Positions 1-64,000 of a DNA stretch of 64,000 bases are shown here, one piece after another. The DNA lies in NCBI GenBank assembly GCA_964019135.1, contig OZ025258.1, positions 3,739,961 to 3,803,960 of the forward strand. The letters run 5' to 3'. Positions within the stretch are counted from its first letter, which is position 1. Each line of letters starts with the position of its first letter. The translations under genes were made by a program, and so were the position numbers. Below the pieces are notes generated by a model. The model saw nothing but the letters and a program-made list of their open reading frames with translations. It was not told the DNA's origin and did no database searches. This stretch comes from Arenicola marina (taxonomy: Eukaryota; Annelida; Polychaeta; Arenicolidae).

Positions 1-2966
1 GTAGATCTAGGGGCGGGGCATACCATAGACATGTATTCTGTAGATCTAGGGGCGGGGCGTACTATAGACATGTATTCTGTAGATCTAGGGGCGGGGCGTA
101 CCATAGACATGTATTCTGTAGATCTAGGGGCGGGGCGTACCATAGACATGTATTCTGTAGATCTAGGGGCGGGGCGTACTATAGACATGTATTCTGTAGA
201 TCTAGGGGCGGGGCGTACCATAGACATGTATTCTGTAGATCTAGGGGCGGGGCGTACCATAGACATGTATTCTGTAGATCTAGGGGCGGGGCGTACCATA
301 GACATGTATTCTGTAGATCTAGGGGCGGGGCGTACTATAGACATGTATTCTGTAGATCTAGGGGCGGGGCGTACTATAGACATGTATTCTGTAGATCTAG
401 GGGCGGGGCGTACTATAGACATGTATTCTGTAGATCTACTGGCGGGGCGTACTATAGACATGTATTCTGTAGATCTAGGGGCGGGGCGTACCATAGACAT
501 GTATTCTGTAGATCTAGGGGCGGGGCGTACCATAGACATGTATTCTGTAGATCTAGGGGCGGGGCGTACCATAGACATGTATTCTGTAGATCTAGGGGCG
601 GGGCGTACTATGGACATGTATTCTGTAGATCTAGGGGCGGGGCGTACCATAGACATGTATTCTGTAGATCTAGGGGCGGGGCGTACCATAGACATGTATT
701 CTGTAGATCTAGGGGCGGGGCGTACCATAGACATGTATTCTGTAGATCTAGGGGCGGGGCGTACCATAGACATGTATTCTGTAGATCTAGGGGCGGGGCG
801 TACCATAGACATGTATTCTGTAGATCTAGGGGCGGGGCGTACCATAGACATGTATTCTGTAGATCTAGGGGCGGGGCGTACTATAGACATGTATTCTGTA
901 GATCTAGGGGCGGGGCGTACCATAGACATGTATTCTGTAGATCTAGGGGCGGGGCGTACCATAGACATGTATTCTGTAGATCTAGGGGCGGGGCGTACTA
1001 TAGACATGTATTCTGTAGATCTAGGGGCGGGGCGTACCATAGACATGTATTCTGTAGATCTAGGGGCGGGGCGTACCATAGACATGTATTCTGTAGATCT
1101 TGGGGCGGGGCGTACCATAGACATGTATTCTGTAGATCTAGGGGCGGGGCGTACCATAGACATGTATTCTGTAGATCTAGGGGCGGGGCATACCATAGAC
1201 ATGTATTCTGTAGATCTAGGGGCGGGGCGTACCATAGACATGTATTCTGTAGATCTTGGGGCGGGGCGTACCATAGACATGTATTCTGTAGATCTAGGGG
1301 CGGGGCGTACCATAGACATGTATTCTGTAGATCTAGGGGCGGGGCGTACCATAGACATGTATTCTGTAGATCTAGGGGCGGGGCGTACCATAGACATGTA
1401 TTCTGTAGATCTAGAGGCGGGGCGTACCATAGACATGTATTCTGTAGATCTAGGGGCGGGGCGTACCATAGACATGTATTCTGTAGATCTTGGGGCGGGG
1501 CGTACCATAGACATGTATTCTGTAGATCTAGGGGCGGGGCGTACCATAGACATGTATTCTGTAGATCTAGGGGCGGGGCGTACCATAGACATGTATTCTG
1601 TAGATCTTGGGGCGGGGCGTACCATAGACATGTATTCTGTAGATCTAGGGGCGGGGCGTACCATAGACATGTATTCTGTAGATCTAGGGGCGGGGCGTAC
1701 CATAGACATGTATTCTGTAGATCTAGGGGCGGGGCGTACCATAGACATGTATTCTGTAGATCTAGGGGCGGGGCGTACTATAGACATGTATTCTGTAGAT
1801 CTAGGGGCGGGGCGTACCATAGACATGTATTCTGTAGATCTAGGGGGGGGGGCGTACCATAGACATGTATTCTGTAGATCTAGGGGCGGGGCGTACCATA
1901 GACATGTATTCTGTAGATCTAGGGGCGGGGCCTACCATAGACATGTATTCTGTAGATCTAGGGGCGGGGCGTACCATAGACATGTATTCTGTAGATCTTG
2001 GGGCGGGGCGTACCATAGACATGTATTCTGTAGATCTAGGGGCGGGGCGTACCATAGACATGTATTCTGTAGATCTAGGGGCGGGGCGTACCATAGACAT
2101 GTATTCTGTAGATCTAGGGGCGGGGCGTACTATAGACATGTATTCTGTAGATCTAGGGGCGGGGCGTACCATAGAGATGTATTCTGTAGATCTAGGGGCG
2201 GGGCGTACCATAGACATGTATTCTGTAGATCTAGGGGCGGGGCGTACCATAGACATGTATTCTGTAGATCTAGGGGCGGGGCGTACTATAGACATGTATT
2301 CTGTAGATCTAGGGGCGGGGCGTACCATAGACATGTATTCTGTAGATCTAGGGGCGGGGCGTACTATAGACATGTATTCTGTAGATCTTGGGGCGGGGCG
2401 TACCATAGACATGTATTCTGTAGATCTAGGGGCGGGGCGTACCATAGAGATGTATTCTGTAGATCTAGGGGCGGGGCGTACCATAGACATGTATTCTGTA
2501 GATCTAGGGGCGGGGCGTACCATAGACATGTATTCTGTAGATCTAGGGGCGGGGCGTACTATAGACATGTATTCTGTAGATCTAGGGGCGGGGCGTACCA
2601 TAGACATGTATTCTGTAGATCTAGGGGCGGGGCGTACTATAGACATGTATTCTGTAGATCTAGGGGCAGGGCGTACCATAGACATGTATTCTGTAGATCT
2701 AGGGGGGGGCGTACTATAGACATGTACTCTGTAGATCTTGGGGCGGGGCGTACCATAGACATGTATTCTGTAGATCTAGGGGCGGGGCGTACTATAGACA
2801 TGTATTCTGTAGATCTTGGGGCGGGGCGTACCATAGACATGTACTCTGTAGATCTAGGGTCGGGGCGTACTATAGACATGTATTCTGTAGATCTTGGGGC
2901 GGGGCGTACCATAGATATGTATTCTGTAGATCTAGGGGCGGGGCGTACCATAGACATGTATACATA
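1..2966. repeat. 39-bp satellite array, about 76 copies
   Basis: A head-to-tail array runs from the left edge of the window to about 2966. The 39-bp unit carries a BglII-type AGATCT, the block GGGGCGGGGC and the segment ATAGACATGTATTCT. Copies differ by few substitutions (CC/CT in the TAC[CT]ATA stretch, CTAG/CTTG, rare CATACC), so the array is young or homogenised. Because 39 is divisible by three and the unit lacks stops in two forward frames and one reverse frame, long ORFs result on both strands. Those ORFs cross a shift in G-run length near 1842 and 2702 without closing. I read it as non-coding satellite. The left boundary lies outside the window. Confidence 0.97.
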
Positions 2967-2984
2967 AAGGTATTCAGCTTCGCT

Positions 2985-3185
2985 CTTAATCGAGGAGTCG
3001 CGGAGCTATTGTCGTTGGCAGAAAGAACTGGTTTGGTGGTTTAAAGGCAATGGTTGCTCTACTATGTAGTTGAGAGGTGACAGGTTCGTTTGTGTCAAGC
3101 GTGTCGATTATAACTGGAGCAGGTTTATGTGGGAATGTCAATATTTACCCGAGCTTGAGGCCCCCTAACCCCAGTTCTATGGCTG
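2985..3185. repeat. dispersed repeat, copy 1 of a 200-bp direct duplication
   Basis: This segment, starting near ATCGAGGAGTCGC and ending near CCCCAGTTCTATGGCTGTA, matches 4968-5167 in the same orientation with scattered substitutions. The two copies bracket the foldback element. The sequence just before copy 2 resembles the tail of a SINE-B-like repeat, so the pair could be two members of a dispersed composite repeat rather than a local duplication. No coding potential seen. Confidence 0.75.
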
Positions 3186-3254
3186 TATGGCCGTCACAAT
3201 GTGACAAGGCCCGCATAAATGCCTAGTGGCCAGTAGCCCTGTCCCTAGGGGCTA

Positions 3255-3341
3255 GGGTGTAGTAGTTCGCGCCCTAGACGGCGTATCAGTAGGTCCAGGG
3301 TTCGAATCCGGACCTTGGCACCTTGTCTGGAGGGCGTATTT
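3255..3341 (+). mobile_element. SINE-B-like tRNA-derived repeat, left part (interrupted)
   Basis: It contains GGTTCGAATCC, which matches the tRNA B-box consensus, preceded by GTATCAGTAGGTCC and followed by GCACCTTGTCTGG. The same order of blocks occurs at 5290-5440 and, on the other strand, at 46,830-47,024. The body breaks off at about 3341, where the foldback element starts, and resumes at 4905 with a block ending CATTCTTCCTTTAGCG. No intact A box or cloverleaf is seen, so this is not a functional tRNA gene. Confidence 0.6.
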
Positions 3342-4904
3342 GGTCCGTGTATGTACCTGCCATTCATTTTCCATTGCAAATGGGAAATAGAAAAAAGCTA
3401 AATGTTGGCTCATTTTTCTTTACTTGTTTCAAATGGGTAATGGGAAAATGCCTTGTCTTCCTATTTCCGTTTACCTATATCAAACTGGTAACGGGGTAAA
3501 GGTACATCTTTCCTTCACCCAGTTCCTGTTGCAAAACGCAAATGAAAAATCGAAAAGAAACCCATTTCCTATTTCTAATTTGAATGTGGTGACTGGCGCA
3601 CGTACCGAGCGCGGTCTGGCTTCGGGCTCCGGGCTCTGGCTTCCGGCTCCGGGCTATGGCTTTGGGCTCCGGGCTATGGCTTCGGGATCCGGGCTATGGC
3701 TTCGGGATCCGGGCTATGGCTTCGGGATCCGGGCTATGGCTTCGGACTCCGGGCTATGGCTTCGGGCTCCGGGCTCTGGCTTCGGGCTTCGGGCTCTGGC
3801 TCCGGGCTCCGGGCTGTGGCTTCGGGCTCCGGGCTCTGGCTTCGGGCTCCGGGCTCCGGGCTCCGGGCTCTGAGCTATAGCTCCGGGCTCCGGGCTCTGG
3901 CTTCGGGCTCCGGGCTATGGCTTCGGGCTCCGGGCTATGGCTTCGGGCTCCGGGCCATGGCTCCGGACGCGGGCTATGGCTCCAGGCGCGGGCTATGGCT
4001 CCGGACGCGGGCTATGGCTCCGGGCTCCGGGCTATGGCTCTGGCCTCCGGGCTATAGCTCCGGGCTCCGGGCTATGGCTCCGGGCTCCGGGCTATGGATC
4101 TGGACTCGAGCTAATGCTATTGCGGATTATTGCTCCATCCGCTGAACTATGGCTTCGGGCGCGGACCGATCTCGCAGACCGGAGCCATAGCCCGGAGCCG
4201 GACGCCAGAGCCCGGAGCCCGACGCCATAGCCCGGAGCCAAAAGCCATAGCCCGGAGCTCGAAGCCATAGCCCGGAGCCCGAAGCCAAAGCCCGGAGCCC
4301 AAAGCCACAGCCCGGAGCCGCAAGCCACAGCCCGGAGCCCCAAGCCACAGCCCAGAGCACGAAGCCAGGGCCCGGAGCCCGAAGCCACAGCCCGGAGCCC
4401 GAAGCCATAGCCCGGAGCCCAAGCCACAGCTCGGAGCCCGAAGCCACAGGCCGGAGCCCGAAACCACAGCCCGGAGCCCGAAGCCACAGCCCGGAGCCCG
4501 AAGCCACAGCCCGGAGCCCGAAGCCACAGCCCGGAGCCCGAAGCCACAGCCCGGAGCCCGAAACCACAGCCCGGAGCCCGAAGCCATAGCCCGGAGCCCG
4601 AAGCCAGAGCCCGGAGCCGGAAGCCAGACCGCGCTTGGTACGTGCGCTAGTCACCATATTCAAATGAGAAATAGGAAAAGGGTTTGTTTTTCCAATTTTC
4701 ATTTGCATTTTTGCAATAGGAAATGGGTGAAGGAAAGATGTACCTTTAACCCGTTAACCCGTTTGATATAGGTGAACGGAAATAGGAAGACATGTCCTTT
4801 TCCCATTACCCATTTGAAACAAGTAAAGGAAAATGAGCCAACAGTTTGCTTTTTTCTATTTCTCATTTACTATGGCAAATGAATGGCAGGTACATACACG
4901 GACC
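3342..4904. mobile_element. foldback-type element: 1.56-kb inverted repeat with internal 20-bp minisatellite
   Basis: The outer arms (about 3342-3610 and 4622-4904) are inverted copies starting GGTCCGTGTATGTACCTGCC and ending in GTGCGC/GCGGTCTGGCTT-type sequence. Inside each arm lies a 20-bp minisatellite (units like GGCTTCGGGCTCCGGGCTAT), about 24 copies forward to 4106 and about 22 copies inverted from 4168 to 4628. The centre is a spacer of about 60 bases. The element interrupts a SINE-like repeat. The hexamers GTATTT (ends 3341) and GTATCT (starts 4905) could be a diverged target duplication. No transposase ORF is present; ORFs here are low-complexity readings of the minisatellite. A non-autonomous foldback DNA transposon is the likely identity. 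Confidence 0.75.
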
Positions 4905-4967
4905 GTATCTCATCCATTCTTCCTTTAGCGTCGCGGAGGTTCCTTGGGACGATTACACCTTCTGTGC
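4905..4967 (+). mobile_element. SINE-B-like repeat, right part
   Basis: GTATCTCATCCATTCTTCC followed by TTTAGCGTCGCGGAGG and TTCCTTGGGACG corresponds to the stretch after the B box in the copy at 5290-5440 (GATTCTTCCTTTATCGTGCC, then GGGAGGTGCCTTGGGGC). It continues the fragment at 3255-3341 across the foldback insertion. Confidence 0.55.
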
Positions 4968-5167
4968 ACTAATCGAGGAGTCGCAGAGTTATTGTTGGCA
5001 GGAAAAACATGTATAGAGTGGTTTTAGGCGATGGTTGCTCTTTTTTTTAGTTGAGAGGTGACAGGTTTGCTTGTGTTCAAAGTATCGATTATAACTGGAC
5101 CAGGTTTATGTGGGATGTCAATATCTACCTGCGCTTGGGGCCACCTAACCCCAGTTCTGTGGCTGTA
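4968..5167. repeat. dispersed repeat, copy 2 of a 200-bp direct duplication
   Basis: Same sequence and orientation as 2985-3185, with small indels such as a poly-T run near 5041. No coding potential. Confidence 0.75.
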
Positions 5168-5275
5168 GGGGGGAGGGGGGGGGCGGCACAGGGGGCAAAT
5201 TATGTGCCCCTTTTTTTCATGTTTTCGAACAATTTACTGTGCCCCCCCTCCCCCCCCTCCCCCCCCCCCTTTCAA
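5167..5275. repeat. G-run/C-run imperfect inverted repeat
   Basis: A G-rich arm containing GGCACAGGGGGC near 5190 is followed by a C-rich arm containing GTGCCCCCCC near 5240, so the transcript could fold into a hairpin with a loop of about 45 bases. The homopolymer lengths may be assembly-sensitive. Confidence 0.6.
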
Positions 5276-5289
5276 GAATGTTTGCACAC

Positions 5290-5440
5290 GCCCCTGTAGA
5301 TGGCGTATCAGTAGGTCCTGGGTTCGAATCCGGGCCCGGGCCGGGGCACCTAGTCTGGGCGTGTTTCCTTGATTCTTCCTTTATCGTGCCGGGAGGTGCC
5401 TTGGGGCAGTTTAAACCTTGTGTGTACAAACGCGGCATGA
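5290..5440 (+). mobile_element. SINE-B-like tRNA-derived repeat
   Basis: It has the B-box-like GGTTCGAATCC at about 5322, the block GCACCTAGTCTGG, then GATTCTTCCTTTATCGTGCC and a 3' part ending near GTGTACAAACGCGG. The block order matches the copy at 46,830-47,024. The A-box half is replaced by GTAGATGGCGTATCAGTAGG, so it is a diverged member. Confidence 0.6.
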
Positions 5441-5607
5441 AAACATAAATTCAGTTCATTTCTCTCTTGTACGCAAACAGAGGCGATTGGCAAGCCAGTT
5501 GTATCATATTGACTGGAAAACTAACATTTCCCACTCCATTTTTTGCTTCTTTTTTTCCATTGGCTCTTGTCATACAGAAAGGATGGGTACAAAGTAAATC
5601 GCCAATC

Positions 5608-6016
5608 TTAAAGTTGCATATCGAGCTCTTTCCCGCCAAAACTGAAGAGGTCCAAAATACAAAAAAAAATCAGTCCTTGAATCATTCAAGATTTCTTTTG
5701 TCTATACTCCACCCATACCAGACTGCCAAATAGTGTCTCTTAGCCTTGCCCGTGATATCAATTTACCGCAAGTTATCATTTTAGTGGTAAACGTCATCAG
5801 TTTGTGTGCTTCGCGATGCTTTGGTAGAAGTAGCAGTGCCGCGACCGAGTTCTGTGGTGTTCCGGGATAGACATGTTTGCCACACCACAGCCGAAACGGC
5901 GATGTTTATCAGGTTTCTGAATTTATAGAATGAAACAATCGAGTTTTCTGCAAATTTTGATATAAATTTCACCTAGGCTTAGTTTTGGCGGGAAAGAACT
6001 CTACATGCAACTTTAA
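5608..6016. mobile_element. candidate MITE with about 36-bp terminal inverted repeats
   Basis: The left end reads TTAAAGTTGCATATCGAG and continues to CTTTCCCGCCAAAACT; the right end is its reverse complement with three or four mismatches (AGTTTTGGCGGGAAAGAACT continuing to ATGCAACTTTAA). About 340 bases lie between. No transposase ORF is present. The element sits about 460 bases upstream of the CARD gene start. I could not define a convincing target duplication, so the outer limits are provisional. Confidence 0.6.
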
Positions 6017-6473
6017 CAGTAAAACAGTAAAAACCGGGGTCGACCATCTTGCAGCCGAGATAGTCAACATGAGCTCAAACACTTGATTATCGGCAGAAGC
6101 CATTTGCGATTGACACAGCCAAGCAACATATTAACTCAACTGTATGATAATACGATAACTTCTTCATCTTGTAATCGACTATATTGGAATTATTTCGTCT
6201 AATGCAGCGTGTTTTCTATAGCGAGAAACATATTGGAATGTTGAGAGGGGAAAATACAGTTGCATTTATAGAAATGTAAATATTCATATGCTATTAACCA
6301 TCCCAGGTCAATAATGCGGTCTTCACCATTACATTTCTTACAAACACCGTGATACGTGTCATATCATGCGTTATTTCATTGCTTGCAGGGATTCCCGAAC
6401 CTCATTGCTGAACCTGGAGGGTGACTTTACGGCCATTAGACCGAAAAACGGTCCGCAACGGAAACAAGAGACC
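6017..6473. other. upstream region of the CARD gene
   Basis: AT-rich sequence without a recognisable repeat. The frame of the CARD ORF is open from an ATG at 6366. At 6388 the pattern CATTGCTTGCAG followed by GGATTCCC resembles a splice acceptor, so an upstream exon is possible. I see no clear TATA box. The reading frame before 6474 has no recognisable domain. Confidence 0.4.
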
Positions 6474-8030
6474 ATGAGTCTCAGCAAGATCGAACAGGAG
6501 TGCATCTCCGAACCTGATTTCCTGAGCTTGAGATCCGATATTCGGACGTTTCTTAACAACTTAAGTCCGCAGTTGGGCAACAAGGAAATCGGGATTTTGA
6601 ATAGCAATGCGTCTGCGGGAATAATAGCAATGGCACATCTGATGAATAAGACAATGTTGTATGCACGAGGCATGTCGGCGTCTGAATTGTGCCCAGAAAT
6701 GCGACAGATGGACCCCCTGCATAGAATGATTTTATTAAAGAACTGTATCTTCCTCTGCAAGAATATAATGTTCCGCGATGTGGCTCCATTTCTTACTCAA
6801 GAAGGAATTCTAACGGAAGAGGACAACCAACATATCAATGCCGAAATATCTGACACGGCTAAAGTCCAGAGGCTTCTCGAGTTGCTTCCTCGGAAGGGCC
6901 CGCGTGCCTACCACGCCTTCCGTGGAGCCTTCGATGACGACAGGCGAGTGGTCCAAGTGCTTGATGAGACGGTAATTAATGAAAGCGATGCGGAGAAATA
7001 TTCGCAAGGGACGCCCTTTGACGTGATAAAGCCCGAAGTAGGCCCACGTCAAAAAGCGTTGGATTTGCAGTTACGATACGATTTATTGATGCGTCGCGCA
7101 TGCCCGGATTTAAGGGATGAACTGGTGGAAAACCTGACAATAGGTGAAGAAAACGTTAGCACGGAAATGGAGCAAATGCAAGAAGATGGTGCGCCGAAAC
7201 ATGTTGAGTCACACGAGAGGCTTAAACAGGAATCGGCCGAGACGAAGAAAGAGGAACATAAATACGAGGATAAAATTCCCGAGTTAATGGCTGATGTTAA
7301 ACAGCAATTGGCTGAGAGGAATAAACAGGAACAGAAACACGAGGAGAAAATTGTCGAGTTAATAGATAGTGTTACACAGCAATCAGTCCAAACGAAGAAA
7401 CAGGAACAGAAACACGAAGAGAAAATTGCCGAGTTAAAGGATAGACTTAAACAGCAATCGGTCGAGACGAAGAAACAGGAACAGAAATACGAGGAGAAAA
7501 TTGCCGAGTTAAAGGATAGACTTAAACAGCAATCGGTCGAGACGAAGAAACAGGAACCGAAATACGAGGAGAAAATTGCCGAGTTAATGGATAGAGTTGA
7601 ACAGCAATCGGTCGAGACGAAGAAACAGGAACAGAAATACGAGGAGAAAATTGCCGAGTTAATGGATAGAGTTAAACAGCAATCGGTCGAGACGAAGAAA
7701 CAGGAGCAGAAATACGAGGAGAAAATTGCCGAGTTAAAGGATAGAGATGAGCAGCAATCGGTCGACACGAAAAAACAGGAACCGAAATACGAGAACATTG
7801 CCGAGTTAATGGATATAGTTAAACAGCTTTCGGTCGAGACGAAGAAACAGGAACCGAAATACGAGGAGAAAATTGCCGAGTTAATGATTAGACTTAAACA
7901 GCAATCGGTCGAGACGAAGCAACAGGAACCGAAATACGAGGAGAAAATTGCCGAGTTAATGGATAGATTAAACAGCAATCGGTCGAGACGAAGAAACAGG
8001 CGCAGAAATAAGGAGAAATTGCCTAGTTAA
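6474..8030 (+). CDS. CARD-domain protein with a repetitive coiled-coil tail
   Basis: I start at ATG 6474 (MSLSKIEQE) because it has a good Kozak context (ACCATGA) and the 36 codons before it, back to ATG 6366, may be intronic. Residue numbers here count from 6366. Residues 1-116 are not recognised. Residues about 117-195 read as a CARD: the segments FLTQEGILTEED, RLLELLPRKGP and AYHAFRGAF follow the helix pattern of CARD proteins. From about residue 283 to 530 come roughly ten 25-residue repeats (QSVETKKQEQKYEEKIAEL), Lys/Glu/Gln-rich and predicted to form a long coiled coil. CARDs mediate homotypic assembly in apoptosis and innate immune signalling; here that role is inferred. The last repeat has lost one base, which gives an arginine-rich tail (RSRRRNRRRNKEKLPS). 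It may be a complete single-exon gene or the last exon of a longer one. Confidence 0.8.
   Translation: MSLSKIEQECISEPDFLSLRSDIRTFLNNLSPQLGNKEIGILNSNASAGIIAMAHLMNKTMLYARGMSASELCPEMRQMDPLHRMILLKNCIFLCKNIMFRDVAPFLTQEGILTEEDNQHINAEISDTAKVQRLLELLPRKGPRAYHAFRGAFDDDRRVVQVLDETVINESDAEKYSQGTPFDVIKPEVGPRQKALDLQLRYDLLMRRACPDLRDELVENLTIGEENVSTEMEQMQEDGAPKHVESHERLKQESAETKKEEHKYEDKIPELMADVKQQLAERNKQEQKHEEKIVELIDSVTQQSVQTKKQEQKHEEKIAELKDRLKQQSVETKKQEQKYEEKIAELKDRLKQQSVETKKQEPKYEEKIAELMDRVEQQSVETKKQEQKYEEKIAELMDRVKQQSVETKKQEQKYEEKIAELKDRDEQQSVDTKKQEPKYENIAELMDIVKQLSVETKKQEPKYEEKIAELMIRLKQQSVETKQQEPKYEEKIAELMDRLNSNRSRRRNRRRNKEKLPS
7209..7990 (+). repeat. 75-bp coding minisatellite in the CARD gene
   Basis: About ten copies of a 75-bp unit encode the 25-residue coiled-coil repeat. 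Later copies (7440-7960) are almost identical, while the first two or three are more diverged, suggesting expansion from the 3' side. One copy near 7790 has lost six bases, staying in frame; the final copy near 7966 has lost one base and shifts the frame. Confidence 0.85.
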
Positions 8031-8100
8031 TGGATACAGTTATGCACATATGCAGGACGACTATTGCAAGGGTACTACTGATACTACTGAATGCGTCGGC

Positions 8101-8256
8101 CAGGGGCGGATCCCGAAAATCTGAATAGGGGGGTGGCGGTTTTAGGGTCGGATCCAGATATCCTGAACAGGGGGGCCGGTTTTGGTTTTCCTACGTTAAA
8201 TGGTATAAATTATATAAATTTCGGCCCTAAAGGGCCCCCCCCCCCCCCTGGATCCC
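8101..8256. mobile_element. GGGGCGGATCC-type MITE fragment
   Basis: The left end CAGGGGCGGATC is shared with the elements at 14,517 and 15,255 (the latter with one mismatch), and the right side has a C-run followed by TGGATCC. The interior repeats GATCC-x-GA-x-AT motifs. The right terminus is not canonical, so this is a fragment or a diverged copy. Confidence 0.5.
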
Positions 8257-8349
8257 CCCCAGTCGGCTTATGTTTGAATACCGTCGTATTCGTGGCGACA
8301 AAGAAACATTTCTGAGCCGAAATGCCACTAGAATACTGTCGAGTTACTA

Positions 8350-11300
8350 CTGGATGAACTAAACCGGCAATTGACGACGTGGCATCAGATTTAGAAACAT
8401 TTTACCTGGTCGCATTGACAGAAACCTGGGCTAGTAATGATGAAGATGTTAGTGATCTCTTGTACGGTTATGATTGTCACTGTATTCATGGAAAAAGGCG
8501 ATCTAAGTTTGGTCGCACCCCTGGAGTAATTGCCATCTTTTGTATCACTAAGGATCTGTAAAAACGTTAAATTCTTGTCAAAAAGTGAGAAGGGAATATA
8601 TATTATGCTGGATAAAAGTTGCCTGAGGACTAATAAAGATGTCATATTTGTGTTTGTGTACATACCATGTGAGGGTTCTACGTTTTATAATGATAGACTT
8701 GAAAAAGACGGTATTGATGAATTCGAAGACGAACTATTTAATATCATCCCCCAATATGACGATTGTAACCTAATGTTAACAGGTGACTCCAATGGCCGTA
8801 TTGGTACCTTGCCTGGTTATATCTTAGACGACAGCTCACAATATTTGTCAAATTATGAATGGTATATGGAAATTTCACGCGCTCGTCAAAATATGACAAT
8901 AATAGGGTAAATAAGTTTCGGCTATCATTGCTGGAAATATACAAATTTTTCGGCGTTCACATTTTGAACGGCAGATACACACAGCGAACAAACGTTTACT
9001 TCCCCAAATGGGCGTACTGTTGTTGACCACATGATCGCCTCGTCAAAGTTATTTCCATTTATCGAAGATTTCAAAGTCAATATCCTTGGGTCATCCGATC
9101 ACTTTCCTATGGAAGGAGTATTTAGAGATCATAGTCTGCATAATAATATGATCAATCATAATGTACATACATGTTGTCACTTTAGATGGAAAGAGACCTC
9201 GGGTCCAGAATTTATTGAAAGACATAATGACGAACAATTTAAAACGATGATGGCAGATTTAAAGTGCCCACTATCTGAATCGAACGTAGACGGCTCAGCT
9301 GAATTACTATCTGACATTGTAAAGCGAGCTTCGGAAAGTATGATTGTTTACCAGGAGAAAAAGCGACACGACACGGCAAACACGATTTCAGTTGGTGGGA
9401 TGAAGACTGTGCAAACGCGATGAGGGAAAAAAACAGGTACATTACTTTATTTAGACGCTATAACGATGATGCGTATCTTTCAAACTACATTAAAGCAAAA
9501 ACAGAATTTAGGAGTGTTTGTATGAGAAAAAAAAAATTTAAGCAACATTTGTGTAGACGGTTATGTGAGGCCAAAAACAATCCTAAGGAATTCTGGAGTA
9601 TTATAAAAAGAGCTAAGCATGTGAATGTTGGGTCCGAACAGATTGATAAAGGTGAATGGTATAATCACTTTCAAAGTCTGTATTATGCTGAAAATCAAGT
9701 AGACCCTAACTTCGATTGGCCTGGAGATTGAAACTTTTATTAACGATCACGACAAAATCTGTGACCAATGTAAGGATGATTGTGACACGTTCAACGCTGA
9801 CATATCGATAGATGAAATAAGGCAAGTTATAACATCTCTTGCTCATGACAAGTCACCAGGTTATGTTGGTATAATGTGTGAAGTTCACCAGCGTGGGATT
9901 GATTCTCTCATAGATCCTATTTATCAGTTATTTAATCTCCTCACGTCAAGTGGAAAGAGCTGGTCACTGGGACTCAAGTCCTTGCCATGAAAGTGGCACA
10001 AAATCGGCGGTTCAGAATTATCGAGGTATTACGCTCCTCCCAAAGATAAGTGAAGTGTTCATAAAAGGCTGACTAGTTTTTGTGAAGAAGGCTTCACACT
10101 AGCCGAAGAGCAAGCCGCATATAGAAAATCGCGTTCTACCGTTGATCTTTCTCTTATATTCAATGGGACAGAAATATCTTTGTAAAATGGGAGGGATATT
10201 TTACGTAACCTTTATTGATTTTAGTAAAGCTTTTGACCCTGTGCCCCATGCGAACCTTTGGTATCGTCTTATACGTAAAGACGTTCATGGAATTTTGTGT
10301 TATCCGCAACATGTATTCACAAGCAAAATCTTGTCTGAAAACTGAACATGGTTTAACCGATTTCATTCAATGTCTGAACGGTACTAGACAAGGGTGCATG
10401 ATCAGCCTCTTGCTGTTTATCTTATACCTTGATGAACTGATACAAATGTGTAAAGATTCGGGTTGCATAGGTATTTATATTGATGGAATTGCAATGGTAT
10501 TATAAGGCTCGCCTACGCGGATGACATAGCATTGGTAAATGACACTGTGGGTCGCTTGCGGAAGCAACTAAATATGTTAGAAAAGTTTTCGACAAATACG
10601 GTATGAAAATGATTCCCGGCAAGACCAGAATTATTGTGTTCTGGAATGGTGGGAAATTAAGAAATAACGAGAAATGGTATATTGGTGGCAAACAGCTCGA
10701 AACAGTTACATATTAAAAGTATCTTGGAATCATATTCTTGTCCTTGCGGTTAGTGCAAGCCAAATGTGGTGAGTTACCACACCAAGTGTTTTGGGAATTA
10801 TTTGATAATTTGATTTTCCCTATATCGTTATATGGTGCGGACGTTTGGGGTTTTACACACAGAGCTGAAATTTGAAAAGGTACACATAAAATGTTGCAAA
10901 AATTGGCTGTGAGTCACATCCCATGCGTTAAATATTGCTGTAGTTGGAGAATACAATTGTGCAAGAATATGATACATCCAGAATGTTTTCATATGCTCCA
11001 TAACTTAGATAATGCAGGTGAAACAAATTGGGCTACACATATAAAAAATATTCTTGATGGTAACGGTTTTGGTTTTGTATGGATTAATTAATGTGTTGGA
11101 TATATAAACTTTTTTTGGGCGGAATTAAAAAGTCGCCTTGCTGATATATCGTTACAGGTATGGTCAGAGCAAGCTAGTAATTCACCTAAGCTTGCAACAT
11201 ACGTTGAATTTAAGTCTCTTCTTGGTCCCGAAAAATATTTAAATGAAATCAAGCATAGAAATCATAGGGTTGCCCTTACAAAACTCCGCTGTTGTAACCA

Positions 11301-11350
11301 CAGAGTAGCCATTGAAAAAAAAGGCGGTAAATTCGAACGAAACAGGAGAA
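8350..11350 (+). pseudogene. decayed non-LTR retrotransposon (LINE)
   Basis: A chain of broken plus-strand frames reads as endonuclease then reverse transcriptase. Endonuclease pieces include LVALTETWASN (about 8410), LMLTGDSNGRIG (about 8770) and ILGSSDHFPMEGVF (about 9080). RT pieces include DKSPGYVGI (about 9850), VTFIDFSKAFDPV (about 10,210), LNGTRQGCMISLLLFILY (about 10,375) and AYADDIALV (10,510-10,536), the YADD active-site motif. Frameshifts and stops interrupt nearly every segment, for example after LETVTY near 10,714. The element cannot make its own machinery. I do not assign a clade; a block like FWNGGKLRNNEKW after the YADD motif is shared with elements common in marine invertebrates. 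Confidence 0.85.
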
Positions 11351-11980
11351 TATAAATGTAAAATAACATGCATTATGGAAAAATAAATGTCTTATCTTTA
11401 ACTATATTATGATTTTATAGTTAGCAATGCCTGGACCAAAGCAAACAACAAACGGTTTCACACCCACTCGATTCTTCACGCACAAACCGCGCAGCCGGCC
11501 GGTTCCCAACACTCAAACGTTGACTACAGTGAATGCGCGTCACGCAGCCGTAGCAAGGCACCAGCGTGATGCGCACTCGTTCAGAGCACGTGTTTTTTTG
11601 TTGGTCCACAAAGGACCTAAACCGGAAGGAGAACCTGCGAGAACTGTACAGTCTTATTATGGGGTATTAGAAGAAACGTTTTCTTGTTTAACTCAACTGA
11701 GGGGCCCGCGAGAGCTCGCTGACCACGATTAAACAAACCTTGATTTAAGTTGAAAAGTGTTCTTGGAAAGTGTTCTGGGAAAGTGAAGGTGGGTTTGTTG
11801 GTGTAGGGAAGTACGACCTGTGTGTGAATTACATCAAAAATGCAACTTCGTTGTTGTTTTTACCCATTTAACATGAACGTTCATTGACGTTTTTTCTCTC
11901 ATTTGCCAATTTAACATGAACCCTCATTGACAATGTCTTAATGAGTAACAGTAACTTTTTGTTGAAAAATTCTGCAAAAC
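11351..11980. other. no recognised gene
   Basis: A 101-codon plus-strand ORF (11,427-11,732) has no recognised domain and no supporting context. Two similar 40-base stretches near 11,860 and 11,905 (TTTAACATGAACSYTCATTGAC) form a small direct duplication. Nothing else seen. Confidence 0.5.
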
Positions 11981-12125
11981 ATGAGCAGCTTTAACTGCTG
12001 ACCAGTACATACATACGGTAGGTTGAGGTCGGCGTTTGTTAGCCTGGTCTCAACATGAGCAGCTTTAACTGCTGGCCAGTACATACATCCGTTAGGTTGG
12101 GGTCGGCGTTTGTTAGCCTGGTCGT
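11981..12125. repeat. 74-bp direct repeat, 2 copies
   Basis: Two adjacent copies start ATGAGCAGCTTTAACTGCTG at 11,981 and 12,055 and end in GTTAGCCTGGTC. They differ at a few bases. No function seen. Confidence 0.85.
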
Positions 12126-12769
12126 GCGGCTCAAACGCACTCACGTGGTGTTAGCAGCAAAGCAGTACGTAACTTTGTTATTCCAAAAATAAGTCAGGTA
12201 CATAAGAACGTACAGATAGATATATATTGTATTTATTATGGTCACGTGTGAGTTTAATGATACAACATGCACGCATCACAAATAACACTCATATACAGCT
12301 CACCCAGCCACCATGACAACATATAGCAAGTGTAAATGGAATACATCTAGATGTCAACAAAGTCCATAACAACGGGGAATACATGTATTGTATTATATCG
12401 GGGGGCGAGTGGGGCGGGATTGGAGAAAAGGGGATTGATTAAGTTTGGGGGGTATGTGGGGATCGCGGCTACATCATGTTGACCTAAAGGGGGGCCGTGC
12501 GGTGACACTTAAACAAGTTAAGTCCTTTCGAAATTCAGGTCTAATTCACACAAAAAACTCTTCCCAGTTCATTTACTTCCTAAAACTGATCGTGAAAATA
12601 AGTAAAGGGCATTTCTGGTCCCCAGTAATTTATCAAAGAATTTTCTAAAGAGCACTTTCGTCAGAGTAAAATGCTGGCACATGATGAAACATAGATAAAT
12701 TGTCTCCACCGAGTCGTCACAAAAGAGCCAGTCATCAGTCAGGGCTAGTATGGAGGACCCGGGCACTTC
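12126..12769. other. no recognised gene
   Basis: Mixed-composition sequence with a G-rich patch near 12,400-12,500. ORFs under 75 codons only, without recognisable motifs. Confidence 0.5.
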
Positions 12770-13488
12770 TTGATCTGCGCTAACCACTACATCAGGGAGG
12801 CCCCCAGGACCTGTTGATCTGCGCTAACCACTACACCAAAGAGGCCCCCGAGACTTATTGATCTGCGTTAACCACTACACCAGGGAGGCCCCCAGGACCT
12901 ATTGATCCGCGCTAACCACTACATCAGAGAGGCCCCCAGGACCTATTGATCTGCGCTAACCACTATATCAGGGAGGCCCCCAGGATCTGTTGATCCGCGC
13001 TAACCACTATACAAGATAGGCCCCCAGGACCTGTTGATCCGCGCTAGCCACTATACAAGATAGGCCCCCAGGACCTGTTGATCTGCGCTAACCACTACAC
13101 CAGGGAGGCCCCCAGGAGCTATTGATCCGCGCTAACCACTACACCAAGGAGGCCCCGGGACCTATTGATCCGCGCTAACCACTACACCAAGGAGGCCCCC
13201 GGGACCTATTGATCCGCGCTAACCACTACACCAGGGAGGCCCCCGGGACCTATTGATCCGCGCTAACCACTACACCAAGGAGGCCCCCGGGACCTATTGA
13301 TCCGCGCTAACCACTACACCAGGGAGGCCCCCGGGACCTATTGATCTGCGGTCCAGTGCGCTAACCACTACACCGGGGAGGCCCCCAGAACCTATTGATC
13401 TGCGGTCTAGTGGGCTAACCACTACACCGGGGAAGCCCCCAGGACCAATTGATCTGCGATCTAGTGCGCTAACCACTATACCGGGAGA
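12770..13488 (-). repeat. tandem array of the tRNA-like head of SINE-B
   Basis: About 15 units of 45-57 bp. On the minus strand each contains the tRNA-like 5' half of SINE-B: GGCCTCCCTGGTGTAGTGG, then TTAGCGC and AGATCAATAGGTCC. The first units (to about 13,340) lack an internal stretch that the last units keep (GCACTAGACCGC), giving unit lengths of 45 then about 57 bp. TGGTGTAGTGG fits the pol III A-box pattern, but the B box is absent from the units. The head matches the SINE at 46,830-47,024. Confidence 0.85.
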
Positions 13489-13511
13489 ATAAAATTAAGC
13501 CAACTCGCCCC

Positions 13512-13832
13512 CATTACATCGATGTAATCGTGCCGAAGGTCTCACTGAACACAAATACTCCATTTCCATTTCTTGACTTTATTCAGACGACCGTCTCGGG
13601 TTAATTCCGCGAAACTAAATGAACAGACAAAAAACAGTCTTACAACACTATACATACACAAAAAATAGAAAGAAAAGAGAAAGCCTTAAATCGACCATAT
13701 TATCGCTCACTTGAGAGATTATGCGACCCGTTACAAAAACATAAAGTTAACAATAGGCTGTGAAGAAACAAAGAAATGGAAATGGAGTATTTGTGTTTAG
13801 TGAGACCTTCGGCGCGATTACAAATGTCGAGC
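13512..13832. repeat. inverted repeat, arms about 60 bp
   Basis: The arm at 13,512-13,575 (ATCGTGCCGAAGGTCTCACT and onward) returns inverted at 13,772-13,832 (ending GAGACCTTCGGCGCGAT). About 200 bases of AT-rich sequence separate the arms. It could be a small inverted-repeat element; no ORF is associated. Confidence 0.75.
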
Positions 13833-14061
13833 AGCGCGCTATTTTGCGGGAGCTAGTGACGTATATTGTGACCCTTCATGTGGCGCCGCCTTACGTTAAA
13901 ACTGGAAGTTATCTCGCGGAGGGAACTCTTTACAGTGGAACCCGTCACCGGTCGGTTTGGTTGGCATCCGTCCGTCTGCGAAACACGATAGATTTTGCAG
14001 CTTTGTGTGATTTCAAGTGATACGATTTGCCTCGCGGTATGTGCGCTTATGTATTTGATAA

Positions 14062-14152
14062 GGAATGAGTTGCAGGTCCTTGTTGGGATCGAAGAACTCC
14101 GAGGCGGAGCCGAGAAGTTGTGAGATCCCAACAAGGACCCGCAACTCATTCC
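14062..14152. repeat. 29-bp near-perfect hairpin
   Basis: Arms 14,062-14,090 and 14,123-14,152 are reverse complements (GGAATGAGTTGC ... TTGGGATC) with a single A/C exception, around a 32-base loop that is itself GC-rich. Either strand could form a strong RNA hairpin. Could be the end of a palindromic element or a structured RNA; no flanking evidence decides. Confidence 0.8.
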
Positions 14153-14239
14153 ATATCTGGCTTAATGTTTATTTCCATTGTTCCCTCGGCGTTGCCATTG
14201 GCGGCGATGGCATGGAGTATGTGAGCGAGGGGTCATTAT

Positions 14240-14427
14240 TGTGACGGAACTATAATGACCCGCTCTGAGAAAATAATGACCTCCCTGTTCATGGTCCGCA
14301 GGTCCTTATGGGCAAAATATTCTTGGCCACAATATGTAGTCCACGTTTCACTGCCATACAGCAGGCTGCTTAGGACACACGCCCTGTAGATTAGCATTTT
14401 GGCGCGAATGGTTTTTAATTTTTCCAA
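14240..14427 (-). pseudogene. LINE reverse transcriptase C-terminal fragment
   Basis: The minus strand encodes KMLIYRACVLSSLLYGSETW followed by TTYCGQE, a signature seen downstream of the RT domain in several invertebrate LINEs. It is short and truncated at both ends. It is unrelated in frame and strand to the LINEs at 8.4 and 19.8 kb. Confidence 0.7.
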
Positions 14428-14516
14428 GCACGTTTGCTTGACGTACCTAGCAAAGGTGGTGGGAGGGATAGATTATCCCTGACGGTAGTTCCCAGGCAAC
14501 AAAATTTATTCACCAC

Positions 14517-14854
14517 CAGGGGCGGATCTAGGAAATTGCCAAGGGGGGGGGGGTGGGGGTTGCTGTCTGAAAACTTCCGACCGAGGGGGGGGGGGGGAGG
14601 GCATAACAGTGTATGTTCGGGTTCCCAAGGTGCGTGTTGCTCTCTGAAAACTTGCGACCGGCGGGGGGGGGGGGGGGGCTTGGGCTTGGAGAACACGACT
14701 TTAACAGTCTATGTTCAGTTTCCCAAGGGGGGGGGGGGTTGTTCTCTGAAGACTTGGGACTTTAACATGTATGTGAACATGTATGTTGTATGTTCTGGTT
14801 CCCAAGGGGGGTTGCAACTCCCCTAACCCCCCCCCCCCCTATGGTCCGCCACTG
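14517..14854. mobile_element. GGGGCGGATCT-type MITE with internal direct repeats
   Basis: Left end CAGGGGCGGATCTAGG; right end a C-run followed by a diverged version (TATGGTCCGCCACTG). Inside, a block of G-run, GCTCTCTGAAAACTTGCGACC and GTATGTTC-GGTTCCCAAGG occurs about four times. The same termini and internal blocks make up the copy at 15,255-15,449. No coding capacity, so mobilisation would need a transposase in trans. Confidence 0.75.
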
Positions 14855-15017
14855 ACCCACTCTAAAGGCATATTATTAAGGGTAATCCCTGGCGGTGTGA
14901 TAGCCCCTTGGCTCAGCACGGCTGTTTTTTTAACACTAATAGTCAAAGCGAATAAAGCACACCACGGCGTGCAGGTAAACCCCCTGCGCATCCTCATCAA
15001 ATGCCTTCAAGGGCGGT

Positions 15018-15060
15018 GACTAATAATGAAGGAAGAAGTTTAGCGCTCGTGGTTTAGACT
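15018..15060. repeat. short dispersed repeat (pair with 17,632-17,670)
   Basis: GACTAATAATGAAGGAAGAAG then TTAGCGCTCGTG recurs with changes near 17,632 (GACTAATAAAGAACTAAG then TTAAGCGCTCGTGATT). Function unknown. Confidence 0.5.
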
Positions 15061-15254
15061 ACACAGTATAGACAGGACGGCCGGTGTCCCATGGGGAAAT
15101 GCCCCCCCATGCGGAGATGCCTCCCCTTTATCTAGCTATCATAATGGCACTGTATGAACCGATGAAGAAGAGAGGGTCTCAATATCATATATTTTATATA
15201 AGGGGAGCATCTCCGCATGTGACACCGTACGTACTACCAAAACGAATGGGATTA

Positions 15255-15449
15255 CAGGGGAGGATTTAGGAATTTGCCAAGGGGGGGTTGCTCTCTGAAA
15301 ACTTGCGACGGCGGGGGGGTGCTCTCTGAAAAACTTGCGACCGGGTGGGGGGTGCTCGGAGAAACTGACTTTAGCAGTGTATGTTCAGGTTCCCAAGAGG
15401 GGAGGTTGCAACCCCCTTAACCCCCCCCCCCCCCCTAGATCCGCCCCTG
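15255..15449. mobile_element. GGGGCGGATCT-type MITE, short copy
   Basis: Left end CAGGGGAGGATTTAGG, right end CCTAGATCCGCCCCTG: inverted termini of about 16 bp with two mismatches. Internally it has two GCTCTCTGAAAACTTGCGAC blocks and a GTTCCCAAG block, as in the longer copy at 14,517. Confidence 0.8.
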
Positions 15450-15571
15450 GATTGGAATCATCAGATCACAGAAAGGTACAACTTGTAAATGCCTATAACA
15501 TGTTGTGTGGAAAAATACTCGAATCATCTTTTTCAGGTTGAGTTGTTGTCAAAGAATGCCAATAGACCGTT

Positions 15572-16064
15572 CTAGTCTCCTCCACAGCCCCCCGCTGCGT
15601 GTCCAGCTCACTCAGTCTCCTCCACAGCCCCCGCTGCGTGTCCAGCTCACTCAATCTCCTCCAAAGCCCCACGCTGCGTGTCCAGCTCACTCAGTCTCCT
15701 CCACAGCCCCCCGCTGCGTGTCCAGCTCCCTCAGTCTCCTCTACAGCCCCCCGCTGCGTGGCCAGCTCACTCAGTCTTCTCCACAGCCCCCCGCTGCGGG
15801 TCCAGCTCCCTCAGTCTCCTCCACAGCCCCCCGCTGCGTGTCCAGCTCACTCAGTCTCCTCCACAGCCCCCCGCTGCGTGTCCAGCTCCCTCAGTCTCCT
15901 CCACAGCCCCCCGCTGCGTGGCCAGCTCACTCAGTCTCCTCCACAGCCCCCCGCTGCGTGGCCAGCTCACTCAGTCTCCTCCACAGCCCCCCGCTGCGTG
16001 GCCAGCTCACTCAGTCTCCTCCACAGCCCCCCGCTGCGTGTCCAGCTCACTCAGTCTCTTCCAT
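15572..16064. repeat. 40-bp satellite, about 12 copies
   Basis: Unit CTCCTCCACAGCCCCCCGCT then GCGTGTCCAGCTCACTCAGT, with G/T and A/C variation at three sites. A diverged single copy lies at about 16,690-16,730. The inverted pair CCAATAGACCGTTC (15,559) and GAACGGTCTATTGG (17,087) surrounds the array and that copy. Long plus-strand ORFs here are low-complexity readings. Confidence 0.95.
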
Positions 16065-18820
16065 AGTCCCATATGAGACAGTTGTTGCTACACACAACAG
16101 TCCCACGTCCGCATGTAGAAAATGAGGGTGTAAGATTTGTTTTTGTGTTGTTAACCGCACGATCCATCAAACCCTTGTCATTTTGTACTCTGATACCTTA
16201 ACTTCATGTTTACCACAAAACCCACATGCATATGAACTAACAAAGTATCGCATTACTATCAAGTCGGTTGAAATGAGACTTTCTTGTTGTTTATCGCGCC
16301 ATTTTGTATTTGGTCATTCTTCACCAGCCGCTTTCGCCAGGTGGCGTTTCGCTTATTGCGTGTCAATGGCTGGGTTTATGCAGCGCCACCAAGCGAATGG
16401 TGCGGTTTTAACGACATGCACGCATGCGCAGTTTCTCCACTGGGTGGGCAAGCTGGCGAACAGAACTGAGTTGTCCGCTTCGAAAAATCAACAGACGATA
16501 TCGTCGTAATCACGGAGACTTCAACCAAAATAACAAGATAAGTTGTAAGATGCATACTTTTAGAAACTATTGCCATACCCCAAAAAGTTCTCGCCATCAG
16601 CACCGCTTCTCGCCACGCGTGTTTGTAAAATGCCGTACAGGATTTGATAGACTGGACATGTGGCGTTGTACCAACAACGTCACATGGGGCTATCTCTTCC
16701 ACAGCTTCTCGCTGCGTGTCCAGATTTGTAACGTATCTAGACAAAATAGACGCCAGAACGATCATTATTTCCGCACTGAAGAACAGCAGCAAACCGAGAA
16801 TATGGCCGCTTTCCTGCCACGCGCAGCGTTATAACAGTCATTACGTTCGCCGGTTGGCATTTATATCAGCTGTTTTACTCTTCTTTTATGCCTCTATCTC
16901 GTTCTTAAAATGGTATTATTTGATAATCAAGATATTTATCTGTACAAAGTGGGTTTTTTTGTTATTGACCTATGATAAACAGGTGAAAATTGTGCAGCTA
17001 TAAGTCAGTACTCGCCTTTCGCATGTTATGCAGCACAGAGCGAGCTAGAGCTACCCGAAACATGCGCCTGCCAAAATTTCCCCTGGAACGGTCTATTGGT
17101 CCATTTTCACACCCGACCCCAGTGTGAGCTAGTGTGGGCCTCCGCTGCCTCTACCGCCGCCTGCCCAGTAATACGCACATGGCCATCCAACCGACCTGGC
17201 TGCTGGTTTCAAGCACGCGTCTTTCCTTCACCCCGTTAGGACCGTTCTGGTAGTAAGGCCATCCTGCCCATACACCCCTGTACACAGCAGTGGCCAGGGT
17301 GATTTAGCAATAGGTTTATCTCTGAATGGACCTTGGACTAGCTATCAATGAACAGTGTTGAATCCATTGCAACTTGCAATACTGTCACGCTCGCAGTGAC
17401 GTCACGCCTGTGCCCTGACACACAGGCACTTGAATCATTGGGGTGGGGGGGGGGTCCATGTGTATATATGGATATCAACCCCCCCAACACAGTTCGGCCC
17501 ACATTTGTTTGTTATTCTTTTAACACAGCGTCATTAGTAGATCTGAGTCACCACGCGGTCATCTGCACTAAGCCCCGCCTCTCATATTGCTAGACACAGA
17601 CTATGAGAGCCTTAGTGGAGATGACAGCGTAGTGACTAATAAAGAACTAAGAAGTTAAGCGCTCGTGATTGCGGCAGTTCCAAGCCGCGCAGTAGACCCT
17701 GATCTAGGTGTTTCATGGAAAAATAGCGTCCAAACAGATTGATATATCTCTTGCAACGTAAAAAAAAACATGATTGGCACGCGCTCTTGTTTTGCTTACA
17801 CAGTAGACGTCATTTCCGGTTTGAATATAATTAGAGTATTACCTCCTGATTGGTCAATCGCGGCACACCTCCAAAAAGGGTTGCCGCCTGGTTAAGCGGC
17901 GAAATCGTGGCTGCCGGTCACTTCTAAATTTTATTGAGAGTTACATACAGAACGGACAATTCTGTAATTTGGAAGATACTCCATGGGTATTATAGGACTC
18001 GGTAAAGCAGCGTTAGAGGCCCGGCTGGCGGCTTCCTTTACGTGTTCATTATCCAGAAGAATGCACCGGGAAACAGACCTAGCCGAGTTTTATTATAGCA
18101 GCCTACTTACATGCGCCGTCTTAGATTTTTTACATTATAGAATCAAGACTAAAAGTATCTCAAAATTAAGATGCATATGTTTTATATCTCGTTGAGTCTG
18201 TAAAACAACAATTTCAACATAAAACTGCGCGGTTTATTTATATCGCGCGCGGACGTCCTAGCAAGCCGCGGTCGACATCACACAGAATACCGAACAGCGA
18301 ACAGGCGCACAGGGATATAAACCCGGACACCGACCTCTGTTCCGGTGAACAAATTTGCATCTCTCCGTAAAGCCCACAGGCTTCCAGGATTTGAATTCAA
18401 GACAGAATATACTTATTTGACACGGAGAAGAGGTTGGTAATACAAGAAAATACAGTATAAATCACTTCAACGTAACTGTGCGTTATTTAAATAATGAACG
18501 ACAAAACAGTGCATTATCTTGATAACGAACGAAAATAACATTATCTTGATAGGGGGCGGGTGGGGGGGGGGGTGAATTAATGACCTGGAAATAAAGACAT
18601 TTATTCTTCGTGATTGGAAAAAACGACCCCCCCCCCCCCCACCCCTGCCTTGATAATGAAGTTATTTCTAATATTGACTCGCTTCACTCCACTAAGTGTC
18701 ACGCTATGATCAGTCGAGACGAGCTGAGCTGGCTGATGTTGTCAAAACTTGCAAATTTCATGACAAGCAATGGAGTGAATAATTCGATGTTAAGCTCCAA
18801 AATTCGAAAGTTATGGATTG
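16065..18820. other. no recognised gene
   Basis: Apart from the diverged 40-bp unit near 16,700, the terminal repeat near 17,087 and homopolymer G and C runs near 17,445, 18,555 and 18,630, I see no repeats. ORFs of 60-138 codons on both strands overlap each other and show no motif. A kinase or retroelement signature was looked for and not found. Confidence 0.5.
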
Positions 18821-19740
18821 CATATATCTCTCGAGCCGCCAATAAACGAGGGACCGTCTGACATTGGTTATATCTCTGGAGCCGCCAATAAACGAGGGAC
18901 CGTCTGACATTGGTTATATCTCTGGAGCCGCCAATAAACGAGGGACCGTCTGACATTGGTTATATCTCTCGAGCCGCCAATAAACGAGGGACCGTCTGAC
19001 ATTGGTTATATCTCTCGAGCCGCCAATAAACGAGGGACCGTCTGACATTGGTTATATCTCTGGAGCCGCCAATAAACGAGGGACCGTCTGACATTGGTTA
19101 TATCTCTGGAGCCGCCAATAAACGAGGGACCGTCTGACATTGGTTATATCTCTGGAGCCGCCAATAAACGAGGGACCGTCTGACATTGGTTATATCTCTC
19201 GAGCCGCCAATAAACGAGGGACCGTCTGACATTGGTTATATCTCTCGAGCCGCCAATAAACGAGGGACCGTCTGACATTGGTTATATCTCTCGAGCCGCC
19301 AATAAACGAGGGACCGTCTGACATTGGTTATATCTCTGGAGCCGCCAATAAACGAGGGACCGTCTGACATTGGTTATATCTCTGGAGCCGCCAATAAACG
19401 AGGGACCGTCTGACATTGGTTATATCTCTGGAGCCGCCAATAAACGAGGGACCGTCTGACATTGGTTATATCTCTCGAGCCGCCAATAAACGAGGGACCG
19501 TCTGACATTGGTTATATCTCTCGAGCCGCCAATAAACGAGGGACCGTCTGACATTGGTTATATCTCTGGAGCCGCCAATAAACGAGGGACCGTCTGACAT
19601 TGGTTATATCTCTGGAGCCGCCAATAAACGAGGGACCGTCTGACATTGGTTATATCTCTGGAGCCGCCAATAAACGAGGGACCGTCTGACATTGGTTATA
19701 TCTCTCGAGCCGCCAATAAACGAGGGACCGTCTGACATTG
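18821..19740. repeat. 46-bp satellite, 20 nearly identical copies
   Basis: Twenty copies of a unit reading GGTTATATCTCT[C/G]GAGCC then GCCAATAAACGAGGGACCGT and CTGACATT. Beyond the first few bases of copy one, the only variation I find is C or G in CT[C/G]GAG. In order the states are C GG CC GGG CCC GGG CC GGG C. The array ends about 50 bases from the poly(A)-like end of the LINE at 19,790. Confidence 0.97.
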
Positions 19741-19881
19741 GTTTACGCCATTTACACTGAATCTGTACAAATGGAAACGAAATGTGTTTAATTTTTTTTT
19801 TAATAAAATGCTTTATTTAAGAAAGCGGACAAGTTACAGACAGTTTATTCAATATAACATCGGCAATGTAATTAGACAGTA

Positions 19882-22800
19882 CTAAAGTACCTTATTTGGC
19901 AGTAAGGCATCAATTAGATCGCATATTCGATCTTTTTTAATTAACTTGTAAACAGTTCTTCTGGAACGTAATTCTGACATATAACATGTTCTTCTAGTCG
20001 ATGATGCATTTACATCTCTTAACAACAGAAATTCCTTATAGATAAGGTAAGATATCAGGGTGATAATAAAAGCTTCATCAGTCGGTAATCCTGTTAAGAT
20101 TACATCTTCTAAAGTTATGACTCGCTTAAGGACTAGTTCAACCTTTGACCAGATATCTTTGGCATGCTTACATTCGAACAATAGATGTTTGACATCACAC
20201 ACATTTTTACAGAAATCACATGTATTATTGTTGCGTAGTTTCCATTTGTACAGATTTGACGGACATGCAAGTATATCGTGAAGTACCTTAAAATTGAATT
20301 CTACTATTTTCACATCGAAAACATTTTTAGCTTTTCTGAGGTATATACTGTCAAAATTTAACTTATGTTCATCAAACGCGTTCTTCCATTTCGATTCAGA
20401 TTTTGATCTCGATATCTTTCTCTTACAAAAAAAGTTGTAATACAATTTGCTTTTCACACTGAAGCATTCCGGATTGATATAAGTGTTTTTCTCTGTCACG
20501 AGGCTTGGATCACTGTTTCCTTTTATGGTGCTCAATTTCTTAGTGGCTGTTTTCAGTTCATACACGTCTGCGAAGTATTTTCCAGGAAGTCCTTGCTCGA
20601 ATATATAGGACTCACATAGCTTACCATTGCGTATTCGTAGATCGCAAAGTGTGTGAAACCCTAAGTTATACAACTCCTTAGAGAATATACACTGATGTTG
20701 TTTAGCTTTTTTATTAAAAAAAGAGACATTTTGGTTGCCGCAGAGATGTTGGCCAAGGGCAATGTTCCTGTCCATGACCGGAGCCGCCGGTTGGGACTGA
20801 TTAAATGCAACAATAACCTCTCTATAGAAGCTTGGGATCTGACATAATATCGGGAACGATTTTTCATTTGCAAACGGGTGACGGTTATACACGTGTTCAA
20901 AACCAACTGATTGCATAAAGTGGTTTGCTATGAGTGCCCACGTTTCATCTTTGGAGGTAATAATTCTCGGCAGCCAAGCTGCTCTTAAAGACTTAATGTA
21001 TGCTTCAATATCTGTCATATATAAACCGCCTTGTTCAACTGGAGCAATCACGAGCGAACGTCTCAGTCTATCTCTTTTTCCCCATATGAAATCGTAAAAA
21101 AGTTTAGTCAGCTCTTTCATCGTTTCAGCTGAGATTAGCGTACAACTAGCGATAAACGTAATTTTTGACAAGGCCAGTGTTTTTAAAATTGTTATTTTCC
21201 CGAAAAGCGTTAGGTTTCGTTTTTTCCAACTAGCTAGCATGCTTTCTATGGATTTAACTTTTTTTTCCCAATTCATGCAGTAACATTCGTCCTTGTTGTG
21301 TCCGATATACACATCAAGGGCTCGCATAGGCTCGTTTTTGAAGCATATATCGTGTAGTTTGCCTGAGAGTCCCCGAAGGCTCCCTATTGCCAAACCGTAA
21401 GTCTTATCAATGTTTAACACAGGTCCTGCGAACTTTGAGAACAACTTGATTTCCTGAATGGCTTCATTGATAGAGTCAATATCGTTAAGAAACAGCGTTG
21501 TATCATCTGCATATTGCGAGATTGTAATTACTCTGATGCTCCCTTTTGTCTTAATTGTGTAACCAATTATGTTAACATTTTGTCTTATTTGATTAGCCAT
21601 CATTTCAGGCACTAAAATGAAGAGCAGCGCCGATAGCGGGCACCCTTGTTTGACACCTCGACCGAGAGAGAACTCTGCTGATAGATGACCGTTGTTTTTA
21701 ATACATGCATACGGTTCTGTATAGAGCGTTTTTACGAAATGAATGAATTTATCCCCGAAATTAAAAACATTCATAGTTTCAAATAAAAAGTTCCACTCCA
21801 CAGTGTCAAATGCTTTCTTAAAATCTAGAAATAGCAAAGCGCCAGGGTTATTTTCTTGGTTAGCGTGCGTGATCACATCTTCAACCAGACGTATATTTTG
21901 ACCAATAAAGCGTTTTTTAATAAAACCCGTTTGATCATTATTGATGATCCTGCTTATTGGTTCTCGCATTCTATTAGTGAGACAGAAGGTAAGAATCTTA
22001 NNNNNNNNNNNNNNNNNNNNNNNNNNNNNNNNNNNNNNNNNNNNNNNNNNNNNNNNNNNNNNNNNNNNNNNNNNNNNNNNNNNNNNNNNNNNNNNNNNNN
22101 NNNNNNNNNNNNNNNNNNNNNNNNNNNNNNNNNNNNNNNNNNNNNNNNNNNNNNNNNNNNNNNNNNNNNNNNNNNNNNNNNNNNNNNNNNNNNNNNNNNN
22201 TAATCAACGTTACACAAGCTGATTGGTCTATAATTTGCAATATCATCCCTACTACCTTTTTTGAATATAAGTGACACTATTGATGATCTTTGAGATCTTG
22301 ATAATATACCGTCTACTAGACATTCGTTTAAAACATCTACGAGAAAAGGTATAATATGTGTCCCTAGACATTTGTAAAATTCCCCCGTTAAGCCATCATT
22401 GCCTGGGGATTTGTTTTTCTTTAGATTGTTTGTTATTGCATCCAGACAGTCTGCTATGGAAATTTCTTTGCTCAGATTAATTCGTTCGTCATCGTTAACT
22501 TTCTTCTTTATATTAGTTTTACTCAAGTAGCGTATAACTTCTTGATTATCTTGTGCTTTTGAAGTATACAGATTTTCGTAAAAGCGGCGCGATTCTGCAA
22601 GTATTTCCATATCTGACTGTACCCTGCCATCTGCGGTTTGGAGGCTGTTTATAACATTAAGCGTTTGTCTTCGCTCTTCAACTTTCAAGAAATAAGAGGT
22701 ATTTCTTTCCCCGCTTTCTACCCATTCTGCTTTGGCTCGAACTTGCGCGCCTCGGGCGTCACTTAAACATATATTATCGTTTTTAATTTTTAGGTCATTA

Positions 22801-23832
22801 CGCTCCTTTATCAAGTCAATATTGAGAGGTTCATTGTTAATCTCTTGATCCTTTACCATTATCTGGCTTTCCAGTGAATGTTGCTCAGATTTACGATGCC
22901 TGGCTCTTTCTATGCCATAAGAAATAGAGTACTCTTTAACCCGTATCTTAAACAAATCCCATATGTCGCGCCTTTTAGCAAAATCGGAATATTCCTGGAT
23001 GTTATTGTTCAAGATTTGCTTCACATGGTTTATATTCACGTCACTTTCAAGCAACCCGTTATTTAATTTCCAGTAGCCTCTCCCCCTTGTTTTAGCACCT
23101 TTGTTTATCTGCAAAATTACTGCTCTATGGTCAGGGACCGGAGCCACTGTTACCTTGATACACTCTATGCCTGACGCAAGGTACTGGCTGGTTAATATGT
23201 AGTCAATACGACTCCTGGTGTAACTTGGGGCATGGCCAATATACGTAAAACCTGGGAACGTGGGATAGGTAGAGCGCCATACATCATTCAGTTCGCAACT
23301 TTCGATCAGTCTCAATAGATGTTTTCCACATGCTTCAACCTTTCCTGACGATCTGTCTAGTTCCCGCGTTACAGAATTTAGGTCACCACATACTATCAAA
23401 TTGACATCGGTAAGGCTATTTTGTTTAATCCATTTCATTGAGCGCTTAAAAAATATTTTAGTCTTAACGTCCTTGGGGGCGTAGAGATTGACGATCGTGT
23501 AAATATCGTCAGCGAGCCCGACATTAACCATAATTCTTCGCCCATCATGCGACTCGTGAGTATTTATTATTCTGAAGTCGCGTGACTTTTTTAGAAGAAT
23601 CGAAACACCTCTAGAATGGGGTGAATCAGTAAGGCAGCGCAACTGTGGTCCTTTCCATATACATTCTAGCTCTTTTGTTATGTTGGCGTGTTTTTCGTTT
23701 GTGATAAAAGTTTCTTAAGCATAAAACATCAATGTGTTTGTCGCTCGCGTATCGTGAGATGGCATGCAGCTTGTCGGGTTTATGAATACCCCTGACATTT
23801 AAGGACATAATATTGAGTCGTATTTCAGTCAT
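19882..23832 (-). CDS. LINE ORF2: APE endonuclease plus reverse transcriptase (frameshifted)
   Basis: It starts MTEIRLNIMSLNVRGI, the start of an apurinic-like endonuclease, and shifts frame near 23,710 just after VLCL, where two bases seem lost (or one gained) before the catalytic-Glu segment. The endonuclease continues through VCGDLNSV and PVPDHRAVIL. The RT shows NYRPISLCNVD, INNDQTGFI, LDFKKAFDTVEW, GRGVKQGCPLSALLF and QYADDTTLF (YADD at about 21,510). The C-terminus has a Cys/His cluster (CDFCKNVCDVKHLLFEC, about 20,215). Leaving out the N run, length is about 1,250 codons, as expected for L1-type ORF2. The protein nicks target DNA and primes reverse transcription there. The LDFKKAFDTVEW and C-terminal Cys/His features favour the L1/Tx1 group over CR1 or RTE; I cannot place it closer. 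Confidence 0.9.
22001..22200. other. assembly gap (200 N), apparently containing nothing
   Basis: The 200 N have a standard placeholder length. On the minus strand the left flank ends GTTGATTA and the right flank starts TAAGATTCTT. Joined directly they keep the RT frame and give the residues D-Y-K-I-L expected at this conserved point. The gap therefore seems to be zero bases long. Confidence 0.8.
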
Positions 23833-24168
23833 GACCAGCTGAGTATGTTATGTTCGTTACTAGTGACATCATCTAAATCTCCAAAAACATGTAAAACACA
23901 GACTGCCCTCCCGCGACAAAGTGATGGCAACCATTGACATATAATAGAGCAGAGTTATCGTATGACGTGCAGTAATATTTTAGGTAATAATTCATTTTTC
24001 AAGTGATATGGTTGTATATTCGTATCTAAGCACAAAAGTTCTGAAAAACATTGGTTTTAGTACAGTCACCGTTTTAAATATGATCCATGGCGTTGTTCTT
24101 TATTCTTAGTCCGGTTCGGTCGTGATGTCCGGCTGGGGGATATCCGTCCTGTCGCGTGTCTGGACACA

Positions 24169-24918
24169 TCACGGTGGTTGATGCTTTTCTTTGTTCGTGC
24201 ATATGTCGGCGGAAGTATCCGGTTTTTGCAATTTTGCTTCGCTATCCCTTGGGGGTGTGCTTTCTGTGGTTTTGCGCTTGATGCTCGTCGATCTATGGCT
24301 ACGATCACCCGGTGCGCTCGACGTTCTTGTGACCGTCTTCGTGAAGTCGGCCATTAATGTTTGCGTTCTGTCTTGGCGAGAGCGTCGGACGGTCGTCCTG
24401 CCTCGCTCTCGTTCGATATTGTGATGGGTCGGTACCACATCCTGTGATTGGGGTTGTTGATCCTCCGGCGCTGATGCAACCGCTTCTTGGTCCTTCATCT
24501 TAGGCGGCTCAGCTTGGGCTGCGGAGCGAATCTCCATGAGCATTGTGTCTAGATTGTTTGATCCTGGCCAATATTTTGGCATAGTTTTGCATGTGAGCTC
24601 AGCGGTTAAGCCTGTGCCCCAAAAGCGATTCCGTGTGCTTTCTGCTATGAATTCCTTGCTGTTCTTCAGAATTTCGCAGAATGGTGGGCATTGGTCGGCC
24701 TTGAGGCGTAGGAGCGTTCGCATAAGCGCCAGATCTGACGTACGGTCAGCGTCTTTTGCAAGTTGCTGGCCAATCTTATATGCTTCGCCAGCGTGGCGAG
24801 ATTCCACTATTGCTTTGGCGATCTCAGCTTGCTGTTGGTCGTCACATGTGTTTAATGATGCATGATGAATCCTATTACAAACGACAGGACATAAACAGAG
24901 GTTTAGGGATGATCTCTT
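24169..24918 (-). CDS. LINE ORF1 with a NADAR domain and basic C-terminal tail
   Basis: The minus-strand frame is open from 24,918 to the stop at 24,169 (249 codons) but has no ATG before the domain, so the 5' end is frameshifted or truncated. About 24,860-24,525 matches the NADAR (YbiA/DUF1768-like) family: SRHAGEAYKIGQQL, LLRLKADQCPPFCEIL, FIAESTRNRFWGTGL and YWPGSNNLDTMLMEIR correspond to the conserved Glu, [FY]WG-x-G and G-x-N-x-L-x2-LM-x2-R motifs. NADAR enzymes act on ADP-ribose-linked or riboflavin-pathway intermediates, and some remove ADP-ribose from guanine. The last 110 residues are Arg/Ser/Thr-rich (RERGRTTVRRSRQDR) and could bind nucleic acid, as LINE ORF1 proteins do. Its role in retrotransposition is unknown to me. 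Confidence 0.75.
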   Translation of the reverse strand, partial: KRSSLNLCLCPVVCNRIHHASLNTCDDQQQAEIAKAIVESRHAGEAYKIGQQLAKDADRTSDLALMRTLLRLKADQCPPFCEILKNSKEFIAESTRNRFWGTGLTAELTCKTMPKYWPGSNNLDTMLMEIRSAAQAEPPKMKDQEAVASAPEDQQPQSQDVVPTHHNIERERGRTTVRRSRQDRTQTLMADFTKTVTRTSSAPGDRSHRSTSIKRKTTESTPPRDSEAKLQKPDTSADICTNKEKHQPP

Positions 24919-25417
24919 TTAAGGTAGACGCCTTAAATCCTGAATATTGCTTTTCAGGGAGAGTTGTTTTGAAGTAAGTTAGACGGGTTGACTTGGCCTT
25001 TGTGCAGGGATTAAAAGACTTTCAAAATGTCTGCTTCCACCACGCCCTCCACCCTGGGGCTTCACATTGGCTGCTGCATTAGTTGATCGGTTGTTTTGTC
25101 ATATCAAGGCCAACTCACAATTTTAACGTTAAAGAGCTTTCAAAAGCTTTCGACTTTTGACCTTGAACTTGGAGCCCCGAGTGGTGTTGCCACGTGGCAA
25201 ATTCCGTACGCAACGCGAATTATGCATTGCGTGTATAAAGATCAACAAATTATAGAAGTCATTAACGCAGGACTTGTAAGGCAAGTGTTGCAGAAGACGA
25301 GCCGCCTTCCATTCTTTATTTCTTAATTTTGTGTACATGGCAGTCACAAGTAATCTCGCAACTGGCACTTCATTTAGTCATTTCGCACACTGAACGTTTG
25401 TGACACTGCAGCAACCA
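24919..25417. other. possible upstream part of the LINE; otherwise no gene
   Basis: On the minus strand a frame stays open from about 25,010 to 24,870 (segments KAKSTRLTYFK and KQYSGFKASTL) and could be the original start of ORF1, one frame off. Beyond 25,040 I recognise nothing. Confidence 0.35.
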
Positions 25418-26103
25418 CACAGAGCCAGGGCGGGTCACACCCCATCCTCACCCCCACACAGCCAGGGCAGGCGGGTCACACCCCATCCTCACCCCCACAC
25501 AGAGCCAGGGCGGGTGGGTCACACCCCATCCTCACCCCCACACAGAGCCAGGGCGGGCGGGTCACACCCCATCCTCACCCCCACACAGAGCCAGGGCGGG
25601 CGGGTCACACCCCATCCTCAGCCCCACACAGAGCCAGGGCGGGCGGGTCACACCCCATCCTCACCCCCACACAGAGCCAGGGCGGGTGGATCACACCCCA
25701 TCCTCACCCCCACACAGAGATAGGGCTGGCGGGTCACACCCCATCCTCACCCCCACACAGAGCCACGGCGGGCGGGTCACACCCCATCCTCACCCCCACA
25801 CAGAGCCAGGGCGGGCGGGTCACACCCCATCCTCACCCCCACAGAGCCAGGGCGGGTGGGTCACACCCCATCCTCACCCCCACACAGAGCCAGGGCGGGC
25901 GGGTCACACCCCATCCTCACCCCCACACAGAGCCAGGGCGGGCGGATCACACCCCATCCTCACCCCCACACAGAGCCAGGGCGGGCGGGTCACACCCCAT
26001 CCTCACCCCCACACAGAGCCAGGGCGGCCGGGTCACACCCCATCCTCTCCCCGACACAGAGCCAGGGCGGGTGGGTCACACCCCATCCTAACCCCCACAC
26101 CTC
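25418..26103. repeat. 43-bp satellite, about 16 copies
   Basis: Unit AGAGCCAGGGCGGGCGGGTC then ACACCCCATCCTCACCCCCACAC. A few copies lose 2-4 bases or carry GGTGGG for GGCGGG. The plus-strand ORFs through it are low-complexity artefacts. Confidence 0.96.
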
Positions 26104-26431
26104 TCACCGATGGGCCCCCGCATTAAAAATAACTAGAAACGTCTTCAAAATGCACAGATAGTAATATGCAAACGACCAACTCATCTTAGGTATGTTTGTT
26201 TGCTTGTTTATTCATATAACAGTCTGTTCGTTTATTCACATAACAATCACCGGCGTTGTTGCCACGGAAACAAGAGGGATTGCACAGATGAACAGGTTAC
26301 ACACTTTGAACACGCACTCTCTCTCGCAGCAAAGTGTCAGCCACTCTAAACTAAAATCATCTGTCAGCCACTCCAGAATAAGAAATAAAGTGAACCGGGG
26401 GGCAGACAGCTCGCTGCTGACGGTAAAACAC
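26104..26431. other. no recognised gene
   Basis: Unique sequence between two minisatellites. It includes a small direct repeat (TCTGTCAGCCACTC-type, 26,335 and 26,362). Nothing else seen. Confidence 0.5.
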
Positions 26432-26735
26432 TGGTTGACGGGAACCAGCTTAATGCCGAATGAACGTAAAACGACGAGGGGAACCAGCTTAACGCCGAAT
26501 GAACGTAAAACGACGAGGGGAACCAGCTTAATGCCGAATGAACGTAAAACGACGAGGGAAACCAGCTTAATGTCGAATGAACGTAAAACGACGAGGGGGC
26601 GAGCTTAATGTCGAATGAACGTAAGAGGGGAACCAGCTTACTGTCCACTAAAACTAAAACGAGGGGAACCAGCCTAATGTCGAATAAACCGCGTGAGTCG
26701 GTGAGGAGGGGAACCAGCTTAATGCAGAATAAACG
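26432..26735. repeat. 39-bp minisatellite, about 7 copies
   Basis: Unit GGGGAACCAGCTTAATGCCG then AATGAACGTAAAACGACGA. The first four copies are close; the last three are shortened or diverged, so decay is stronger on the right. Confidence 0.9.
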
Positions 26736-26807
26736 CAGTTGTAGTTCAGTATGATTGAAAACGAATACACGTACATCTTCAATGGTATCGAGCGTACTTT
26801 TACCAAA

Positions 26808-27052
26808 TGCTGACTGACCAAGACTGACTAAAGTCGACCCAGTCTGACCAAAATCGACCCAGGTTGACCAAAGTCGACCCGGACTGACCCAAACCGACCA
26901 AAGTCGACCCAGACTGACGCAAACTGACCAAAGTCGACCCAGGTTGACCAAAGTCGAGCCAGGTTGACCAAAGTCGACCCAGACTGACCCAGACTGACCA
27001 AAGTCGACCCAGTCTGACCCAGGTTGACCCAGTCTGGCCAAGGTTAACCGAG
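26808..27052. repeat. 10/20-bp minisatellite (GACC-rich)
   Basis: Degenerate repeats of TTGACCAAAGTCGACCCAGG with 10-bp half-units such as GACTGACCCA. The reverse strand gives a low-complexity ORF that I reject as coding. Confidence 0.9.
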
Positions 27053-28273
27053 GTTGGCCAACACCAGTAACTATTTTTGTTTTACACTTGTGTTAGCGCT
27101 TGTTAAAGAGTTTCCCCAAAACGCGTTAGGTTAGAAGCCTCAAGCAGGTTAATCAGTAGATAGGATACACCTACAGCAATGACGTCTGCGTTTCCCTACA
27201 TAGTATTTATAAATAAAGAAACAATAAATAAGCCAGAAGAAGTGAATTCCGAACGCCCAAGACTGACTGGCTTAGTGGAGGTGGCGTTCGTCTGCCAGGA
27301 ACGCCGCAGCGCGTTGCCACTGGTCACGCGCAACTACGCAATGTCGCAAGATTTACTTACAGATGACGCAGAGCGGTTAGTACGCTATTATATATACACT
27401 GGAATTACTCTATCTACAGCGGCTATGTACATTTCAGTGCAGTTAGACATCGACAGACAGGGGCGGGTGGCCCTACGCCCCCCCTCCCCCCAACCCGGGG
27501 GGTACAGCGCTACAGGGAGAGAGACGCCCTCCCCCCATCCTCAAATTGTGATTCAAATACATGTATCTTGCTCAGTACAGTGTTTGTGTCCGTTCGCGCG
27601 CCCACCGCTAGGGGGGGCCAACGCCGTTTTCACATGGTCCGGGTACAAAAAGTAGAAATGTATCACACTCTAATTACAGTGCATCGTACAGTGAGTTCTA
27701 TTGCTACCGGGCGAGTTTGTTGTTGGTCGTCGTCAGTAACAACTACAATGGTTTCCTTGACGACGCGAGCAGAGAGCGGTGAGAGCTTAGTCGACATCTT
27801 CAGGTTATGAGGCAATCAAGGGGGACTCTTGTGTCAGCCGGGCTCTAACGGTGCACAACAGTCATGCTGCCAGACTACAGTACATGCGGGGCTTCGTGAT
27901 GACGTCATACGTAGTGAGAGATATAGAGCTAGGATGACGTCATCGTGACGTAGAACAGTCACGTGACTTACAGTGGACAGCCCGATGATGACACGTGATC
28001 ACTCAGTTAACGAGGGTTTGATAAATGCGGGTACACGTGCACCGAGCCCGGGGCCAGTGGCGGCCATCCCGGCACACAACACACAGGGACCACACGGGCG
28101 GCTATCTTGATTTATTACACAACGAGTGGCACTCTCCACGCCATAGGTGGCGCTGGATATTGGACCCTATTTGAACGAACGCCAGCAAGTCGAACAAAGC
28201 GCACATGGGTAGGGGGGTGGGGGGAGTTTTTTTTCACTAACATGAGTGTCACATGGAACTGTTACGACTGACC
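27053..28273. other. no recognised gene
   Basis: A 158-codon plus-strand ORF (27,179-27,655) has no recognised domain and ends in G/C-rich low complexity; I do not support it. Several TGACGTCA-type palindromes lie at 27,898-27,960. A G-run is at 28,205. Confidence 0.5.
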
Positions 28274-28632
28274 TCTACAGGGTGTCGCACCAACCGTCGA
28301 CAGTGTGCTACAGGGTGTCGCACCAACCGTAGACAGTGTGCTACAGGGTGTCGTACCAACCGTAGACAGTGTGCTACAGGGTGTCGCACCAACCGTAGAC
28401 AGTGTGCTACAGGGTGTCGCACCAACCGTTGACAGCGTGCTACAGGTTGTCGTACCAACCGTAGATCCCGTGCTACAGGGTGTCGCACCAACCGTAGACC
28501 GCGTGCTACAGGGTGTCGCACCAACCGTAGACCGCGTGCTACAGGGTGTCGCACCAACCGTAAACAGTGTGCTACAGGGTGTCGCACCAACCGTAGACCG
28601 CGTGCTACAGGGTGTCGCACTGGGACCAAACC
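28274..28632. repeat. 33-bp satellite, about 11 copies
   Basis: Unit CTACAGGGTGTCGCACCAAC then CGTAGACAGTGTG, in frame as LQGVAPTVDSV. A variant pair (CGC for GTG context) appears in later copies, and degenerate half-copies continue to about 28,735. The frame is open on both strands purely because of the period; no coding support. Confidence 0.93.
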
Positions 28633-29143
28633 ACACTCATCGCGCGGCACAGGCTGTCTCAGACCGCATGTTACAGGGTGTCGCAACAGGACACCACCAA
28701 CCTTACACCACGAGCAACAGGGTGTTACACAACTTGGTACAATGCACGTCGCCCTCCAGAAAACCTCCAGAGTTAGGTTCTAGTCGTAAGCATCGTAGAT
28801 TTCCTGAAGTGTAAACAAGTAGGCATATTACCAATGGGCGACCTGTTAAGCGATACATCTTACGTGTTTATGCAGCTGAGTTACTACCGTATGTGACTTT
28901 ACTGATCTGACGGTCAAACTGATATTACAGTTTACAATGTCCAGTGGTTTGTCTCAATTCGTCAGGCTGCAAACAGAGAAACAGACATAAGCCCGGCCAG
29001 GTTACCATAACACGTGAACTAAGCCAGGTTACCATAGAGTGCAGTGTGCGCCAGGTGACAAGAGTTTGCAGTATGAGCTAGGCTGCCAGAGCACGCAGTG
29101 TAAGCCAGCGTGCGATAGTTTGCGGCGCCAGCCCCGTTGCCAT
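28633..29143. other. no recognised gene
   Basis: Degenerate remnants of the 33-bp repeat, then a loose 25-base pattern (GCCAGGTTACCATA-like, 28,995-29,110). Nothing else seen. Confidence 0.45.
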
Positions 29144-29444
29144 GACAGGTCTGTCGGTGCCTGGGGACTGGGCCCGCACCCCGCACGGTTAGGAACAGGT
29201 CTGTCCGTGCCTGGGGACTGGGCCCGCACCCCGCACGGTTAGGAACAGGTCTGTCGGTGCCTGGGGACTGGGCCCGCACCCCGCACGGTTAGGAACAGGT
29301 CTGTCCGTGCCTGGGGACTGGGCCCGCACCCCGCACGGTTAGGAACAGGTCTGTCCGTGCCTGGGGACTGGGCCCGCACCCCGCACGGTTAGGAACAGGT
29401 CTGTCGGTGCCTGGGGACTGGGCCCGCACCCCGCACGGTTAGGA
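29144..29444. repeat. 50-bp satellite, 6 copies
   Basis: Unit GTTAGGAACAGGTCTGTCCG then TGCCTGGGGACTGGGCCCGC and ACCCCGCACG. Copies differ almost only by TGTCCGTG versus TGTCGGTG, so they are recent. Confidence 0.95.
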
Positions 29445-29846
29445 GTCAGTGCTTCACATAAATACACTACAAACATAACGTAAAACAACGTTCATTAGCC
29501 ATTTAGAATAGTAAACTTAATAGTAGATGGTTTGCTGTCACGTGATGATTTGTAAGCGTTAAGAATTTATTATACATATTTTACTGTGCATGATACTGGT
29601 GGGGGGGGGGCGGGGCCGGGGCGGGGAGAGGCGGGGGGCTACCCCACACCTCCTCCCACCCCACCCCACCCTTCACACATGAGTATTTTACTCCACTTCA
29701 AGGTTATTAAAAATGCATTTCATTGAGAATCAGTTTCACTAAAGCCATCAATGTCACGTGCTTAACGAGCCACTACAGGTTACCATGTTACCATGGTGAC
29801 AATCAGTTCGGCACCCACGAATCATGAGGTCACTGAGTTGTGACGT
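29445..29846. other. no recognised gene
   Basis: Contains a G-rich tract (29,600-29,640) followed by a C-rich tract, and otherwise AT-rich unique sequence. Confidence 0.5.
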
Positions 29847-30040
29847 CGACCAGTGACGTCTTGAAACTGACGCCATCGACCAGTGACGTCATGAAACTGA
29901 CGCCATCGACCAGTGACGTCATGAAACTGACGCCATCGACCAGTGACGTCATGAAACTGACGCCATCGACCAGTGACGTCATCGATCAGTGACATCATCG
30001 ACCAGTGACGTCATCGACTAGTGACATCATCGACTAGGGG
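29847..30040. repeat. 30-bp minisatellite carrying CRE palindromes
   Basis: Four to five copies of ATCGACCAGTGACGTCATGA then AACTGACGCC, followed by shorter copies to 30,040. Each full unit contains TGACGTCA, the palindromic cAMP-response element sequence. Whether any factor binds here is not shown by the sequence. Confidence 0.85.
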
Positions 30041-30127
30041 CCCGGACTATAGTGGCAGTCTGGTTGTTCTGTGACTACAACACCATAAGCTCGCCAGCCT
30101 TATGTAGCTACATTACTTACAGACGGG

Positions 30128-30300
30128 TTCCATGACAGTCTGACAGCCACCCTCCCTCCACACAGGACATGTTCCCCGGGGTCGCCATGACAGTCTGACA
30201 GCCACCCTCCCTCCACACAGGACATGTTCCCCGGGGTCGCCATGACAGTCTGACAGCTACCCTCCCTCCACACAGGACATGTTCCCCGGGGTCGCGCCTT
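30128..30300. repeat. 55-bp satellite, 3 copies
   Basis: Units start CATGACAGTCTGACAGCCAC at 30,131, 30,186 and 30,241 and end GTTCCCCGGGGTCGC. Almost identical copies. Confidence 0.92.
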
Positions 30301-31107
30301 AGTGAACACAATCTGATATACAGGTTTACCTTCCAGTCACAATTCGACTTCCAAACCATGTGGATTTACACAGCACCCTATGTTAACGAGCACCTTGTGC
30401 CTTAGCAATCTCGCCCCCATGGAGGGGGGAGGAGGATGGGAGGGGTGTTCAGGCGCGGCCCTCGCCCCCAGACTCCCTTCACCCCCACCCCCGCCCCTCC
30501 ACCCTTTGTACTGTCCTTTTTGATATTTTCATAAATACTTCATACATAAATATAACAGGATACAGACACATTACAGGCTGCCGGACCGCTCACCCTCAGC
30601 GCTCAGTGACACGCCCACTGCTTACATGTCACGGGGTTTGGCTGACGTCTTCAGACCCAGAGACCGTGCAGACAGACAGCCGCCAGGTGGCGCTGGTGGA
30701 GGCTCAGGTGGAGTGGAGCCACGCGGATTGTCATTGTCAGTCTCCGGGCGTGGGTCGCACTCTGCCTCCAAGCTGTGTAGGCGGGTGCGCAGAAGCCAGG
30801 GTGTGGTGACGAGGCAGGCAGGCAAGCAAGCAAGCAGTCCCTCCCCCTCACGCCGCACCACCCCCTACCTACCGGGGCGTTAAGCCCCGCCCACCGCCGC
30901 GAGGACCCGCGTTGATTGGTCATCCGGGGAGCGCGTGGCGTGACGTCACCCCATTGTTCCAAACCACGTGACGGAAGTAGACGCCGACCGCGCAGGGCCA
31001 CGCCAGAGGTCAAACAAAGGTCACGTGAAGGGGAAGGGGACGAAGGTGGTGAGGGCTACTGACCGCGACTTAATTACAAAAAAACCTAATTACTCCTACA
31101 GTGGAAG
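30301..31107 (-). other. 3' flank / possible 3' UTR of the TAO kinase gene
   Basis: Sequence beyond the TAOK stop codon on the minus strand. I find no clear AATAAA close to the stop; the nearest AT-rich stretch is at 31,060-31,090. ORFs at 30,606-31,013 overlap on both strands and lack motifs. The true transcript end is not visible. Confidence 0.4.
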
Positions 31108-31422
31108 CTAAAGCTGCGTATAGGAGGAGGCCACGGAGGCGGAGGAGTGGTTGCCATGGCTGAGCGGGGCTGGGTTGGCCGCCCCTCCCCCGCCCCCGCC
31201 GGTGTGGTTGCCGCTGAGGGTGAGGCTGAGGACGCTGCCCCGTACCGAGTCCACGTCGTCGTCCTGGTACGAGTCCTGCGTCGCCTCCACGATCTGCTCC
31301 GTGTTCAGCCCCATTGTGGCGCTCTGCTTGTCGAACGTCTCAATCTCCCGGCTCTGCCGCTCCAGTTGCGCCCTCTGGCGGTCCATGCGCTCAGCCATGT
31401 ACTTGGAATTCTCCTCCTCCAT
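31108..31422 (-). CDS. TAOK: TAOK terminal exon: end of coiled coil and C-terminus
   Basis: Acceptor CGCCGCCAG at 31,423-31,431, phase 0, followed by MEEENSKYMAERMDRQRAQL and RQSREIETFDKQSATMGLN, the conserved TAOK segment that follows the E-Q-K of the previous exon. After it comes an acidic stretch (DSYQDDDVDSVRG), a glycine run and a Ser-rich end. The last residues are S-Y-T-Q-L before TAG at 31,110-31,108. T-Q-L fits the class I PDZ-ligand pattern; that is an inference only. The intron before it is 11.3 kb, mostly satellite. Confidence 0.93.
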   Translation of the reverse strand: MEEENSKYMAERMDRQRAQLERQSREIETFDKQSATMGLNTEQIVEATQDSYQDDDVDSVRGSVLSLTLSGNHTGGGGGGAANPAPLSHGNHSSASVASSYTQL

Positions 31423-31556
31423 CTGGCGGCGAAATGACGAACCACTTTAGCCACCAAGAATTTTTTAGTTTTTTTTTTTCGCGTTTATCTCTGAGAAGAA
31501 GTCATGGTATTCGCAAACTGCGATAAAACAGATCATAAAACATTACATCATCAGGT

Positions 31557-31812
31557 TGGTTGGTTGGTTATTCAGGACGCTTTAACCACTTTTGGTCATA
31601 TCGCGTCAATGGGAAAAAGAAGGGAGAGTGGATCCATGCCCCCGGGGGTAACCCCCTACTCTTTGCGAAGAAGGACATGGGATCTTTATCCTGCGACCAC
31701 ATAGACATGCCACAGCGGGGCGCGAACCACCGATCCACGTTTCGTCAGGCTCTCAGGTGACCAGAGCACTCAATGCGAGCGCTCTAGCCCACTGAGCTGT
31801 CGCGCCGGCCCC
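31557..31812 (-). mobile_element. SINE-A, complete, with target-site duplication
   Basis: Read on the minus strand it starts GGGGGCCGGCGCGACAGCTC followed by AGTGGGCTAGAGCGCTC, a tRNA-like head with A-box pattern (AGCTCAGTGG) and a B-box-like GGTTCGCGCCC. The body holds AAGATCCCATGTCCTTCTTC and ATGACCAAAAGTGGTTAAAG; the tail is (AACC)n. The 11-base CATCATCAGGT flanks it on both sides (31,546-31,556 and 31,813-31,823), a clear target-site duplication. It is SINE-length (256 bp) with no ORF and presumably borrows LINE enzymes. It lies in the last TAOK intron in sense orientation. Confidence 0.92.
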
Positions 31813-31823
31813 CATCATCAGGT

Positions 31824-31990
31824 ATATGCCATTATTCGGTCAAGTAAAGTGGCTATGTGCAATATTGCTTTGATATTCTAAAAACTTCCATTGTAAAATT
31901 AATTTCGGCCTGAAAGAGCGTAACAATATTGCACAGGTGTTCGTTCAGGTGATTATTACTAAAAACATGTGTATAACCGCAAAGGATCGC
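31824..31990. other. unique intron sequence
   Basis: AT-rich intron sequence between SINE-A and the 74-bp satellite; nothing recognised. Confidence 0.5.
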
Positions 31991-34900
31991 GACTTCAAGG
32001 GAACATCTCTGGCGTGAACACTGAGAGAATACTACTGATCTACTGATATAGCTGTTGCCATAGAGACTTCAAGGGAACATCTCTGGCGTGAACACTGAGA
32101 GAATACTACTGATCTACTGATATAGCTGTCGCCATAGAGACTTCAAGGGAACATCTCTGGCGTGAACACTGAGAGAATACTACTGATCTACTGATATAGC
32201 TGTTGCCATAGAGACTTCAAGGGAACATCTCTGGCGTGAACACTGAGAGAATACTACTGATCTACTGATATAGCTGTCGCCATAGAGACTTCAAGGGAAC
32301 ATCTCTGGCGTGAACACTGAGAGAATACTACTGATCTACTGATATAGCTGTCGCCATAGAGACTTCAAGGGAACATCTCTGGCGTGAACACTGAGAGAAT
32401 ACTACTGATCTACTGATATAGCTGTTGCCATAGACTTCAAGGGAACATCTCTGGCGTGAACACTGAGAGAATACTACTGATCTACTGATATAGCTGTCGC
32501 CATAGAGACTTCAAGGGAACATCTCTGGCGTGAACACTGAGAGAATACTACTGATCTACTGATATAGCTGTCGCCATAGAGACTTCAAGGGAACATCTCT
32601 GGCATGAACACTGAGAGAATACTACTGATCTACTGATATAGCTGTTGCCATAGAGACTTCAAGGGAACATCTCTGGCGTGAACACTGAGAGAATACTACT
32701 GATCTACTGATATAGCTGTTGCCATAGAGACTTCAAGGGAACATCTCTGGCGTGAACACTGAGAGAATACTACTGATCTACTGATATAGCTGTTGCCATA
32801 GAGACTTCAAGGGAACATCTCTGGCGTGAACACTGAGAGAATACTACTGATCTACTGATATAGCTGTTGCCATAGACACTTCAAGGGAACATCTCTGGCG
32901 TGAACACTGAGAGAATACTACTGATCTACTGATATAGCTGTTGCCATAGAGACTTCAAGGGAACATCTCTGGCGTGAACACTGAGAGAATACTACTGATC
33001 TACTGATATAGCTGTTGCCATAGAGACTTCAAGGGAACATCTCTGGCGTGAACACTGAGAGAATACTACTGATCTACTGATATAGCTGTCGCCATAGAGA
33101 CTTCAAGGGAACATCTCTGGCGTGAACACTGAGAGAATACTACTGATCTACTGATATAGCTGTTGCCATAGAGACTTCAAGGGAACATCTCTGGCGTGAA
33201 CACTGAGAGAATACTACTGATCTACTGATATAGCTGTCGCCATAGAGACTTCAAGGGAACATCTCTGGCGTGAACACTGAGAGAATACTACTTATCTACT
33301 GATATAGCTGTCGCCATAGAGACTTCAAGGGAACATCTCTGGCGTGAACACTGAGAGAATACTACTGATCTACTGATATAGCTGTTGCCATAGAGACTTC
33401 AAGGGAACATCTCTGGCGTGAACACTGAGAGAATACTACTGATCTACTGATATAGCTGTCGCCATAGAGACTTCAAGGGAACATCTCTGGCGTGAACACT
33501 GAGAGAATACTACTGATCTACTGATATAGCTGTCGCCATAGAGACTTCAAGGGAACATCTCTGGCGTGAACACTGAGAGAATACTACTGATCTACTGATA
33601 TAGCTGTTGCCATAGAGACTTCAAGGGAACATCTCTGGCGTGAACACTGAGAGAATACTACTGATCTACTGATATAGCTGTTGCCATAGAGACTTCAAGG
33701 GAACATCTCTGGCGTGAACACTGAGAGAATACTACTGATCTACTGATATAGCTGTTGCCATAGAGACTTCAAGGGAACATCTCTGGCGTGAACACTGAGA
33801 GAATACTACTGATCTACTGATATAGCTGTTGCCATAGAGACTTCAAGGGAACATCTCTGGCGTGAACACTGAGAGAATACTACTGATCTACTGATATAGC
33901 TGTTGCCATAGAGACTTCAAGGGAACATCTCTGGCGTGAACACTGAAAGAATACTACTATCTACTGATATAGCTGTTGCCATAGAGACTGCAAGGGAACA
34001 TCTCTGGCGTGAACACTGAAAGAATACCACTGATCTACTGATATAGCTGTTGCCATAGAGACTTCAAGGGAACATCTCTGGCGTGAACACTGAGAGAATA
34101 CTACTGATCTACTGATATAGCTGTTGCCATAGAGACTTCAAGGGAACATCTCTGGCGTGAACACTGAGAGAATACTACTGATCTACTGATATAGCTGTTG
34201 CCATAGAGACTTCAAGGGAACATCTCTGGCGTGAACACTGAGAGAATACTACTGATCTACTGATATAGCTGTTGCCATAGAGACTTCAAGGGAACATCTC
34301 TGGCGTGAACACTGAGAGAATACTACTGATCTACTGATATAGCTGTTGCCATAGAGACTTCAAGGGAACATCTCTGGCGTGAACACTGAAAGAATACTAC
34401 TATCTACTGATATAGCTGTTGCCATAGAGACTGCAAGGGAACATCTCTGGCGTGAACACTGAAAGAATACTACTGATCTACTGATATAGCTGTTGCCATA
34501 GAGACTTCAAGGGAACATCTCTGGCGTGAACACTGAGAGAATACTACTGATCTACTGATATAGCTGTTGCCATAGAGACTTCAAGGGAACATCTCTGGCG
34601 TGAACACTGAGAGAATACTACTGATCTACTGATATAGCTGTTGCCATAGAGACTTCAAGGGAACATCTCTGGCGTGAACACTGAGAGAATACTACTGATC
34701 TACTGATATAGCTGTTGCCATAGAGACTTCAAGGGAACATCTTTGGCGTGAACACTGAGAGAATACTACTGATCTACTGATATAGCTGTCGCCATAGAGA
34801 CTTCAAGGGAACATCTCTGGCGTGAACACTGAGAGAATACTACTGATCTACTGATATAGCTGTTGCCATAGAGACTTCAAGGGAACATCTCTGGCGTGAA

Positions 34901-37900
34901 CACTGAGAGAATACTACTGATCTACTGATATAGCTGTCGCCATAGAGACTTCAAGGGAACATCTCTGGCGTGAACACTGAGAGAATACTACTGATCTACT
35001 GATATAGCTGTTGCCATAGAGACTTCAAGGGAACATCTCTGGCGTGAACACTGAGAGAATACTACTGATCTACTGATATAGCTGTCGCCATAGAGACTTC
35101 AAGGGAACATCTCTGGCGTGAACACTGAGAGAATACTACTGATCTACTGATATAGCTGTCGCCATAGAGACTTCAAGGGAACATCTCTGGCGTGAACACT
35201 GAGAGAATACTACTGATCTACTGATATAGCTGTTGCCATAGACTTCAAGGGAACATCTCTGGCGTGAACACTGAGAGAATACTACTGATCTACTGATATA
35301 GCTGTCGCCATAGAGACTTCAAGGGAACATCTCTGGCGTGAACACTGAGAGAATACTACTGATCTACTGATATAGCTGTCGCCATAGAGACTTCAAGGGA
35401 ACATCTCTGGCGTGAACACTGAGAGAATACTACTGATCTACTGATATAGCTGTTGCCATAGAGACTTCAAGGGAACATCTCTGGCGTGAACACTGAGAGA
35501 ATACTACTGATCTACTGATATAGCTGTTGCCATAGAGACTTCAAGGGAACATCTCTGGCGTGAACACTGAGAGAATACTACTGATCTACTGATATAGCTG
35601 TTGCCATAGAGACTTCAAGGGAACATCTCTGGCGTGAACACTGAGAGAATACTACTGATCTACTGATATAGCTGTTGCCATAGAGACTTCAAGGGAACAT
35701 CTCTGGCGTGAACACTGAGAGAATACTACTGATCTACTGATATAGCTGTTGCCATAGAGACTTCAAGGGAACATCTCTGGCGTGAACACTGAGAGAATAC
35801 TACTGATCTACTGATATAGCTGTTGCCATAGAGACTTCAAGGGAACATCTCTGGCGTGAACACTGAGAGAATACTACTGATCTACTGATATAGCTGTCGC
35901 CATAGAGACTTCAAGGGAACATCTCTGGCGTGAACACTGAGAGAATACTACTGATCTACTGATATAGCTGTTGCCATAGAGACTTCAAGGGAACATCTCT
36001 GGCGTGAACACTGAGAGAATACTACTGATCTACTGATATAGCTGTCGCCATAGAGACTTCAAGGGAACATCTCTGGCGTGAACACTGAGAGAATACTACT
36101 GATCTACTGATATAGCTGTCGCCATAGAGACTTCAAGGGAACATCTCTGGCGTGAACACTGAGAGAATACTACTGATCTACTGATATAGCTGTTGCCATA
36201 GAGACTTCAAGGGAACATCTCTGGCGTGAACACTGAGAGAATACTACTGATCTACTGATATAGCTGTCGCCATAGAGACTTCAAGGGAACATCTCTGGCG
36301 TGAACACTGAGAGAATACTACTGATCTACTGATATAGCTGTCGCCATAGAGACTTCAAGGGAACATCTCTGGCGTGAACACTGAGAGAATACTACTGATC
36401 TACTGATATAGCTGTTGCCATAGAGACTTCAAGGGAACATCTCTGGCGTGAACACTGAGAGAATACTACTGATCTACTGATATAGCTGTTGCCATAGAGA
36501 CTTCAAGGGAACATCTCTGGCGTGAACACTGAGAGAATACTACTGATCTACTGATATAGCTGTTGCCATAGAGACTTCAAGGGAACATCTCTGGCGTGAA
36601 CACTGAGAGAATACTACTGATCTACTGATATAGCTGTTGCCATAGAGACTTCAAGGGAACATCTCTGGCGTGAACACTGAGAGAATACTACTGATCTACT
36701 GATATAGCTGTTGCCATAGAGACTTCAAGGGAACATCTCTGGCGTGAACACTGAAAGAATACTACTATCTACTGATATAGCTGTTGCCATAGAGACTGCA
36801 AGGGAACATCTCTGGCGTGAACACTGAAAGAATACCACTGATCAACTGATATAGCTGTTGCCATAGAGACTTCAAGGGAACATCTCTGGCGTGAACACTG
36901 AGAGAATACTACTGATCTACTGATATAGCTGTCGCCATAGAGACTTCAAGGGAACATCTCTGGCGTGAACACTGAGAGAATACTACTGATCTACTGATAT
37001 AGCTGTTGCCATAGAGACTTCAAGGGAACATCTCTGGCGTGAACACTGAGAGAATACTACTATCTACTGATATAGCTGTTGCCATAGAGACTTCAAGGGA
37101 ACATCTCTGGCGTGAACACTGAAAGAATACCACTGATCAACTGATATAGCTGTTGCCATAGAGACTTCAAGGGAACATCTCTGGCGTGAACACTGAGAGA
37201 ATACTACTATCTACTGATATAGCTGTTGCCATAGAGACTTCAAGGGAACATCTCTGGCGTGAACACTGAGAGAATACTACTGATCTACTGATATAGCTGT
37301 TGCCATAGAGACTTCAAGGGAACATCTCTGGCGTGAACACTGAGAGAATACTACTGATCTACTGATATAGCTGTTGCCATAGAGACTTCAAGGGAACATC
37401 TCTGGCGTGAACACTGAGAGAATACTACTGATCTACTGATATAGCTGTTGCCATAGAGACTTCAAGGGAACATCTCTGGCGTGAACACTGAAAGAATACT
37501 ACTATCTACTGATATAGCTGTTGCCATAGAGACTGCAAGGGAACATCTCTGGCGTGAACACTGAAAGAATACTACTGATCTACTGATATAGCTGTTGCCA
37601 TAGAGACTTCAAGGGAACATCTCTGGCGTGAACACTGAGAGAATACTACTGATCTACTGATATAGCTGTTGCCATAGAGACTTCAAGGGAACATCTCTGG
37701 CGTGAACACTGAGAGAATACTACTGATCTACTGATATAGCTGTTGCCATAGAGACTTCAAGGGAACATCTCTGGCGTGAACACTGAGAGAATACTACTGA
37801 TCTACTGATATAGCTGTTGCCATAGAGACTTCAAGGGAACATCTCTGGCGTGAACACTGAGAGAATACTACTGATCTACTGATATAGCTGTTGCCATAGA

Positions 37901-40406
37901 GACTTCAAGGGAACATCTCTGGCGTGAACACTGAAAGAATACTACTATCTACTGATATAGCTGTTGCCATAGAGACTGCAAGGGAACATCTCTGGCGTGA
38001 ACACTGAAAGAATACTACTGATCTACTGATATAGCTGTTGCCATAGAGACTTCAAGGGAACATCTCTGGCGTGAACACTGAGAGAATACTACTGATCTAC
38101 TGATATAGCTGTTGCCATAGAGACTTCAAGGGAACATCTCTGGCGTGAACACTGAGAGAATACTACTGATCTACTGATATAGCTGTTGCCATAGAGACTT
38201 CAAGGGAACATCTCTGGCGTGAACACTGAGAGAATACTACTGATCTACTGATATAGCTGTTGCCATAGAGACTTCAAGGGAACATCTCTGGCGTGAACAC
38301 TGAGAGAATACTACTGATCTACTGATATAGCTGTTGCCATAGAGACTTCAAGGGAACATCTCTGGCGTGAACACTGAAAGAATACTACTATCTACTGATA
38401 TAGCTGTTGCCATAGAGACTGCAAGGGAACATCTCTGGCGTGAACACTGAAAGAATACTACTGATCTACTGATATAGCTGTTGCCATAGAGACTTCAAGG
38501 GAACATCTCTGGCGTGAACACTGAGAGAATACTACTGATCTACTGATATAGCTGTTGCCATAGAGACTTCAAGGGAACATCTCTGGCGTGAACACTGAGA
38601 GAATACTACTGATCTACTGATATAGCTGTTGCCATAGAGACTTCAAGGGAACATCTCTGGCGTGAACACTGAAAGAATACTACTATCTACTGATATAGCT
38701 GTTGCCATAGAGACTGCAAGGGAACATCTCTGGCGTGAACACTGAAAGAATACTACTGATCTACTGATATAGCTGTTGCCATAGAGACTTCAAGGGAACA
38801 TCTCTGGCGTGAACACTGAGAGAATACTACTGATCTACTGATATATCTGTTGCCATAGAGACTTCAAGGGAACATCTCTGGCGTGAACACTGAAAGAATA
38901 CTACTGATCTACTGATATAGCTGTTGCCATAGAGACTTCAAGGGAACATCTCTGGCGTGAACACTGAGAGAATACTACTGATCTACTGATATAGCTGTTG
39001 CCATAGAGACTTCAAGGGAACATCTCTGGCGTGAACACTGAAAGAATACTACTGATCTACTGATATAGCTTTTGCCATAGAGACTGCAAGGGAACATCTC
39101 TGGCGTGAACACTGAAAGAATACTACTGATCTACTGATATAGCTGTTGCCATAGAGACTTCAAGGGAACATCTCTGGCTTGAACACAGAGAATATTACTG
39201 ATCTACTGATATATCTGTTGCCATAGAGACTTCAAGGGAACATCTCTGGCTTGAACACTGAGAGAATACTACTGATCTACTGATATAGCTGTTGCCATAG
39301 AGACTTCAAGGGAACATCTCTGGCTTGAACACTGAGAGAATACTACTGATCTACTGATATAGCTGTTGCCATAGAGACTTCAAGGGAACATCTCTGGCGT
39401 GAACACTGAGAGAATACTACTGATCTACTGATATAGCTGTTGCCATAGAGACTTCAAGGGAACATCTCTGGCGTGAACACTGAGAGAATACTACTGATCT
39501 ACTGATATAGCTGTTGCCATAGAGACTTCAAGGGAACATCTCTGGCGTGAACACTGAGAGAATACTACTGATCTACTGATATAGCTGTTGCCATAGAGAC
39601 TTCAAGGGAACATCTCTGGCTTGAACACTGAGAGAATACTACTGATCTACTGATATAGCTGTTGCCATAGAGACTTCAAGGGAACATCTCTGGCTTGAAC
39701 ACTGAGAGAATACTACTGATCTACTGATATAGCTGTTGCCATAGAGACTTCAAGGGAACATCTCTGGCGTGAACACTGAGAGAATACTACTGATCTACTG
39801 ATATAGCTGTTGCCATAGAGACTTCAAGGGAACATCTCTGGCGTGAACACTGAGAGAATACTACTGATCTACTGATATAGCTGTTGCCATAGAGACTTCA
39901 AGGGAACATCTCTGGCGTGAACACTGAGAGAATACTACTGATTTACTGATATAGCTGTTGCCATAGAGACTTCAAGGGAACATCTCTGGCTTGAACACTG
40001 AGAGAATACTACTGATCTACTGATATAGCTGTTGCCATAGAGACTTCAAGGGAACATCTCTGGCGTGAACACTGAGAGAATACTACTGATCTACTGATAT
40101 AGCTGTTGCCATAGAGACTTCAAGGGAACATTTTTGGCTTGAACACTGAGAGAATACTACTGATCTACTGATATAGCTGTTGCCATAGAGACTTCAAGGG
40201 AACATCTCTGGCTTGAACACTGAGAGAATACTACTGATCTACTGATATAGCTGTTGCCATAGAGACTTCAAGGGAACATCTCTGGCTTGAACACTGAGAG
40301 AATACTACTGATCTACTGATATAGCTGTTGCCATAGAGACTTCAAGGGAACATCTCTGGCTTGAACACTGAGAGAATACTACTGATCTACTGATATAGCT
40401 GTCGCC
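31991..40406. repeat. 74-bp satellite, about 114 copies, with higher-order structure
   Basis: Unit GACTTCAAGGGAACATCTCT then GGCGTGAACACTGAGAGAAT, ACTACTGATCTACTGATATA and GCTGTTGCCATAGA. Variants: TGT[C/T]GCC; GAAAG for GAGAG; a one-base shorter unit (ACTACTATCTAC) paired with GACTGCAAGG; a four-base loss (CATAGACTTC) at 32,427 and 35,235; GGCTTGAAC in units after 39,170. Variant order repeats at a spacing of 2,808 bases, and the short-unit marker recurs every six units (about 443 bases) between 37.4 and 38.4 kb. No ORF runs through it. It fills most of the last TAOK intron. Confidence 0.98.
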
Positions 40407-40451
40407 TTTGCTCTGGTAATGTATTTAGCTCAAGCACAGCTCCATAGTATC

Positions 40452-42194
40452 TAGCAGGGTTACCTTTTGCTCTAGGAGGGCTCACTAGCATTACCTTTTG
40501 CTCTAGCAGGGCTCAGTGATATTACCTTTTGCTCCAGCAGGGCTCAGTGATATTACCTTTTGCTCCAGCAGGGCTCAGTGGCATTACCTTTTGCTCTAGC
40601 AGGGCTCAGTGGTATTACCTTTTGCTCTAGCAGGGCTCAGCGGTATTACCTTTTGCTCCAGCAGGGCTCAGTGGCATTACCTTTTGCTCTAGGAGGACTC
40701 AGTGGTATTACCTTTTGCTCTAGCAGGGCTCAGTGGCATTACCTTTTGCTCTAGGAGGGCTCAGTGGTATTACCTTTTGCTCTAGCAGGGCTCAGTGGCA
40801 TTACCTTTTGCTCTAGCAGGGCTCAGTGGTATTACCTTTTGCTCTAGCAGGGCTCAGTGGTATTACCTTTTGCTCTAGCAGGGCTCAGTGGTATTACCTT
40901 TTGCTCTAGCAGGGCTCAGTGGTATTACCTTTTGCTCTAGCAGGGCTCAGTGGCATTACCTTTTGCTCTAGGAGGGCTCAGTGGTATTACCTTTTGCTCT
41001 AGGAGGGCTCAGTGGCATTACCTTTTGCTCTAGCAGGGCTCAGTGGTATTACCTTTTGCTCTAGCAGGGCTCAGTGGTATTACCTTTTGCTCTAGCAGGG
41101 CTCAGTGGCATTACCTTTTGCTCTAGGAGGGCTCAGTGGTATTACCTTTTGCTCTAGGAGGGCTCAGTGGCATTACCTTTTGCTCCAGCAGGGCTCAGTG
41201 GTATTACCTTTTGCTCTAGCAGGGCTCAGTGGCATTACCTTTTGCTCTAGGAGGGCTCAGTGGCATTACCTTTTGCTCTAGCAGGGCTCAGTGGCATTAC
41301 CTTTTGCTCTAGCAGGGCTCAGTGGCATTACCTTTTGCCCTAGCAGGGCTCAGTGGTATTACCTTTTGCTCTAGGAGGGCTCAGTGGTATTACCTTTTGC
41401 TCTAGCAGGGCTCAGTGGTATTACCTTTTGCTCCAGCAGGGCTCAGTGGTATTACCTTTTGCTCTAGCAGGGCTCAGTGGCATTACCTTTTGCTCTAGGA
41501 GGGCTCAGTGGCATTACCTTTTGCTCTAGCAGGGCTCAGTGGCATTACCTTTTGCTCTAGCAGGGCTCAGTGGCATTACCTTTTGCCCTAGCAGGGCTCA
41601 GTGGCATTACCTTTTGCTCTAGGAGGGCTCAGTGGCATTACCTTTTGCTCTAGCAGGGCTCAGTGGCATTACCTTTTGCCCTAGCAGGGCTCAGTGGTAT
41701 TACCTTTTGCTCTAGGAGGGCTCAGTGGTATTACCTTTTGCTCTAGCAGGGCTCAGTGGTATTACCTTTTGCTCCAGCAGGGCTCAGTGGTATTACCTTT
41801 TGCTCTAGGAGGGCTCAGTGGCATTACCTTTTGCTCTAGGAGGGCTCAGTGGCATTACCTTTTGCTCTAGCAGGGCTCAGTGGCATTACCTTTTGCTCTA
41901 GCAGGGCTCAGTGGCATTACCTTTTGCTCTAGCAGGGCTCAGTGGCATTACCTTTTGCTCTAGGAGGGCTCAGTGGCATTACCTTTTGCTCTAGCAGGGC
42001 TCAGTGGCATTACCTTTTGCTCTAGCAGGGCTCAGTGGTATTACCTTTTGCTCTAGGAGGGCTCAGCGGTATTACCTTTTGCTCTAGCAGGGCTCAGTGG
42101 TATTACCTTTTGCTCTAGCAGGGCTCAGTGGTATTATCTTTTGCTCCAGCAGGGCTCAGCGGTATTACCTTTTGCTCTAGCAGGGCTCAGTGGT
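40452..42194. repeat. 31-bp array built from the donor end of TAOK exon 42740-42922
   Basis: About 55 copies. On the minus strand each unit reads CTGAGCCCTGCTAGAGCAAA then AGGTAATGCCA (with CCTGCT/CCTCCT, CTC/CTG and TGCC/TACC variants). This equals the last 16-18 bases of the exon (GCCCTGCTAGAGCAAAAG, residues A-L-L-E-Q-K) plus its donor GTAATG. Thus every unit contains a complete 5' splice site. The array continues, after an interruption, at 42,645-42,740 where it meets the exon. Confidence 0.95.
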
Positions 42195-42580
42195 ACGGTC
42201 TCTAACAAAGGGGTGTGTAGTGTGAACGGTCTCTAACAAAGGGGTGTGTAGTGTGAACGGTCTCTAACAAAGGAGTGGGTAGTGTGAACGGTCTCTAACA
42301 AAGGGGTGTGTAGTGTGAACGGTCTCTAACAAAGGGGTGGGTAGTGTGAACGGTCTCTAACAAAGGGGTGGGTAGTGTGAACGGTCTCTAACAAAGGGGT
42401 GTGTAGTGTGAACGGTCTCTAACAAAGGGGTGTGTAGTGTGAACGGTCTCTAACAAAGGGGTGGGTAGTGTGAACGGTCTCTAACAAAGGGGTGGGTAGT
42501 GTGAACGGTCTCTAACAGAGCGGTGGGTAGTGTGAACTTAACAGTGCGGTGGGTGGTGTGAATGGTCTCTAACAAAGGGG
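42195..42580. repeat. second 31-bp minisatellite, about 12 copies
   Basis: Unit CGGTCTCTAACAAAGGGGTG then TGTAGTGTGAA, unrelated in sequence to the 31-bp donor array but with the same period. It is inserted between two stretches of the donor array. The last copies are diverged. Confidence 0.93.
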
Positions 42581-42644
42581 TGGAGTGTGATCCTTGATGC
42601 GGGCAGCGATTGCGATACTGACTTTCTTTGTTGTCCTGCTTTAC

Positions 42645-42739
42645 ACCTTTTTCTCTAGGAGGGCTCAGTGGCATTACCTTTTGCTCTAGCAGGGCTCAGT
42701 GGCATTACCTTTTGCTCTAGCAGGGCTCAGTGGCATTAC
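42645..42739. repeat. exon-proximal copies of the 31-bp donor array
   Basis: Three decoy copies of the exon end plus donor directly follow the real donor of exon 42740-42922, with identical AAAAG-GTAATG junctions. The 65 bases before 42,645 (from 42,581) are unique. Confidence 0.93.
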
Positions 42740-42922
42740 CTTTTGCTCTAGCAGGGCTCGCCGCAGGGACACGCGTTCCTCAAGCTGTTTCTTCTCCCGC
42801 ATGTGCTGGGCCTCGGCCTGCATCTTGATCTTGCTCTGGTAGGCCATCAGCAGCTCCAACTCCTGCTCCAGCTTCTGGTGCAGGTCCTTGCACTCCGCCA
42901 TCTGGGTCTCGTCCAGCCGGAA
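42740..42922 (-). CDS. TAOK: TAOK exon: coiled coil ([11 protein letters not shown] to RRALLEQK)
   Basis: Exon of 183 bases, 61 codons, phase 0 at both ends. Acceptor CCCTCCACAG ends at 42,923; donor AAAAG-GTAATG at 42,740/42,739. It reads [20 protein letters not shown], then [20 protein letters not shown] and an end [11 protein letters not shown], closely following the vertebrate TAOK coiled coil. The donor and last 17 bases are copied about 55 times downstream. A SINE-A tail starts about 20 bases upstream of the acceptor. Confidence 0.96.
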
Positions 42923-42943
42923 CTGTGGAGGGGGGAGCGACGG

Positions 42944-43206
42944 GGTTGGTTGGCTGGTTGTATATTCAGGACGCTTTAAACACTTTTGGTCATATCGCGT
43001 CATTGAGAGGAGGGGGAAAGTGGAGCCATGTCCCCTGGGGTAACCCCCTACTCTCTGCGAAGAAGGACATGGGATCTTTATCTTGCGACCACACAGACAT
43101 GGCCACAGCGGGACTCGAACCATCGATCCATGTGCCGTTAGGCTCTCAGGTGGCCAGATCACTCGAGGCGAGCGCTTTAACCCACTGAGCTACCGGGCCG
43201 GCCCCT
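42944..43206 (-). mobile_element. SINE-A copy next to a TAOK splice acceptor
   Basis: Full-length on the minus strand: head GGGGCCGGCCCGGTAGCTCA, B-box-like ATGGTTCGAGTCCC, body AAGATCCCATGTCCTTCTTC, end ATGACCAAAAGTGTTTAAAG and tail of AACC-type repeats. This copy has the better B box (GGTTCGAGTCC). Its tail lies about 20 bases from the acceptor of exon 42740-42922, so it may supply the branch point. Confidence 0.9.
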
Positions 43207-43390
43207 GGGGAGGGTGCAACCCTGGTAACGTAAAGAGGGGACCACATGATTGACAGGAGTGACAGTAAACGTTACGTCATTGAAAGGAAGAAGCAGTCTG
43301 CTTGGTAAGAGTGCCGAGGAAAGGGTTAAATCATGGCCAGACTGGATATGTAAAAAGATATTAGAAACGGATCATAATTGGAGAAGGATT
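43207..43390. other. unique intron sequence
   Basis: No repeat or gene recognised. Confidence 0.5.
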
Positions 43391-43888
43391 TGACGAGATC
43401 AGGTATTGAGTCAGCATTGGACCAGAATCGGTCCAAGATTAGACTAGAAAATGTATTAGATAATGGACCAGAAAGTGATCAGATAATGGACCAGATAATG
43501 GACCAGAAAAGTGATCAGATAATAGACCAGAAAAGTGATCAGATCATGGACCAGATAATGTATTAGATAATGGACCACATAATGGACTATATAATGGATC
43601 ACAAAATCGATCAGATAATGGACCACATAATGGACCACAAAATTGATCAGATAATGGACCACATAATGGACCATATAATGGACCATGATAAATATTGTAA
43701 CAAATATTGAACTGGATATTGCACCACATATCGGACCAGATATCCGACCACATCACGGACCAGATCACGGACTAGATCTCGGACCAGATGACGGACCAGA
43801 TCTCGGACCACATCACGGACCAGATGGCGGACCAGATGACGGACCAGATCTCGGACCACATCACGGACCAGATGACGGACCAGATCTC
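43391..43888. repeat. degenerate ATGGACCAGAT-type minisatellite
   Basis: A 10-20-base pattern around GGACCAGATAATGGACCA drifts to GGACCAGATCTCGGACCACA on the right, so two related families follow each other. Both strands give low-complexity ORFs (VHYLV, GPDHGPD) that I reject. It ends about 24 bases from the donor of exon 43912-44124. Confidence 0.85.
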
Positions 43889-43911
43889 GGGGCGTGTCCC
43901 ACGTGACTCAC

Positions 43912-44124
43912 GCTCTGCTGGTGCATCATCTCGGAGATGGTGTTCTCGTACTGCTGGCCCAACATGCTCATCTTCTGCATCTGCTCCTCCTTCAGCTTCT
44001 TGATGACGGCCTTCTGCTCCGGCTTGGCCGTCGTCTGCAGGATCTGCTCCTTCAGCGCCTTGTACTGGCGCTGCTGGATCTTCACGGCGTCGTGGAACTG
44101 GCGCCGGATCTGGGCCTCCTTTTG
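43912..44124 (-). CDS. TAOK: TAOK exon: coiled coil (QKEAQIRRQF to MMHQQS)
   Basis: Exon of 213 bases, 71 codons, phase 0. Acceptor CGCCCCGCAG ends at 44,125; donor CAGAGC-GTGAGT at 43,912/43,911. It reads QKEAQIRRQFHDAVKIQQRQ, YKALKEQILQTTAKPEQKAV and so on, matching the vertebrate segment that starts K-E-L-Q-I-K-K-Q-F. The exon or exons before it are not visible (gap at 44,201). Confidence 0.96.
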
Positions 44125-44200
44125 CTGCGGGGCGACACGGCACGACCACGTGGTCAACCAGTGAACCGAGGGGGGGGGGGGGAGGGAGGGGGGGGGGGGA

Positions 44201-44400
44201 NNNNNNNNNNNNNNNNNNNNNNNNNNNNNNNNNNNNNNNNNNNNNNNNNNNNNNNNNNNNNNNNNNNNNNNNNNNNNNNNNNNNNNNNNNNNNNNNNNNN
44301 NNNNNNNNNNNNNNNNNNNNNNNNNNNNNNNNNNNNNNNNNNNNNNNNNNNNNNNNNNNNNNNNNNNNNNNNNNNNNNNNNNNNNNNNNNNNNNNNNNNN
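44201..44400. other. assembly gap (200 N), probably hiding TAOK exons
   Basis: It separates the truncated 54-bp array from a C-run. The coding segment between ...SKEEMRK (exon 45673-45801) and QKEAQIRR (exon 43912-44124) is missing, whereas vertebrate TAOK has roughly 100-150 residues there. The real gap is therefore probably larger than 200 bases and flanked by repeats that blocked assembly. Confidence 0.7.
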
Positions 44401-45672
44401 CTCCTCCTTGCTCCTCTGGTACACTGCGCTCCGGTACACCTACCTTCCTCATCTCCTCCTTGCTCCTCTGGTACTGTTTGCGCTCCGGTACACCTACCTT
44501 CCTCATATCCTCCTTGCTCCTCTGGTACTCTTTGCACTCCGGTACACCTACCTTCCTCATCTCCTCCTTGCTCCTCTGGTACACTGCGCTCCGGTACACC
44601 TACCTTCCTCATCTCCTCCTTGCTCCTCTGGTACTGTTTGCGCTCCGGTACACCTACCTTCCTCATCTCCTCCTTGCTCCTCTGGTACTGTTTGCGCTCC
44701 GGTACACCTACCTTCCTCATCTCCTCCTTGCTCCTCTGGTTACTGTTTGCGCTCCGGTACACCTACCTTCCTCATCTCCTCCTTGCTCCTCTGGTACTGT
44801 TTGCGCTCCGGTACACCTACCTTCCTCATCTCCTCCTTGCTGCTCTGGTACTCTTTGCGCTCCGGTACACCTACCTTCCTCATATCCTCCTTGCTCCTCT
44901 GGTACTGTTTGCGCTCCGGTACACCTACCTTCCTCATCTCCTCCTTGCTCCTCTGGTACTGTTTGCACTCCGGTACACCTACCTTCCTCATATCCTCCTT
45001 GCTCCTCTGGTACTGTTTGCGCTCCGGTACACCTACCTTCCTCATCTCCTCCTTGCTCCTCTGGTACACTGCGCTCCGGTACACCTACCTTCCTCATCTC
45101 CTCCTTGCTCCTCTGGTACTCTTTGCGCTCCGGTACACCTACTTTCCTCATCTCCACCTTGCTCCTCTGGTACACTGCGCTCCGGTACACCTACCTTCCT
45201 CATCTCCTCCTTGCTCCTCTGGTACACTGCGCTCCGGTACACCTACCTTCCTCATCTCCTCCTTGCTCCTCTGGTACTCTTTGCGCTCCGGTACACCTAC
45301 CTTCCTCATCTCCTCCTTGCTCCTCTGGTACTGTTTGCGCTCCGGTACACCTACCTTCCTCATCTCCTCCTTGCTCCTCTGGTACTGTTTGCGCTCCGGT
45401 ACACCTACCTTCCTCATCTCCTCCTTGCTCCTCTGGTACACTGCGCTCCGGTACACCTACCTTCCTCATCTCCTCCTTGCTCCTCTGGTACACTGCGCTC
45501 CGGTACACCTACCTTCCTCATCTCCTCCTTGCTCCTCTGGTACTCTTTGCGCTCCGGTACACCTACCTTCCTCATATCCTCCTTGCTCCTCTGGTACACT
45601 GCGCTCCGGTACACCTACCTTCCTCATCTCCTCCTTGCTCCTCTGGTACTGTTTGCGCTCCGGTACACCTAC
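44401..45672. repeat. 54/52-bp array built from the donor end of TAOK exon 45673-45801
   Basis: About 24 copies. On the minus strand each has TACCAGAGGAGCAAGGAGGA then GATGAGGAAGGTAGGTGTAC and CGGAGCGC. The first part equals the last 32 or so coding bases of the exon (Y-Q-R-S-K-E-E-M-R-K) and the GTAGGTG is its donor. Two unit types occur: 54 bp (...CGCAAACAGTAC or CGCAAAGAGTAC) and 52 bp (...CGCAGTGTAC). Some copies have GATATGAGG for GAGATGAGG. Long ORFs on both strands are by-products. The left end is cut by the N run. Confidence 0.96.
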
Positions 45673-45801
45673 CTTCCTCATCTCCTCCTTGCTCCTCTGG
45701 TACTCTTTGCGCTGCTGACTCTGGAACTGCTTGAGCTCTGTCTCCTGCTGCTGTAACATCTGTCGCGCCTTCTTCTTCTCCGAATTCTCGTTGTGCTTTT
45801 T
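45673..45801 (-). CDS. TAOK: TAOK exon: coiled coil (KKHNENSEKKK to SKEEMRK)
   Basis: Exon of 129 bases, 43 codons, phase 0 (or 132 bases if the upstream AG of GAGCAG is used). It reads KKHNENSEKKKARQMLQQQE, TELKQFQSQQRKEYQRSKEE, MRK; the QQRKEYQRSKEE part aligns with the vertebrate S-Q-K-R-E-Y-K-L-R-K-E-Q. Donor GAGGAAG-GTAGGTG at 45,673/45,672. The donor edge is the source of the array at 44.4-45.67 kb. The true donor might be any of the identical copies; the first gives the expected frame. Confidence 0.93.
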
Positions 45802-45811
45802 CTGCTCACAT

Positions 45812-46069
45812 ACATCAAACAGAAACCGATAAAGAGATAAAGATAGATAAATAAAGATAGATCGATAAAGAGCCAAACAATACGTCATAGGATGCAGGAT
45901 ATCTTACACAACGACAGTGAGCGTGATAATCCGGTGGTTGAACTGACAGCATTACAACGACTGCTTACAGAATGAAGTGTTTCTTGACGTGAAATAGACA
46001 CTTTGCAGACAAAGGCTTGGAGAAACATTGAACCTTGATTCGTTGCTCGGAGAAGGTAACCTCCACTTG
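45812..46069. other. unique intron sequence
   Basis: AT-rich sequence with a short GATA-like microsatellite (45,828-45,865). No gene seen. Confidence 0.5.
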
Positions 46070-46829
46070 GCGGGGAGGGGAGAGGGGAGAGGGGAGAGGC
46101 GTGTAGGGGAGGGGAGAGGTGAGGGGCGAGTGTGGGGGAGGGGAGAGGGGAGGGGTGTGCGTGTGGGGGAGGGGAGAGGGGAGGGGCGTGTGTGTGGGGG
46201 GGAGGGGAGAGGGGAGGGTGTGTGTGTGGGGGGGAGGGGCGAGGGCAGGGGTGTGCGTGTGGGGGAGGGCAGAGGGAAGGGGCGAGTGTGTGGGGGAGGG
46301 GGGAGGGGAGAGGGAAGGGTGTGTGTGTGGGGGAGGGGAGGGGAGAGGGGGAGGGGCGTGTGGGGGGGGGAGGGAAGAGGGGGACGGCCTGTGTGTGGGG
46401 GAGGGGACAGGGGGAGGGGCGTGTGGGGGGGGGGGGGACAGGGGAGGGGCGTGTGTGTGGGGGAGAGGAGAGGGGATGGGCGTGTGTGTGGGGGAGGGGC
46501 GTGTGTGTGGGGGAGGGGAGAGGGGATGGGCGTGTGTGTGGGGGAGAGGAGAGGGGGAGGGGCGTGTGTGGGGGAGGGGAAAGGGGGGAGGGGCGTGTGT
46601 GTGGGGGAGGGGACAGGGGGAGGGGCGTGTGGGGGGGGGACAGGGGAGGGGCGTGTGTGTGGGGGAGAGGAGAGGGGATGGGCGTGTGTGTGGGGGAGAG
46701 GAGAGGGGGAGGGGCGTGTGTGGGGGAGGGGAGAGGAGGAGGGGCGTGTGTGTGGGGGAGGGGAGAGGGGGAGGGGCGTGTGGGGGGGGGGGGGGAGGGG
46801 ACAGGGGAGGGGCGTGTGTGTGGGGGAGG
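46070..46829. repeat. purine-rich minisatellite (GGGGAGGGGCGTGTGTGTG)
   Basis: Degenerate units of about 30-38 bases: GGGGAGAGGGGAGGGGCGTG then TGTGTGGG. It continues at 47,025-47,075 beyond an inserted SINE-B. Strongly polypurine on the plus strand, so G-quadruplex or triplex structure is plausible. ORFs of 240-313 codons on both strands are low-complexity and rejected. Confidence 0.93.
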
Positions 46830-47024
46830 GGAATGGAATGGAATGTTGGTGTTTTAGGCCACTTTTGTGCACATACAGGCTAAAGTGGGCCAAGGAACCT
46901 CCCGAGACGATGAAGGATGAAGGAATGAAACATGCCCCAGATTAGGTGCCCGAGCCCGGATTCGAACCCAGGACCTATTGATCTGCGGTCTAGTGCGCTA
47001 ACCCACTACACCAGGGAGGCCCCC
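46830..47024 (-). mobile_element. SINE-B, complete, inserted in the purine minisatellite
   Basis: On the minus strand: head GGGGGCCTCCCTGGTGTAGT then GGGTTAGCGCACTAGACCGC, B box GGTTCGAATCC, body CACCTAATCTGGGGC and CGGGAGGTTCCTTGGCCCAC, end GTGCACAAAAGTGGCCTAAA and an (ATTCC)n tail. It is flanked on both sides by GTGTGGGGGAGGGGA, which may be a target duplication or simply the surrounding repeat. The near-intact head shows the tRNA origin. It lies in sense orientation within a TAOK intron. Confidence 0.9.
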
Positions 47025-47112
47025 GTGTGGGGGAGGGGAGAGGGGAGGGACGTGTGTGGGGGGTGAGGGGAGGTCCTGGTGATAGGGTAAGGACGGTGGG
47101 CGGGACGCTGAC

Positions 47113-47247
47113 CTTGGCTTCGACGTCCTTGATATATTTTTGCTGCAGCTTCTCCAGCTCGCGTTGGAAGTTGAACATGAGGGTCTCGTACTCCTTGTCC
47201 AGCTTCGTCTTGTGGTCCTCCATCTCCTGGCTGAACTTGTTTTCAGC
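47113..47247 (-). CDS. TAOK: TAOK exon: coiled coil (AENKFSQEME to IKDVEAK)
   Basis: Exon of 135 bases, 45 codons, phase 0. Acceptor GGTGCTGCAG ends at 47,248; donor GCCAAG-GTCAGC at 47,113/47,112. It reads AENKFSQEMEDHKTKLDKEY, ETLMFNFQRELEKLQQKYIK, DVEAK, matching the vertebrate E-N-K-L-K-A-E-M-D-E-H-R segment. Confidence 0.96.
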
Positions 47248-47381
47248 CTGCAGCACCATGGAAACCATTGTGACGCAAACCCATTGTGTCATCAACAATT
47301 GTAATATATACTAATATTGATGAACGTACTTTATAACATGGAGATGTGTTGAGTCGTAGTCCTGTATTAGTAGGCACCCAC

Positions 47382-47549
47382 CTGCTCGAGCTGCTTCTGG
47401 TGCTGCCGCCGGAGCCGCTTGTACCCTGTCATCTGGTCCCGCATCACGTTTTCCTGGATGTGCTCCGTCCGCTGCTGGTTCACGATGGAGGTCGTCCGGA
47501 TCGTCGCGAAGTTGTTGGCGCCGGGTTCGCTGAAGCTGCTGGCCGAGGA
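47382..47549 (-). CDS. TAOK: TAOK exon: [10 protein letters not shown] ... RQHQKQLEQ
   Basis: Exon of 168 bases, 56 codons, phase 0. Acceptor CCCACCCACAG ends at 47,550; donor GAGCAG-GTGGGT at 47,382/47,381. It starts [20 protein letters not shown] and ends [21 protein letters not shown] and [15 protein letters not shown] are hallmark TAOK sequences at the start of the coiled coil. Confidence 0.97.
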
Positions 47550-48282
47550 CTGTGGGTGGGGGAGAGGGGGGGGGGTAGAGGGCAGACACAGGTCAGTGGA
47601 CAAACACACGTAAGGCTGACACGTCACAACGAGGCAGAGATATACCTCATACAGTGAAGACGTCATCGGCGATAACGCGCGTCACAGGACATAACGTCAT
47701 TAACTTTCAACGAGAATGACCGGATATGACGTCATGCGCGGTACTGGGCATGAGCGGATATGACGCCGCGCGCGATACTGCTCCATGCGCGGATATGACG
47801 TCACAGGACAGCCCAGGACATGCGTTGTGATTGGGTGTTTTTGTAATCAGTTCTCTACTAGTGTCGTATAAATCTATAACTAGACGGCTTAAATGATACT
47901 AACGAAGGTATTACGACACACACCATCAGTTAGGGACAAGGGACCGACCAAGAAAGGTCAAGGCCATGGACTACAGACTACATCAATAGGTGCTTACAAA
48001 GCTTACATTAACTTTGAGCAGGCGTTCATTAAGCTTACACTATCAACAGCTAAATAACATATGTAAATTACGACAAATTGGGATTGGGCTCTGACTGAAT
48101 TCCATCACCAAGTGAAAAGTTGACACCCAAAACAATACCCGATAACCGCAGTCACAGATACATTGTCCGTGACAAGACTAGGCATGACCCCACCAGCAAG
48201 CCACCAGGGTGTCCTGTATACACAGAACCCCGGGTGGGTAGACAAAGCACACTCCACTGGCAAAACCAGGCCACGCCCAATA
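47550..48282. other. unique intron sequence
   Basis: Three short repeats of GCGGATATGACGTCA type (47,715-47,810) and G-runs near 47,565. No exon recognised. Confidence 0.5.
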
Positions 48283-48500
48283 GAAGTGGTTGGTTGGTTA
48301 TTCAGGACGCTTTAACCACTTTTGGTCATATCGCGTCAATGGAAGAAGGAAGGGAGAGTGGAGCCATTTCCCCGGGGGTAACCCCCTACTCTTTGCACAG
48401 AAGGACATGGGACCTTTATCCTGGGACCACACATACATGGCCACAGCGGGGCTCGAACCATCGATCCACGTGCAGTTTAGCTCTGAGCTTCCGGGTCGGC
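48283..48500 (-). mobile_element. SINE-A copy, 5'-truncated or diverged head
   Basis: On the minus strand the body AAGGTCCCATGTCCTTCTGT and the end ATGACCAAAAGTGGTTAAAG with an (AACC)n tail are intact. A B-box-like GGTTCGAGCC is present, but the A-box half is reduced to GGCGCCGACCCGGAAGCTCA. Same orientation as the gene. Confidence 0.85.
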
Positions 48501-49030
48501 GCCTGTGTTAAGTCTCAACGGTCAACACACGGATACGAAACGGGAAGACTTGACCACACAGACGTTAAAACAATGACTAATGACATATGAACATATTCTA
48601 GTGAATGATATGATATATGAAATACAAAGCAAGCTAAAACAAAGTCAAAACATACCTTCCCCTAAATCCAACATGCATATTGTATTAACGAACGTAAACA
48701 TTCTGTAAGACAAACTCGGTACACCTAGACATCGAGAAACTTGCTGTGACACCTGCCACGACATGTGCCACGACACCTGCCGTGACACCGGCGGTGACAC
48801 CTGCCGCGACACATGCCGTAGCACCTGCCGTCAAAAATGCCGCGACACCTACCGTCCTGACACCTACAGCAGAACCTTAACCCATGTTGCCACTAATACC
48901 ACACCACGAAACTCAAATCCACTTCAAATTCCTAATCTTACACCTCGCGAAACAAAAAAATCCTATACGACAAAACCCAAAAATCCATAGACGTTCCGGC
49001 CATATCCACAACTCCCGCTACCATCTCTAC
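48501..49030. other. intron sequence with a degenerate minisatellite
   Basis: At 48,745-48,870 a loose 12-base pattern (CACGACACCTGCCGTGACAC) repeats about ten times with decay. The rest is unique. Confidence 0.6.
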
Positions 49031-49255
49031 CTTCCTGAGCCGACCGGGGCAGCAGATGCGGTCGTCGCTACCCTGCGAGAGCTTCCTGTGGGGTCGGGGG
49101 GCGCCTGGCCCGTCCCAGACACTGGACCCTGAGAGGCTGGAGCCACACACACTGGACCCTGTGAGGGTGGAGCCCCACACCCCGGTGGCCCACACCCCGG
49201 AGACCCACACGTTGGACAGCGACCCGGCGTGGCGCCCCCGCACCAGGCCCACTCC
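49031..49255 (-). CDS. TAOK: TAOK exon: Ser/Gly-rich linker (lineage-specific)
   Basis: Exon of 225 bases, 75 codons, phase 0. Acceptor TGTGCATTCAG ends at 49,256; donor CAGGAAG-GTAGAG at 49,031/49,030. The in-phase frame reads GVGLVRGRHAGSLSNVWVSG, then several G-S-S-V and S-L-S-G-S-S repeats and RKLSQGSDDRICCPGRLRK. I do not find a direct match in vertebrate TAOK, but both splice sites, the phase and the position fit the variable linker between the kinase and coiled-coil domains. Other frames are also open, so this exon is less certain. Confidence 0.6.
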
Positions 49256-51221
49256 CTGAATGCACAAGCACCCGCCTTATATATATCTATAACACGCTTC
49301 AGGCCGAGCACGTGGCCGGGCGATAATACCCTTAATTCCTCAATTATCGGTTTTTGACAATGTTCCCTCCGCGGACCAGCCAGTAAGCAATCACACAGGC
49401 AAGAGAAGGACAGCATACTAATTTATACCCGATTCTGATTGAGAAAAGATTGAACAACTTAGGCATTCAACAGTCAATAGGTAAGGCGTATAACAAACAG
49501 TCTACAGGTATATAAATGCAAATAGGTTTTGAACCATTTCAATATCATGCCAGAGAAAAAGAAAATCTACAGGCATGATGGTGAGGAAAGCCTTACATAG
49601 AACTCACATCATAATTCACATGCCACCCATTGGAAGGTCAATTAAAGGTCACTAGGTACTCCACACCAGAGGAATAATGCAGACATGATCTGGACTCGGC
49701 GTTAGGTGTTAGGCGTTCATGCATAGATATTTCTGTTCACACTATTTCATTTTCCCCTTTCACCCAAGCTCCACAACACTGCGATACATATACCAGATTA
49801 TCTCGCAGTGCAGCAGACAAAGTATTGTAAAATCCGTTTCCCCAATCACCACGTTCTATATTAATGCGGTAAGTGTCGTTAGATTACTCTGGTGGTGATA
49901 TTTGTGAAGATACAAAGGGGGAGACCACAGACGCCTAACCCACAATGCAATGGGACAGGTTTCACATCACGGCCTACGTTCTGGCCATAGTGACACATGC
50001 ATCATGGGGGATGTAACTTAAAGTGGCCACCACATCATACACACAGAAAAGGAACAAGGCATACAGGGGGGTGGTCAGGGGACTGTCTACGGTCTGTCTA
50101 CGGGGTGACACAGAGGATGCAAGGCCTCCTAATGAGGGTGGGGGAGAGGGTTGAAAGCAGGGTGGGTGGGGAGGGGAGGGTAGTAGGCAAGGGACAGACA
50201 TGTGGGGGGGGGGGGGGGGGTGGACGGGTTAGCAGCAGTGCCATTACCGTATGCCAGGGACAGTGGGTCACATCAGATTTGTTCCGGAGCCGTTTCTGCG
50301 CATGCGTAGTGGACCTACAGGTGGGGTACACACGGAGATGGAGGGGGGGACAGACGGAGGGCGGCGATCACTAAGAGAGGCTAGCGATACAACCACTCAA
50401 TAGGGTGCACCCACACAAGGACCGCCAGAAGGGCTGGGGTGGGTAAGGGAGGGGTGATGGGGGAAGAGGGGGTAACAGATCCAACGCCGTACTTACTAGA
50501 AGTCTAGAACTGTGTTGTTGTGGATGCTAGGAATACAAGATGGCGGAAAGCAACGTATAAGAGACGCCAACCTGACTTCCGCTACTTCCTGTCAATCGTA
50601 TTTGTGTCATTGAATGGTATATAACTTGTACACGTAGGCTACCCTTAAGCTCTGACCAGGCCAGCAGTATGTAACAAGGCAGTGATATACGGGTTCTTAA
50701 AGCGACAGCAGTCGTACGTCAACCAGACGCAGAGTCAAAGATTATAGATTATATAATAATAATTTATCACTAATTCCAAATCCAACATTAAATTGATCCA
50801 TACAGGAAATGCAGTCGCGAATTCCGGTTAACTATTGGTCACGTGGTTTAGGAGATCATTGCACGTGGTAAGGCGTTCAGTACTTCCCGGACCTCCTAAT
50901 TGCAGGAGCCTTAGATATATGTGTGGAGCATTTGTATCATGCTGCTCACTGTGAAGGTGAGCTTATTGCCCTGCTATATGTGAGCCTTACAATGTTTCCA
51001 AGCACAAGCCTTACATGTAACATATCGCGGCGAGGGTACCGCCGTCTATGATATCAATGCTAGCCGAGAGTAATACGTGAGCTATGCTGAATCAATGGGT
51101 TGACCTTAACATCGAAAAACGACCATAGTCTGATGGATCAGGTCTCGCGTGAGTTCAACGCGACTTGACGAGATGGTGAGAAAAATATAGGGGGGTGACC
51201 ACGTGGTCCGGTCAGACTTAC
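49256..51221. other. intron sequence, no recognised feature
   Basis: AT-rich to 50.0 kb, then G-rich tracts (50,130-50,220 and 50,420-50,470). No exon-like segment with TAOK similarity. Short ORFs only. Confidence 0.5.
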
Positions 51222-51389
51222 CCGTCGTCCCCCGCGCGAGAAGGTGGTGACCTCGTCGTGCGTGTCGTTGAAGGACTGGAGGGCGGGGGGTCCCGGGATG
51301 CTGGTCTGGCTGCTGGTGCTCACCTCGCTGCTGCTCCGCACGCTGTGCTGGCTCGTCACGCTGTTGGACTTACTGCTCGCGTTATCCTC
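51222..51389 (-). CDS. TAOK: TAOK exon: Ser/Thr-rich linker, downstream copy of a duplicated exon
   Basis: Exon of 168 bases, 56 codons, phase 0. Acceptor TGGCATGACAG ends at 51,390; donor CGACGG-GTAAGT at 51,222/51,221. It reads EDNASSKSNSVTSQHSVRSS, SEVSTSSQTSIPGPPALQSF, NDTHDEVTTFSRGGRR. The first 22 codons are duplicated at 52,262-52,327 with mostly silent changes. An internal GTGAGC after SSSE could act as an alternative donor. The linker is rich in Ser/Thr, as in vertebrate TAOK. Confidence 0.85.
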
Positions 51390-52012
51390 CTGTCATGCCA
51401 CGCCAGGTCACGGCACAGCCGGGCACAGCGCCACCAGGCGGCAGAGTAGGAAAGATAAGGAGGGGAGGGAGAGCACGTGGTTAGAACGGTCTCCTTGACA
51501 TCACTTGTATGGACATCGGTCGTAGCGGCTGACCAATGTTTATCAGCCAGTCGGGCATTAACCCGGTATATGTCTTACAATAGGAGAAAACTAATATATA
51601 GGGAATAAGGCCGGACACCAGTACACCAAGGAGGGACAGCAGCACTCATAGGAGTACTGACAGAAGCATGTCATTTCGAAGCGTATTTACACATGCAAAT
51701 CAAGTCCATGAAGGTAATACAACAACTGGAATGTTAACTATTATTAGATACAAATGGTTATGGTTCATTCTTCCACCAAGAGCGTAGAATTACACAGTAT
51801 CAGAAACAGTCACCAGAACCTTATTGTTATGAGAAGCGATATATGTAAAAGAAATGTACATCGTTTTAGAGTTAAATGAAGCATCACCCATCAGCCCGAT
51901 TAATAACAGTATATGTACAACCACAAGGAACCAGAGTTTCCCCCAATTTGCAGGATGCAGATGAATCACTTTTAATCGTCACAGTCTGAGACGCGAAGCC
52001 GCGTGAATTGAC
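51390..52012. other. intron sequence between the two exon copies
   Basis: Unique sequence; no repeats or exon-like segments seen. Confidence 0.5.
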
Positions 52013-52084
52013 TTATAATCGGATATACAATTCTTGCAGCCGAAGCAAGCATGGATCTAGAGTCAAGGGGGCTATGTCTAATTC

Positions 52085-52215
52085 CGCGCCGCCCCCAGGC
52101 CCAGGCCTTAGGCCCCTGCCCCACGCCCCAGCCTCACGCTCCAGGCCCCAGCCCCACACCCAATGCCCCAGGCCCCAGCCCCAAGCCCCAGCCCTAAGCC
52201 CCACACCTTCACAAT
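52085..52215. repeat. C-rich minisatellite (CCCCAGGCC-type, about 12 bp)
   Basis: Irregular units such as CCCAGCCCCACG and CCAGGCCCCAGC. It lies about 45 bases downstream (in gene sense) of the duplicated exon copy. Frames through it are low-complexity. Confidence 0.75.
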
Positions 52216-52261
52216 GGCGGGGTTTCATACAAAGCTCTTCCCGCGTATCGTGAATACTAAC

Positions 52262-52327
52262 TTTACTGCCACTGCTTAAGCTGTGTTGGCTTGTCACGCT
52301 GTTGGACTTGCTACTCGCATTATCCTC
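52262..52327 (-). CDS. TAOK: TAOK duplicated exon, upstream copy (candidate alternative exon)
   Basis: Acceptor ends at 52,328 after a strong pyrimidine tract (two TTCCTTTAACCC units, CCCTTTAG). The frame reads EDNASSKSNSVTSQHSLSSG then SK, against SVRSSSE in the other copy. Differences in the first 16 codons are silent (AAT/AAC, AGT/AGC, ACA/ACG, CAA/CAG), which implies selection on the protein. A possible donor GTTAGT follows codon 22, aligned with GTGAGC in the other copy. If used it would add 22 residues in phase. It could instead be an old, unused duplicate; the weak donor leaves this open. Confidence 0.55.
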
Positions 52328-52329
52328 CT

Positions 52330-53738
52330 AAAGGGTTAAAGGAAAGGGTTAAAGGAAACAGCCAATCAGCAGGTTATCTCATCCTAAGTATGCATCACGC
52401 TGGATAAGGCTGAAGGTAGCAGCCAATCACAACCGCGGATCAGGCACGCGGGAACAGCCAATCACAATCGCTGGCTGTCGTGTTTCCATGGAGATTCCGC
52501 TTGTGACGTCACGTGAAGTAACGGCTAGACCATATCAGCCTTGGTCAACTCCCCCAATGTTCTTAAACGCATCAGTTACATTGTCAACCTTAAGTACGTC
52601 AAATCAACAGACCGTAACGTATCTTAACAACGTAGTTTCACTAAAATCAATCAGCAGGGTACATTGGTTTGGAACATAATCGTCCATGCTTCCCCGAAAT
52701 GTGATCCATACGACGAAAGAGCAAGAAAGCAGGAACTAAAAATCGTGCTTTCCATGCCAACTGCATACTGGGGGAGATACACGTTCATCAAACGCAATTA
52801 TTCGGGAAAACAAATAAAAAATTCGATCCCTGCTTTCTCAAGCTTTCCAACAATTAACAGCGTGCGTTGTATGGAGTTTTTAATTAAAACTGTCCAAGGT
52901 GTCTAACGCGATTCCTGCGTAAATACATTAAATAATGGATTTTAATTAACTTGCAGAAGGCGCGACCAGGCGCTACGGGTATTTACAAGAGTTCGCGCGG
53001 TTGTGGTTCGTGGGACACTGTGAAAGTGTCGGTTGTACTACAGGGAGGTGCGGCTAATGTCAAGGGGTACATTAGGAAAATGGAAGGTCACTAGAAACAA
53101 TATGGTTAACATAATACGGAAAGTTCAGTTCATTGCCGAAAACTGTTAGTGACGCATGCATGTAGAGAGAAAGGTTTTCTAGGAAACAAATTGAGATATA
53201 GTCTGGAATGGCTTGTTACGCGTTGGGGTCTTCTCACGCCAATTACCTTGTGGCAGTTTGAAGAGATATTGCTCCTGTAATGTTCTACTGGTTAGCCACA
53301 ACTATTTAACGGTTATTTATTAGTGTTTCCGAAACCAAAAATATACCAAATCGGAAATAACAACATTTAGTTGAAACCACAATGAAAGAAGCGGTAATAT
53401 ACAACCGATGCAAGAAAGGAAATGGAGAACAAAGGGGGATTTGCAATAGAATATTTACTACATCAAGCTACTTACTATAGTTTCTCAGTTTTTAAGATAA
53501 ATCTGATTGGAAACACTATAAAATACGCATTTATTGCATATATATTTCTGAAAGAACTGTAAAATCCGGTACTTTAAGTGCAACAAATAATATATTATTT
53601 TAAGTGAAAACAATTATTTCTGTTCCACTACCTTTCGTTTTAGGAGTATTAAGACCGAAGGCCATGGCTGGTGGCCCCATCTCATAGTGTCACACAAAAA
53701 CAGGCCCACATTGTCATTGTAATCAATGTTACGCCAGC
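52330..53738. other. intron sequence, no recognised feature
   Basis: AT-rich unique sequence with short ORFs only. CAGCCAATCA motifs occur three times at 52,350-52,465. I see no TAOK-like exon here. Confidence 0.5.
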
Positions 53739-53830
53739 AGTGGCGCCACCGCGCGGCGTTATAAGCCACTACACCTGCAGTGGCGCCGCCGCGCAGCGTT
53801 ACACACCACTATGCCTGCAGTGGCGCCCCC
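53739..53830. repeat. 39-bp repeat, 2.5 copies
   Basis: GCAGTGGCGCC starts at 53,739, 53,778 and 53,817, each followed by CGCGCRGCGTTA and CACTAYRCCT. It sits about 30 bases from the donor of exon 53859-54095. Confidence 0.85.
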
Positions 53831-53858
53831 GTGCGAGCGGCCAGGCAGTAGTACGTAC

Positions 53859-54095
53859 GATGGAGTCCTCAGTGTCGCCCGAGGAGGGTCCGTTGGGACT
53901 GACGCCGTCCACGGCGCTGCCCCCCTGCCCCCCGCCACCCCCCGCGCTGCTGCTCCGGGGCTCAGAGTCGCAGCCCATCAGGATCTTCTTCATCCGGCGG
54001 TACTGGAGGTTGTCCAGCTCCCGCACGGCGTCCTTCGTCCTCTGGATCAGGTCCGTCAGCACGTGGGGCGGCCGGTTGTGGGTGATGAAGGGGTG
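53859..54095 (-). CDS. TAOK: TAOK exon: end of kinase domain and [19 protein letters not shown]
   Basis: Exon of 237 bases, 79 codons, phase 0. Acceptor TGTTACAG ends at 54,096; donor GACTCCATC-GTACGT at 53,859/53,858. It reads [40 protein letters not shown], then a Gly/Ser linker. [19 protein letters not shown] is diagnostic of TAO kinases. The GTACGTAC donor repeats GTAC and would give the same phase only from the first position. Confidence 0.96.
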
Positions 54096-54262
54096 CTGTA
54101 ACAGGGCGTAACAGAGTGTAACAAGGCGTAACAGTGTAACAGGGCGTAGCAGAGTGTAACAGGGCGTAGCAGGGCATACCATAGTGCAATATGCTGTAAG
54201 ATAATGTAATAGTGTAACGGAGCGTAACGCAGGGCAAGTGTAACAGGCCGTAACAGTTAGGC
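54096..54262. repeat. acceptor-derived short repeats (TGTTACAG family)
   Basis: On the minus strand about twelve 8-20-base units of the form CGCCCTGTTACA[GC] precede the exon acceptor TGTTACAG, so many AG sites line up in the pyrimidine-tract region. At 54,264-54,287 a fragment of the exon start (CCCTTCATCACCCACA) is copied at the far end of the array, showing that the exon edge took part in the duplication. Confidence 0.8.
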
Positions 54263-54287
54263 ATGTGGGTGATGAAGGGGTGTCGTA

Positions 54288-54419
54288 ACAAGTCAAAACA
54301 GTGTAACCTAGCTCTACAAAACCCGAATTACCTTATAATAATTAACTGCATGTTAACGTTTGGACAGGTCATTCCTCCCATTAGCTGGAGGGTCGGTCAC
54401 TCCTGGAGTAGCAGGCCAC
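54288..54419. other. unique intron sequence
   Basis: Short unique stretch between two arrays; nothing recognised. Confidence 0.4.
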
Positions 54420-54864
54420 CCCCACCCTACCTGTTAACACTCAAAGGCAGTGCCCCCCCCCCCCTACCTGTAAGCAGTCGGTGGCAGTGCCCCCCCTCCC
54501 ACCTGTAAGCACTCGGTGGCGGTGCCCCCCCCCCTCCCTACCTGTAAGCGCTAGGTGGCGGCCGTGGGGCGCTCGGCGATGGTTTTGCTGAGGGTCGGTC
54601 ACCCCCTCCCCCACCGGTAAGCACTCGGTGGCGGTGCACCCCCCCTCCCTACCTGTAAGCGCTAGGTGGCGGTGCCCCCCCCCCTACCTGTAAGCACTAG
54701 GGTTGCGGTGCCCCCCCCCCCTACCTGTAAGCACGGGGTTGCAGTGCCCCCCCCCCTACCTGTAAGCACTGGGTGGCGGTGCCCCCCCCCTACCTGTAAG
54801 CACGGGGTTGCAGTGCCCCCCCCCCTACCTGTAAGCACTGGGTGGCGGTGCCCCCCCTCCCTAC
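54420..54864. repeat. 35-bp array built from the donor end of TAOK exon 54865-55040
   Basis: Eleven decoy copies. On the minus strand each reads CCACCCAGTGCTTACAG-GTAGGG followed by a G-run and GGCACCGC. This copies the exon end (ACCGAGTGCTTACAG, residues T-E-C-L-Q) and donor GTAGGG. Near 54,570-54,600 one unit also carries an older longer piece of the exon (CTCAGCAAAACCATCGCCGA region) with silent and point changes. Confidence 0.94.
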
Positions 54865-55040
54865 CTGTAAGCACTCGGTGGACGTGGGGCGCTCGGCGAT
54901 GGTCTTGCTGAGGCAGGCGTTGATGAAGTCTCTGAAGGCGTCGGACCACTCTCCGGCAGACAGCGTGGGCGAGTCGTTCTGGGCGATGTGGTATAAGGCA
55001 CTCATGGCGTTCATGTTGAACAGCGGCGGCTTCCGCTCCG
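54865..55040 (-). CDS. TAOK: TAOK exon: kinase C-lobe ([21 protein letters not shown])
   Basis: Exon of 176 bases; enters in phase 1 and leaves in phase 0 (59 codons with the preceding G). Acceptor GTGTTTGTAG ends at 55,041; donor CTTACAG-GTAGGG at 54,865/54,864. It reads [59 protein letters not shown]. Both junctions of this exon have been expanded into tandem arrays: the acceptor side (84 bp) and the donor side (35 bp). Confidence 0.97.
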
Positions 55041-55570
55041 CTACAAACACACCATTGTGACGTCATAATACACTCAGTAAGGCACTAATGGCGTTCATGT
55101 TGAACAGCGGCGGCTTCCGCTCCGCTACAAACACACCATTGTGACGTCATAATACACTCAGTAAGGCACTCATGGCGTTCATGTTGAACAGCGGCGGCTT
55201 CCGCTCCGCTACAAACACACCATTGTGACGTCATAATACACTCAGTAAGGCACTAATGGCGTTCATGTTGAACAGCGGCGGCTTCCGCTCCGCTACAAAC
55301 ACACCATTGTGACGTCATAATACACTCAGTAAGGCACTCATGGCGTTCATGTTGAACAGCGGCGGCTTCCGCTCCGCTACAAACACACCATTGTGACGTC
55401 ATAATACACTCAGTAAGGCACTCATGGCGTTCATGTTGAACAGCGGCGGCTTCCGCTCCGCTACAAACACACCATTGTGACGTCATAATACACTCAGTAA
55501 GGCACTAATGGCGTTCATGTTGAACAGCGGCGGCTTCCGCTCCGCTACAAACACACCATTGTGATGTCAT
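55041..55570. repeat. 84-bp array containing the acceptor and first 46 bases of a TAOK exon
   Basis: Six decoy copies beyond the real exon edge (units at 55,102, 55,186, 55,270, 55,354, 55,438 and 55,522 for the GCGGCGGCTTCC block). On the minus strand each has GTGTTTGTAG, then CGGAGCGGAAGCCGCCGCTG and TTCAACATGAACGCC, then a spacer with TGACGTCA. The unit of 84 bases is a multiple of three. Two alternating variants (CTCATGG and CTAATGG) differ at one base. Confidence 0.96.
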
Positions 55571-55615
55571 AATACTCGCAATATGGTACTAGAAATGGCC
55601 AGAAACACTTGCAAA

Positions 55616-57938
<2,323 letters not shown>

Positions 57939-58088
57939 CTAATTTGACAGTTCCATTTTCTGTGAGTAAAACATTTCCGGCTTTGACATCTCGGTGTATT
58001 CGATTAAAACTGTGCAGGTATTCCAGGCCGATCAGAGCGTCTTTACTGATGGCCCCGATCTCGTCTTCTCGGAGAGGTTGTTTGTGAA
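57939..58088 (-). CDS. TAOK: TAOK exon: catalytic loop HRDVKAGN
   Basis: Exon of 150 bases, phase 1 at both ends. Acceptor AATGTTGCAG ends at 58,089; donor AAATTAG-GTAAGA at 57,939/57,938. With the preceding G it reads [53 protein letters not shown] with the downstream N is the catalytic loop. Sixteen exon bases and the acceptor are repeated once upstream (58,246-58,397). Confidence 0.98.
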
Positions 58089-58397
58089 CTGCAACATTGG
58101 GAACAGATTAGTCAGTACGGTTCACTGCAGCGCTATTCACACACTTCCGCTAACAACATCATTATTAGGTCAAGACTATTCTTCGAATGTATGCATTTCT
58201 ATTTGAACCAATAAATTTTTTCAAAAAAAGAAAATTGACACACTGAGAGAGATTGTTTGTGAGCTGCAACATTGGGGACAGACGGAGCAGCAAGTACAGT
58301 TCACTGCAGTGCTATTCACACACTTACAATAATAATCTGTTTATTATGTCAAGATTATTCTTCGAATGTATGCATTTTTATTTGAACCAATAAGTGC
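58073..58397. repeat. 150-bp direct duplication spanning an exon acceptor, 2 copies
   Basis: 58,073-58,223 and 58,246-58,397 are about 85-90% alike by eye. The shared part includes the first 16 coding bases, the acceptor and pyrimidine tract of exon 57939-58088, then TGTATGCATTTYTATTTGAA. In the outer copy the acceptor reads AATGTTGCAG-CTCACAAAC, still a plausible splice site. Confidence 0.85.
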
Positions 58398-59298
58398 TTA
58401 CACACTGCCTAGCATTTAGTAAACTGAAAATGAAATTGTAATGTCAGGAGTGCGGTTAGTGTTGACAGGGATATTTGTCCTTTGCGGCATCACGAGTCGC
58501 ATGATTACAGCCACGGTGGAGCCAACACAAGGTCAGTGACGGGGCGAATCAAGTAAAGCTCGTCATATGGATAATATGCCATGCGATTTTACATCAAGTC
58601 ACATTCCTCAACTATTTGATAATGAAGATTAAATACATCAGTAATATGAGGATGGTATTGCAAGGATATGCGCTGGATAGTGTAAAATGTGGAATGTGAC
58701 AAGCTGATACCCAATCGGTCAAAAAAATCTATGTTCGCTGATATTTTTCGTATTGTAAATAAAATGTTTTTTAAAAGTTCCCCATTTGCGACGCTCAAAG
58801 TGAAACCATCGTGGGTTATGAGACATATACTCAGATATTTCCTACTAGAGTACACATCGCTTAATAATATACAACAGATCCTTCTCCAAATAACTAATTG
58901 CTGATTGTTTTGGTTCAGCACAGTGATGTCTACGTGCCGCCTTAAGCAGGCCGTGAGACGACCAGGAAATACGAAACAGTTCCCGGAGGCAAGGACAGAC
59001 TTGGCTTTTTAAAAGCCAGCTTTGTCACATGTGATGACGTCACGCCTATGCACACAACTGTATTGGTATCCACAGGTTTATACAAACAAAGCGATTACCA
59101 ATGTTTCCGGGGAGGGGGAGGGGGGGGGGGCATTACATAATATTATATATAAATGCGCCGCCTAAATGACACCTTTTGTCAGAAATCGACAATTTCTCTC
59201 AATGTGAGATTAAAGTATTTTCAAAATTGCAGCTGTTGACTCTATGCTTCAGTTGATATCGAAAGCGTTTAAATAATTAACCTCAATAGGCCTGTAAG
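58398..59298. other. intron sequence
   Basis: Unique sequence; a G-run lies near 59,115. ORFs of 71 and 110 codons on opposite strands overlap and have no motif. Confidence 0.5.
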
Positions 59299-60695
59299 CT
59301 TAGGGCTACAGCACTGAGGTGTCACATAGGGACAGTCACCGGCCTAAGGTCTCTAGCATACAGTGATATTACTGGCAGTCACTCCGTATCACTTAGGGCT
59401 ACAGCACTGAGGTGTCACATAGGGACAATCACCGGCCTAAGGTCTCTAGCATACAGTGATATTACTGGCAGTCACTCCGTATCGCTTAGGGCTACAGCAC
59501 TGAGGTGTCACATAGGGACAGTCACCGGGCTAAGGTCTCTAGCATACAGTGATATTACTGGCAGTCACTCCGTATCGCTTAGGGCTACAGCACTGAGGTG
59601 TCACATAGGGACAGTCACCGGCCTAAGGTCTCTAGCATACAGTGATATTACTGGCAGTCACTCCGTATCGCTTAGGGCTACAGCACTGAGGTGTCACATA
59701 GGGACAATCACCGGCCTAAGGTCTCTAGCATACAGTGATATTACTGGCAGTCACTCCGTATCGCTTAGGGCTACAGCACTGAGGTGTCACATAGGGACAG
59801 TCACCGGCCTAAGGTCTCTAGCATACAGTGATATTACTGGCAGTCACTCCGTATCACTTAGGGCTACAGCACTGAGGTGTCACATAGGGACAATCACCGG
59901 CCTAAGGTCTCTAGCATACAGTGATATTACTGGCAGTCACTCCGTATCGCTTAGGGCTACAGCACTGAGGTGTCACATAGGGACAGTCACCGGGCTAAGG
60001 TCTCTAGCATACAGTGATATTACTGGCAGTCACTCCGTATCGCTTAGGGCTACAGCACTGAGGTGTCACATAGGGACAATCACCGGCCTAAGGTCTCTAG
60101 CATACAGTGATATTACTGGCAGTCACTCCGTATCGCTTAGGGCTACAGCACTGAGGTGTCACATAGGGACAGTCACCGGCCTAAGGTCTCTAGCATACAG
60201 TGATATTACTGGCAGTCACTCCGTATCGCTTAGGGCTACAGCACTGAGGTGTCACATAGGGACAGTCACCGGCCTAAGGTCTCTAGCATACAGTGATACT
60301 ACTGGCAGTCACTCCGTATCGGTGAGGGCTACAGCACTGAGGTGTCACATAGGGACAGTCACCGGCCTAAGGTCTCTAGCATACAGTGATATTACTGGCA
60401 GTCACACCGTATCGCTTAGGGCTACAGCACTGAGGTGTCACATAGGGACAGTCACCGGCCTAAGGTCTCTAGCATACAGTGATATTACTGGCAGTCACTC
60501 CGTATCGCTTAGGGCTACAGCACTGAGGTGTCACATAGGGACAGTCACCGGCCTTAGGTCTCCAGCATACAGTGATACTACTGGCAGTCACTCCGTATCG
60601 CTGAGGGCTACAGCACTGAGGTGTCACATAGGGACATTCACCGGGCTAGGGTCTCTAGCATACAGTGATATTACTGGCAGCCACTCTGTATCGCT
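59299..60695. repeat. 93-bp satellite, 15 copies, abutting a TAOK donor site
   Basis: Unit CTTAGGGCTACAGCACTGAG, GTGTCACATAGGGACAGTCA, CCGGCCTAAGGTCTCTAGCA, then TACAGTGATATTACTGGCAG and TCACTCCGTATCG. Variants (GACAATCACC, CCGGGCTAAGG) recur in a partly regular order. On the minus strand the unit's GCGATACGGAGTG is the same as donor +4 onward of exon 60699-60744 (GTGA-GCGATACAGAGTG), so the repeat grew from the splice-site edge. Confidence 0.95.
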
Positions 60696-60698
60696 CAC

Positions 60699-60744
60699 CT
60701 TCGATGATATCAGATGCACTACCTAGACAATATTCCATGACCAG
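60699..60744 (-). CDS. TAOK: TAOK exon: hinge region LVMEYCLGSASDIIE
   Basis: Exon of 46 bases, phase 0 in and 1 out. Acceptor GTGGTTTCAG ends at 60,745; donor ATCGAAG-GTGAGC at 60,699/60,698. It encodes LVMEYCLGSASDIIE and the first base of Val. L-V-M-E-Y-C-L-G-S-A-S-D is nearly invariant among TAO kinases. Confidence 0.97.
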
Positions 60745-61207
60745 CTGAAACCACAAAGACAAGCAAATCAGATCTGAAGTTTTCCAAATAGCAGTCGGTT
60801 TAAAAGAGATATTTATTTATACACCACCAACTAATAGTTATTAATGTCACAGACGCTACTGTGATGATAAACCATAATATAAAAAGTCCAATTAACGTTT
60901 TAAATTAATAATAATTAGTCTAAACATATTATATTTACGCAATTGGAAGCAGCCATTGCTTTTACAAAATACAAATTTCTTTTGCTTAAATAACTATTAA
61001 TTATAATTACCATTAGGATTAGTATGTATATATATACACATATGACATATATATTTATGTCATTGTTGGGCGTCCACGAAAGAATGCCGGGAATGTATAT
61101 CACACCTAATGCTGATAAGGGATTACAAAGGGCAGTGAGCGCATTCCTTCCTGTACGAGATAAGCCTAGTGTCCGAGGTGGCTGGCGTGGTGAGAGAGGA
61201 CACTTAC
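60745..61207. other. intron sequence
   Basis: AT-rich unique intron; nothing recognised. Confidence 0.6.
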
Positions 61208-61309
61208 CCATGCTGTGTGATCTCGTAAGTAGCAGCCTTTGTACTCAATGCAGTGGCGATGCTTTACTTGGCGCAAAAACTTCACTTCCTTGATAATATC
61301 TTGCCATTT
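61208..61309 (-). CDS. TAOK: TAOK exon: kinase N-lobe helix C ([12 protein letters not shown])
   Basis: Exon of 102 bases, 34 codons, phase 0. Acceptor TTCGTTGTAG ends at 61,310; donor GCATGG-GTAAGT at 61,208/61,207. It reads [34 protein letters not shown]. The Glu of E-V-K-F-L is the helix-C glutamate. The preceding exon or exons (glycine-rich loop, catalytic Lys) are not found up to 64,000. Confidence 0.97.
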
Positions 61310-61732
61310 CTACAACGAAATCACCAAGCAATGCTTCGGTTATCAGTGTACTCTTGGTTTGTAAATAAAACATAAGAAGCTCATCAATAGTGGTGAATCT
61401 GGTCAAAGAACAATATGCACAGCAGGTATGGTATCAGCATATATCTAGTAGCCTCAATAATTCCTGGAACCCACACAGTGGGGGGGGGGGGGGGGCACCA
61501 TCGCATGTACTGGCTCCAGACAGCTCGTCACTATCTTATCTATATACGTAGACATTCCTTCCACGATTCAGGAAATTTCTTCCACACTTCAGGAAATTCC
61601 TTCCACGCTTTAGATTTAGGATCCTTTTGACCATTGGTCGTAACTGTATTAAACAATTACCATTTGAGGCCACTCTTCACGCAGGTGGACCGTGACATGG
61701 TCAATCCATTATAACATTACACATGTTTCAGT
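61310..61732. other. intron sequence
   Basis: Unique sequence with a G-run at 61,482 and a short TTCCTTCCAC-type repeat (61,555-61,612). No exon seen. Confidence 0.5.
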
Positions 61733-62010
61733 GTTTTAGGCCACTTTTTTGCACTTGCAGGACAAGAAGGACATGGGCTCGTTAACCTGCGACCACACAG
61801 ACATGACCACAGCGACGCGCAAAGCATCGATCCGGGTGCCGTTAGGCTCTCAGGTGACCAGAGCACTCAAGGCAAGCGCTCTAACGGGAGGCCCCCAGAC
61901 CTGTTGATCGGTGGTCTAGACCGCCAACCACTACACCAGGGAGGACCTGTTGATCGGTGGTCTAGACCGCTAACCACTACACCAGGGAGGCCCCCAGGCA
62001 CCTTGAACTA
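61733..62010 (-). mobile_element. chimeric SINE: SINE-B tail, SINE-A middle, SINE-B heads
   Basis: From left to right: GTGTTTTAGGCCACTTTTTT (SINE-B 3' end, inverted), then GGACAAGAAGGACATGGGCT to ACTCAAGGCAAGCGCTCTAA (SINE-A body and head), then two partial SINE-B heads (GGGAGGCCCCCAGACCTGTT and ACCACTACACCAGGGAGG). Read on the minus strand the order is B heads, A, B tail. Either nested insertion plus deletion or recombination between families can explain it. Confidence 0.75.
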
Positions 62011-63317
62011 AGGCGACCCGCTCCGTTAAGGTGCATCTCAATTGCAGGATTACCAATCAATATTCATTAAACGCTAAGTACGGAATTTATTGCGACTGAG
62101 TATTAGGCTTGACCTAACTTAGTAGATATCGTGATCCGAAACCGCTGAAATCGGGCATGACCGGCACACTGTGGCAAGCGCGCGGGTCTCCAGGAACCTA
62201 GTGGCGGATGTTTTTGGCTGAGGGATGGGTCGGTTTTGGGCATACAGTGTTAAGAGGGGCTTGAGTGCGATAAATCATTGGGAAAGGAAGACTTATTGTC
62301 CACTTGATGAAATAAAATGTCATCATACACACAAACCCAGATTAACACCTTTCCACATTCCGATTCTTACAATACGGGTCAAAATACAGTAAACAGCCAT
62401 TGTAAACTTTTCCTTTGCAATATATGTAGGTTGGCGTATGGGCCATGGAACAAGGGTTTCAGGCTCACAAGATTCAGGTCCATCTCCCCGCAATCACCAT
62501 TGTTACTCAGAACTCACTTATTGCTCAAACTGGGTCCGCCTTTCGTCGGCACCACAGTGCGGTCTCTATTCCGCGCCTCCTTATTGTTTCATTTTAACTC
62601 ACTTATTACTCAGGCATGGCATTTACTGGAGCTCCTGTTGCAGTAAATAGAGAAGCTCAGTAAATGCCACCTCGAGACTGTTAACATGTGAGCAATGGGA
62701 TTGCAATGCCCCGGCCATCTAATGATCAGTACCTCGAGTGCCTTATTTGACGTCATAAGTTCCCAACGGGTTTTTGGTAAACATTGTCAGCATTGCCTTA
62801 TATTTGGAAAAAAGTAATGGTATATACCAACAAGTTGAAGCACTATGGGTTGAGTGCAGGAAGTGAGTTGAGACCTAAGAGATGGCCTTTGAGAACAGGG
62901 CCAGCTCCATCCAACGCCGTGACGTCATACCGGTCCTGGTGGCCGTCATACCGTGACGTCATACCGGTCCTGGTGGCCGGAGTGACGGCCGATGACACAG
63001 CCTCGGGTTGAGATTACCCAATAGTGACCACACCCTCGCACGGCTCCAGTGTCAATAAGGTCGCTGCACTTACCCTATCAAGAGGCCCACCGAGGCAGAT
63101 AAGCCTGGACCAGGATGTGAAATACACTACCCAACAAAAATGTTACATACAGTGTAACCACATTACCGGAACTTATCATTATGTTTTTAGTATTTGTGCT
63201 TTATGTCTGATATAGAGTCGCTAACTGCTTAGATAATGGTAATTGTACGCGGCAAATCAATCAATACAAACAGCAAATATGTTAATGGTCTATGTGATTA
63301 CAAAGAGGGACTGTTAG
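62011..63317. other. no recognised gene
   Basis: Presumed TAOK intron. A 29-base repeat (GTGACGTCATACCGGTCCTG then GTGGCC) occurs twice at 62,920-62,978. I searched the minus strand for the TAOK glycine loop and V-A-I-K-K and did not find them. Confidence 0.5.
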
Positions 63318-63655
63318 AGATCAGTGAAGCTAGACATTTCAGACACTTTCACAGCGTCAGGGAACCAGACATTTGAAACACATTTAGAGCCCAGTAAGCG
63401 AGACATTTAGGACACTTTCAGAGCCCTGTAGAACCAAACATTTAGGACATTTTAGAGCCCAATGAGCCAGCAGTGAAGCCAGACATTTAGGCCATTTTTA
63501 GGGCCCAGCAAAGCTAGACATTTAGAAGCCTTTTAGAGCCCAGTCGAACCAAACATTTAGGACACTTTCGAGCACAGAGGAAGCACATATTCGGGACACT
63601 TTTAAAGCCCAGTGGAACCACATATAGGACACTTTTAGAACCCAGAGGCCCCGTC
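63318..63655. repeat. degenerate 37-40-bp minisatellite, about 9 copies
   Basis: Pattern CCAGACATTTAGGACACTTT then TAGAGCCCAGTGAA with many substitutions and indels, so this is the oldest-looking array of the window. Confidence 0.85.
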
Positions 63656-64000
63656 CCGGACATGGGAAATTGCGTACCCATCCTGATGCCTACTAATAGT
63701 TCAAAGTTAATCTATGGAATTAGCATTATACATACTGGATCATACATTCATAAAGTGACCACTCACATCTGCAGACTGACGACCGCTGTAAGACATCTTT
63801 TTAATGGCCACAATTTCTCGGGTTGCCGCATGGCGTGCCTGTTATCGGAGAAAGAAGGCAAACCATGTCAAGACACTCTGAAACACTATGGCAGGGAAGT
63901 AATAACAAGTATTGTGAAGCCACTGCTACCAGCGATTGCATGATATAATAGGGTCTGTAAAACGATCACCCATTTCCTATCAAAAAGGAATGGTGCAATG
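63656..64000. other. no recognised gene
   Basis: A 93-codon plus-strand ORF at 63,662-63,943 has no recognisable motif and lies inside the presumed TAOK intron. Nothing else seen. Confidence 0.45.

Follow-up and report, generated by a model that had tools for sequence, protein, structure and literature searches.

The introns of a TAO-kinase gene (TAOK) in the annelid Arenicola marina hold minisatellite arrays whose repeat units span the gene's own exon-intron boundaries. They are probably boundary-spanning minisatellites like the 'mirages' of amphioxus, arising in a genome that duplicates in tandem at a very high rate and in which the exon-proximal copy of each splice site is the one used. 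The window analyzed is 64,000 nucleotides long (assembly GCA_964019135.1, contig OZ025258.1), and all coordinates refer to it.

TAOK lies on the minus strand from 61,309 to 31,109 and therefore extends past 40452..61309, the limits of the original prediction. Its exons translate cleanly, and the reading frame is open across the gene model when the exon-proximal sites are used. Exon C, the sole exon compared with solved proteins, has TAO2 and TAO3 as its best relatives. The following exons were assigned by translation (exon C also by these relatives), and the gap was read from the sequence.

61208..61309, minus strand, exon A (kinase domain)
60699..60744, minus strand, exon B
57939..58088, minus strand, exon C
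57338..57490, minus strand, exon D
54865..55040, minus strand, exon E, with 7 acceptors and 11 donors around it
53859..54095, minus strand, exon F
51222..51389, minus strand, exon G
47382..47549, minus strand, exon H
47113..47247, minus strand, exon I
45673..45801, minus strand, exon J
44201..44400, no strand, assembly gap of 200 N
43912..44124, minus strand, exon L
42740..42922, minus strand, exon M
31109..31422, minus strand, last exon N (C terminus)

Coding sequence between exons J and L, which we take from human TAOK to be about 150 residues, is missing from the assembled sequence and presumably sits in the 200-N gap. Rfam models at the gathering threshold gave no matches in the whole window.

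The junction coordinates predicted earlier were exact. At least seven junctions had been described as amplified together with exon edges; this held for five multi-copy arrays, while at exons C and F there are only two copies each, and AG is lacking in front of the upstream F copy. Boundaries at both ends of exons are affected, namely the donors of D, E, J and M and the acceptors of C, E and F.

58072..58393, minus strand, two-copy duplication of the exon C acceptor, sites 58,088 and 58,263, 175 bp apart, 2/2 intact
55615..57390, minus strand, exon D donor array, 56/59-bp units, 30 copies of donor 57,338
55578..55614, minus strand, 37-bp remainder of the D-E intron
54994..55575, minus strand, exon E acceptor array, 84-bp units, 7/7 acceptors (55,040) intact
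54455..54881, minus strand, exon E donor array, 35-bp units, 11 copies of donor 54,865
54076..54282, minus strand, exon F start in two copies 187 bp apart, acceptor 54,095, AG before the real copy only (1/2 intact)
44401..45713, minus strand, exon J donor array, 52/54-bp units, at least 24 copies of donor 45,673
40460..42759, minus strand, exon M donor array, 31-bp units, 58 intact among 59 copies of donor 42,740

Alignment of the units showed, as had been predicted, an exon end fused to GT or AG plus flanking sequence, with the upstream F copy as an exception. The 59-bp exon D unit consists of about 46 exonic and 13 intronic bases, and the exon E acceptor unit of 47 exonic and 37 intronic bases. 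AAG|GT is present in 23 of the 24 exon J donor copies; the copy number is a lower bound because this array runs into the gap at 44,201-44,400. Unique sequence and a 31-bp array of another kind interrupt the exon M array at about 42,195-42,644. At exon E, the seven acceptors are identical over the last 20 intron bases and the eleven donors are near-identical. In total, the junction repeats contain 133 intact splice sites, 7 of them real and 126 extra, which bears out the earlier estimate of well over 100 added sites. Their unit lengths (31, 35, 52/54, 56/59, 84, 175 and 187 bp) and their different units support the independent origin proposed for the arrays. Among the differing periods listed originally, those of 31, 35, 52/54, 56/59, 84 and 93 bp were recovered and one of 150 bp was not found.

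Tandem repeats make up 64% of TAOK intron length, and part of this is contributed by arrays without a junction.

59298..60695, minus strand, 93-bp array, 15 copies, after the exon B donor
53730..53835, minus strand, 40-bp array, 2.7 copies, beginning 24 bp past the exon F donor
43458..43885, minus strand, 12-bp array, beginning 27 bp past the exon L donor
31991..40406, minus strand, 74-bp array, 114 copies, in the last intron

The 93-bp array begins 3 bp past donor 60,699, as predicted, and its unit, as far as it was read, holds no junction.

A 190-kb sample of the genome was found to be 46% tandem repeat, so having arrays does not in itself set TAOK apart. A chloride-channel gene (CLC), met by chance in this sample, has a donor that is present 32 times in a spanning array; the frame is open for 1 of the 32, and the exonic part equals the exon in 20 of 31 extra copies. 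A second CLC array begins about 0-5 bp past a donor, and five of the seven CLC donors have no array. No array was seen at the donors read in three further sampled loci (L006, L008 and L019). Separately, an array at L008:304-1525 spans an apparent stop codon in a frame without a Pfam match; this array, too, is in keeping with coding edges being permissive.

The number of arrays that overlap a junction was compared with chance for TAOK arrays of at least 200 bp. Shorter arrays were excluded, seven of them being used for intron coverage only, and the proximal 115-bp block of the exon M array was merged with the distal block. Six of the 11 arrays overlap a junction, whereas three placement models predict 0.96, 1.50 and 0.98 (P 0.00004-0.0015). 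When the D-E intron was left out, four of nine arrays spanned a junction versus 1.04 expected (P 0.014). These P values, and the one given below for array edges near donors, are optimistic because the gene was picked for standing out. The predicted overlap above chance is thus present in TAOK. If arrays were seeded uniformly, 1 to 1.5 of them would be expected at junctions; six are seen, and an extra bias is therefore needed. The excess fits the suggestion that the junction itself promotes duplication, but it could be due in part to a high general duplication rate combined with selection sparing units that reach an exon edge.

From the genome sequence we infer how the duplications may have arisen, which sites the animal would use and where the junction excess may come from. 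Short segments (31-84 bp, or 175-187 bp in the two-copy cases) would have chanced to cross an exon edge and been duplicated in tandem. The splice-site copy nearest the exon would keep its place and be used, and all others would become intron; duplication would be silent because the exon-proximal site stays put. Later growth and homogenization may have proceeded by slippage or unequal exchange. The junction excess would then reflect selection sparing duplications at the edge, possibly with an initiation bias near donors. Besides the extra bias that uniform seeding would require, two points count against this explanation. Of two equal donors, the intron-proximal one is often favored in splice-site competition, in which case the arrays would be harmful. 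In addition, the exonic part of the exon J unit is more variable than its intronic part.

It is possible, though we would not call it probable, that splice donors themselves breed minisatellites, with duplication set off around the donor by events linked to transcription or splicing (an R-loop, bound U1 or a break linked to nascent RNA). The 5' edge of 6 of the 11 large arrays lies between -60 and +30 of the host donor, compared to 1.06 expected (P 0.00009), and the arrays at B, L and F begin 3-27 bp past donors that are not inside them. CLC, with one array spanning a donor and one starting just past a donor, points the same way. Units of the donor arrays in D, E, J, M and CLC also hold little intron sequence (about 4-19 bases, depending on edge choice), a regularity of the breakpoints that was noticed only after the fact. 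However, the numbers are small and come from two genes, one of which was chosen by an earlier reader, acceptors are hit as well, and donors without arrays were found both in the sampled loci and in CLC. In its widest form, the idea would make donors genome-wide the birthplaces of minisatellites through transcription or splicing, so that many introns, a large share of the total, would open with repeats of their own donor while the spliceosome ignored all but the exon-proximal copy; this we put forward as a tentative conjecture, and a doubtful one.

The original prediction offered as a second possibility that the arrays are tolerated because any copy can splice. The sequence of the copies speaks against this. 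The reading frame stays open for 1 of 30 exon D copies, 1 of 7 exon E acceptors, 2 of 11 exon E donors and 1 of 58 exon M copies, and distal copies nearly always introduce an in-frame stop or a frame shift. Splice-site columns are conserved no better than the rest of the unit: 38/51, 52/76, 8/27, 27/46 and 18/23 of the 9-base windows vary as little as the splice columns or less. The variants in the exonic parts of the TAOK copies comprise 8 synonymous, 21 non-synonymous and 2 stop changes, compared to 6.2 synonymous expected (P 0.50). Seven exon J variants may stem from a misaligned 2-base deletion; without them, 8 of 24 changes are synonymous versus 5.4 expected (P 0.22). Neither count indicates significant coding constraint. 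Over the compared exonic part, 12/29, 3/6, 1/10, 3/23 and 32/58 extra copies are identical to the exon. As in CLC, many copies thus equal the exon, which suggests that the arrays are young or homogenized. Functional redundancy of the copies was rejected on the strength of the unconserved splice columns, the closed distal frames and the lack of coding constraint. For the same reasons it is very unlikely that selection keeps the arrays because redundant sites aid splicing or yield alternative isoforms, even with 133 sites intact and second copies with an open frame at exons E (+36 nt) and J (+54 nt).

It is similarly improbable that these introns were born by tandem duplication of exon segments, with the arrays as remnants of that birth. 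The D-E intron comes closest, being 98% arrays, and its 37-bp remainder matches a further stretch of exon D at 15 of 16 positions, a score reached by 0 of 5000 shuffles. The other array-bearing introns, however, retain hundreds of bases outside their arrays. Because the D and E arrays share TGAGTGTAT, their descent from one ancestral mini-intron was also considered; the idea was dropped since a comparable partial match is present in exon E.

That junctions are hit by chance simply because arrays abound, as the share of tandem repeat in TAOK introns and in the sample might suggest, deserves little credence given the P values under all three placement models and without the D-E intron, as well as the recurrence of the pattern in CLC. 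An assembly artefact, suggested by the run of N in which one array ends, is hardly credible, since the arrays carry internal variants, differ from one another in both sequence and period, and have a counterpart at an unrelated locus on a 43-Mb contig.

Exon E provides 77 exon choices with almost equal local signals, only two of which would be productive by reading frame, and so offers a natural test of how proximity and exon definition govern splice-site choice. These arrays also suggest how a genome that is about half tandem repeat may keep its genes readable, namely if arrays expand solely in the direction away from the exon.

Two other known systems bear some likeness to TAOK. As in the Rogers model of intron gain by tandem genomic duplication, exon sequence is duplicated in tandem along with splice signals; the TAOK introns, however, appear enlarged, with the exon-proximal site and the frame unchanged. 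The earthworm metallothionein gene is likewise an annelid gene with an intron filled with minisatellite and extra exon copies; the portion of that report consulted describes intron minisatellites and exon-4 duplications, with the extra exon copies absent from the transcript, and mentions no units spanning a splice junction (PMC12783039).

The closest counterpart is in amphioxus, as had been proposed. The class is real and published, although the host here is an annelid, and the mitochondrial contig of the assembly fits annelid gene order. According to the parts of the reports consulted, mirages are minisatellites across exon/intron boundaries in Adh3, the globins BflGb6 and BflGb9, TnC and PGBD5, with units of 10-160 bp at the 5' or 3' boundary, many with intact AG/GT, homogenized within a cluster and present in 3 and 6 copies in BflGb6 and 2-7 in PGBD5 (PMC3087553, PMC3902484). 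TAOK units also span the exon-intron boundary, both in the five multi-copy arrays and in the two two-copy cases, are of minisatellite size with lengths that differ between loci, and affect both 5' and 3' boundaries. In contrast, TAOK combines these five arrays and two duplications in a single gene, with up to 59 copies, arrays on both sides of one exon and an intron that is almost nothing else. The amphioxus work examined RNA and length variation, whereas TAOK is known from the sequence of one assembly. The difference between annelid and cephalochordate hosts concerns lineage and not mechanism. Compared with the literature searched, the annelid host, the density, the 98%-array intron and the exon lying between seven acceptors and eleven donors seem to be new. 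These findings suggest that boundary-spanning minisatellites are not peculiar to amphioxus.

The arrays lie in a gene for a TAO kinase (TAOK), whose thirteen exons join in frame on translation from 61,309 to 31,109 on the minus strand. The best solved relatives of exon C are TAO2 and TAO3, and exons C and D give a protein kinase domain match. The remaining exons were assigned by eye against human TAOK, and no exon 5' of exon A was recognised. A 200-N gap (44,201-44,400) falls between exons J and L and presumably hides TAOK coding sequence, about 150 residues judging by human TAOK. Exon G (51319-51389) has a second copy upstream (52257-52327) with 79% identity over 71 bases; despite this, the first 16 encoded residues are the same, and the copy is possibly an alternative exon.

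Five multi-copy arrays carry an exon edge and its own splice site inside the repeat unit. These arrays, the related duplications and the arrays that begin just past a donor are as follows (minus strand).

Donor of exon D, 57,338: array of 30 copies
Donor of exon E, 54,865: array of 11 copies
Donor of exon J, 45,673: array of 24 copies
Donor of exon M, 42,740: array with 58 of 59 copies intact
Acceptor of exon E, 55,040: array of 7 copies
Acceptor of exon C, 58,088: two-copy duplication, spacing 175 bp
Acceptor of exon F, 54,095: two-copy duplication, spacing 187 bp, upstream copy without AG
After exon B: 93-bp array beginning 3 bp past the donor, donor not in array
After exon L: 12-bp array beginning 27 bp past the donor, donor not in array
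After exon F: 40-bp array beginning 24 bp past the donor, donor not in array

At least seven amplified junctions had been claimed in the original prediction. Multi-copy amplification was found at the four donors and the E acceptor, but the C and F acceptors are only two-copy, one F copy lacking its AG. The array at 60,699 does start 3 bases past its donor, as described. Intact splice sites total 133, a surplus of 126 over the gene's need, which agrees with the claim that the arrays add well over 100 sites. Arrays occupy 18,050 of the 28,027 TAOK intron bases (the J-L intron counted with its gap), including 94% of the last intron (11.3 kb) and 98% of the D-E intron (2,297 bp). The D-E intron runs from 30 donor copies through about 40 bases to seven acceptor copies, and within its remainder 15 of 16 bases match another stretch of exon D, a fit that none of 5000 shuffles equalled. 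In five donor arrays (D, E, J, M and that of a chloride-channel gene) intronic sequence accounts for only about 4-19 bases per unit, a regularity noticed post hoc.

Overlap of arrays with exon boundaries was compared with expectation for the 11 TAOK arrays of at least 200 bp, and the excess that had been anticipated was observed, with 6 of 11 overlapping a junction. Expected overlaps were 0.96 when seeds were placed at random on collapsed introns (P 0.00014), 1.50 with array-bearing introns only (P 0.0015) and 0.98 with rigid blocks within their own introns (P 0.00004). With the D-E intron left out, 4 of 9 arrays overlap a junction against 1.04 expected (P 0.014). Six of the 11 arrays have their 5' edge between positions -60 and +30 relative to the host donor, where 1.06 would be expected (P 0.00009). 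All these P values are for a gene picked for standing out.

The proposal that such arrays are tolerated because any copy can splice was not supported: distal copies bring stops, bar a few exceptions, and splice-site columns are not extra conserved. In reading-frame tests, an in-frame stop follows from any D donor except the first, any E acceptor except the last, and the upstream C acceptor. Only the first of 58 M donors is open; the others meet a stop 17 or 20 codons beyond the exon. Two exceptions preserve the reading frame, namely the second copy of the E donor (+36 nt) and that of the J donor (+54 nt). Two more J copies are open yet out of frame; J was tested on 23 of 24 copies read into exon L, which stood in for the missing true next exon. 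Splice-site columns are no less variable than others in five arrays, where equal or lower variation was seen in 38/51, 52/76, 8/27, 27/46 and 18/23 of the 9-base windows (27 of the 30 D copies aligned, the other 3 being shorter by one base). Of the distinct variants in the exonic parts, 8 are synonymous (6.2 expected, P 0.50), 21 are non-synonymous and 2 create stops; this count excludes 3 of 29 D copies that have indels. Seven J variants may reflect a 2-base deletion; without them, 8 of 24 are synonymous against 5.4 expected (P 0.22). The exonic part of the unit is less variable than the intronic in four of five arrays, J being the opposite, and many copies are still identical to the exon in this part. 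Judged by frame loss, unconserved splice columns and the variant spectrum together, the copies resemble young intron sequence that evolves neutrally.

An independent case was found in a chloride-channel (CLC) gene, which has Pfam Voltage_CLC matches in three exons (E 1.7e-6, 2.8e-19, 1.5e-5). It lies in L010, one of 19 stretches of 10 kb taken from the assembly at preset places (L001-L019); the neighbouring L048 and L049 were fetched afterwards.

L010:6335-8611: 32-copy donor array
L010:5668-5932: decayed array in the same intron
L010:4036-4386: acceptor duplication

The first visible exon ends in the donor array, of 71-bp unit, with GT in all 32 donors and identical exonic 59-mers in 21 of 32, the real one counted. 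Only the exon-proximal copy gives an open frame. The decayed 33-bp array farther down, with a similar exon end and GTGAGT, is presumably older. Two further exons each show a single duplication of the acceptor, of 175 bp in one and of about 148 bp, with indels, in the other, and a repeat of 9- to 26-bp period begins about 0-5 bp past another donor. The 13 CLC junctions read by eye comprise one multi-copy array, two duplications, one neighbouring array and nine with nothing.

Tandem repeat makes up 86,762 of the 190,000 sampled bases (46%), with 34 arrays reaching 150 bp; L004, L005 and L009 are tandem repeat end to end. No junction arrays were seen at the exons read in L006 (C2), L008 (rhodanese), L011 and L019, and in L015 an array lies about 20 bp beyond a donor of a BTB gene. 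A 33-bp array of 37 copies (L008:304-1525) crosses an apparent stop codon; the frame concerned, a putative coding sequence, is without a Pfam match. This looks like a further boundary at which tandem copying would not alter the protein.

Among the contigs probed in the assembly, 18 are large (33-77 Mb), and the window's dispersed repeats are found again in stretches of this assembly with 85-93% identity (11 matches, 9 in L048). The final contig, C762, is mitochondrial and 15,942 bp long. Pfam recognises ten of its reading frames (nad4, nad1, nad3, a nad2-type antiporter domain, cox1, cox2, cox3, cytochrome b, atp6, nad5), nad4L and nad6 were assigned by visual inspection, and Rfam matches part of the large rRNA between nad4 and nad1; small rRNA and atp8 gave no Pfam or Rfam match on this contig. 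The single-strand order, nad5, nad4L, nad4, rRNA, nad1, nad3, nad2, cox1, cox2, cox3, nad6, cob, atp6, is the common annelid one. For earthworm mitochondria, a nad5-nad4L-nad4-rrnS-rrnL stretch is given, with all genes on one strand (PMC11926611). By this gene order the animal is probably an annelid and not an amphioxus. Other features of the window are listed here.

6315-8042, plus strand: ORF encoding a CARD domain (E 1.9e-7), then about eleven 75-bp repeats (25-residue unit) inside the open frame
19885-23714, minus strand: ORFs of a LINE-like element, split by a 200-N gap at 22,001-22,200, with a Pfam endonuclease domain at 22203-23714
30130-30295, plus strand: 55-bp x3 array, unit with acceptor-like CACACAG, no gene recognised at that place
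31544-31802, 42947-43192, 48287-48487: three copies of a dispersed repeat, with three more in L048

The simplest account of the arrays combines a high duplication rate with selection. Short tandem duplications would arise at high rate, and selection would remove those inside exons and spare those that extend across a splice site or stop, since the copy nearest the exon still functions. Slippage or unequal exchange would then enlarge and homogenise the spared arrays. More junction arrays are observed than uniform seeding predicts, and therefore initiation biased toward the vicinity of donors is a live possibility.

No published report of boundary-spanning minisatellites in an annelid was found among the matches listed. 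In amphioxus, minisatellites known as mirages span exon/intron boundaries; the reports describe RT-PCR pointing to normal splicing, as well as somatic length changes (PMC3087553, PMC3902484). By anatomy, the TAOK arrays are of the same kind. They differ from mirages in their probable annelid host, which would be of another phylum than amphioxus, and in a copy number higher than in the amphioxus cases compared.
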